Shown: piece by piece, positions 1-34,184 of the stretch
How the letters are laid out: each line of letters starts with the position of its first letter
How positions within the stretch are numbered: the stretch's first letter is position 1
Assembly (NCBI GenBank): GCA_017541025.1
Contig: JAFXZY010000094.1
Location: 1-34,184, forward strand
DNA from: Bacteroidaceae bacterium
Lineage (GTDB): Bacteria; Bacteroidota; Bacteroidia; Bacteroidales; Bacteroidaceae
DNA: 34,184 bases
Direction: 5' to 3'
The notes under the pieces: model-generated
Databases searched by the model: none
Told to the model about the DNA's origin: nothing
What the model saw: the letters and a program-made list of their open reading frames with translations, nothing else
Program-made: the position numbers and the translations under genes

Positions 1-967
1 CGCGATCCTCCTCGGGGATATCCCAAGCCTGAATCTCGCCCTTCTGCAACTTCTTGGCATCCTCCAGCTTCTTGGGAACCCAGATACGGCCATCATTACG
101 CAGAGACTCTGACATCAGGGTCAGCTTAGACTGCTTGTCGCCGTGAACGGGAATACAGGTGGGGTGAATCTGTACGTATGAGGGGTTGGCCATCATGGCA
201 CCCTTACGATAGCACTGGATAGCTGCTGTACAGTTACAGCCCATAGCGTTGGTAGAGAGGAAGTAAGCATTTCCGTAACCGCCGGTTGCTATAACAACGG
301 CATTGGCGCTGAAACGCTCCAGCTTACCTGTTACCAAGTTCTTAGCAATGATACCACGGGCACGTCCGTCGATAATAACAACATCCTCCATCTCGTAACG
401 GGTGAAGAGCTTAACCTTACCCTTCTGAACTTCCTTAGAGAGGCTGGAGTAAGCACCCAGCAGCAACTGCTGACCGGTCTGACCCTTAGCATAGAAAGTA
501 CGGCTTACCTGAGCACCGCCGAAAGAACGGTTAGCCAGCATACCGCCGTATTCGCGGGCAAAGGGAACGCCCTGAGCCACACACTGGTCGATGATGTTGT
601 TGCTGACTTCGGCCAGACGATAAACATTGGCCTCACGGGCACGATAGTCGCCACCCTTTACTGTATCGTAGAAGAGACGGTAAACAGAGTCGCCGTCGTT
701 CTGATAGTTCTTGGCTGCATTGATACCACCCTGTGCGGCAATAGAGTGAGCACGACGGGGTGAGTCCTGAATACAGAAATTATATACGTTGAAGCCCATC
801 TCGGCAAGTGAAGCTGCTGCGCTGGCGCCGGCAAGACCGGTACCTACAACAATAACGTCGAGCTTCAGCTTGTTCTTTGGATTTACGAGACGCTGGTGAG
901 CCTTATAGTTGGTCCACTTCTCTGCTATTGGGCCTTCGGGAATTCTTGAATCTATTTTCTTTGCCAT
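1..967 (-). CDS. sdhA: Succinate dehydrogenase/fumarate reductase flavoprotein subunit (partial, N-terminal 322 residues)
   Basis: Catalytic FAD subunit of the membrane complex that interconverts succinate and fumarate on the cytoplasmic face. The reading frame starts with ATG at 967 ([12 protein letters not shown]) and stays open to the left edge, so the C-terminal half is missing. An N-terminal dinucleotide-binding motif is visible ([14 protein letters not shown], about residues 36-49). It is followed by the [13 protein letters not shown] segment, whose His is the covalent FAD attachment site in this family, and later by [20 protein letters not shown]. It lies 34 bp downstream of the cytochrome b gene in the same direction, so the two form an operon and the iron-sulfur subunit is expected just outside the window. 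Whether it works mainly as dehydrogenase or fumarate reductase cannot be told from sequence; fumarate respiration is usual in Bacteroidales. Confidence 0.96.
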
Positions 968-1001
968 AACTTATGTCAATATCTTTATTGTTAATACATA
1001 A

Positions 1002-1709
1002 TTAGCAACCACCGCAGCTGGGAACTGTACCTTCATAATCGCTGGGCACATAACCACAGGCAAATGCAACGACTACAGCTACAAACATCAGAATAACGAT
1101 GGTTGTGTAGGCTGCGCTGATGCACTTCCAGCGGTTGAACCAGATCTTACCGTTCCAACCCAATGTCTGAAGAGCACTCCAGAAACCGTGTGTCAGATGG
1201 AACCACAATGCAACCAGCCATACCAGATAAACAGCAGCATAGCAGGGACAGGAGAACGTCTGGATAATGTAACCCACTCCGTCTGTTGGAGGAATAGCAT
1301 TCTCAACACCAGCCAACTCGGCATACATCATGTTGTACCAGAAGTTGTACAGGTGAAGACCCATACCCAGGACAACAATGATACCGAGAACCAACATATT
1401 CTGGCTTGCCCACTCAACCTTCTCGGGCTTGCTGGTGACAGCATACTTGCTGTTACCACGAGCCTTCCGGTTCTGAATTGTAAGCCAGATAGCAAAAATG
1501 AAATGAAGAGCTACCAAGCCAGCCAAACCGACAGTTGCTACTACAGCATACCAGTTGGCACCCAGGAACTCACAAATCATATTGTAACCCTTGGCACTGA
1601 TAAGGGCTACTACGTTCATTGACGCATGAAAGGTCAAGAACAGGATAAGCGCAATGCCTGTTACAGACATCACAACTTTCCTACCGATTGATGAATTGAT
1701 TAACCACAT
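1002..1709 (-). CDS. sdhC: Succinate dehydrogenase/fumarate reductase cytochrome b subunit
   Basis: Membrane anchor of the type-B succinate:quinone oxidoreductase (b558 family), a single five-helix subunit that carries two hemes and the quinone site. The 235 residues contain five hydrophobic stretches (about 10-36, 55-78, 104-125, 155-175 and 197-217). Histidines placed as heme ligands are H28 (LFLTFHASMN), H69 (VALHF), H118 (GLHLYNF) and H171/H174 (WFHLTHGFW). The C-terminus ends in a Cys-rich SCGGC, which I cannot explain. It is the first gene of the operon with sdhA. A consensus Bacteroidota promoter lies upstream on the minus strand and gives a leader of about 70 nt. Confidence 0.95.
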   Translation of the reverse strand: MWLINSSIGRKVVMSVTGIALILFLTFHASMNVVALISAKGYNMICEFLGANWYAVVATVGLAGLVALHFIFAIWLTIQNRKARGNSKYAVTSKPEKVEWASQNMLVLGIIVVLGMGLHLYNFWYNMMYAELAGVENAIPPTDGVGYIIQTFSCPCYAAVYLVWLVALWFHLTHGFWSALQTLGWNGKIWFNRWKCISAAYTTIVILMFVAVVVAFACGYVPSDYEGTVPSCGGC

Positions 1710-1784
1710 AAATCATTAAATTTAGTTATTGAATATTTTTGTTTTTATTCTGCTTATACCTTATTTTAAGTACAATATTCCGCG

Positions 1785-1815
1785 CAAATTTACATAAAAA
1801 AGTGATTTGAGCAAA
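1785..1815 (-). promoter_or_regulatory. Promoter of the sdhC-sdhA operon
   Basis: On the minus strand, TTTG (complement of 1812-1815) and TAAATTTG (complement of 1785-1792) are separated by 19 bp. This matches the Bacteroidota primary sigma consensus TTTG/19-20 bp/TAnnTTTG. It faces sdhC. Confidence 0.8.
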
Positions 1816-1828
1816 ATTTTGGCTCAAA
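1806..1828. promoter_or_regulatory. Dyad between the divergent sdhC and mnmG promoters (possible operator)
   Basis: Inverted repeat TTTGAGC (1806-1812) and GCTCAAA (1822-1828) around a perfect 10-bp palindrome CAAAATTTTG (1812-1821). The -33 TTTG elements of both divergent promoters lie inside the central palindrome, so a bound protein would cover both. The dyad is seen directly; a regulatory role is inferred. Confidence 0.5.
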
Positions 1829-1852
1829 TGTTAAGAGAAAATATTAATTTTG
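1818..1852 (+). promoter_or_regulatory. Promoter of mnmG
   Basis: TTTG at 1818-1821 and TAATTTTG at 1845-1852 on the plus strand, 23 bp apart, a little longer than usual. The -7 element matches TAnnTTTG perfectly. The mnmG ATG follows at 1878. Confidence 0.65.
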
Positions 1853-1877
1853 CGCCTAAATTGAGTGTCGGAGATAT

Positions 1878-3749
1878 ATGGAAATGAATTTTGATGTGGT
1901 GGTGGTTGGTGCTGGGCACGCAGGATGCGAGGCAGCAGCTGCCAGCGCGAAACTGGGAGCTAAGACCTGTCTTATAACAATGGATATGAACAAGATTGCA
2001 CAAATGAGTTGCAATCCTGCTGTCGGCGGCATTGCCAAAGGACAGATTGTAAGGGAGATTGATGCACTGGGCGGACACATGGGAGAAGTTACCGACCGAA
2101 CAGCCATCCAGTTCCGTATGCTGAACCGTAGTAAAGGGCCTGCAATGTGGAGTCCTCGTGCACAATGCGACAGAGGAAAATTCATTTGGGCCTGGCGCGA
2201 AATTCTTGAAAACACACCTAACCTTCACATCTGGCAGGATCAGGTTAAAGAGATTCTGGTTGAAAACAAAAGGGTAACTGGTGTCATAACATATATGGAT
2301 GTTACCTTCAAGGCAAGATGCGTGGTGATAACAACCGGAACATTTCTGGACGGCCTGATGCATATAGGCAGAACCAAACTGCCAGGAGGAAGATGCGCAG
2401 AGCCTCCCAGCCTACACCTTACAGAAAGCATTACCAGACATGGCATAACGGCTGGCAGGATGAAAACCGGAACGCCGGTGCGAATTAACGGAACATCTGT
2501 TCACTTCGACGAAATGACAGAACAGCCGGGCGAATCCGACTTCCACAAGTTCTCATTTATGGGCGAACCAAGGAACCTCCCTCAACTGCCTTGCTGGATT
2601 ACCTATACGAACAAACAGGTACACGACAGATTAAAGGCTTCTTTGGCAGATTCTCCGCTTTACAATGGTCAGATACAAAGTATCGGTCCTCGCTATTGCC
2701 CAAGCATCGAGACTAAATTAGTTACTTTTGCCGATAAAGAAGAGCATCTGCTGTTCCTGGAACCGGAAGGAACGAACACCAACGAATACTACCTGAACGG
2801 ATTTAGCAGCAGCCTTCCTATTGATGCACAATTGGAAGCATTAAAGCTGATTCCGGCTTTCAGGGATCTGGAGGTGTACCGACCAGGATACGCCATTGAA
2901 TATAATTACTTTGACCCTACCCTACTGAAGCACTCGTTAGAGAGTAAGATAGTTGACGGCCTCTTTATGGCTGGTCAGGTAAACGGAACCACCGGTTACG
3001 AAGAGGCAGCAGGACAAGGCCTCGTTGCAGGGGTAAATGCAGCAAGGAAATGCGGTGAATCCGAACCTTTTACGATGAAAAGAGATGAGTCTTACATAGG
3101 TGTTCTTATAGACGATTTGGTGACAAAAGGTGTAGATGAACCCTACCGCATGTTCACTAGCAGAGCGGAATACAGAATCCTGCTAAGACAAGATGATGCA
3201 GATGCCCGTTTAACAGAGAAAAGCTATCAAATAGGATTAGCTACCAGCGAAAGGCACAACCATTGGCTGAAGAAAAAAGAAGCTATAGCAGAACTGGAAA
3301 ACTTCTGCAGAAACTATAGTGTGAAAGCATCTCTGATAAACGAAGGACTGAAAGCTTTGGGAAGTACAGAACTGCAGAGAGGCTGCAAGCTGATTGATTT
3401 GATATCGAGACCTGGACTTACCTTGGACAATCTTTCGACATATATTCCTGCACTACGAAACAAACTCGAAGCAATTCAAGAAAGAAAGGAAGAGATTACT
3501 GAAGCAGCAGAAATAAGAATGAAATACAGCGGCTATATCGAAAGAGAAAGAGAACTGGCTGACAAGATGATTCGGTTGGAGAACATCAAGATAAAAGGGA
3601 AGTTCGAATATGCTTCCCTACAATCGCTTTCGACAGAAGCCAGACAAAAGCTTACACGTATTGATCCGGAGACTATGGCACAGGCAAGCAGAATTCCTGG
3701 GGTCAGCCCAAGTGACATAAACGTACTGCTGGTGCTTATGAAGAGGTAA
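1878..3749 (+). CDS. mnmG: tRNA uridine-5-carboxymethylaminomethyl modification enzyme MnmG (GidA)
   Basis: FAD- and NADH-dependent enzyme that, with MnmE, installs the (carboxymethyl)aminomethyl group on the wobble uridine U34 of tRNAs. The 623-residue length is normal. The N-terminal FAD motif GAGHAGCEAA starts at residue 11, and family signatures follow: NPAVGGIAKGQIVREIDALGG, YCPSIETK, GQVNGTTGYEEAAGQGL and MFTSRAEYRILLRQDDAD. The helical C-terminus (RIPGVSPSDINVLLVLMKR) binds MnmE and tRNA in studied homologues. ATG 1878 is preferred; a second in-frame ATG lies at 1884. It is followed after 91 bp by apt, and a parS-like site is in that gap. Confidence 0.98.
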   Translation: MEMNFDVVVVGAGHAGCEAAAASAKLGAKTCLITMDMNKIAQMSCNPAVGGIAKGQIVREIDALGGHMGEVTDRTAIQFRMLNRSKGPAMWSPRAQCDRGKFIWAWREILENTPNLHIWQDQVKEILVENKRVTGVITYMDVTFKARCVVITTGTFLDGLMHIGRTKLPGGRCAEPPSLHLTESITRHGITAGRMKTGTPVRINGTSVHFDEMTEQPGESDFHKFSFMGEPRNLPQLPCWITYTNKQVHDRLKASLADSPLYNGQIQSIGPRYCPSIETKLVTFADKEEHLLFLEPEGTNTNEYYLNGFSSSLPIDAQLEALKLIPAFRDLEVYRPGYAIEYNYFDPTLLKHSLESKIVDGLFMAGQVNGTTGYEEAAGQGLVAGVNAARKCGESEPFTMKRDESYIGVLIDDLVTKGVDEPYRMFTSRAEYRILLRQDDADARLTEKSYQIGLATSERHNHWLKKKEAIAELENFCRNYSVKASLINEGLKALGSTELQRGCKLIDLISRPGLTLDNLSTYIPALRNKLEAIQERKEEITEAAEIRMKYSGYIERERELADKMIRLENIKIKGKFEYASLQSLSTEARQKLTRIDPETMAQASRIPGVSPSDINVLLVLMKR

Positions 3750-3772
3750 AGTAACACTTTAAGAATAATGCA

Positions 3773-3788
3773 AGTTTCACGTGAAACA
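3773..3788. promoter_or_regulatory. parS: parS-like chromosome partition site (ParB binding)
   Basis: AGTTTCACGTGAAACA contains a perfect 14-bp palindrome (3774-3787). It matches the widely conserved parS consensus TGTTNCACGTGAAACA at 15 of 16 positions; only the first base differs. It is intergenic between mnmG and apt. In many bacteria gidA/mnmG and the par loci lie near the replication origin, so the position is sensible. ParB binding is inferred from the match. Confidence 0.8.
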
Positions 3789-3840
3789 AAATATGCGCAT
3801 CTTACTGAAAATCAAGAAATAACTTAAACTGAAAAATAAC

Positions 3841-4368
3841 ATGAACAATCCGAAACTACTTGAGAATCTTAGAGCGATTCCTGACTTTCCAAAGAAAGGT
3901 ATTAACTTCAGAGATGTAACAACGCTGTACAAGAATGCGGAGTGTATGAAGATTATGGTGGACGAGATGTACGAACTCTACAAAGACAAAGGAATCACCA
4001 AGATTGTGGGCGTAGAGAGTCGTGGTTTCGTTATGGCAGGAGCATTAGCAGCCAAATTAGGTTGTGGCGTAGTATTAGCCAGAAAACCAGGTAAGTTACC
4101 AGCAACTGTAATTAAGGAATCATTCAGCAAAGAGTATGGGATCGATACGGTAGAAATGCATGTCGATGCAATAGGTCCAGATGATGTAGTATTGATTCAT
4201 GACGATTTATTGGCTACCGGTGGAACGGCAAAAGCTGTCTGGAATCTCGTTAATTATTTCCATCCTAAAAAGGTTTATATCAACTTCATTATCGAAATAA
4301 AGGATGAAGGACTACACGGTCGTGATTTATTCGAAGGAATCGACCTTACAACCCTTATGGTAATATAA
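3841..4368 (+). CDS. apt: Adenine phosphoribosyltransferase
   Basis: Salvages adenine to AMP using phosphoribosyl pyrophosphate in the cytoplasm. The 175-residue protein begins MNNPKLLENLRAIPDFPKKGINFRD, a typical Apt N-terminus. The PRPP-binding loop VVLIHDDLLATGGTA is at about 116-130, and the VVLARKPGKLPA flexible-loop region at 77-88. It lies 91 bp after mnmG and 22 bp before uvrC on the same strand, so it is probably cotranscribed with uvrC. No consensus promoter is evident in the mnmG-apt gap, which holds the parS-like palindrome. Confidence 0.97.
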   Translation: MNNPKLLENLRAIPDFPKKGINFRDVTTLYKNAECMKIMVDEMYELYKDKGITKIVGVESRGFVMAGALAAKLGCGVVLARKPGKLPATVIKESFSKEYGIDTVEMHVDAIGPDDVVLIHDDLLATGGTAKAVWNLVNYFHPKKVYINFIIEIKDEGLHGRDLFEGIDLTTLMVI

Positions 4369-4390
4369 TGTTTCTTCTGAAGGAACCACT

Positions 4391-6220
4391 ATGACCAAGG
4401 AAGAAAACGAAGCTCGTTTGGAGAGATTGAAGGTAATAGTCAGCAGCTTACCCGAGAAGCCTGGATGTTACCAATATTTCGACGAAAACGGGACAATTAT
4501 ATACGTTGGAAAGGCAAAAAACCTCAAGCGAAGAGTATATTCGTATTTTAGCAAAGAACACGACAACAGGAAGACAGCCATTCTTGTCAGCAAGATAAGA
4601 GACATAAAATATACTGTAGTCAACACCGAAGAAGACGCACTATTATTGGAAAACAACCTGATAAAAGAGTGGAATCCCAGGTACAATATTCTCCTTAAAG
4701 ACGGAAAGACATACCCCAGCATCGTTGTAACAAACGAATTCCTGCCCCGTATCTTCCAGACAAGAAAGATAAACAAGAAGTTTGGCACATACTTCGGTCC
4801 TTACAGTCACGTACCTACGATGTACGCTCTTCTTGATTTAATAAAGAATCTGTATCCGCTTAGAAGATGCCACGAAATCATTACACCAGAAAGCCTTGAG
4901 AAAAAGAAACACAAAGAATGCCTCGAGTATCATATAAAGAACTGCAAGGCTCCCTGTACGGGTCGTCAGAGCGTTGAAGAATACCTTCAGAATGTTGCAG
5001 AAGCAAAAGAAATCCTGAAAGGAAACACAGCCGAATTACAACGCAAAATGATGGCCAAAATGAAGGAACTGGCTGCCGAGCTGAAGTTTGAGGAAGCTGA
5101 AATAATCAAGAAGAAATACATATTGCTGGAGAACTACAGAAGCCGAAGCGAAGTGGTGAGCAACACCCTGCATAATATAGATGTATTTAATATCGAAAGC
5201 GACCAGAAAGTTGCCTATATCAACTTCCTGCACGTAACAAATGGCTGTATCAATAAAGCATTTACCTTCGAATACGAAAAGCGAATGCAGGAAACAGACG
5301 AGGAACTTTTGGTTATGGGAATAGTTGAAATGAGGCAAAGATATGGTAGTGAAAGTAAAGAAGTTATAGTACCGTTCCCCGTGGAACAATTCACGGAAAA
5401 CTTTAAGTTAACTGTTCCACAGAAAGGCGACAAAAAGGTACTTCTGGACCTTAGCAGACAGAATGTATTACAATACAAAAAAGACCGACTGAGTCAAGCC
5501 GACAAACTGAATCCAGAACAAAAGACAACACGCCTGATGAAGGAACTGCAGGATGCTTTGCAGCTCCCTACCCTACCTATGCAGATTGAATGTTTCGACA
5601 ACTCGAACATAAGCGGAACGGATGCTGTTGCCGGCTGTGTTGTATTCAAGAAATGCAAACCCAGCAAGGCAGATTACCGCAAATACATTATTAAAGAGGT
5701 ACAAGGTCCTGACGACTACGCCAGTATGCAGGAGGTTGTAAGACGCAGATACAAAAGAGCAATGGAGGAAGGTTCTCCCCTGCCCGACCTGATTATTACA
5801 GATGGCGGAAAAGGACAAATGGAAGTCGTAAGAGAAGTGGTAGAGGACGAATTGAGATTGAACATTCCCATAGCCGGATTGGCTAAAGACGACAAGCACA
5901 GAACCAACGAATTGCTATACGGATTCCCCCAGCAAGTGATAGGACTAAAGACAGATAGTGCACTCTTTCACTTGCTCACACAAATACAAGACGAGGTACA
6001 CAGATACGCAATAACCTTTCATCGCGACAAACGCAGTAAGCATCAGATTGCCAGCGAGTTAGACAGCATAAAAGGTATCGGTCCGAAGACAAAGGAAATA
6101 CTACTGAAGAAACTGCACAGCGTGAAGCGAATCAAAGAAGCAGAACTCAGTCAGTTAACTGAACTTATAGGAGAATCCAAAGCAGAAGTTATCTATAATT
6201 ATTTTCATTCGGAAGGCTGA
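4391..6220 (+). CDS. uvrC: Excinuclease ABC subunit UvrC
   Basis: Dual-incision nuclease of nucleotide excision repair, recruited to lesions by UvrB. The 609 residues show the full layout. The GIY-YIG 3' nuclease domain is at about 20-105 (GCYQYFDENGTIIYVGKAKNLKRRV). A four-Cys cluster (RRC, KEC, KNC, APC, about 160-185) fits the UvrC iron-sulfur site. A UVR UvrB-binding motif follows near 205-240 (MAKMKELAAELKFEEAE). The RNase H-like 5' nuclease domain holds IECFDNSNISG and LIITDGGKGQ. A C-terminal helix-hairpin-helix contains SIKGIGPKTKEILLKKL. ATG 4391 is preceded by GAAGGA. A degenerate parS-like sequence occurs inside the gene at 5373-5388. Confidence 0.98.
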   Translation: MTKEENEARLERLKVIVSSLPEKPGCYQYFDENGTIIYVGKAKNLKRRVYSYFSKEHDNRKTAILVSKIRDIKYTVVNTEEDALLLENNLIKEWNPRYNILLKDGKTYPSIVVTNEFLPRIFQTRKINKKFGTYFGPYSHVPTMYALLDLIKNLYPLRRCHEIITPESLEKKKHKECLEYHIKNCKAPCTGRQSVEEYLQNVAEAKEILKGNTAELQRKMMAKMKELAAELKFEEAEIIKKKYILLENYRSRSEVVSNTLHNIDVFNIESDQKVAYINFLHVTNGCINKAFTFEYEKRMQETDEELLVMGIVEMRQRYGSESKEVIVPFPVEQFTENFKLTVPQKGDKKVLLDLSRQNVLQYKKDRLSQADKLNPEQKTTRLMKELQDALQLPTLPMQIECFDNSNISGTDAVAGCVVFKKCKPSKADYRKYIIKEVQGPDDYASMQEVVRRRYKRAMEEGSPLPDLIITDGGKGQMEVVREVVEDELRLNIPIAGLAKDDKHRTNELLYGFPQQVIGLKTDSALFHLLTQIQDEVHRYAITFHRDKRSKHQIASELDSIKGIGPKTKEILLKKLHSVKRIKEAELSQLTELIGESKAEVIYNYFHSEG

Positions 6221-6273
6221 CTTTTGTTCTTCACCGCCCTCAAAAATGTATTTAATACACCAGGAATTTTCCG

Positions 6274-6357
6274 TTCCAAAGTTTGGTATGTACATTCCAA
6301 ACTTTGGTATGTACGTTTCAAACTTTGGAATATAGGTCCCAAACTTTGAAATTGAAA
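6274..6357. repeat. Four 21-bp imperfect tandem repeats with a CCAAASTTTGG dyad
   Basis: Four units of exactly 21 bp (6274-6294, 6295-6315, 6316-6336, 6337-6357). Each contains a CCAAAGTTTGG or CAAACTTTGG-type dyad followed by a diverging TATGTAC-type spacer. The array lies in the 236-bp gap between uvrC and dtd, upstream of the dtd promoter. A spacing of 21 bp would put each dyad on the same DNA face. No gene is evident in the gap. Confidence 0.85.
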
Positions 6358-6429
6358 TTCTGCAATGATGAAAAAACATTTCATAAGCATAAAAAAACCT
6401 AAAACAAGGTAAGAATCAAATAATTATAG

Positions 6430-6437
6430 TATCTTTG
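6430..6437 (+). promoter_or_regulatory. -7 promoter element of dtd
   Basis: TATCTTTG matches TAnnTTTG perfectly, 19 bp before the dtd ATG. No good TTTG is seen at the -33 spacing. The 21-bp repeat array lies about 70 bp upstream. Confidence 0.6.
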
Positions 6438-6456
6438 CATATCGAAAAAACTACAC

Positions 6457-6909
6457 ATGAGAGCAGTTATACAAAGAGTAACACATGCAAGCGTCACCAT
6501 CGAGGGTCAGAAGAAGGCTGAGATTGGTAATGGTTTCCTTATCCTGTTAGGCATAGAACAGTCTGATAATCAGGAAGATACAGACTGGCTGACACACAAA
6601 ATCGTTGGCTTGCGCGTCTTTGATGATGAAGCAGGAATCATGAACAGGAATATCCAGGAAACGGGAGGCGACATTATTGTTGTCAGTCAGTTTACCCTGA
6701 TGGCAAGCTACAAGAAAGGGAATCGCCCCAGCTGGATCAGAGCAGCCGGCCACGAAGTGGCAATACCATTATATAATACGTTTGTGAAACAGCTTTCTGA
6801 GGCATTGGGGAAACCTGTAGGAACGGGAGAATTCGGCGCTGACATGAAGGTAGAACTGCTGAACGACGGTCCTGTAACCATTTGTATGGACACTAAAAAC
6901 AAGGAATAA
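6457..6909 (+). CDS. dtd: D-aminoacyl-tRNA deacylase
   Basis: Removes D-amino acids (and glycine from tRNA-Ala) mischarged onto tRNA, preserving chirality in translation. The 150 residues match the family length and start MRAVIQRVTHASVTI. The SQFTLMA motif is at 77-83, and the Gly-cisPro active-site motif is in NDGPVT (GP at 138-139). It is the first gene of a tight cluster: the next start follows after 3 bp. Confidence 0.97.
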   Translation: MRAVIQRVTHASVTIEGQKKAEIGNGFLILLGIEQSDNQEDTDWLTHKIVGLRVFDDEAGIMNRNIQETGGDIIVVSQFTLMASYKKGNRPSWIRAAGHEVAIPLYNTFVKQLSEALGKPVGTGEFGADMKVELLNDGPVTICMDTKNKE

Positions 6910-6912
6910 AAG

Positions 6913-7176
6913 ATGAAAAAAACAATTGACATTATTTACCATGTAGGGGTAATAATATTTTTGATAGGGCTTCTGGCAAAAATCATTTTCCATTGGCCAT
7001 ATTATGAGTATTTATACTACATATTCGGTATAACATTGATAATCAGATGGATATACAATATTTGTCTTTGGAACGAATATAAGAAAGAAAGAACGTACAT
7101 AATCGACATAGTGTGTATAACAATTATATCAATCTTTGTCCTCATATATTTATTTATAAAATTAAGGTATCTATGA
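6913..7176 (+). CDS. Small membrane protein, 87 residues, unknown function
   Basis: I do not recognise this gene. The protein is very hydrophobic, with probable transmembrane segments near residues 8-27, 33-51 and 62-84 and charged linkers (NEYKKERTY). Its DNA is visibly richer in A+T than dtd and the MazG gene on either side, which may reflect the hydrophobic codons (Ile, Tyr, Phe) or a foreign origin. It begins 3 bp after dtd, and its TGA overlaps the ATG of the next gene (ATGA, 7173-7176). It is therefore translated as part of the same operon and unlikely to be spurious. Confidence 0.7.
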   Translation: MKKTIDIIYHVGVIIFLIGLLAKIIFHWPYYEYLYYIFGITLIIRWIYNICLWNEYKKERTYIIDIVCITIISIFVLIYLFIKLRYL

Positions 7177-7499
7177 CCATTCGCGAAGCACAAGATAAAG
7201 TAGATCAGTGGATTAAGACCTATGGTGTTCGTTACTTTAACGAACTGACGAATATGGCTGTCCTGACAGAGGAAGTGGGAGAACTGGCCAGGATTATGGC
7301 TCGCAAATATGGGGAACAATCCTTCAAGGAAGGCGAGAAGGAGGACCCCAGCGAGGAAATGGCCGACATCCTGTGGGTGCTCATCTGCCTGGCCAACCAG
7401 ACGGGTGTGGATCTTACGGAAGCCCTACAGAAAAGCTTCGAGAAAAAGACCAAACGAGACAAAGAGAGACATATAAACAATCCGAAATTAAAACAATAA
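7173..7499 (+). CDS. MazG-like nucleotide pyrophosphohydrolase
   Basis: All-alpha NTP pyrophosphohydrolase of the MazG/dUTPase superfamily, which hydrolyses non-canonical or excess nucleoside triphosphates to monophosphates. The start at 7173 (MTIREAQDKVDQWIKTYG, 108 residues) is chosen over an upstream start at 7113 because it overlaps the preceding stop in an ATGA junction and gives the usual N-terminus. The metal-binding pattern EEVGELAR...EEMADILW is the EExxE...ExxD motif of the family. The basic C-terminal tail (KKTKRDKERH) is a common end for single-domain MazG proteins. deoC follows after 14 bp. Confidence 0.9.
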   Translation: MTIREAQDKVDQWIKTYGVRYFNELTNMAVLTEEVGELARIMARKYGEQSFKEGEKEDPSEEMADILWVLICLANQTGVDLTEALQKSFEKKTKRDKERHINNPKLKQ

Positions 7500-7513
7500 A
7501 AGAGAAATATAAT

Positions 7514-8401
7514 ATGGAACAGAACAAGTACGAAGAGGCTCTTGCCAAGTATAATACGGCATTGAATGATGAGGAGATAGCAAAGAAAGTTGCCCAACTC
7601 ATCGAAGAAAAAGTGCCCGAGAACGATACCCTGGAAGTTAAGAAATTCCTGATGGGAAGTGTGGAGCTTACGACCTTGAAAACCACAGACAGCGAGGAAA
7701 GTGTTCTGAAGTTCACAGAGCGAGTAAACGACTTTGAGGATGCCTACCCCGACCTGCCCCACGTGGCAACCATCTGTGTATATCCCTGCTTTGCCAGCAT
7801 CGTCAGCCAGAGCCTGGAGGTTGAAGGTGTTGAGGTTGCTTGTGTCAGCGGATCATTCCCTTCTTCTCAGGCCTGCATCGAGGTAAAGACGGTGGAGACA
7901 GCCTTAGCTGTCAGAGACGGCGCTACAGAGATTGATATCGTGATGAGTGTAGGCAAATTCCTGAGCGGAGATTACGAGACCGTCTGCGATGAAATCAGCG
8001 AATTAAAGGCCATTTGTGGCGAGAAGAAGATGAAGGTAATCCTGGAGACCGGCTTGCTGGGAAGTGCTGAGAACATCAAGAAAGCCAGCATCCTGGCTAT
8101 GTATGCAGGTGCCGATTACATAAAGACCAGCACAGGCAAGGAGAAGCCGGCCGCAACACCAGAGGCAGCTTATGTTATGTGCCAAGCCATCAAGGAGTAT
8201 TACGACAAGACCGGAATTCAGATCGGGTTCAAACCCGCCGGAGGTCTGAACACCGTTCATGATGCTCTTATATATTATACTATAGTAAAAGAGGTGTTGG
8301 GAGAAAAATGGCTAACTAATCAGTACTTCCGTTTGGGAACAAGCAGATTGGCAAATTTGCTTTTGAGTGAAGTTGTTGGCGAAGAGGTGAAATTCTTCTG
8401 A
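7514..8401 (+). CDS. deoC: Deoxyribose-phosphate aldolase
   Basis: Class I aldolase that splits 2-deoxyribose-5-phosphate into acetaldehyde and glyceraldehyde-3-phosphate in deoxynucleoside catabolism. The start at 7514 (MEQNKYEEALAKYN, 295 residues) is preferred to a longer frame from 7373 that overlaps the MazG gene. The Schiff-base lysine lies in YIKTSTGK (K204). A second active-site lysine lies in GFKPAGG (K240), and DIVMSVGKF is at 141-149. It is the end of the dtd, membrane protein, mazG, deoC run. The grouping with a nucleotide pyrophosphohydrolase suggests shared nucleotide-cleaning work. Confidence 0.96.
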   Translation: MEQNKYEEALAKYNTALNDEEIAKKVAQLIEEKVPENDTLEVKKFLMGSVELTTLKTTDSEESVLKFTERVNDFEDAYPDLPHVATICVYPCFASIVSQSLEVEGVEVACVSGSFPSSQACIEVKTVETALAVRDGATEIDIVMSVGKFLSGDYETVCDEISELKAICGEKKMKVILETGLLGSAENIKKASILAMYAGADYIKTSTGKEKPAATPEAAYVMCQAIKEYYDKTGIQIGFKPAGGLNTVHDALIYYTIVKEVLGEKWLTNQYFRLGTSRLANLLLSEVVGEEVKFF

Positions 8402-8555
8402 TTTCAGGTCCTCCACATTGCAAAATTCACGTACTGACGGCAAGACGAAAAAGAATAAACGAATCTCGTAGCACCAAACAGAGACGTATTTTACTGGAAT
8501 TCAAAAACTTGAACAGAAAAATTCTTGTATAAGAAAACATCAAATCTAGAAAGAA

Positions 8556-9380
8556 ATGAGAAAAATTGCTATTTTATCCATCGTATTAGGATGTGTTCTC
8601 TTATCATCTTGTGTGGTAAGCAAGAAGAAGTATGAAATTGCAGAAGCAGGAAGATGGGCTGCCCTTTATAGCAGAGACAGCCTGGCAGATTTGCTGGGTC
8701 AAAGCAGAGACAGCTATGCTGCGCTCGACAAAAGATGCAACGGTCTGCTTAGAGACACTACCCTACTGAAAGGAAGCATCAGAAACTATCAGACTCTTCT
8801 GGCAAATAACCAGAACGAGAACAAGAAACTGACTGCTTCGCTCTCTGATCGCGAAAAAACGATTGTGGAACTTCAGAATGTTATCAACGAACAGAACCAG
8901 AAAGTAAAGAATCTGCTGAACAGCGTACAAGACGCACTGAAAGGATTCAGCAGCGACGAACTGACGGTAAGACAAGAAGGAGGAAAAGTATATGTGGCGA
9001 TGAGCGACAAACTACTCTTTGAATCAGGAAAAGCTATTGTCAACAAACAAGGAAAAGAAGCCTTGGGCAAACTGGCCGAAGTGCTGAACAAACAGACAGA
9101 GATAGAGGTATTAATTGAGGGACATACAGATAATGTGCCCATCAAGACAGCCGTCTATCAGGACAACTGGGATTTAAGTGTTATTCGTGCTACCAGTGTA
9201 GTAAGAATTCTTACAGAAACCTATGGTGTTAATCCTCTGCAGATCCAGCCTTGTGGAAGAGGAGAATACAAGCCGGTTGCAGATAACGAAAGTGCAGAAG
9301 GAAAGTCAAAAAACCGTCGTACGGAGATTATTATGGCTCCGAAACTGGATAAACTGTTCAAGATGTTGGAGAACAACTAA
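8556..9380 (+). CDS. OmpA-family lipoprotein with coiled coil
   Basis: Outer-membrane lipoprotein that binds peptidoglycan. The N-terminus has a type II signal peptide with lipobox LLSSC (lipidated C19). It is followed by about 100 residues of coiled-coil character (SLADLLGQ through NEQNQKVKNLLNSVQDAL) and an OmpA-like domain from about 150 (LLFESGKAIVNKQGKEAL, LIEGHTDNVPI, NWDLSVIRATSVVRIL, GRGEYKPVADN, KNRRTEI). The ordered peptidoglycan-contact residues of the family (TD and NRR) are present. It follows a 154-bp gap after deoC in which I see no gene. It is tail-to-tail with the polyprenyl synthase gene, and their stop codons overlap. Confidence 0.93.
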   Translation: MRKIAILSIVLGCVLLSSCVVSKKKYEIAEAGRWAALYSRDSLADLLGQSRDSYAALDKRCNGLLRDTTLLKGSIRNYQTLLANNQNENKKLTASLSDREKTIVELQNVINEQNQKVKNLLNSVQDALKGFSSDELTVRQEGGKVYVAMSDKLLFESGKAIVNKQGKEALGKLAEVLNKQTEIEVLIEGHTDNVPIKTAVYQDNWDLSVIRATSVVRILTETYGVNPLQIQPCGRGEYKPVADNESAEGKSKNRRTEIIMAPKLDKLFKMLENN

Positions 9381-10351
9381 TACTTACGTTCAGCCATAAA
9401 GCTGACAAGCGAATGCAGGGATTCTACGATAGCAGGATCCCTGCTTTCGTCTATTAATCCGTCTGCCATCATACGGAATTCGTTCATAGCCCAATAAGCA
9501 TATTCGATTCCTTCATTATCAATAGTGAAGGCGACCAAGTCGTCTATTTCTTCCTGAGTTGCCTCCCCTCGCCTAACTTTTAACGCTTTAGATAGCATCT
9601 CCTCGTCCTTGGTCTTATTTATAACATGAATGACAGGCAAAGTTAGTTTACCCTCCTTCATGTCGTTTCCCGCAGGCTTACCAACATCCGTCTTGGTATC
9701 GTAATCAAAGATATCATCCCTTAGCTGGAAACAAGTTCCAACCAGATGACCGAACCTTCTCATGCGTTCAGCCTCTTCTTCCGAACCACCCGAAGCCAGC
9801 ACACCTAACTGAGCTGCAACAGCAAAAAGGCTGGACGTTTTCTTACGGACAACCATATAGTAAGAAGCCTCGTCTAACTTCTCTTCATCAAGATTCGCAA
9901 GTTGCAGGAGTTCACCGTCGGCCAATGTCTGACCAAGATTGGCAATTACATCAACCACCTTGGTATCACCGGTAAGAGCTGCATGATGAAGGGCCCTGCT
10001 GAGAAGGAAATCACCAACGAGAACAGCTATCTGATTTGTCATCAAGGCATTCACAGAAGCCTGTCCCCTACGCCTGTCGCTCTCGTCCACAACATCGTCG
10101 TGTACCAAGCTTGCCGTATGCAACAACTCTAAAGCCAAAGCAACATCATAAACACGTTGGTTTACTGTTCCGGAAAGTTTCGCGGAAAGGAAAACCAAGG
10201 TGGGTCGGACCAACTTGCCCTTCTTCTGCAGCAAATGGTCTATTGCCTGCTGAAGCAAGGGATTGTCTGACTGAAGCGTTTCTTCGAATTGCTGTTTGTA
10301 CTGCTCTAAAACGTCAGCAATAGGTTTTTGTAAAGCCTCTAACGAGTTCAT
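9377..10351 (-). CDS. Polyprenyl diphosphate synthase
   Basis: Trans-prenyltransferase that condenses isopentenyl diphosphate with allylic diphosphates, probably to a long chain for menaquinone. The 324 residues include the first Asp-rich motif DDVVDESDRRRG (85-96) and the second DDIFDYD (212-218), plus KGKLVRP near the N-terminus for pyrophosphate binding. The residue five before the first motif is small (A80), as in long-chain synthases; this is an inference about product length. A perfect TAATTTTG promoter element lies upstream on the minus strand. It is divergent from polA. Confidence 0.93.
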   Translation of the reverse strand: MNSLEALQKPIADVLEQYKQQFEETLQSDNPLLQQAIDHLLQKKGKLVRPTLVFLSAKLSGTVNQRVYDVALALELLHTASLVHDDVVDESDRRRGQASVNALMTNQIAVLVGDFLLSRALHHAALTGDTKVVDVIANLGQTLADGELLQLANLDEEKLDEASYYMVVRKKTSSLFAVAAQLGVLASGGSEEEAERMRRFGHLVGTCFQLRDDIFDYDTKTDVGKPAGNDMKEGKLTLPVIHVINKTKDEEMLSKALKVRRGEATQEEIDDLVAFTIDNEGIEYAYWAMNEFRMMADGLIDESRDPAIVESLHSLVSFMAERKY

Positions 10352-10370
10352 TTAATACACTTTTGGAATG

Positions 10371-10378
10371 CAAAATTA
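10371..10378 (-). promoter_or_regulatory. -7 promoter element of the polyprenyl synthase gene
   Basis: The complement of CAAAATTA reads TAATTTTG, a perfect TAnnTTTG, about 20 bp before the start codon at 10351. A weaker TAATTTTA at 10412-10419 faces polA in the same 89-bp divergent gap. Confidence 0.55.
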
Positions 10379-10440
10379 CATAAAAATGATGACCATTTCA
10401 CTTTTTTTGCATAATTTTACCCAATAAATTTCAAAATTGT

Positions 10441-13236
10441 ATGCCAAAACTCTATCTTTTAGATGCCTACGCCCTTATCTACAGGGCTTATTATGCCTTT
10501 TTGAAGAACCCGAGAATCAACTCAAAGGGAGAAAACACATCAGCCATTCTGGGCTTTGTAAACACCTTAGAGGAAGTTATACAAAAGGAACAGCCAACCC
10601 ACCTGGGTGTTGCTTTCGACCCCTCGGGCGGAACATTCCGACACGAAGCCTACCCAGAATACAAAGCCCAGCGCGAGGAAACGCCAGAGGCTATCCGCTT
10701 TGCCGTACCTATTATAAAAAGGTTGCTGACAGCCTATAATATTCCCGTTCTGGAGGAACCCGGTTACGAGGCAGACGATGTGATAGGAACGTTGGCACAC
10801 CAAGCAGACAAACAGGGTATAGAAACCTTTATGATGACACCCGACAAGGACTACGGCCAGTTGGTTACAAATCGAGTAAAGATGTATCGTCCTGCCGTCG
10901 GAAAGAGCGCCGAAGAGATTCTGGGCCCTGCCGAAGTAAGTCAGAAATGGGGTATCTCCTCCCCTACCCAAGTAATTGATATACTCGGACTTATGGGCGA
11001 TGCTGTAGATAATATTCCTGGTTGTCCTGGTGTAGGAGAAAAGACGGCATCTAAGTTGGTTCAGGACTTTGGCAGCATAGAGAATCTGATAGAGAATACA
11101 GACAAACTGAAAGGTGCGCTAAAAGAAAAGATAGAGAACAACATAGAGCAGATCAAGACCAGCAAATGGCTGGCCACCATCAAGACGGATGTCCCCATAC
11201 AACTGGATATGGAGATGCTTAAGATGGAGGAACCCAATCAGGAAGCCTTGCAGAAGATTTTCGAGGAACTGGAGTTCCGCACCCTCATGCGCAAGAAGAT
11301 AACATCCCCTACTCCAACGCCCGTTTCAAAGCCGGAGAAGAAGGGAAATGCCATTCAGGGTGACCTCTTCAGCGGATTCGGAGATAGCAATGAAGAAGAA
11401 GCAACGTTGTTTTCCGACAATAACACAATCGGCAACAGTATGCTTCGTTATAATAAGGAAACAGCTGATTATCAACTGGTTGATACACCAGATAAAATAA
11501 AAAATCTAGTGGCTGTCCTGCAAGGAGCAAAAGAGATTTGCCTTGATACCGAAACCACAGGCACAGATCCCATTAAGGCTCGTTTGGTTGGCGTTAGTTT
11601 CAGCATAAAAGAAGGTCAAGGCTGGTATGTTCCTGTTTACGAAAAGCAAGAAGCATTAGAACTTCTCCGACCTATATACGAGAACCCTAATATAATAAAG
11701 GTAGGACAGAACCTGAAGTATGACCTGCAAGTTCTACAGAATCACGGAATAGAGCTTCGCGGCCCTATGTTCGACACCATGATTGCCCACTATCTGCTTC
11801 ATCCCGAAATGCGACACGGAATGGACTATCTGGCAGAAGCCTATCTGCATTATCAGACCATCCATATCGATGAACTGATTGGAACAGGCAAGAACCAGAA
11901 ATCTATGGCAGAACTGAGTCCCGAGGAAGTCTATGTCTATGCCTGCGAGGATACCGATATCACGTTGAGACTGAAGAACTTATTTGCTCCCGAACTGGAG
12001 AAGGAAGGACTGATGAAACTCTTCCAGGAAATAGAAATGCCGCTGATGCCCGTACTTGCCTATATGGAAAGAAACGGAGTCTGCATCGATACCGAAGGAC
12101 TTCGAGAGACCTCTGTTCTCTATTCTGAAGAGATGCAACGTATTGAAGAAGAAATATATCAGCTGGCAGGCGTACACTTCAATATCTCCAGCCCCAAGCA
12201 AGTAGGTGAGGTTCTGTTCGACCAGATGAAGATTACCAATAAACCCAAGAAGACCAAGACGGGCCAATATGCGACTACCGAAGAGATTCTGGTAAGTCTG
12301 AAAAGCAAAAGCCCTATTGTTGGCAAGATTCTGGAATACAGAGGATTAAAAAAACTCCTCAGCACATATATAGATGCACTGCCCGAACTTATCAATCCCG
12401 ACACGGGACACATTCATACATCGTTTAACCAGACGGTTACCACAACAGGACGACTCTCTTCTTCGAACCCCAACCTGCAGAATATTCCTGTGAGGGACGA
12501 GCAAGGGAAAGAAGTCCGCAAGGCCTTTATCCCCGAGGCTGGGCAGGAGTTCTTCTGTGCCGACTACAGCCAGATAGAGCTGCGTATTATGGCGCATCTA
12601 AGTGGAGACGAGAATCTGATAGAAGCCTTTAATGCCGGTCAGGATATTCATGCGGCTACGGCAGCCAAGATTTTCCACAAGACTCTTGAAGAAGTTAGCT
12701 CCGACGAGCGCCGGAAGGCCAAGACAGCCAACTTCGGTATCATCTATGGTATCTCTGCCTTTGGTCTGGCAGAACGTCTGGATGTATCCAGAACGGAAGC
12801 CAAAGAGTTGATAGACGGCTATTTCCTGACCTATCCTGGCGTTAAGGAATATATGGAGAAGAGTATCGCTATGGCTCGCGAGAAGGGCTACACAGAAACC
12901 ATCTTTAAGAGACGTTGCTATCTGCCCGATATCAACTCCAACAACGCCAATGTCCGAGGCAATGCTGAACGTAATGCTATCAACTCACCCATTCAGGGAA
13001 GTGCGGCAGACATCATAAAGATAGCCATGATTCGCGTCTATCAACGTATGAAAGCAGAAGGCATCCGCTCCAAGATGATTCTGCAGGTTCACGACGAACT
13101 CTGCTTTACCGTCCTGCCCGAAGAGAAAGATCGCCTGCAGAAGATTGTGGTAGAAGAAATGCAGAATGCTGTGCAGATGCGCATTCCCCTCATAGCCGAT
13201 ACAGGGTGGGGGAGTAACTGGCTGGAGGCTCACTAA
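10441..13236 (+). CDS. polA: DNA polymerase I
   Basis: Repair and Okazaki-fragment polymerase. The 931 residues carry all three domains. The 5'-3' exonuclease domain covers about 1-290 (LLDAYALIYRAYYAF, GYEADDVIGT, GLMGDAVDNIPGCPGVGEKTA). The 3'-5' proofreading domain is from about 350 with its catalytic DxE intact (CLDTETTGTD near 366). The polymerase domain has motif A DYSQIELR near 705, the O-helix RRKAKTANFGIIYG, and motif C VHDEL near 883. Proofreading therefore looks active. A low-complexity linker (SPTPTPVSKPEKKGNA) joins the first two domains. The next gene, ychF, has its own promoter. Confidence 0.98.
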   Translation: MPKLYLLDAYALIYRAYYAFLKNPRINSKGENTSAILGFVNTLEEVIQKEQPTHLGVAFDPSGGTFRHEAYPEYKAQREETPEAIRFAVPIIKRLLTAYNIPVLEEPGYEADDVIGTLAHQADKQGIETFMMTPDKDYGQLVTNRVKMYRPAVGKSAEEILGPAEVSQKWGISSPTQVIDILGLMGDAVDNIPGCPGVGEKTASKLVQDFGSIENLIENTDKLKGALKEKIENNIEQIKTSKWLATIKTDVPIQLDMEMLKMEEPNQEALQKIFEELEFRTLMRKKITSPTPTPVSKPEKKGNAIQGDLFSGFGDSNEEEATLFSDNNTIGNSMLRYNKETADYQLVDTPDKIKNLVAVLQGAKEICLDTETTGTDPIKARLVGVSFSIKEGQGWYVPVYEKQEALELLRPIYENPNIIKVGQNLKYDLQVLQNHGIELRGPMFDTMIAHYLLHPEMRHGMDYLAEAYLHYQTIHIDELIGTGKNQKSMAELSPEEVYVYACEDTDITLRLKNLFAPELEKEGLMKLFQEIEMPLMPVLAYMERNGVCIDTEGLRETSVLYSEEMQRIEEEIYQLAGVHFNISSPKQVGEVLFDQMKITNKPKKTKTGQYATTEEILVSLKSKSPIVGKILEYRGLKKLLSTYIDALPELINPDTGHIHTSFNQTVTTTGRLSSSNPNLQNIPVRDEQGKEVRKAFIPEAGQEFFCADYSQIELRIMAHLSGDENLIEAFNAGQDIHAATAAKIFHKTLEEVSSDERRKAKTANFGIIYGISAFGLAERLDVSRTEAKELIDGYFLTYPGVKEYMEKSIAMAREKGYTETIFKRRCYLPDINSNNANVRGNAERNAINSPIQGSAADIIKIAMIRVYQRMKAEGIRSKMILQVHDELCFTVLPEEKDRLQKIVVEEMQNAVQMRIPLIADTGWGSNWLEAH

Positions 13237-13268
13237 AAGGCGTACGTAAGCTAAGTTAACCCGGAAAA

Positions 13269-13300
13269 TTTGGTATTGTAAAATTAAAGCGGTAATTTTG
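13269..13300 (+). promoter_or_regulatory. Promoter of ychF
   Basis: TTTG at 13269-13272, 20 bp, then TAATTTTG at 13293-13300: a full match to the Bacteroidota consensus. It lies 25 bp before the ychF ATG. Confidence 0.85.
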
Positions 13301-13325
13301 CACCCAATTTAAGATTCAGAATAAA

Positions 13326-14423
13326 ATGAAAGCAGGTATAGTAGGTCTGCCCAACGTGGGCAAGTCAACACTTTTCAATTGCCTGAGTAGTGCTAAGGCT
13401 CAGGCTGCTAATTTCCCTTTTTGTACCATCGACGCTCAGATGGGGCAGGTAAGTGTGCCGGATGAACGACTCACCAAACTGGCCGAGTTGGTTCACCCGG
13501 GTCGTATTGTCCCCGCTGTCTGCGACATTGTAGATATTGCCGGACTCGTTAAGGGAGCCAGCAAGGGCGAAGGCTTAGGTAATCAGTTCCTTGCCAATAT
13601 ACGCGAGTGCGATGCTATCATTCATGTGCTCCGTTGCTTCGATAATGGCAATATTGTACACGTTGACGGCTCTGTAGATCCCGTCCGCGACAAGGAGATT
13701 ATCGATACCGAGCTGCAGTTGAAGGATTTGGAAACCGTAGAGGCCCGTATCAAGAAAGTCGAGAAAGCCGCAAGGGTAGGGGGTGACAAGCAAGCCAAGA
13801 TAGAACTACAAGTATTGGAAGCCTATCGCGACGCATTGGAACAAGGCAAGAGTGCCCGTACCGTAACCTTCGAGACAGAAGACGAGAATGCTGCCGCCAA
13901 GGGTCTCTTCCTGCTGACTACGAAACCTGTGCTGTATGTTTGCAACGTTGACGATGCCAGCGCATCCACAGGAAACAACTATACCGAAGCCGTAAAGAAA
14001 GCCATCGAGGGCGAGGATGCCGAGATGCTGATTATCAGCGCTCAGACAGAAGCCGACATTGCAGAGCTTGAATCCTACGAGGAGAAGCAGATGTTCCTCG
14101 AAGACATGGGACTCTCTGAGAGCGGCTGTAATCGCCTTATAAAGGCCATCTACCATCTGCTTACCCTACAGACATTCATCACCGCAGGAGAGATGGAAGT
14201 AAAAGCCTGGACTTTCCGCAAGGGTTGGAAGGCTCCCCAGTGTGCCGGCGTTATCCATACCGACTTCGAGAAGGGCTTTATCCGTGCCGAGGTTATCAAG
14301 TACGAGGACTACATCAAGTATGGCTCTGAGGCTGCTGTCCGCGAGGCAGGCAAGATGGGTGTGGAAGGCAAGGAATACGTCGTTCAGGACGGCGACATCA
14401 TGCATTTCAGGTTTAATGTGTAA
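13326..14423 (+). CDS. ychF: Ribosome-associated ATPase/GTPase YchF (Obg family)
   Basis: Obg-like NTPase that prefers ATP and binds ribosomes; linked to stress responses in other bacteria. The 365 residues start MKAGIVGLPNVGKSTLFNCL, with the P-loop GLPNVGKS at 7-14. DIVDIAGLVKGASKGEGLGNQFL is the G3 region, and a coiled coil follows (LKDLETVEARIKKVEKAARVGG). The C-terminal TGS-like domain ends FRKGWKAPQCAGVIHTDFEKGF to VVQDGDIMHFRFNV. A strong promoter lies immediately upstream. lgt starts 19 bp after the stop, across a short tandem repeat. Confidence 0.97.
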   Translation: MKAGIVGLPNVGKSTLFNCLSSAKAQAANFPFCTIDAQMGQVSVPDERLTKLAELVHPGRIVPAVCDIVDIAGLVKGASKGEGLGNQFLANIRECDAIIHVLRCFDNGNIVHVDGSVDPVRDKEIIDTELQLKDLETVEARIKKVEKAARVGGDKQAKIELQVLEAYRDALEQGKSARTVTFETEDENAAAKGLFLLTTKPVLYVCNVDDASASTGNNYTEAVKKAIEGEDAEMLIISAQTEADIAELESYEEKQMFLEDMGLSESGCNRLIKAIYHLLTLQTFITAGEMEVKAWTFRKGWKAPQCAGVIHTDFEKGFIRAEVIKYEDYIKYGSEAAVREAGKMGVEGKEYVVQDGDIMHFRFNV

Positions 14424-14442
14424 ATCCCTAATCCCTAATCCT
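14424..14442. repeat. 8-bp tandem repeat in the ychF-lgt gap
   Basis: ATCCCTAATCCCTAATCCT fills the whole gap: an 8-bp unit (ATCCCTA-A) repeated about 2.4 times, directly before the lgt ATG. It belongs to a wider pattern of short tandem repeats at gene junctions in this window. Confidence 0.6.
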
Positions 14443-15297
14443 ATGCCATTATTCATCAACTGGAACCCTGATGTGGTAGCATTGGATCTTGGCTTCTTTG
14501 CCATCCGATGGTACTCGATATGCTGGTGTCTCGGACTCTTGGGCGTCTATTGGCTGATGCATCGCCTGTATCGTCAGCAGAAGATTTCCGAGGAGCAGTT
14601 CGAACCTATGTTCATGTACTGCTTCCTGGGTATTCTGGTAGGAGCCCGACTGGGGCATTGTCTCTTCTATGAGCCCGGGTATTTCCTTTCTCATCCCATA
14701 GAAATGGTGCTGCCCATCCGTCATCTTCCTGATGGCAGTTGGAAGTTTACCGGCTACGAGGGATTAGCCAGTCACGGAGGCACATTAGGTCTGATGCTGG
14801 CCCTTTGGCTCTATGCCCGCAACATGAAGCTCAACATCATGCGCGTGTTGGATAATGTCGGTATCGTTACGCCTATCTGTGCCTGTGCTATTCGTATGGG
14901 TAACTTGATGAATTCCGAGATAATCGGTCGTCCAACAGATGTACCTTGGGCTTTCATCTTCGAGCGTGTGGATATGGTTCCCCGTCATCCGGGACAACTA
15001 TACGAGGCCCTGTGTTACGCTTGTTTCTTCTTCATAGGGTGGTGGATTTACAGAAAATCCATGCAGCCCTCAGCAGACAACCGTTTCCCTCAGGTAGGTT
15101 CAGGCTTCTATTTCGGTCTTTGCCTCTTCCTCATCTTCACCAGCCGCATCTTCATTGAATATACCAAGGAAAATCAGGAAGCCTTCGAGAACGGCATGCT
15201 CTTCAATATGGGGCAGCTGCTTAGCGTTCCCTTCGTCCTCCTTGGCCTCTACTGCATGTTAGGCGGTAAGTGGTGCAAGAAGCTGGCAGAGAAATAG
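14443..15297 (+). CDS. lgt: Prolipoprotein diacylglyceryl transferase
   Basis: Inner-membrane enzyme that transfers diacylglycerol from phosphatidylglycerol to the lipobox cysteine of prelipoproteins. The start at 14443 (MPLFINWNPDVVALDLGFFAIRWYS, 284 residues) is chosen over an upstream frame overlapping ychF because it gives the normal length and N-terminus. The essential HGG is at 111-113. The Lgt signature appears as RMGNLMNSEIIGRP at 151-164, slightly diverged from GRxGNFxNxExxG. RHPGQLYEA and SRIFIEYTKE follow. At least six membrane segments are visible. Several lipoproteins in this window are its expected substrates. A strong terminator follows. Confidence 0.96.
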   Translation: MPLFINWNPDVVALDLGFFAIRWYSICWCLGLLGVYWLMHRLYRQQKISEEQFEPMFMYCFLGILVGARLGHCLFYEPGYFLSHPIEMVLPIRHLPDGSWKFTGYEGLASHGGTLGLMLALWLYARNMKLNIMRVLDNVGIVTPICACAIRMGNLMNSEIIGRPTDVPWAFIFERVDMVPRHPGQLYEALCYACFFFIGWWIYRKSMQPSADNRFPQVGSGFYFGLCLFLIFTSRIFIEYTKENQEAFENGMLFNMGQLLSVPFVLLGLYCMLGGKWCKKLAEK

Positions 15298-15363
15298 AAT
15301 GCAAAATCATTCTTATAAGATTAAACAGGGGGAGAACACCTCAGAAGACAAAGAATAAGCCTC

Positions 15364-15398
15364 AGCCCCGCCGGAGCCATCCTGCGGGGCTTTTTATT
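15364..15398 (+). terminator. Intrinsic terminator after lgt
   Basis: Perfect 8-bp stem AGCCCCGC (15364-15371) and GCGGGGCT (15384-15391) with a 12-nt loop and a T run (15391-15395). Confidence 0.85.
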
Positions 15399-15421
15399 TG
15401 ACATCCTTAGAATAAAATGGT

Positions 15422-16729
15422 TTAGCCTTGGAACTCTCGGAGCCAGTCTGTGAAGTCCGAAACGCTTTCGCAGGGCTGACCCTTGATGCGACTAAGGAGG
15501 CGGAGGCGCTGGTTGCGGAGGTTCTGGGGACTGATGTTCAGCAACGTTGCTACTTGTTTCTGCCGCAGTTCTACGGCAGAGAGAAGACACATCTGCATTT
15601 CGCTGCGCGAGAGGTTCTGCTTCTCCAGCTTGCGGAGTAGGAGAGGGTAGCGGTCGCGCACAAAGGCGTGAAGCTGTTCCCATTCCTCTGCCGAGGGTTG
15701 CTGTCCGCCATCGGCTAGTTGTTCCATGCGGCTGATAATCTCATTGAAGATGGGTTGCGGCTCAGCCATTGGCTTATTGCGGCGGCGGAAGATTATCACG
15801 AGGGCGGCAATCAACATCATCACCAACACCCCCAATATAAAATAAGGTATAGGGGAGGAATGCTCTTCCTTGGCATCATTGTTTACGATGGCGGGCTCAG
15901 AAAGATTATCCTGCGAATGATACCGCAAACGCAGCAGAGAGTCGCGGGCTGCGGCACAGCGATGGATGATATCGGATTGGTCTGCGTCGGGATGCTCCTG
16001 GAAATAGCGCAGGCAGAAGTCCTTATCGGTAAGCATCTGGCGGACATTCTCCAGTTCTTCGCCCTTCAGGGCTTGGGCAAAATCGCTGCGGCTGGCATTT
16101 AGGCTTCTGCGCAAGGCATAGGCTCCCTGCAGGACGGAATAAGAGGACTGATCGTCCTTTTCTATGCGCATGAAATATTCCAGCGCCTCGGCATACGCTC
16201 CGCTATAAAGGCAGAGATAGGCGGTGAGGAACTGGCTGGGCTTATAGGAAGGGTCGGCTTTCAGGGCTTGGGAAAGTTCCTTGCGAGCCTCTTCCATGCG
16301 GCTTTCCTGCAATAGCGAAAGAGCCGACAGGTGATGCACACGGGCGGCTTCCTTGGCTGGGCCCTTAGCATCGAACCACTCCGTGAGCGGTGGTAGCAGG
16401 GAATCCACAGCCTCTCCCTTGGCATTCTGAGCCATTGCCTGCGCCAGTCGGTATTGCATCTGGATAGATTGGGGGTAATGGCGGATGGTATCCTCCACCT
16501 CGCTGAGCAGATAAAGGGCAAACTGGGCGTCGGAATTATTCTCCAAGACGGTCTCGGCGTACAGAATCTGAAGCGGCGTCTCCACCTGTTTGCGGCAGGA
16601 GAAAAGGAGGAGAAGTAGCAACAGCCTCACCCCTAACCCCTCTCTGAGGAGAGGGGAGAAAAGGAAGCTGCCAACTTTTCGTAGGAAGCCCCTCTCCTCG
16701 GAGAGGGGTTGGAGGTGAGGCTGTTTCAT
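15422..16729 (-). CDS. TPR lipoprotein/membrane regulator with C-terminal HTH
   Basis: Bacteroidota-type one-protein regulator: a periplasmic tetratricopeptide-like part (about 50-270, with QFALYLLSEVEDTIRHYPQ and AYAEALEYFMRIEKDD), one transmembrane helix (about 298-318, YFILGVLVMMLIAALVIIF), then a cytoplasmic tail ending in a helix-turn-helix (about 375-420, RSEMQMCLLSAVELRQKQVA and LLNISPQNLRNQRLR). The first 34 codons are encoded by a 104-bp inverted-repeat element. The peptide becomes an ordinary lipoprotein signal only after it (RLLLLLLLFSC, lipidated C45). A GTG at 16630 would give MRLLLLLLLFSCRK and is a good alternative start (402 residues), because the -7 element ends only 4 bp before the ATG at 16729. 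The target is unknown. It is divergent from the beta-propeller gene. Confidence 0.78.
   Translation of the reverse strand: MKQPHLQPLSEERGFLRKVGSFLFSPLLREGLGVRLLLLLLLFSCRKQVETPLQILYAETVLENNSDAQFALYLLSEVEDTIRHYPQSIQMQYRLAQAMAQNAKGEAVDSLLPPLTEWFDAKGPAKEAARVHHLSALSLLQESRMEEARKELSQALKADPSYKPSQFLTAYLCLYSGAYAEALEYFMRIEKDDQSSYSVLQGAYALRRSLNASRSDFAQALKGEELENVRQMLTDKDFCLRYFQEHPDADQSDIIHRCAAARDSLLRLRYHSQDNLSEPAIVNNDAKEEHSSPIPYFILGVLVMMLIAALVIIFRRRNKPMAEPQPIFNEIISRMEQLADGGQQPSAEEWEQLHAFVRDRYPLLLRKLEKQNLSRSEMQMCLLSAVELRQKQVATLLNISPQNLRNQRLRLLSRIKGQPCESVSDFTDWLREFQG
16621..16724. repeat. 104-bp inverted-repeat element inside the 5' end of the TPR regulator
   Basis: The ends ACAGCCTCACCCC and the reverse complement GGTGAGGCTGT form terminal inverted repeats of about 24 bp with roughly three mismatches. 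Each end contains its own CCCCTCTC/GAGAGGGG hairpin. The left 24 bp are identical to the repeat at 29651. It looks like a non-autonomous element made of two facing copies of the dispersed palindrome. Confidence 0.75.
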
Positions 16730-16733
16730 GCTG

Positions 16734-16741
16734 CAAAGATA
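16734..16741 (-). promoter_or_regulatory. -7 promoter element of the TPR regulator
   Basis: The complement reads TATCTTTG, a perfect TAnnTTTG. It ends only 4 bp before the ATG at 16729, so that start would be almost leaderless and the start at GTG 16630 becomes plausible. Confidence 0.6.
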
Positions 16742-16802
16742 AGACTTTTTTCTAGGATTTCTTCCTTTTTCGGAGTAAACACCAGTAAAAATGCGGTTTG
16801 TT

Positions 16803-16810
16803 TACTTTTG
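16803..16810 (+). promoter_or_regulatory. Putative -7 element of the beta-propeller lipoprotein gene
   Basis: TACTTTTG fits TAnnTTTG and would give a leader of about 105 nt. It sits inside a short direct repeat TTTGTTTAC (16797 and 16807). No clear -33 element. Confidence 0.4.
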
Positions 16811-16920
16811 TTTACTGCCGTTTTTTGCAGGAATTGGTGTTTCAGCGTTACTTTGCAGCAGAAAAAACGTTGCAGCGAATAAAATCAAAAAATGTAAAAC
16901 AAACAAAAAACGAAATGCAA

Positions 16921-18258
16921 ATGAAACGAATCTTTCCCTTGCTGGCAGTCGTGCTGCTTCTTGCCAGCTGCCAAACACCATCTACAAACAATGTAGCCAT
17001 TACGGAGTATGACGATGAGGCCTGGTTGCCTGTGGAAAACCTGGAAAAAATCCCCATGCTGACTGCGCGTGTCGACAGTACTCTCCGTAATATCTGTCCA
17101 GATCACATTATTTCCCAAGGAGAGACAATTCCGTCAGTAGTTGGCGAAGTTACCATGCTGCCTTTAGCTCCTACACCCGGCTTCCACATCGGCTGGATAC
17201 AAAAAATAGACACCGACGGCGACCTATTTTTCATCCTTGGTGCCGAAACGAAGAGTGAGGAAGCCTTCAGCGCTGAAATCAAGGAGAGGGCAGGCTTTAT
17301 CTTCCGTAAGGACGGCAGTTTGGTGGCTCAGCTGAAACCAACGGACGTGGACAAAGATAAAAACCAGATTGTTATGGCAGTGAATCGCCAGGCCAAGGAG
17401 GTTTGCCTGATGTATTGGGGAGAACACGATGGCGGAGAAGGCGACCTTCTGTCCTATGACTACGAGGGTAACCTGCTGCGCCATGAACTTGTCTTCTTTA
17501 GTTATGGAAACATCATGGGCTTTACACAGAACCATCTGATAAGCAACCTAAGGCCGGCATTTGACTTTGCTCCGCAACTCACGGTGCGTGACCCCGAAGG
17601 TATGCCACATGGTTTTATCCTAACCCGTCCCAACAAGGTTTACACCAACGATTATGAAGCCTGTCTGTCTAACTCCGGCGACGAGCTCTTCTATGCCAAA
17701 GCGTATTCCGATACCATCTGGCAAGTAAGCCCAGAGGGAGCCGTAGCCCGCTATCTGGTAAGGGGGGACAGCGTAGGCATAGGTTCGCTGCCTTTCAACA
17801 ACGACTCTACCATCACAAAATCCCAGCGTGTGCTGGCTACCGAGAACCGCTTTATTCCCAATATCGATTACGACCTCCCGCTACTCGTCTCGCCCGACTT
17901 CCTACTATGCCGCTACGTAAAGAACTACAATATCAAGATTCAGGAAGAAACAGAGGGGAAATTCGCATGGGAGTGCGAAACGCTGCATTCAATTCTCGTC
18001 TATGACCGCAAAACGGGTAACAGCTGTTGGGCTTGGAAACTTACGCCCAAATGGACGCTGCAGGGGCTTTGTTCAACTGGAGCACAAGCACTGACAACGG
18101 ATGGCACACTCATCTCCCCCCAAACACCGGCAAACCTGAAGTACTATCTCGCTCATCCCGAGGCTGCCGAATTTGACAGCAAGACGCAAACGTTCATAAA
18201 GAAGCTGGATATCAAGGCGAACCCCGTCCTGCTCCTTATGCCGCTGAAACACTTTTAA
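16921..18258 (+). CDS. 6-bladed beta-propeller lipoprotein (BF3164-like)
   Basis: Secreted lipoprotein of a family common in gut Bacteroidales; molecular role unknown. The start at 16921 (MKRIFPLLAVVLLLASCQ) gives a clean type II signal peptide with lipobox LLASC; an alternative ATG is at 16915. The mature part (about 425 residues) is rich in beta strands with propeller-like repeats such as GFIFRKDGSLVAQL, LLSYDYEGNLLRHELVF, DTIWQVSPEGAVARYLV and HSILVYDRKTGNSCWAW. It is divergent from the TPR/HTH membrane regulator, suggesting that the regulator may control it. Family assignment is from memory of the fold pattern, not a search. Confidence 0.75.
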   Translation: MKRIFPLLAVVLLLASCQTPSTNNVAITEYDDEAWLPVENLEKIPMLTARVDSTLRNICPDHIISQGETIPSVVGEVTMLPLAPTPGFHIGWIQKIDTDGDLFFILGAETKSEEAFSAEIKERAGFIFRKDGSLVAQLKPTDVDKDKNQIVMAVNRQAKEVCLMYWGEHDGGEGDLLSYDYEGNLLRHELVFFSYGNIMGFTQNHLISNLRPAFDFAPQLTVRDPEGMPHGFILTRPNKVYTNDYEACLSNSGDELFYAKAYSDTIWQVSPEGAVARYLVRGDSVGIGSLPFNNDSTITKSQRVLATENRFIPNIDYDLPLLVSPDFLLCRYVKNYNIKIQEETEGKFAWECETLHSILVYDRKTGNSCWAWKLTPKWTLQGLCSTGAQALTTDGTLISPQTPANLKYYLAHPEAAEFDSKTQTFIKKLDIKANPVLLLMPLKHF

Positions 18259-18260
18259 AA

Positions 18261-18367
18261 GCCCCTCTTCAACCCCCAAGCCCCCTCTTCCCCCAAATGG
18301 GAAGCGGGGGTGTAACATGTCAATTTGTGAGGCCGCTCCCAAATGGGAAGCGGGGGTGTAATACTCC
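18261..18367. repeat. G/C-rich repeat cluster with a 24-bp direct repeat
   Basis: Between the beta-propeller gene and rmuC (convergent). It contains CCCCTCTTC/CCCCCAAG blocks and an exact 24-bp direct repeat at 18292-18315 and 18338-18361 (begins CCCAAATGGGAAG, ends GGGGGTGTAA), 46 bp apart. It is a relative of the dispersed palindromic repeat. No terminator with a T run is seen. Confidence 0.7.
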
Positions 18368-18382
18368 CTTAGGCATACAAAA

Positions 18383-19696
18383 CTAAGCTGGGGCGTTATC
18401 TTCTTCTGTATTCTCCAGAGCTTGTTCTTGCTGTAATTGTTTCTTGCGTTTGGGGTTCTGACTGGCCCCCATCTTCAACAATCGGGAAGCGGGAGTGAGG
18501 ATGCTCTGACCCGTTTCTGCCGTTATGGATTCCAATTTATCAAAGCTGTCCTGCGTCTTCAGGAGCTGCTGCTTGACGCTTTCGAATCGTTCGGCAAACA
18601 ACTGCACACGATCCACAATCATATTGGCGCACTCCATAATCTTCTGCTGGTTCTCCACCTGACGGACTTGCTTCCAAGTCATCTCCAAAACACGCAGCAT
18701 GGTGTAAAGGTTCTGACTGCCTGTGATGATAACCCCTCGGTCGTATGCATCCTTCCAAAGGGTAGCATCGTTCGTGAGTGCCAACTGAAGGGCTGATTCC
18801 GAGAAGACGTACATCAAGACGAAATCCAACTTGGCGTGACCCTCGGCAATATACTTCGAGTAATTCTTCCTGGACAACTCGTTCACATGATTGCGCATAC
18901 TGGTCAGATGACGCTTCAGGGCATCCTGCCGCTGTGCCTCCGTCTCAGCATTATGGTAATCCTCGAAGGCGGTAAAGGACATCTTGGAGTCGATTATCAC
19001 ATCACGCTTGTCGGGGAAATGCAGAATGGCATCGGGGATAAGGCGATGCCCCTCTTCCTCGTAAACCACATAGCCGTCCTTGTCTCTGATGGTTTCCTGT
19101 AGCGTAAACTGCTCGCCCTCCTGAAGGCCCATCCCTTCCAAGAGTTGCTTCAGGCGCAACTCGCCAAAGTTGCCCTGCGTCTTGTTCTCGCCTGTGAGGG
19201 CTTGTGCCAACTTATCGGCTCGTTCTCCCACCTGACGGCTCTGCTCTATGCTGGTCTTGATGGTAGCATCCAGTCGCTGCATGGTAGAATTGTGTTCGCG
19301 GTCGGAACGCTCCACAGCCTCACGCATTTGCTGGATATGTGTCTGAAGAGGTGTAAGGATGCCCGAGAGCTGTTCTTTGTTTACAGCCGACAGTTCCTCT
19401 GCCCGCTCCTTCAGAATCTTCTCCGAAGCCGAATTCATCTGCTCGCGTATCAGCGCCATCTGCTGCTCCATCTGCTTTTGCTGAGACTCTTGCTGCGAAC
19501 GCATCTGTTGCTGACTCGATTCTTGCATAATCTTCATTTGCTCGCGGAAAGTGTCCTGCTGGTCATGCATCTGCTGCTCGGTCGAAGCATTACGCTCCTT
19601 TGCAGCCAGCACTTGCGACCGCATGGCAAAATACACTCCTATTGCTCCCAAGGCAATACCGATAATGAGGAATAATAGATAATAGAGTTCCATCAA
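18383..19696 (-). CDS. rmuC: DNA recombination protein RmuC
   Basis: RmuC-family protein linked in E. coli to limiting recombination at inverted repeats, with a nuclease-like core. The 437 residues begin with a membrane helix (MMELYYLLFLIIGIALGAIGVYFAM). A long glutamine-rich coiled coil follows (about 30-170), then the conserved domain (QGNFGELRLKQLLEGMGL, PDAILHFPDKRDVIIDSKMSFTAFEDYHN, HVNELSRKNYSKY, LDFVLMYVFSESAL). It is the last gene of the leftward rpoN, PAP2, purE, ispG, rmuC run. It sits among many inverted repeats in this genome, which is suggestive but only a coincidence at present. Confidence 0.94.
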   Translation of the reverse strand: MMELYYLLFLIIGIALGAIGVYFAMRSQVLAAKERNASTEQQMHDQQDTFREQMKIMQESSQQQMRSQQESQQKQMEQQMALIREQMNSASEKILKERAEELSAVNKEQLSGILTPLQTHIQQMREAVERSDREHNSTMQRLDATIKTSIEQSRQVGERADKLAQALTGENKTQGNFGELRLKQLLEGMGLQEGEQFTLQETIRDKDGYVVYEEEGHRLIPDAILHFPDKRDVIIDSKMSFTAFEDYHNAETEAQRQDALKRHLTSMRNHVNELSRKNYSKYIAEGHAKLDFVLMYVFSESALQLALTNDATLWKDAYDRGVIITGSQNLYTMLRVLEMTWKQVRQVENQQKIMECANMIVDRVQLFAERFESVKQQLLKTQDSFDKLESITAETGQSILTPASRLLKMGASQNPKRKKQLQQEQALENTEEDNAPA

Positions 19697-19750
19697 GAAT
19701 AGTTTTCGATTTTCTGTTTAGCGAGTTACGATGTCTCCATATAGGACATC

Positions 19751-19782
19751 CGTCCTCCCCTTTGGGGGAGTTAGAGGGGGGC
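19751..19782. repeat. G/C-rich palindromic repeat overlapping the ispG stop codon
   Basis: CGTCCTCCCC-TTT-GGGGGAG followed by TTAGAGGGGGG. The ispG stop (19771-19773) and its last codons (Ala-Pro-Leu) lie inside the repeat. Confidence 0.65.
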
Positions 19783-20946
19783 CAAATCGTTATCTATAAA
19801 GGCAATGAGGCGCTCCACGGCTTCCTCTTCGGGGACATTCCGCTCTACGCATTCCTTATTCTTATATAAAGAGACCTTGCCTCTGGCTGCACCCACGTAG
19901 CCGTAATCGGCATCTGCCATCTCGCCCGGACCGTTCACGATGCAGCCCATGATGCCTATCTTCAGGGTACGATAGCGAGCATCAGCCTTGGCCTTCTCCT
20001 CGATGGCAGCCTTAACCCGACGAATGGTGTCCTGCAGGTCGTACAGCGTACGTCCGCAACCCGGACAACTGATGAACTCCGGCTTATGCATCTGCACACG
20101 GGCAGCCTGCAAGATACTCTGTGCCACAGGAATCTCACATTCGGGCTCCTCGCTCAGACTTACGCGGATGGTGTCACCAATGCCGTCGATGAGCAAAGCA
20201 CCGATACCCACGGCACTCTTCAGTCTGCCGTCTTCTCCCTCGCCTGCCTCTGTAACGCCCAAGTGCAGAGGATAATCCATTCCCTCCTTCTCCATCTCCT
20301 TGCACAGAAGACGGACGCTCTCTACCATGATGACCGTATTGCTGGCCTTGATGCTGACAACAACATCTGGGAAGTGTTCGCGCTCGCAGATACGCAGAAA
20401 CTCCATGCAGCTCTCTACGATGCCCGCAGGGGTATCGCCGTAACGACTCATGATACGGTCCGAAAGCGAACCGTGGTTCACACCGATGCGGATGGCTGTG
20501 CCGTGCTCACGGCAGATACTCAGGAAGCCGCAGAAGCGGTCGTCCAGACGCTGCAGCTCCTGCCGGTACTCCTCGTCGGTATATTCCAGATGCTTGAACT
20601 GACGGGCAGGATCAACGTAGTTGCCTGGGTTGATGCGTACCTTCTCGACAATCGTAGCAGCCACATCTGCCACATTGGGATTGAAGTGTACATCGGCACA
20701 CAAGGGCGTATCTCCGTAGCCGCGAGCCATCAGTCCAGCCTTTATGTTGCGAAGGTTCTCAGCCTCGCGCGTTCCTTGGGTAGTGAGTCGAACCAAGTCG
20801 GCTCCGGCATCTATGATGCGGATGCACTGTTCTATGCAGCCTTCCGTGTCCATTGTGCTGCAGGTGGTCATACTCTGGACGGCCACCTTGTTCTGACCGC
20901 CTATTCGCAGCTTACCTATCTTAACCTCGTGTGTCTGTCTTCTCAT
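19771..20946 (-). CDS. ispG: 4-hydroxy-3-methylbut-2-enyl-diphosphate synthase (short form)
   Basis: Iron-sulfur enzyme of the MEP isoprenoid pathway that converts MEcPP to HMBPP. The 391 residues contain the TIM barrel (VAVQSMTT, LVRLTTQGTREAENL, VRINPGNYVDPARQFK, GVNHGSLSDRIMSRYG, HLGVTEAGEGEDGRLKSAVGIGALL). The C-terminal [4Fe-4S] domain has C294 and C297 (SCPGCG), C335 (MGCIVNGPGE) and E342. The barrel resembles the large three-domain IspG that I recall for Bacteroides (about 600 residues), but the middle insert is absent: IPVAQSILQAARVQMHKPEF runs straight into the cluster domain. The isoprenoid product could feed the polyprenyl synthase encoded at 9.4 kb. Confidence 0.95.
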   Translation of the reverse strand: MRRQTHEVKIGKLRIGGQNKVAVQSMTTCSTMDTEGCIEQCIRIIDAGADLVRLTTQGTREAENLRNIKAGLMARGYGDTPLCADVHFNPNVADVAATIVEKVRINPGNYVDPARQFKHLEYTDEEYRQELQRLDDRFCGFLSICREHGTAIRIGVNHGSLSDRIMSRYGDTPAGIVESCMEFLRICEREHFPDVVVSIKASNTVIMVESVRLLCKEMEKEGMDYPLHLGVTEAGEGEDGRLKSAVGIGALLIDGIGDTIRVSLSEEPECEIPVAQSILQAARVQMHKPEFISCPGCGRTLYDLQDTIRRVKAAIEEKAKADARYRTLKIGIMGCIVNGPGEMADADYGYVGAARGKVSLYKNKECVERNVPEEEAVERLIAFIDNDLAPL

Positions 20947-20974
20947 TTAATTAGTCTTATTTAAATTTCCGGAG

Positions 20975-21205
20975 TTATAAGATGAAGTTAAAAGGGGAGT
21001 TATGCGCTATGCGCAGGAAGTTAAAAATTATTTGAGAAGTTAAGAATTCGGGAGTTAAGTAGTTAAGCCATTACTAAAGGCACGTGTATAACTATCGTCT
21101 TTAACTCCTGTCCGAATGGACGAGCGAAGCGATAACTTCTCTAACTTCCCTAACTTCTCTAACTTCCCTAACTTCTCTAACTTCTTTAACTTCCCCTTTA
21201 ACTTC
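20975..21205. repeat. Repeat-filled ispG-purE gap: AACTTCNNN 9-bp tandem array with inverted relatives
   Basis: From 21134 to 21196 there are seven consecutive 9-bp units AACTTCTCT, AACTTCCCT or close variants; a last AACTTC (21200-21205) overlaps the purE stop codon. The left half (20980-21060) holds the complementary motifs GAAGTTAA and GGAGTTAAG, so the strand could fold into a long imperfect hairpin. A 14-bp string AGCGAAGCGATAAC (21123-21136) recurs in reverse complement at 33730-33743. No gene seen here. Confidence 0.8.
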
Positions 21206-21710
21206 AGTTAGTCTTATAGTTATATTTCACCATAGCCAAATCCTGATTGGCCTTTACTATCTTCTGCTTCAGGTCTTCCTTGTAAGCCTTCAGCTTAATA
21301 GAGATTGAGTCGTCGCCAAGGGCCAGCATCTCAGCCGCCAGTATGCCTGCATTCTGTGCAGCGTTCACGCCTACGGTAGCCACAGGTATGCCTGGAGGCA
21401 TCTGGATGATGCTCAGCATAGCGTCCAGTCCGTCCAACATACCCTTGATGGGAACACCTATGACGGGTAGGGTAGTGCTGGCAGCAATAACGCCAGGCAG
21501 AGCGGCAGCCATTCCGGCTCCTGCTATAATCACCTTTATGCCGCGCATTTCTGCATTTTTGGCAAATTCCTCCACTTCCTGAGGTGTTCTGTGGGCCGAG
21601 AGAGCATTCATCTCGAAGGGAATCTCCATCTCGTCCAAGAACTTAGCGGCTTTCTCCATAACGGGCAGGTCGCTTGTGCTGCCCATGATAATACTTACAA
21701 TTGCTTTCAT
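21204..21710 (-). CDS. purE: N5-carboxyaminoimidazole ribonucleotide mutase (PurE class I)
   Basis: Purine biosynthesis enzyme that converts N5-CAIR to CAIR. The 168 residues are the normal class I length. The conserved start IIMGSTSDLPVMEKAAKFL, ALSAHRTPQEVEEFA, IIAGAGMAAALPGVIAA and the mobile loop around QMPPGIPVATVGVNAAQNAGILA are all present. It lies 75 bp downstream of the PAP2 gene, separated by short T-rich repeats, and upstream of the repeat-filled ispG gap. No purK is next to it. Confidence 0.97.
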   Translation of the reverse strand: MKAIVSIIMGSTSDLPVMEKAAKFLDEMEIPFEMNALSAHRTPQEVEEFAKNAEMRGIKVIIAGAGMAAALPGVIAASTTLPVIGVPIKGMLDGLDAMLSIIQMPPGIPVATVGVNAAQNAGILAAEMLALGDDSISIKLKAYKEDLKQKIVKANQDLAMVKYNYKTN

Positions 21711-21719
21711 ATATTTTCT

Positions 21720-21785
21720 TGTTTACCGTTTACTGTTTACTGTTTACCGTTGGTATTTTCATTTTTTCATTCTTTCATTTTTTCA
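21720..21785. repeat. Short tandem repeats in the PAP2-purE gap
   Basis: TTTACCG, TTTACTG, TTTACTG and TTTACCG (four 7-bp units, 21723-21750) followed by TTTTTCATT/TTCTTTCATT units up to 21786. Nothing else is seen in the gap. Confidence 0.65.
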
Positions 21786-22397
21786 TTATAGGAGAATGAT
21801 TCCTGCAAATCCGCAGACTATTCCTATCAGCGTACCCACCAGCACTTGTGCCAGGCTGTGCTGCAGCAGTACCATACGGCTTGTCATTACGCAGCCCGAC
21901 AGCAATACGGCTCCACAGAGCCACCATACAGGGTTAAAGCCGAAGATAGCCGAGTAAGCCACCAGACCGCCTATTACGGCACCCGAGCCTGCCGAGTGCA
22001 TACTTACCTTCCAGAATAAATTTACGATGATGCAACACGTCTGAACCAACAGCGAGACAACCAGTATGGCCGTCAGGAAACGGGGCAGATGGAGGCCGTT
22101 GAACAGATACATGCAACACAGATAGCAGAAGAAATGAATAGAGTAGGGGACTAAACGCTTGTGCCTTTCCCTGAGGTCCTGCAACTTCCATCCCAGCAGT
22201 TTTCTGTAGATAAAGGTAAGACCTACGGGCAGGAAGACGGTAAAGAAATACACAAGAATCAGCACCAGCAGCCTGAAATGCCACGGGAAGAGGCTCATGT
22301 ATGTAAAGGCAAGCAGTATGATGGTTCCGACGGTAGGGTAGTACATGGGTCGGAACAGACTGCTGAATACACTGGCTATGACGATATGTTTTCTCAT
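21786..22397 (-). CDS. PAP2-family membrane phosphatase
   Basis: Integral-membrane acid phosphatase-like protein (type 2 phosphatidic acid phosphatase fold), possibly acting on lipid or polyprenyl phosphates. The 203 residues contain about six hydrophobic helices. Motif 2 appears as MHSAGSGA and motif 3 as SRMVLLQHSLAQVLVG (Arg and His conserved). The Asp usual in motif 3 is Gln here, a variant I recall as common in Bacteroidota members. Motif 1 (KxxxxxxRP) is not clear, so activity is uncertain. It lies 31 bp after rpoN and upstream of purE. Confidence 0.8.
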   Translation of the reverse strand: MRKHIVIASVFSSLFRPMYYPTVGTIILLAFTYMSLFPWHFRLLVLILVYFFTVFLPVGLTFIYRKLLGWKLQDLRERHKRLVPYSIHFFCYLCCMYLFNGLHLPRFLTAILVVSLLVQTCCIIVNLFWKVSMHSAGSGAVIGGLVAYSAIFGFNPVWWLCGAVLLSGCVMTSRMVLLQHSLAQVLVGTLIGIVCGFAGIILL

Positions 22398-22410
22398 CTC
22401 AACGTCTTTC

Positions 22411-22424
22411 GGTTAGCGGTTAGC
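22411..22424. repeat. 7-bp tandem repeat in the rpoN-PAP2 gap
   Basis: GGTTAGC repeated twice exactly in the 31-bp gap. The same 7-mer occurs four times (one with a mismatch) at 33502-33529. Confidence 0.6.
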
Positions 22425-22428
22425 GTCA

Positions 22429-23919
22429 TTATTTACGCATGCGGGCAATGGGTATCTTCATAAACTCACGGTATTTGGCTATCGTACGGCGGGCAATGTC
22501 GAACCCCTTCTGTTTCAGCAGAACGGCCAGTTTCTCGTCGCTCAGCGGATTCTGTTTGTCCTCAGCATCTATCAAGTCTTGGATAGCAGCCATCACTTGT
22601 TTCGAGGTCGCTGCATCTGCATCGTCCTTCTGCACAGCCTTATGGGTAAAGAAATGCTTCAGGGAATAGATGCCGAAAGGCGTCTGCACATACTTGCTGT
22701 TGCACACACGGCTCACGGTGCTGATATCGTAACCGGCCAGATTGGCAACATCCTCCAGCTTCATGGGTTTCAGCAATGTATCGTCGCCATCCAGGAAGAA
22801 GGGGCGTTGCAGTTTTATGATGGCGTTCATGGTCTTTATCATACTCTCCCTGCGCTGTGCCAGGGCATCTATGAAGATACGGCCACGCTCCACGTATTCG
22901 CGCGTAAACCTTATTTCTTCCTGAACGGCCTTGCTCAACTGCTGTCCCTGCATGTTCTCGTAGGTCTGAAGCATCTCCGTGGCATCCGGACTGATTACCA
23001 GCGACGAAGGATTTCCGCCGTTCAGCTGCATGGTGATATGACCGTCCTCGTCGGCCTCTACTATGAAGTCGGGCAGAATCTGATGACCTATCAGCACGCT
23101 CTTCTCTCCGACAGACGAGCCGGGCCTTGGGTTCAGGCGTTTAATCTCGCGTTTCAGTTCCTCCAGCTGGATAGCCGAGAGTTTCAACTTGCGCTGTATG
23201 TCGGCCCAACGCTTATGCAGGAAATCGTCGTAGTATTTCTCCATCACCTGCAGCATCAGGCGCTGACAAGGGTTCTTCCCGTCACGTTTTATCTGTAGGA
23301 TAAGACATTCCTGTAGCGAGCGGGCTCCCACGCCGGCAGGCTCGAACTGTTGCAGGATAGCCAGCACACCCAGCATTTCCTTCTCCGTTGTCTCTATGCC
23401 CTGGTATATCTCTGCTTCATCAACTATCTGTATCAAGGGCTTCCCCAACAAGCCGTTACCGTCCAGCTCGCCTATCAGGTATTCCAGCAGCTGCTGCTGG
23501 CGCTCCGTCAGGTCGAAGTCGGTCATCTGTGCCTTCAGCTTGTCGTAGAACGTAAGGGTATCTTCGTACTCCACATTCTCGGGCGTGTTCTTGGTGTAGC
23601 TTGAGCGTAGCATATAGTCGGGAATATCGTCCTCGCTTCGGTAGTCGTAGGAGGCCTCACCCCCTTCCCCCCTCTCCGAGGAGAGGGGACCTTCTGCCGC
23701 CCAGCTTCCCTCCTCCTCGGGGGAGGGATCGAGGGAGGGGGCTTTTTCCAGCCAGGGATTCTCCAGACACTCATTGTCTATGCGCTGCTGCAGGGCCTCT
23801 ATGGGCATTTCGGTCAGCCGAACCAGCATCACCTGCTGGGGCGTAAGTGTCTGCACCTGCACCTGCTGCTCGGTCTGTACCTGAACCTGTTCCTGTGTCT
23901 GTTTGTTGTTTTTTGCCAT
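22429..23919 (-). CDS. rpoN: RNA polymerase sigma-54 factor
   Basis: Alternative sigma factor that needs AAA+ activators. The 496 residues have the Gln-rich region I (VQTLTPQQVMLVRLTEMPIEALQQRI, then NECLENPWLE). The core-binding and DNA-binding domains follow, with the HTH region LEDVANLAGYDISTVSRVCNSKYVQTPFGIYSLKHFF. The RpoN box is ARRTIAKYRE at 476-485. Residues about 60-89, in the acidic linker between region I and the core domain, are encoded by the dispersed palindromic repeat (PSPEEEG and SSERGEGG peptides). The N-terminus has a small duplication (EQVQVQTEQQVQVQT). It heads the leftward cluster. The promoter lies only 8 nt before the ATG. Confidence 0.96.
   Translation of the reverse strand: MAKNNKQTQEQVQVQTEQQVQVQTLTPQQVMLVRLTEMPIEALQQRIDNECLENPWLEKAPSLDPSPEEEGSWAAEGPLSSERGEGGEASYDYRSEDDIPDYMLRSSYTKNTPENVEYEDTLTFYDKLKAQMTDFDLTERQQQLLEYLIGELDGNGLLGKPLIQIVDEAEIYQGIETTEKEMLGVLAILQQFEPAGVGARSLQECLILQIKRDGKNPCQRLMLQVMEKYYDDFLHKRWADIQRKLKLSAIQLEELKREIKRLNPRPGSSVGEKSVLIGHQILPDFIVEADEDGHITMQLNGGNPSSLVISPDATEMLQTYENMQGQQLSKAVQEEIRFTREYVERGRIFIDALAQRRESMIKTMNAIIKLQRPFFLDGDDTLLKPMKLEDVANLAGYDISTVSRVCNSKYVQTPFGIYSLKHFFTHKAVQKDDADAATSKQVMAAIQDLIDAEDKQNPLSDEKLAVLLKQKGFDIARRTIAKYREFMKIPIARMRK
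23653..23742. repeat. Palindromic repeat pair inside the rpoN coding region
   Basis: Two G/C-rich units: CCTCACCCCC...CCCTCTCC-GA-GGAGAGGGG (about 23655-23688) and TCCCTCCTCC-TC-GGGGGAGGGA with GAGGGAGGGGG (about 23706-23741). The frame stays open and encodes Pro/Ser/Glu/Gly-rich peptide. Confidence 0.8.
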
Positions 23920-23927
23920 ATCTAATG

Positions 23928-23935
23928 CAAAAGTA
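23928..23935 (-). promoter_or_regulatory. -7 promoter element of rpoN
   Basis: The complement reads TACTTTTG, a perfect TAnnTTTG, with 8 nt to the ATG, so the leader is very short. The nearest TTTG upstream is at 16 bp, shorter than usual. Confidence 0.55.
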
Positions 23936-24045
23936 CAAAAAATACTTCATACAAAGTTTAAAATCGTTAAAAAATCATGGAGACATTTCTTTCCCCGTAA
24001 ATATTTCCCTATTTTCGCCTTGAAATAATAACAAAACGTAGAATC

Positions 24046-24288
24046 ATGAAAAGGACAAAAATTGAAAATTTGTTGTTTGTGATAGCACAGCTTATCTTGG
24101 TAGGCGGAATACTTTTCGGCACCTTAATAAGTAAGGGTATCTTTGAATCGAATACGGAGATGTGTTTTCCGCGTGCTTTTGTTTTCTTTGCTGCCTCAAT
24201 CTTTGGTTCCATTACGGCATGGGCCGTAATTATGCAGCTTCTGGCCATTTCCGACAGATTAAAGAAACTTGAAGGAATAGACAGATAA
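24046..24288 (+). CDS. Small two-helix membrane protein, unknown function
   Basis: I do not recognise the family. The 80 residues carry two hydrophobic segments (about 9-29, LLFVIAQLILVGGILFGTLI, and 44-68, FVFFAASIFGSITAWAVIMQLL) and a basic/acidic tail (SDRLKKLEGIDR). ATG 24046 follows an A-rich leader, and TATTTTCG at 24010-24017 is a near-consensus -7 element. A terminator follows at 24317. It is a single-gene unit divergent from rpoN and convergent with the toxin gene. Confidence 0.65.
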   Translation: MKRTKIENLLFVIAQLILVGGILFGTLISKGIFESNTEMCFPRAFVFFAASIFGSITAWAVIMQLLAISDRLKKLEGIDR

Positions 24289-24316
24289 ACCATACAAAAT
24301 AAATAATCACAAAGGG

Positions 24317-24345
24317 ACGCTGCAGAGAAATCTGTGGCGTTTTTA
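24317..24345 (+). terminator. Intrinsic terminator after the small membrane protein gene
   Basis: Stem ACGC-TG-CAGA with TCTG-TG-GCGT, an internal TG/TG mismatch, then TTTTT. Its right half resembles the terminator at 27302. Confidence 0.7.
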
Positions 24346-24349
24346 GTGT

Positions 24350-24658
24350 TTAATTAATTACCATCTTAGAGGGGAGAATCTTATCAACTATGGCAAGATT
24401 CCCTTCTGTATGAAATATGATATTTAGTTTTCTGTTCCGAGTTCGAAGTTGTTTTGCACATGGATGATATTGACGAACCGTCTGATAACGACTCTCTGGA
24501 ATAATACCCGCGAGATACCTTAACGACATTATTTCGGCTTGCAATTCATGAACATACTTGACAGCATGTTCAGGCGTACTGACACTTACAACAAATTCAG
24601 CAATCTTATCAATGTCGGCAAAGGCCGTATCAAGGATTTTGACAGCGTAAACCTTCAT
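24350..24658 (-). CDS. ParE/RelE-superfamily toxin
   Basis: Toxin half of a type II toxin-antitoxin pair; members either cut mRNA at the ribosome (RelE) or poison gyrase (ParE). The 102 residues have the family pattern: KVYAVKILDTAFADIDKIAEFV, HAVKYVHELQAEIMSLRYLAGIIPES, then YHPCAKQLRTRNRKLNIIFHTEGNLAIVDKILPSKM. The length, KILDTAFADIDKI start and strand pattern favour the ParE-like branch; the target cannot be fixed from sequence. Its start overlaps the end of the antitoxin gene by 4 bp (ATGA). Confidence 0.82.
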   Translation of the reverse strand: MKVYAVKILDTAFADIDKIAEFVVSVSTPEHAVKYVHELQAEIMSLRYLAGIIPESRYQTVRQYHPCAKQLRTRNRKLNIIFHTEGNLAIVDKILPSKMVIN

Positions 24659-24816
24659 ACCCTTTCAAGGACCGCCTGCTCAAGTTTATCTATGAACTCT
24701 TCTACGGAATGCAACCTGTCCTTTGGCGTCAGCTGAACATGCTGATTGCCCTCACACATGGCAACCCTACGCGCATTTTTTTTTCTTGAACCACTTATGT
24801 AAGCTATACTAGCCAT
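24655..24816 (-). CDS. Antitoxin of the ParE/RelE pair
   Basis: Small partner that should neutralise the adjacent toxin. I place the start at 24816 (MASIAYISGSRKKNARR, 53 residues) rather than at 24870, because the promoter -7 element (24840-24847) lies inside the longer frame. The basic N-terminal part (SRKKNARRVAMCEG) may bind DNA. The C-terminal helix (SVEEFIDKLEQAVLERV) fits the toxin-wrapping segment of such antitoxins. No named family is recognised; assignment rests on position and the overlap with the toxin. Confidence 0.7.
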   Translation of the reverse strand: MASIAYISGSRKKNARRVAMCEGNQHVQLTPKDRLHSVEEFIDKLEQAVLERV

Positions 24817-24839
24817 ATTCGTTTTATATTTCTCTGTTG

Positions 24840-24871
24840 CAAAAATACAATGTTTTAGCGATTCCTCCAAA
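24840..24871 (-). promoter_or_regulatory. Promoter of the toxin-antitoxin operon
   Basis: On the minus strand, TTTG (complement of 24868-24871), 20 bp, then TATTTTTG (complement of 24840-24847): a full consensus match 23 bp before the revised antitoxin start. Confidence 0.85.
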
Positions 24872-24982
24872 TAAATCCCTCATTAAAAAAACTTTGCACC
24901 GATTTCTATTAATAAAGGTTAAAAATTAGGGTGTTCTGCAATTTTTTCCGTCCTAAATTACAAGTAGTTGAAGCATCCCCTC

Positions 24983-24990
24983 TACATTTG
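24983..24990 (+). promoter_or_regulatory. -7 element and possible BlaI-type box of blaI
   Basis: TACATTTG fits TAnnTTTG. Together with the next bases, TACATTTGCA matches the BlaI/MecI core TACAnnTGTA at 7 of 8 fixed positions, so the repressor might bind its own -7 region. Autoregulation is inferred only. Confidence 0.45.
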
Positions 24991-25014
24991 CAGCAGAAAC
25001 AAACGAAACACGAG

Positions 25015-25491
25015 ATGAAAACAACCAACAGAAGAGAGGGCATCCTCAGCAAGACGGAGTACGACATTATGTCCATCATCTGGGACGTTAACCGCTCTGT
25101 CTCGGCACGCGAGATCTACGACCTGCTGCCCGAGCCTCAGCCAGCCTACACCACATTGGCCAACGAGATGCGGATGCTGTACGAGAAGGGCTTCGTGGAC
25201 CACTTCAAGAAGGATGGCGAAGGCAAGACGCATCACTACATCGCCCGCATAGGCAAAGCCGAATACGTCCGCAAGGCCATGCACGACGTGAAGCGCACCT
25301 TCTTCGGAGGCAGCCTGCGCTCGATGCTCAGCTACTTCATACGCGAAGAGGAAATATCGGAGGAGGAATTGATCAACTTCTTGCATGAGATGGAAGCCCG
25401 CTCCCAACCCTCCCCCGAGGAGGAGGGCCAAATATCAACTAATAAGAACACTCCCTCCTCGGGGGGAGTTGGAGGGGGGCTTATCAATTAA
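25015..25491 (+). CDS. BlaI/MecI-family transcriptional repressor
   Basis: Winged-helix repressor that works with a BlaR1-type membrane protease. The start at 25015 (MKTTNRREGILSKTEYDIM, 158 residues) drops an upstream extension that contains the promoter. The winged helix covers about 12-80 (LSKTEYDIMSIIWDVNRSVSA, AYTTLANEMRMLYEKGFVDHF). The dimerisation region follows (SLRSMLSYFIREEEISEEELI). The last 29 residues (130-158; QPSPEEEG and NTPSSGGVGGG) are encoded by the dispersed palindromic repeat and look like an acquired tail. blaR1 follows after 35 bp, also repeat sequence. Confidence 0.9.
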   Translation: MKTTNRREGILSKTEYDIMSIIWDVNRSVSAREIYDLLPEPQPAYTTLANEMRMLYEKGFVDHFKKDGEGKTHHYIARIGKAEYVRKAMHDVKRTFFGGSLRSMLSYFIREEEISEEELINFLHEMEARSQPSPEEEGQISTNKNTPSSGGVGGGLIN

Positions 25492-25524
25492 TCACTCCCC
25501 CAAGGGGGGAGACGGAGGGGGTCT
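25401..25524. repeat. Palindromic repeat cluster covering the blaI 3' end and the blaI-blaR1 gap
   Basis: Three units: CTCCCAACCCTCCCCC-GAGG-AGGAGGG; CTCCCTCCTC-GGGGGGAGTTGGAGGGGGG; and CACTCCCCC-AA-GGGGGGAGACGGAGGGGG. The blaI stop codon (25489-25491) lies between the second and third units. Confidence 0.8.
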
Positions 25525-25526
25525 TT

Positions 25527-27263
25527 ATGTCACAACTCTTAATCTACGCAATCAAGTCGGCCATACTGCTAACGCTGCTGTTTGTGCCTGGTATATTCCT
25601 GATTTTCAGGGAGAAGATGTTCCGTTTCAACCGCTTCACCCTGTTGGCCATCCTGCTGCTGAGCCTGGTGTTGCCCCTGTGTAACTTCTCGTATATCTCG
25701 ATGGACAACATGACGGCCGTTCAGACTTTGGAGAAAGGTTTGCTGGAGATGGGAGTGCCGGTCGAGATGCCAAGCCACACCCCAGCCCTCTCTCAAGGAG
25801 AAGGGGCAGAAAAACCCTTTCCTTGGTTCTACGTCGTAAGCATCCTGTATGCCATCGGAGCAATGACCATTCTGGGCATCCGTCTGCGCGAAGTACTTTC
25901 CATGGGACGCATCATCCGCAGGGGCAGCATCTGGAAGAAGGACGATTCCGACGGCATCCGCATCTATTGTCATGCCCAGCATGTGGCACCCTTCAGCTGG
26001 CTGCGAAGCATTGTCATCAGCGAGCAGGACTATGCAGAGAGCGGACGCGAGATTATCCTGCACGAGAAGGCTCACATCCTCTGCCGTCACTCCCTGGACA
26101 TCATCCTCTTGACCCTTGTAGAGACCATCCAGTGGTGGAATCCCTTCGTCTATCTGTTAGGCATTCATCTGCGCGACGTACACGAGTACGAGGCAGACGA
26201 CTACGTCCTCCTGTCGGGCATTTCCGCCCATTCCTATTCCGAACTGATCATAAGGAAGGCTGTTGGCGCCAGCACCTATACCTTTGCTAATAATTTTAAT
26301 CACAGTCTAACGAAAAAGAGAATCAGTATGATGCTAAAGACAACACCCCCTCGGAGCCGTCGCAGCCTGGTGCTGTACGTCCTCCCCATGATCGCACTGG
26401 CCCTCAGCGCCTTTGCCACCTCAGAGTTCCAGTCAGCCAGCGAGCTGATAGAACAGAAAGTCAACGCTACCAGCAATACCTTTACGCTAAAAGGAACAGT
26501 TCCCAAAGAACTGAATGTTGACCACTACCTTGTCTATATATGGGATTATACAGACAACGTACACCCCGACCCGATAGATACTGTATATGTAAAGGACGGG
26601 AAATTCGAATTCTCGGAAGACTTTGACCAACCCTATTCCGGAATGCTGAAAGCTGTCCTTAAAGACGGCACATTAGGAGACCAGTTTCAGGAAATATTCT
26701 TCGTGCCTGGCGAGACCTGCAATATGAATCTCTATGGTACAAGATTCGACGATTTCGACGTCAGCGGCAGTAAATTCTATCGTGACTGGGCAGCATTCAA
26801 GGAGTTCTATTTGAAGGAAAGGCAGAAAGCGATAGACCTGCAAGGCGCAGGCGATAAGGCTTTTTCCGAAGCCGTAGCCGAGTATAACCGCAAGCATAAG
26901 GACGAGGAAGGCTGCATCATGTACCAGTACATGTGGCGATATACAGGTATGGACTACTCTATTGCCGACGGCATCAGGAACGGTCGCTTCAAAAAATATA
27001 TAGAGTACATGAGAGTAGGGCATGAAAAAAACGATGTAAGCATAGGAATCCACGACAACAAGCTATACCTCAAGAAAAAGGGGGAGGATGTTTACAGACA
27101 GGTAAATCCCAAGGAACTGATGGAAACGCTCAGCCAGTACAAATACGAGCCTACCGTCATCCACATCTACTCCTCCGGTCAGGAATTCAGCCAGCTGGAG
27201 CACATAGCCAAGGAAGCCTGCCGCAAGAACAACCTGCTGAAAATAAATGTGCATAAACGTTAG
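25527..27263 (+). CDS. BlaR1-like M56 membrane metallopeptidase with DUF4369-like and ExbD-like C-terminal regions
   Basis: Signal-transducing zinc peptidase that probably inactivates the adjacent BlaI-type repressor. The 578 residues have N-terminal membrane helices (5-26, 36-56, 100-120). The zinc motif HEKAH is at 179-183 with the downstream E/D-rich site VHEYEADD (218-225), and a fourth helix is at 281-298. After it comes a periplasmic part. Residues about 318-440 (TFTLKGTVPKE, VYVKDGKFEFSEDF, EIFFVPGETCNMNL) resemble the DUF4369 domain found in TlpA-like thioredoxins. Residues about 500-578 (IGIHDNKLYLKKKGEDVYRQ, TVIHIYSSGQEFSQLEHIA) resemble the periplasmic ExbD/TolR fold. Residues 83-97 (SHTPALSQGEGAEK) come from the dispersed repeat. 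The ligand is unknown; a beta-lactam sensor domain is not seen. Confidence 0.85.
   Translation: MSQLLIYAIKSAILLTLLFVPGIFLIFREKMFRFNRFTLLAILLLSLVLPLCNFSYISMDNMTAVQTLEKGLLEMGVPVEMPSHTPALSQGEGAEKPFPWFYVVSILYAIGAMTILGIRLREVLSMGRIIRRGSIWKKDDSDGIRIYCHAQHVAPFSWLRSIVISEQDYAESGREIILHEKAHILCRHSLDIILLTLVETIQWWNPFVYLLGIHLRDVHEYEADDYVLLSGISAHSYSELIIRKAVGASTYTFANNFNHSLTKKRISMMLKTTPPRSRRSLVLYVLPMIALALSAFATSEFQSASELIEQKVNATSNTFTLKGTVPKELNVDHYLVYIWDYTDNVHPDPIDTVYVKDGKFEFSEDFDQPYSGMLKAVLKDGTLGDQFQEIFFVPGETCNMNLYGTRFDDFDVSGSKFYRDWAAFKEFYLKERQKAIDLQGAGDKAFSEAVAEYNRKHKDEEGCIMYQYMWRYTGMDYSIADGIRNGRFKKYIEYMRVGHEKNDVSIGIHDNKLYLKKKGEDVYRQVNPKELMETLSQYKYEPTVIHIYSSGQEFSQLEHIAKEACRKNNLLKINVHKR
25775..25808. repeat. Repeat fragment inside blaR1
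   Basis: CACACCCCAGCCCTCTCTC-AA-GGAGAAGGGG is a decayed copy of the palindromic repeat. It is in frame and lies in the loop between the second and third membrane helices. Confidence 0.6.
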
Positions 27264-27301
27264 CGACAAGAAAAGACATAACACCCTCTGACAAAAAAAA
27301 T

Positions 27302-27334
27302 AGCGCTACAGACAACAATCTGTGGCGCTTTTTC
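27302..27334 (+). terminator. Intrinsic terminator after blaR1
   Basis: Stem AGCGC-TA-CAGA with TCTG-TG-GCGCT around a 6-nt loop, followed by a T run (27329-27333). Confidence 0.8.
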
Positions 27335-27341
27335 TATATCA

Positions 27342-27366
27342 AAATCACAATTTGTTGTGAATTTGC
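27342..27366 (+). promoter_or_regulatory. Upstream HipB-type operator (box 1)
   Basis: Contains the perfect dyad TCACAA-TTTG-TTGTGA (27345-27360) within a 25-bp sequence that recurs as box 2; only the central four bases differ. It overlaps the expected -33 region of the hipB promoter. Confidence 0.75.
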
Positions 27367-27397
27367 TTGGCGAAAACAATAAAACAACTTATCTTTG
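27366..27397 (+). promoter_or_regulatory. Promoter of the hipB-hipS-hipT-like operon
   Basis: CTTG (27366-27369; 3 of 4 to TTTG), 20 bp, TATCTTTG (27390-27397). It is framed by two operator boxes. Confidence 0.75.
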
Positions 27398-27403
27398 TCG
27401 CGG

Positions 27404-27428
27404 AAATCACAATATAATGTGAATTTGC
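27404..27428 (+). promoter_or_regulatory. Downstream HipB-type operator (box 2)
   Basis: Dyad TCACA-ATATAA-TGTGA (27407-27422) in the same 25-bp context as box 1. The centre-to-centre distance is 62 bp, close to six helical turns. It covers the expected transcription start and ends 3 bp before the hipB ATG. Confidence 0.75.
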
Positions 27429-27431
27429 GAT

Positions 27432-27653
27432 ATGAATCAGAAGGAAATCGGAAACATTATCAAGGAGCGACGCAAGTATCTGAAAGTTACGCAGCAGACG
27501 CTGGCCGACTTAGCCGGAGTGGGTGTCAATACCCTTGTTGCCATCGAACGAGGCGAAGGAAATCCTCAACTCTCCACGCTCATCACCATCCTTGATACGT
27601 TGGGCTTAGAAATCAATATCAACATAAAAACACTAAACTATGAGACAATGTAA
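27432..27653 (+). CDS. HipB-like XRE-family antitoxin/repressor
   Basis: Helix-turn-helix DNA-binding protein of 73 residues. The HTH covers about 5-60 (IGNIIKERRKYLKVTQQTLADLAGVGVNTLVAIERGEGNPQLSTLITIL) and a short strand-forming tail follows (LGLEININIKTLNY), as in HipB proteins. It should bind the two 25-bp boxes just upstream and repress its own operon. Its end overlaps the next gene by 14 bp, so the two are probably translationally coupled. Confidence 0.88.
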   Translation: MNQKEIGNIIKERRKYLKVTQQTLADLAGVGVNTLVAIERGEGNPQLSTLITILDTLGLEININIKTLNYETM

Positions 27654-27951
27654 AGTGTTTATCAACGATGTGGAAGCCGGATTGCTGCAAGAAACAGACG
27701 ACCGTCAATACATCTTTACGTATCTTCCAGATTATAGCGGTTCGCCCGTTTGTCTCGCTATGCCCGTCAGAAGCACAGCATACACAAGCAGTTTCCTCTT
27801 TCCCTATTTCTACAATATGCTTTCGGAGGGGGAGAACAGACGAACACAGTCGGTGGTTCACCACATCGACGAGAATGACGATTTCGGCATCCTCCTTGCC
27901 ACTGCCCACACAGATACCATCGGTGCTGTAACCATTAAACCCATTGAATGA
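27640..27951 (+). CDS. HipS-like protein (free-standing HipA N-terminal subdomain)
   Basis: The 103 residues (MRQCKVFINDVEAGLLQETDD start, YIFTYLPDYSGSPVCLAMPV, then DDFGILLATAHTDTIGAVTIKPIE) match the small N-terminal subdomain of HipA kinases, encoded here as a separate protein. In the three-gene HipBST system of enteropathogenic E. coli, this small protein (HipS), not HipB, neutralises the kinase. The order and sizes here are the same, so an antitoxin role is inferred. It overlaps hipB by 14 bp and the kinase gene by 4 bp (ATGA). Confidence 0.82.
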   Translation: MRQCKVFINDVEAGLLQETDDRQYIFTYLPDYSGSPVCLAMPVRSTAYTSSFLFPYFYNMLSEGENRRTQSVVHHIDENDDFGILLATAHTDTIGAVTIKPIE

Positions 27952-28949
27952 TGACAGAAATTAATGTTTGTCCTTGCACGTTAGCAGAAGGCTTTCAAAC
28001 CTATTCGCCCGCAGCCCTCAGACAACTCTTTGATGGAGTGGAAGTATCTCATATTCTGCCATTTAACAGCCCCAATAGCGATACAGAAGACAACAGAGAA
28101 TATACCCGTCACGTTGGTCGAATTTCACTCTCAGGCGTTCAGCCCAAAGCCAGTCTAGTGCTCCTAAACGGACAGCTTCAGCAGCCTTCGGCAGATGAGC
28201 GAGGTCAATACATCCTGAAGCCTGCTCCTACTTCATACACCCTTTTGGAAAGAAAATACTGTCCTGCCAATGAACACCTGAGTATGCAGTTAGCGTCGCA
28301 GATCTATCATATCGAAACGGCAGCTAACGCCATTTGTTTCTTTCGCGACGGTGAGGCGGCCTATGTTTGTCGTCGTTTCGATGTGGCTCCTGATGGCTCC
28401 AAGTATCAGCAAGAGGACTTCGCCTCACTTTGTGGACTCACCAAGGCCAATGGCGGAGCCGATTATAAATACAGCAATCTCAGTTATGAGGAATGTGCCC
28501 AGCTGATTCAGAAGTATACTACAGCTTCGGCCATAGAAGTACTGAAATTCTTTCGCATCGTTGTCTTCAACTACCTTATATTAAATGATGATGCGCATCT
28601 GAAGAACTTCTCGCTAATCAATCGGGGCGATGGCGAGTATCATCTTTCTCCTGCCTACGACCTTGTCAATACCAGCCTTCATCTTTACGAGCCTCGTATC
28701 TTTGCACTCGACAAAGGCTTGTTCAGCGAGGGTATGCCACTAACCGATACGCACACCATCACACGCAGGGATTTTGAAGAGTTCGGTCGAAGGATAGGCC
28801 TTGCTCCTCGCATCATTAAGCGCGAGCTGGATTTCTTTTCGGCTGAGCAACCCTTGGCCCAATCCCTCATCAACCGCTCCTTCCTTTCCGACCCCCTAAA
28901 GCTCCGTTATTGGCAATCCTACAACTATCGCAGGATAACGTTAGAATAA
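27948..28949 (+). CDS. HipT-like serine/threonine kinase toxin (HipA C-terminal family)
   Basis: HipA-family kinase of 333 residues lacking the N-terminal subdomain, which is the separate gene upstream. HipA phosphorylates glutamyl-tRNA synthetase and HipT tryptophanyl-tRNA synthetase in E. coli; the target here is unknown. The Gly-rich/P-loop region reads SLSGVQPK with serines at 60 and 62. These align with the paired autophosphorylated serines of HipT. ILKPA is near 89-93. The catalytic segment NDDAHLKNF is at 213-221 (D215), and the metal-binding Asp is in PAYDLVNT (D238). All key residues seem intact. A strong terminator follows. Confidence 0.88.
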   Translation: MMTEINVCPCTLAEGFQTYSPAALRQLFDGVEVSHILPFNSPNSDTEDNREYTRHVGRISLSGVQPKASLVLLNGQLQQPSADERGQYILKPAPTSYTLLERKYCPANEHLSMQLASQIYHIETAANAICFFRDGEAAYVCRRFDVAPDGSKYQQEDFASLCGLTKANGGADYKYSNLSYEECAQLIQKYTTASAIEVLKFFRIVVFNYLILNDDAHLKNFSLINRGDGEYHLSPAYDLVNTSLHLYEPRIFALDKGLFSEGMPLTDTHTITRRDFEEFGRRIGLAPRIIKRELDFFSAEQPLAQSLINRSFLSDPLKLRYWQSYNYRRITLE

Positions 28950-28959
28950 ATAACTAAAG

Positions 28960-28992
28960 CAGCCCAAGGACATCTTCCCTGGGCTGTTTTTG
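28960..28992 (+). terminator. Intrinsic terminator after the HipT-like gene
   Basis: Stem CAGCCCA-A-GG with CC-C-TGGGCTG, then TTTTT. Nearly the same hairpin recurs at 32635. Confidence 0.85.
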
Positions 28993-29053
28993 TGCCTTTT
29001 TTTCGCAAAATGGGAAAAAGTTATCGTTTTTCAATAAATTTTTTGTGATTTTT

Positions 29054-29085
29054 CTTGGTGGTTTCAAAATAACATCATACTTTTG
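29054..29085 (+). promoter_or_regulatory. Promoter of the DUF2975 array
   Basis: CTTG (29054-29057), 20 bp, TACTTTTG (29078-29085), the same architecture as the hip promoter. A leader of about 40 nt follows to the ATG at 29130. Confidence 0.65.
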
Positions 29086-29129
29086 CATATCGAGAAACGA
29101 TAAATTACTAACAAAAAACAATAAAAGGT

Positions 29130-29648
29130 ATGAAAAAGAGATTGAATTTTTTGTCTATCATGATGCTTGTGTTGATAGTGATAGAGTTTGTAAGGCTTAG
29201 TTGGCAGATGAAGGGAGCTATTCGTTACTTCCGGGCTACTATCGAAACATGCTTTTCCGGCGGTTCCACTGATTGGACGCTCTTCTGCTTTATGGTAATT
29301 GCTTTAGCCCTAGTTATTTTAATATGGTATCTTACATTATTCAAAGGATTAATGGCGTTCGTCAGATTTATGCTGAACGTCAATAAGGACAAGATTTTTG
29401 TAAAGGAGAACATTCCGCTACTCCGCAAAACGGGCAATGGCATTTTCTGGTATAATATGTTTATGCTGTCAGCAGTTCTTATAAATTATATTACTTGCGT
29501 TCAAATGCATTTACCCCCAACTGATCATACCGGCTGTATATTCCGTAGTGTAATTTATCCCATTATCCTAAGTATTTTCTGCTGGATTATAGCCGAGGTC
29601 TTCGAAATTGGCATCAAGCTGAGAGAGGAGCAGGAGTTGACCATTTGA
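29130..29648 (+). CDS. DUF2975 membrane protein, copy 1
   Basis: Four-helix membrane protein of 172 residues (helices about 7-24, 50-74, 107-126, 142-162). The C-terminus FEIGIKLREEQELTI is the diagnostic end of the DUF2975 family, whose members sit beside small YozG-like HTH proteins. Function is unknown. It is the first of three paralogues in tandem and the most different: it lacks the long outer loop of copies 2 and 3. A copy of the palindromic repeat separates it from copy 2. Confidence 0.8.
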   Translation: MKKRLNFLSIMMLVLIVIEFVRLSWQMKGAIRYFRATIETCFSGGSTDWTLFCFMVIALALVILIWYLTLFKGLMAFVRFMLNVNKDKIFVKENIPLLRKTGNGIFWYNMFMLSAVLINYITCVQMHLPPTDHTGCIFRSVIYPIILSIFCWIIAEVFEIGIKLREEQELTI

Positions 29649-29650
29649 GA

Positions 29651-29688
29651 ACAGCCTCACCCCTAACCCCTCTCCAAGGAGAGGGGAA
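29651..29688. repeat. Palindromic repeat between DUF2975 copies 1 and 2
   Basis: ACAGCCTCACCCCTAACC then CCTCTCC-AA-GGAGAGGGGAA, a clean copy whose first 24 bp equal the left end of the element at 16621. Confidence 0.85.
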
Positions 29689-29721
29689 CTTAAAACATTG
29701 AACATTATAATTATAAGCGTT

Positions 29722-30462
29722 ATGAAAAATAAATTGAAAATTTACAGCGTTTTGCTGGTTGTGGTTCTGGTTGCTTCGGTCTGCAAGTATCTTAATGTTT
29801 ATCATCATTCATGGACGAACCGACCGGGAGAAGAACTTATCTTGGATTCCCTCAATGAGAACTTTGCAAAAATAGATATTAACACCCAGACTTGGGCTGA
29901 TACTATTGATGGCACTCCTGTTACACAGACTTCTACAAATTGGCATGCCCGGAACAAGTACACATTCGAGATTGGTGTACCCGTCCGTAAACGAGGAGGC
30001 TTGGACCATTATCTGTACAGCCGACTTACAAATGGTCAGCAAGTAATGGTGGACATGCAGACGGTTAAAATAAAGATTCCAATAGAGGAGAGTCAGAAAA
30101 ACATTCCCTTCGTATTTTCGGTTGTCCTGGCTTTTGCTTTTGTTCCTTTCTATATTTGGCTGTTTGTTATTGTCTGGAAGATTCTGCGTTCTGTTTATAA
30201 GGGTGAAGTGTTCGTGACCCAGATAGCAAAGGGACTGGAAAAAGCAGGCAAATTGCTAGTCGCACTCTGGGTTGTGGGCAGAATTGTGGCCTATATTATT
30301 TTATCAATAATGAAGAAGAATCTCCTGATGGCAGGCTATGACATTGACTTCCCCATCGTCGGTGAGTTGTCTTCTGTCATCTTCGGTCTTATCCTGATGA
30401 TTGTTTCTCAGATTATCCTAAGGGGCAAGGAGTTGCAGGACGAACAGGAGCTGACTATCTGA
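29722..30462 (+). CDS. DUF2975 membrane protein, copy 2
   Basis: Paralogue of 246 residues. The start at 29722 (MKNKLKIYSVLLVVVLV) is chosen over an upstream TTG at 29698, because copy 3 begins with nearly the same sequence and leader. Helix 1 is at about 7-24. A roughly 80-residue outer domain follows (about 25-110, including HARNKYTFEIGVPVRKRGG), then three further helices and the family end SQIILRGKELQDEQELTI. The outer domain shows no clear similarity to that of copy 3, while both ends are almost identical. Confidence 0.8.
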   Translation: MKNKLKIYSVLLVVVLVASVCKYLNVYHHSWTNRPGEELILDSLNENFAKIDINTQTWADTIDGTPVTQTSTNWHARNKYTFEIGVPVRKRGGLDHYLYSRLTNGQQVMVDMQTVKIKIPIEESQKNIPFVFSVVLAFAFVPFYIWLFVIVWKILRSVYKGEVFVTQIAKGLEKAGKLLVALWVVGRIVAYIILSIMKKNLLMAGYDIDFPIVGELSSVIFGLILMIVSQIILRGKELQDEQELTI

Positions 30463-30468
30463 AAAAAA

Positions 30469-30505
30469 GCCTCACCTCTAACCCCTCTCCCGTGGGCGAG
30501 GGGAA
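30469..30505. repeat. Palindromic repeat between DUF2975 copies 2 and 3
   Basis: GCCTCACCTCTAACC then CCTCTCC-CGTGG-GCGAGGGGAA: a variant copy at the same position relative to the next gene as the one at 29651. Confidence 0.8.
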
Positions 30506-30537
30506 CTTAATATATAAACAATAATAATTATAGCGTT

Positions 30538-31248
30538 ATGAAAAATAAATTGAAAATTTACAGCATTTTGTTAGCTGTTGCTTTTCTGGCAGAATTACTT
30601 GATATAAATTCCTTGTTGGAACATAAGACTGTTATTTACGTAGATACGGGAAAAGAAGAGAAAGCACTGACTATTGGGCCTTTACCCAAGGAATGCACAG
30701 CAAGAACAATAAAAGCATTGGATGGCATGTTGGCCTTGATGAAACCATATCGCCCATTTGAAGTTAATGTAAAATCATGCCGTTTTGGACGGGAGAAGTA
30801 TTTGGGGTATAATGCGGGCGAGAAATCTTGCGTTATGCATATTAAAAAAGCAGAGGTTATGATTCCTACTGAGCGTGAATATGTGCCAACCCTTTATTAT
30901 ATTCAAATAATTAATATTATATTACAAGGGGTATTTGCTCTCTTTATTATTGTCATAGGTTGGAATTTGATTGTTTCTGTTTACAAAGGAGAAGTCTTTG
31001 TGGCCAATGTCGCCCGTCAGGTGGAATTAGTTGGCGGTTTGATTTGTGGTATGAGTTTGGTAAACATTACATATGGCTATATATCATCAATTATACTAAA
31101 AAAACTGATAGATTTGTCATACCTTAATATCAGTTGGGATTATGGCAATAATGGTATTTATCTTATTCTCGGCCTTACGCTAATGGTTTTTTCTCAGATT
31201 ATCCTAAGGGGCAAGGAGTTGCAGGACGAGCAGGAGTTAACCATTTAG
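30538..31248 (+). CDS. DUF2975 membrane protein, copy 3
   Basis: Paralogue of 236 residues starting MKNKLKIYSILLAVAFLAEL and ending SQIILRGKELQDEQELTI, matching copy 2 almost exactly at both ends. The central outer domain (about 24-115, with VIYVDTGKEEKALTIGPLP and YRPFEVNVKSCRFGREKYLG) is diverged. VSVYKGEVFVANVARQVELVGGL corresponds to RSVYKGEVFVTQIAKGLEKAGKL of copy 2. Probably a membrane sensor or regulator partner of the HTH protein encoded next; the ligand is unknown. Confidence 0.8.
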   Translation: MKNKLKIYSILLAVAFLAELLDINSLLEHKTVIYVDTGKEEKALTIGPLPKECTARTIKALDGMLALMKPYRPFEVNVKSCRFGREKYLGYNAGEKSCVMHIKKAEVMIPTEREYVPTLYYIQIINIILQGVFALFIIVIGWNLIVSVYKGEVFVANVARQVELVGGLICGMSLVNITYGYISSIILKKLIDLSYLNISWDYGNNGIYLILGLTLMVFSQIILRGKELQDEQELTI

Positions 31249-31320
31249 GCCCCCTCCCCGCTCCCCCTTGGGGGAGTGTATAAAATGGTAAATGGTAAAT
31301 CTTTAAATGGTAAATGACGT
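31249..31320. repeat. Palindromic repeat and 7-bp repeats before the HTH gene
   Basis: GCCCCCTCCCCGCTCCCCC-TT-GGGGGAG (31249-31276) is followed by GGTAAAT units (31287, 31294, 31309) and a related AAATGGTAAATG that runs into the HTH start codon. Confidence 0.65.
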
Positions 31321-31321
31321 T

Positions 31322-31528
31322 ATGAGTATAGTAGTTAATGTAGATGTGATGATGGCCAAGAGGAAAATGTCGTCACAGGAACTTGCCGAGAAGATTGGCA
31401 TAACGGCTGCCAACCTATCCATCCTAAAGACCGGCAAAGCGAAAGCCGTGCGTTTCTCCACCCTCGAAGCCATCTGTCAGGCCCTCGACTGCCAGCCGGG
31501 CGACATTCTGGAGTACAGAGAAGATTAA
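31322..31528 (+). CDS. YozG-like XRE-family transcriptional regulator
   Basis: Small HTH protein of 68 residues, of the Cro/C1 type that accompanies DUF2975 genes. The start at 31322 (MSIVVNVDVMMAKRKMSSQ) is preferred to 31307, since family members begin just before the IVVNLDVMMAKRKMS segment. The HTH is SQELAEKIGITAANLSILKTGKAKAVRFSTL, and the end CQALDCQPGDILEY is typical. It probably controls the upstream DUF2975 genes and may be inhibited or tethered by them; that relationship is inferred. Confidence 0.87.
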   Translation: MSIVVNVDVMMAKRKMSSQELAEKIGITAANLSILKTGKAKAVRFSTLEAICQALDCQPGDILEYRED

Positions 31529-31549
31529 TACTGTTAATTGTAAGATATT

Positions 31550-32593
31550 ATGAGAAAGATTTGTTTACTGACATTGTCCACCCTCATGACTATGACGGGC
31601 TGGGCACAGGAGAACAACTACACCATTAAGGCCGACGTCTCAGGCCTTATCAAGTATTATGAGGGTCAGGAAAAGGAACTCAGCGACAGCGTTTACCTTC
31701 TGGACTGTACAACCCAAAAGCCCATCACAGAGAAGATGGTCATGAAGGACCCCAAAAAGGTAGAACTTTGCGGCTATGTGGACGGTCCCAAGATTATCCA
31801 GCTGATGATACTTCAGACGTATGAAGGATGGTCGCGGAATCTGTATGTACCCTTGTTCCTGGAGCCTGGTAACATCGTTATAAATGCTAAGGCAGAATCA
31901 CCCGAGGTGGTAGGAACACCATTGAACAATGTATTTTTCACATGTAACCGCAAGATTATAGAGGCTTCCAAGAACGGGAACCTTGAAATGGCTGCCAAGC
32001 ATAGTGCAGATTATGTACTGGAACACAAGAACGACCTTTCTGCCGTGCTGATGCTGTATAGTATGAGAAACAAGACGGATGCAGAGGCAAAGAACCTGCT
32101 GAACCTTATAGAGCAGTGCAGCGAAAGTGTACGTCAGCATCCACTAACGGTATCACTCGTCAAGAAGTTGAATCACCCCCTGGTAGGCGATATGTTCAAG
32201 GATTTTTCTGTGGAGTACGATGGCAAGACCACTCGCCTGAGCGACTATGTAGGCAAGGGAAAGTATGTGTTGGTGGACTTCTGGGCTTCGTGGTGCGGCC
32301 CCTGCCGAGCAGAGATTCCCAACCTTATCAAGGCCTATGAACAGTACAAGGACAAGGGTTTTATGGTTCTGGGTGTAGCAGTAAACGATAAACCCGAGGA
32401 TACACTGAAGGCCATTGAGAAGGATGGGATTACTTATCCGCAAATTCTCAATTCGGAAGGCATAGCTGCGTCGACTTACGGATTCAATGCTATTCCCTAC
32501 ATCGTACTCTTTGGTCCCGATGGTACCATCCTTTCCTGCGAGCTCCGAGGTGATGCTATTAAAGCAAAGTTAGCAGAAATCTTTGATAAGTAA
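31550..32593 (+). CDS. TlpA-like thioredoxin with N-terminal DUF4369 domain
   Basis: Secreted thiol-disulfide oxidoreductase of 347 residues. The signal peptide is about 1-19 (MRKICLLTLSTLMTMTGWAQ). A DUF4369-like domain is at about 22-120 (YTIKADVSGL, LFLEPGNIVINAK). A helical linker with a degraded-looking repeat follows. The thioredoxin domain starts near 214 with the redox motif WCGPC (C249, C252). The cis-proline loop is FNAIPYIVLFGPDG. It begins 21 bp after the HTH gene, so it may share its transcript. It ends at a bidirectional terminator shared with the TonB-domain gene. Confidence 0.93.
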   Translation: MRKICLLTLSTLMTMTGWAQENNYTIKADVSGLIKYYEGQEKELSDSVYLLDCTTQKPITEKMVMKDPKKVELCGYVDGPKIIQLMILQTYEGWSRNLYVPLFLEPGNIVINAKAESPEVVGTPLNNVFFTCNRKIIEASKNGNLEMAAKHSADYVLEHKNDLSAVLMLYSMRNKTDAEAKNLLNLIEQCSESVRQHPLTVSLVKKLNHPLVGDMFKDFSVEYDGKTTRLSDYVGKGKYVLVDFWASWCGPCRAEIPNLIKAYEQYKDKGFMVLGVAVNDKPEDTLKAIEKDGITYPQILNSEGIAASTYGFNAIPYIVLFGPDGTILSCELRGDAIKAKLAEIFDK

Positions 32594-32622
32594 ACCTTAG
32601 GCCTTAGGCTTTAGACCTTAGT
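32594..32622. repeat. CCTTAGG short repeats after the thioredoxin gene
   Basis: CCTTAGG, CCTTAGG, CTTTAGA and CCTTAG, 7-bp units in tandem between the stop codon and the terminator. Confidence 0.6.
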
Positions 32623-32634
32623 TAAAACAAATAA

Positions 32635-32670
32635 AGCAGCCCAAGGAAATCCCCCTGGGCTGCTATTTTT
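32635..32670. terminator. Bidirectional terminator between the thioredoxin and TonB-domain genes
   Basis: Perfect 9-bp stem AGCAGCCCA (32635-32643) and TGGGCTGCT (32656-32664) followed by ATTTTTG. On the other strand it is followed by TTTATTTG. It serves two convergent genes and resembles the hairpin at 28960. Confidence 0.85.
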
Positions 32671-32685
32671 GTTTTCGGTTTTTAA

Positions 32686-33105
32686 TTATTCTTTTTTCTC
32701 CGTTGATTGTGGAAGATTGAAGGTGACAGGAAGAAACCAGAGAGATCTTTTACACTTATTCATATATCTCGCCGGTTTCCACTTAGGCATTTCTTTGACC
32801 ACACGAATCGCCTCTTCAGAAAGAGATGGGTGGGGCGATTCCCTGACTTTTATTGAATCTATGGAACCGTCTTTTTCAACTATAAAACTTACTTTAACCC
32901 GCCCTTCAATCTTATTCTTCAGGCAATCCTTAGGGTATTTAATATGCTCTTTTAACCACGCTATACAGGCTTTATCTCCACCAGGGAAAGAAGCATTCTC
33001 TTCATATTCAACAAAGACACTTTCATCATATACACCCTGCTGAAGTTGGGCAAAAGCACCAACTGAAAGTGCTAATGCTGATAGTAAAATAAAAAATCTT
33101 TTCAT
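32686..33105 (-). CDS. Secreted TonB C-terminal-domain protein
   Basis: A 139-residue protein with a signal peptide (MKRFFILLSALALSVGAFAQ, cleavage near 19-20) followed directly by a TonB C-terminal domain: FPGGDKACIAWLKEHIKYPKDCLKNKIEGRVKVSFIVEKDGSI, then SEEAIRVVKEMPKWKPA. It lacks the membrane anchor and proline-rich spacer of true TonB, so it is probably a free periplasmic relative rather than an energy transducer. This small secreted form is common in Bacteroidales and its role is unknown. TATCTTTG lies upstream. Confidence 0.88.
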   Translation of the reverse strand: MKRFFILLSALALSVGAFAQLQQGVYDESVFVEYEENASFPGGDKACIAWLKEHIKYPKDCLKNKIEGRVKVSFIVEKDGSIDSIKVRESPHPSLSEEAIRVVKEMPKWKPARYMNKCKRSLWFLPVTFNLPQSTEKKE

Positions 33106-33136
33106 CGTTCAGTGCATGTTTAATGGTTTCCTGTGC

Positions 33137-33144
33137 CAAAGATA
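33137..33144 (-). promoter_or_regulatory. -7 promoter element of the TonB-domain gene
   Basis: The complement reads TATCTTTG, a perfect TAnnTTTG, 31 bp before the ATG at 33105. No clear -33 TTTG. Confidence 0.55.
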
Positions 33145-33195
33145 GTTAGTAATTATGGGACGGCGAAGAATAATCCCTGAAAACCGTCTTTCTTT

Positions 33196-33316
33196 TTAGT
33201 TTTTTAACGATTCCGCAACCTTTTCGTTCAGCAAATCGCATAGTTGCTGGGCTTTCATTTTAACACCATCTATAGGTATGTATTCATGTGGGAATTCTCA
33301 ACACTTTTTTATTCAT
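33196..33316 (-). pseudogene. Possible frameshifted 39-residue mini-gene
   Basis: On the minus strand, ATG at 33316 encodes MNKKVLRIPT and then meets TGA (33286-33284). In the +1 frame the sequence continues without a break as EYIPIDGVKMKAQQLCDLLNEKVAESLKN to TAA at 33196. The joined peptide reads like a real small protein with an amphipathic C-terminal helix. It could be a decayed gene, a programmed +1 frameshift or chance. An intact 20-residue frame from ATG 33258 is the minimal alternative. Family not recognised. Confidence 0.3.
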
Positions 33317-33459
33317 GTCGATACATGGATTTTTGCCACATTTTCCATCAGACATCAAACATCCAATGCATAATCTTTTGCATGATAATTATAATTTAAT
33401 GGTAAATTTTCAATTTATGTTAGCAAAAATCGATTAAGTGAGCGAAATACAAAAGAAAA

Positions 33460-33500
33460 CACAAAAACTGCTACCTTATTATATGCAAGATAGCAGTTTT
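33460..33500 (-). terminator. Terminator of the leftward smalltalk operon
   Basis: Perfect 10-bp stem AAAACTGCTA (33464-33473) and TAGCAGTTTT (33491-33500). Reading leftward, the hairpin is followed by TTTTTGTGTTTTC, a T-rich tail suiting the genes at 33731-34018. Confidence 0.75.
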
Positions 33501-33501
33501 A

Positions 33502-33735
33502 GGTTAGCGATTAGCGGTTAGCGGTTAGCGAACTTGAACCCTTGAACTTCTTGAACCTCTTGAACTTCTTGAACGGTTAAGGTTAACGTTATCGTTATCG
33601 TACGAAGTCTGGTTAACGAACTTGAACCCTTGAACTTCTTGAACCTCTTGAACTTCTTGAACCTCTTGAACTTCTTGAACTTCTTGAACTTCTTGAACCT
33701 CTTGAACCTCTTGAACGGTTAAGGTTAGCGTTATC
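33502..33735. repeat. 7-bp and 9-bp tandem repeats with higher-order duplication
   Basis: GGTTAGC-type 7-mers (four units, 33502-33529) are followed by two related blocks starting GAACTTGAACCC at 33530 and 33618. Each contains 9-bp units GAACTTCTT or GAACCTCTT, three in the first block and nine in the second, and ends GAACGGTTAAGGTTA(A/G)CGTTATCG. The unit shares AACTTC with the array at 21134. Confidence 0.9.
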
Positions 33736-33925
33736 GCTTCGCTACCTTATCAATGTAATAGTCCAGGCCGAAGATGGAGCCTGCCAGAAGGAATGCTTGT
33801 CCAACGTAGAAAAGAAGTCCGTTTGCCACATCTGCTATGGTAAACACCTGATAGGCTACCATCACTATGCTTGTGCTAATCAGCATTACAGCACATGTGT
33901 ACTGTACATTCTTTTTCCTGTCCAT
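33731..33925 (-). CDS. Small membrane protein, 64 residues, unknown function
   Basis: I do not recognise the family. Two hydrophobic segments (about 9-27, YTCAVMLISTSIVMVAYQV, and 35-55, NGLLFYVGQAFLLAGSIFGL) are flanked by charged ends (MDRKKN and DYYIDKVAKR). The start is 3 bp after the stop of the smalltalk gene, so the two are surely cotranscribed. Its last codons and stop fall in the 14-bp string that also occurs beside the ispG-purE repeat array, and the 9-bp array begins immediately after the stop. Confidence 0.65.
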   Translation of the reverse strand: MDRKKNVQYTCAVMLISTSIVMVAYQVFTIADVANGLLFYVGQAFLLAGSIFGLDYYIDKVAKR

Positions 33926-33928
33926 AGT

Positions 33929-34018
33929 CTAGAGTAAGCAGTTTGCTCCTGCACCGCCCAGTATGGCAGCTATAACATAACTGATAATCTGCAGGATAGT
34001 CTTAAGTGTCTTGTTCAT
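33929..34018 (-). CDS. Smalltalk-like micropeptide, 29 residues
   Basis: Tiny single-helix membrane peptide. It starts MNKTLKTILQIISYVIAAI and ends LGGAGANCLL. The K-T-x-L-Q-I-I-S-Y-V-I-A-A-I-L-G-G-A-G motif matches what I recall of the Bacteroidota smalltalk protein family (about 30 residues), often found near an HU-family DNA-binding protein and an N-acetylmuramoyl-L-alanine amidase. Neither neighbour is visible here; an HU gene could lie beyond the right edge. The start at 34018 has an A-rich leader, and a palindromic repeat lies 11 bp upstream. Function unknown. Confidence 0.8.
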   Translation of the reverse strand: MNKTLKTILQIISYVIAAILGGAGANCLL

Positions 34019-34028
34019 AATTAGTGAG

Positions 34029-34145
34029 GTTAGGAGCCTCTCCCCCCGCCCTCTCCGAGGAGAGGGAGCCAAGGTTCTGAGGACTTTGTTAAAACGTTAA
34101 TAATCTTTTTTTTTCAGTTCCCCTCTCCTCGGAGCGAATGGGGTC
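34029..34145. repeat. Two palindromic repeats upstream of the smalltalk gene
   Basis: GAGGTTAGGAGCCTC...CCCTCTCC-GA-GGAGAGGGAG (34027-34070) and AGTTCCCCTCTCC-TCGG-AGCGAATGGGG (34117-34144), separated by an A/T-rich stretch. Reading leftward, frames entering from the right edge (34184) run into the second repeat and end in the A/T stretch near 34090-34105. An upstream gene may therefore finish here with a repeat-encoded tail; too little is visible to name it. Confidence 0.65.
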
Positions 34146-34184
34146 TTTAGAGTAGCCACTAAATGTGGCTGCGGCCCCACAGAG

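Follow-up and report, generated by a model that had tools for sequence, protein, structure and literature searches.

Very short palindromic elements, probably mobile, lie in frame within protein-coding genes of rumen Bacteroidales

The right half of the window (the whole stretch of DNA analysed here, 34,184 nt in length) encodes a TPR protein, IspG, RpoN, and a blaI-like and blaR1-like pair, and a palindromic repeat recurs within these genes, at their ends, and between them (Table 1). The repeat is real: with up to 3 mismatches allowed, the 20-mer CCCCTCTCCNNGGAGAGGGG has 5 matches in the window, compared with 0 in 100 shuffles. The reading made from the letters alone (hereafter, the sequence-only reading) had nevertheless mixed two related forms, namely, form A, with the lead GCCTCACCCC, and form B, with the lead GCCCCCTC. 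A scan for these two main forms yielded 11 sites in the window, from 16,624 to ~31,280, and the 20-mer search added a site at 34,048, with no site from these scans falling left of 16.6 kb. The confinement to the right half that had been noted thus holds within the window, but it is a local accident of the window, because sites occur on 42 of the 95 contigs of the MAG (3,277,679 bases; 83.85% complete). In the whole MAG, the 22-base half of form A was matched at 64 places (≤3 mismatches) and form B at 27. The reversed-pattern control of the two-form scan (105 versus 103 matches) is invalid as a control, since the element comes close to being a mirror repeat, so that its copies are also detected by the reversed pattern.

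Table 1. Copies and relatives of the palindromic element in the window.
Feature	Position	Strand	Context
A/A inverted dimer, 100 nt	16623..16722	.	5' end of TPR-protein ORF (15422-16729, -)
B element	19754..19783	-	Overlaps ispG 3' end (19771-20946, -); gives stop TAA
A monomer	23653..23689	+	Within rpoN (22429-23919, -); translated as GPLSSERGEGGEA
B monomer	23705..23743	-	Within rpoN; inverted partner of the A copy (A/B heterodimer)
B-like monomer	25394..25429	+	C-terminal tail of blaI-like ORF (24931-25491, +)
B monomer	25449..25481	-	Same blaI-like C-terminal tail; inverted partner of the 25394..25429 copy
B monomer	25494..25525	-	Between blaI-like stop and blaR1-like start
Degenerate A monomer	25773..25809	+	Loop of blaR1-like protein (25527-27263, +)
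A monomer	29653..29689	+	Directly past stop of ORF 29130-29648
A monomer	30468..30505	+	Directly past stop of ORF 29698-30462
B monomer	31247..31277	+	Edge AG finishes TAG stop (31,246-31,248) of ORF 30538-31248
Longer relative at contig end	34035..34145	.	GCCTCTCCCCCC lead, hairpin 34048-34067, inverted partial copy near 34118-34145

The window's Bacteroidales MAG has loci that are mostly 91–99% identical, over long alignments, to those of RUG14681, an uncultured Bacteroidales MAG from the rumen, and comparison with this and other relatives clarifies several of the copies. The dimer in the TPR gene comes right after the codons ATG AAA CAG and forms a long hairpin (fold z −8.1); it is found in RUG14681 (locus L017) and is missing from genome G013, where the start reads GTGAAACAG (GTG AAA CAG). 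The last codons of ispG, as well as its stop, come from the B element, and similarity to genome G005 stops at 19787. The A/B pair in rpoN sits in the region II linker, which is variable among relatives, several of which have similar repeat-derived peptides there. Two B copies make up the C-terminal tail of the blaI-like protein, and both tail and element are missing from G013 and G005, the copy between the blaI-like and blaR1-like genes has ~77 nt extra inside it in RUG14681, and the degenerate blaR1-like copy has better preserved counterparts at the corresponding position of G013 and G005. Copies lie in the TPR-protein, rpoN, blaI, and blaR1 ORFs, as had been read from the letters. The accompanying claim that the frame is always kept open goes too far: the ispG copy brings TAA, and the copies at 29.65, 30.47, and 31.25 kb lie directly at stops.

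Other repetitive features accompany these copies. Three neighbouring ORFs at 29130–31248 have similar 3' ends, with an element at each stop (A, A, and B). The contig-end repeat (34035–34184) includes a core 20-mer, GCCCTCTCCGAGGAGAGGGA, that recurs on several other contigs, and a similar stretch, CCACTAAATGTGGCT, is present near the copy at locus L010 and in the extra blaI–blaR1 piece of RUG14681. About 3 copies of a 21-nt repeat at 6268–6357 constitute a long inverted repeat between two ORFs, and 9-nt tandem repeats (TAACTTCTC, CTTGAACTT, and CTTACATCT) occupy 21133–21202 and 33541–33736 of the window, as well as 2594–2640 of locus L045.

Form A consists of A-GCCTCACCCC, 3 variable nucleotides (TAA, CGA, CAA, and others), CCCCTCTCC, a short loop, and GGAGAGGGG, so that the monomer is a pyrimidine lead followed by a 3-nt linker and a 9-bp hairpin; form B combines the GCCCCCTC lead with the hairpin CTCCCCC/GGGGGAG. 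The outer end of the element is A-GCCTCACC. Form A occurs singly or as inverted dimers of 85–218 nt, in which two monomers face each other around a spacer of 10–60 nt, the whole folding as one long hairpin bounded by A-GCCTCACCCC...GGGGTGAGGC-T. Nearly all A copies fetched from the sister genome G018 are inverted dimers, with leads outward and a homologous spacer. Dimer lengths are discrete, with eight copies each of 120 nt and 129 nt, and the terminal inverted repeats characteristic of MITEs are present in the form of inverted ends and a 38-pair stem. The four dimers tested fold at z −6.0 to −13.1 relative to shuffles, compared with z 0.23, no better than shuffles, for the one single monomer folded. 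Across the 38-pair stem of the eight 129-nt dimers, 93.8% of the cells are paired (91.6% in column shuffles), and 4 pairs are changed on both sides (1.8 in column shuffles); therefore, the two arms tend to change together. The lead and 5' arm of form A are polypyrimidine and near mirror images of each other, and polypyrimidine mirror repeats are a pattern known for triplex-prone DNA. A triplex (H-DNA) reading of form A was set aside, given that the conserved A of the lead interrupts a pyrimidine triplex.

Repeat sites are present in 26 of the 41 genomes of the genus, the own genome (G000) included. Copies in other phyla, comprising four loci in Desulfamplus and one in Roseivirga, have AT-rich flanks, are not crossed by a long open frame, and may represent contamination or transfer. 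In a record labelled Coriobacteriaceae (RUG13381; locus L056, 3567–3752), A copies lie beside short tandem repeats, and this piece is possibly a mis-binned Bacteroidales contig. The Rfam search of the window at gathering thresholds returned no family, and the insert peptide had no match in the plasmid and phage collections, in which the low-complexity filter of BLAST may hide such a peptide. No paper was found in a literature search for the letters or peptides of the element, and among publications on in-frame palindromes in Bacteroidota or Prevotella, searched mostly outside subscription journals, none was recognised as reporting this element.

The relationship between the element and reading frames was assessed on 248 deduplicated A units (54 dimers and 194 single copies), drawn from 45 named loci and from loci in ten genomes of the genus (six picked as element-rich). 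The reading frame of each 180-base flank was assigned from codon usage, blind to the element; validation on 1374 flanks gave 1131 correct calls, 110 uncalled, and 133 other outcomes, in a set that contains some long shadow ORFs. In total, 76 units are in frame and open, 5 are in the same frame with a stop, 12 have flanks on the same strand but in another frame, and 2 have flanks on opposite strands, with the remainder having one coding flank (101) or none (52). The suspected preference for the host frame is therefore borne out, with 81 of the 93 units with same-strand flanks being in frame (p ~8e-27 against 1/3, a value that is optimistic because the copies are partly related). Broken down by genome, 27/27 units in the own genome and 10/10 in G013 keep the frame, and 9/15 in G018 are open; judged by eye, the six exceptions in G018 are at gene–gene junctions or beside gene ends.

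The element also has a preferred phase. In dimers that are in frame, which read SLTP[DN]PSP ... RGVGGEA, the edge of the element coincides with a codon edge at the leading end in 22 of 26 cases and at the trailing end in 21 of 26. Lead-first single copies (33, named loci excluded) are distributed over the three phases as 26, 7, and 0, compared with 13.5, 12.0, and 7.5 expected from the open phases. Lead-last singles show no preference for phase 0 (7/15), and no clear phase bias was seen for forms B and C, for which a site may count under two patterns and which, in the own stretches, gave 5 frameshift calls versus 13 in frame. Dimer length, with the outer A and T counted, is divisible by three in 26 of 32 dimers from G018, G002, and G013 but in only 5 of 22 elsewhere, and all eight 120-nt dimers (G018 and G002) have the same orientation on the coding strand. 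Substitutions in the spacer display no third-position excess, being flat in the 120-nt class (0.34, 0.36, and 0.37 per codon position) and similarly without such an excess in the 129-nt class (0.40, 0.29, and 0.38), an argument against prolonged selection on the peptide itself.

At gene junctions, the element contributes stop signals and putative start signals. Four 129-nt copies in G018 have an ATG in the spacer, placed behind an A-rich stretch in this spacer type, and in 3 of the 4 it lies behind an in-phase stop. At locus L203 of this genome, the end of an ABC ATPase gene (PF00005) and the start of a MacB/FtsX permease gene are both inside the element. At L308, the element holds the end of a DNA-gyrase-B-type gene and the beginning of CoaD (TIGR01510, matched starting at residue 26 of 182); between the ATG of the element and the CoaD family match, no further in-frame ATG was seen. 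The element edge AG finishes a TAG stop at L200 and L211, as it does in the window at 31,246–31,248. At L209 (~1093–1241), an element contains the end of a purH-like ORF, named by eye; an mreB-like ORF comes next, and the second part of PurH was not observed at this locus.

Copies lie within real, conserved genes, the frames of their flanks agree, and the element is mostly open. A Pfam family was identified in 25 of the 29 proteins scanned, and hosts exceeding Pfam or NCBIfam cut-offs include Era (insert 128–140), EngB/YsxC (100–128), and GltB (156–219 in the own genome and the same region in G015), as well as DapF, shikimate dehydrogenase (AroE), Asn synthase, Pyr_redox, carbamoyltransferase, FtsX/MacB, OEP, S41, U32, and others. 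A CCA-adding-type tRNA nucleotidyltransferase of G013 has two inserts (70–100 and 321–350); it matches the Pfam families PolyA_pol, its RNA-binding domain, and HD, and is under the NCBIfam equivalog cut-offs. The poly(A)-polymerase-type structure 4wby aligns on both sides of the first of these inserts with 0 residues between, and the EngB structure 1sul aligns on both sides of the EngB insert with 4 chain residues between. Seven relatives were aligned at the DNA level. At the first nucleotidyltransferase site, G005, G035, and G036 are empty, G008 is nearly so, G024 and G012 have a longer palindrome-free loop, and G027 carries a different repeat family. At the second site, G005, G035, and G008 are empty, G024 and G012 have a form-C dimer, G027 again carries a different repeat, and G036 is not scorable. 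Similarly, the EngB site is empty in 7 of 8 relatives, the eighth, G020, having a different A/B-type pair. The residues of the insert are thus missing from orthologues in relatives, at the DNA level as well as in the aligned structures, as expected of inserted rather than ordinary protein sequence. The net gain at the EngB and second nucleotidyltransferase sites differs from the element length; hence, host codons may be lost or the loops may vary. Host genes with the insert remain under purifying selection, with dN/dS values as low as those of empty relatives: 0.065–0.090 for the nucleotidyltransferase and 0.065–0.205 for EngB (five pairs each), compared with 0.072–0.101 and 0.074–0.151, respectively, for empty pairs (three pairs each).

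Beyond empty sites, relatives provide shared insertions and differences between near-identical genomes. The same insertion site is occupied in more than one species in blaR1 (three species), GltB (G000 and G015), and the S41 peptidase and OEP genes (G018 and G002). The blaR1 element is at the same place in the two nearest species, G013 and G005, and is therefore an inherited insertion; such sharing concerns close relatives and not unrelated genera, in which the same residues would mark ordinary protein sequence. In RUG14681, a D-galactarate/altronate-dehydratase-type gene (Pfam PF20629 and PF04295) contains an in-frame A insertion of 66 nt that is missing from the corresponding own locus, L103, the flanks being 95.8 and 97.8% identical between the two genomes. 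The alignment of seven chosen places from the same pair revealed further differences, including a C dimer, a 9-nt tandem repeat, an A copy versus a 9-nt repeat, a B copy in the TPR linker, and the ~77 nt within the blaI–blaR1 copy. One 45-nt stretch of 9-nt repeats is present in only one of the two genomes, and such repeats replace palindromic elements in place.

We consider it very likely that these sequences constitute a family of very short, non-autonomous mobile palindromes that insert in frame in protein genes and resemble the Rickettsia palindromic elements (RPEs) in action. The element would be copied and inserted into genes, and insertions would persist in surface loops, in linkers, and at the ends of genes, sites at which an insert peptide of 12–50 residues would be translated and tolerated, whereas copies elsewhere would be purged by selection; at gene ends, the element may provide stops and, in some cases, the start codon of the following gene. 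A rather unlikely, though the strongest, alternative dispenses with transposition and has template switching or ectopic recombination patch repeats into breaks or slipped loops, so that permissive loops would be rewritten time and again with any repeat available. Such patching would fit the occurrence of unrelated repeats in one loop in different species, and the swaps of an A copy or a C dimer for 9-nt tandem repeats between near-identical genomes. It would also fit the lack of an apparent target duplication (none evident by eye in the G018 pairs and at the polymorphic site, exact empty sites being few), the apparent loss of host codons at some sites, and the presence of TGAGGCT, the end of the element, already in the empty allele at one site polymorphic between the own genome and RUG14681. 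The dimers, however, look like a mobile unit in their defined ends (an outer A and an outer T), their discrete lengths, and their homologous spacer.

We regard as very improbable the possibility that the repeats are ordinary extragenic REP-like sequences and that the genic copies reflect over-long or spurious ORFs. Many copies do lie at gene edges or between genes, and most of the 248 units are not clearly genic (101 one-sided and 52 with no coding flank); 48 of 74 one-sided units in the genus are located 3' of a gene, as are REPs (PMC3733652). Nevertheless, in EngB, Era, GltB, and the nucleotidyltransferase, the inserts interrupt recognised domains or separate conserved segments, and the empty sites in relatives contradict this explanation. 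Still less credible is the skipping or post-transcriptional removal of the insert, akin to translational bypassing: long hairpins with 38-bp stems in essential genes would hamper translation, but skipping would leave the frame and stops unconstrained, which does not fit the 81 of 93 units that are in frame, only 5 of them with a stop. Finally, convergent low-complexity Pro/Gly/Ser/Glu linkers of GC-rich DNA, with no mobile repeat involved, might be entertained for the naturally variable and acidic region II of RpoN, but can be virtually dismissed, being contradicted by the same DNA between genes and in unrelated genes and by the empty sites.

Turning to how a mobile in-frame family might relate to known systems, we found no transposase as its mover using profile PF01797 alone. 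REPINs depend on RAYT transposases. The REP-associated transposase (TnpA-REP) suggested in the sequence-only reading was rejected as the mover: PF01797 has 0 matches in the own genome (83.9% complete) and does not track copy number in the genus. It exceeds the cut-off in 10 of the 41 genomes, which are incomplete MAGs, and among the A-rich ones, G013 and G035 have one match each and G018, G016, and G020, like G000, none. REPINs, described as two inverted REP-like hairpins acting as one unit (PMC3116915), are alike in their paired inverted hairpins, but copy number here does not follow PF01797. GTAG/CGTC REPs are small hairpins that occur as singletons or head–head homo- and heterodimers 20–100 bp apart, are favoured downstream of ORFs, supply TAG stops, and are in some cases intragenic (PMC3733652). 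The element shares with them hairpins, single and dimer forms, location 3' of genes, TAG stops, and intragenic copies, but has no GTAG in the A or B consensus and no CGTC, has the pyrimidine lead GCCTCACCCC, and comes from a genome without detected PF01797. The enterobacterial RU-1/2/3 MITEs are MITE-like units of 103–168 bp that are intragenic with the frame maintained (PMC2759123); sequence and host differ, and unlike the fusions in chosen loci described there, the insertions found here are numerous, in frame, and internal to housekeeping genes, with empty sites in relatives.

The likeness to RPEs drawn from the letters is supported as an analogy: the element appears to work that way, in frame, but the resemblance does not imply membership of that family or of a RAYT-driven REP family. 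A review presents RPEs as short palindromic sequences that have entered numerous unrelated protein genes in frame and that each code for a conserved peptide (PMC10969869). In-frame palindromes in many unrelated genes and hairpin-forming dimers are common to both, whereas the phylum and sequence are different, and junction copies here carry an ATG, usually behind a stop. RPE-4 and RPE-6 of R. conorii are stated to terminate in CGTC (PMC3733652); the present element is without this end tag, its ends being A-GCCTCACCCC...GGGGTGAGGC-T. We accordingly name it a kind of intragenic palindromic MITE/REP element that is neither GTAG- nor CGTC-tagged.

It is possible, and we advance this only tentatively, that the element acts as a portable module of coding sequence and is not simply a REP striking genes by chance, and that, together with the other families at the same sites, it forms a system rewriting protein loops and ends in the genus. 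This reading is suggested because the edges of the element are codon edges, the dimer length is mostly a multiple of three in three genomes, the spacer is read one way, and one spacer type bears an ATG that would serve at gene junctions. Protein-coding palindromes were reportedly unique to Rickettsia, according to the title of a 2002 paper. A 2024 review considers the same phenomenon conceivable in other prokaryotes (PMC10969869). The elements described here would be a second, unrelated case of protein-coding palindromes, in free-living rumen Bacteroidales, and one that comes with empty sites, old shared insertions, strain-level polymorphism, and repeated hits of the same loops. The old question of mobile DNA building new bacterial protein segments thereby becomes testable by proteomics and comparison of isolates.
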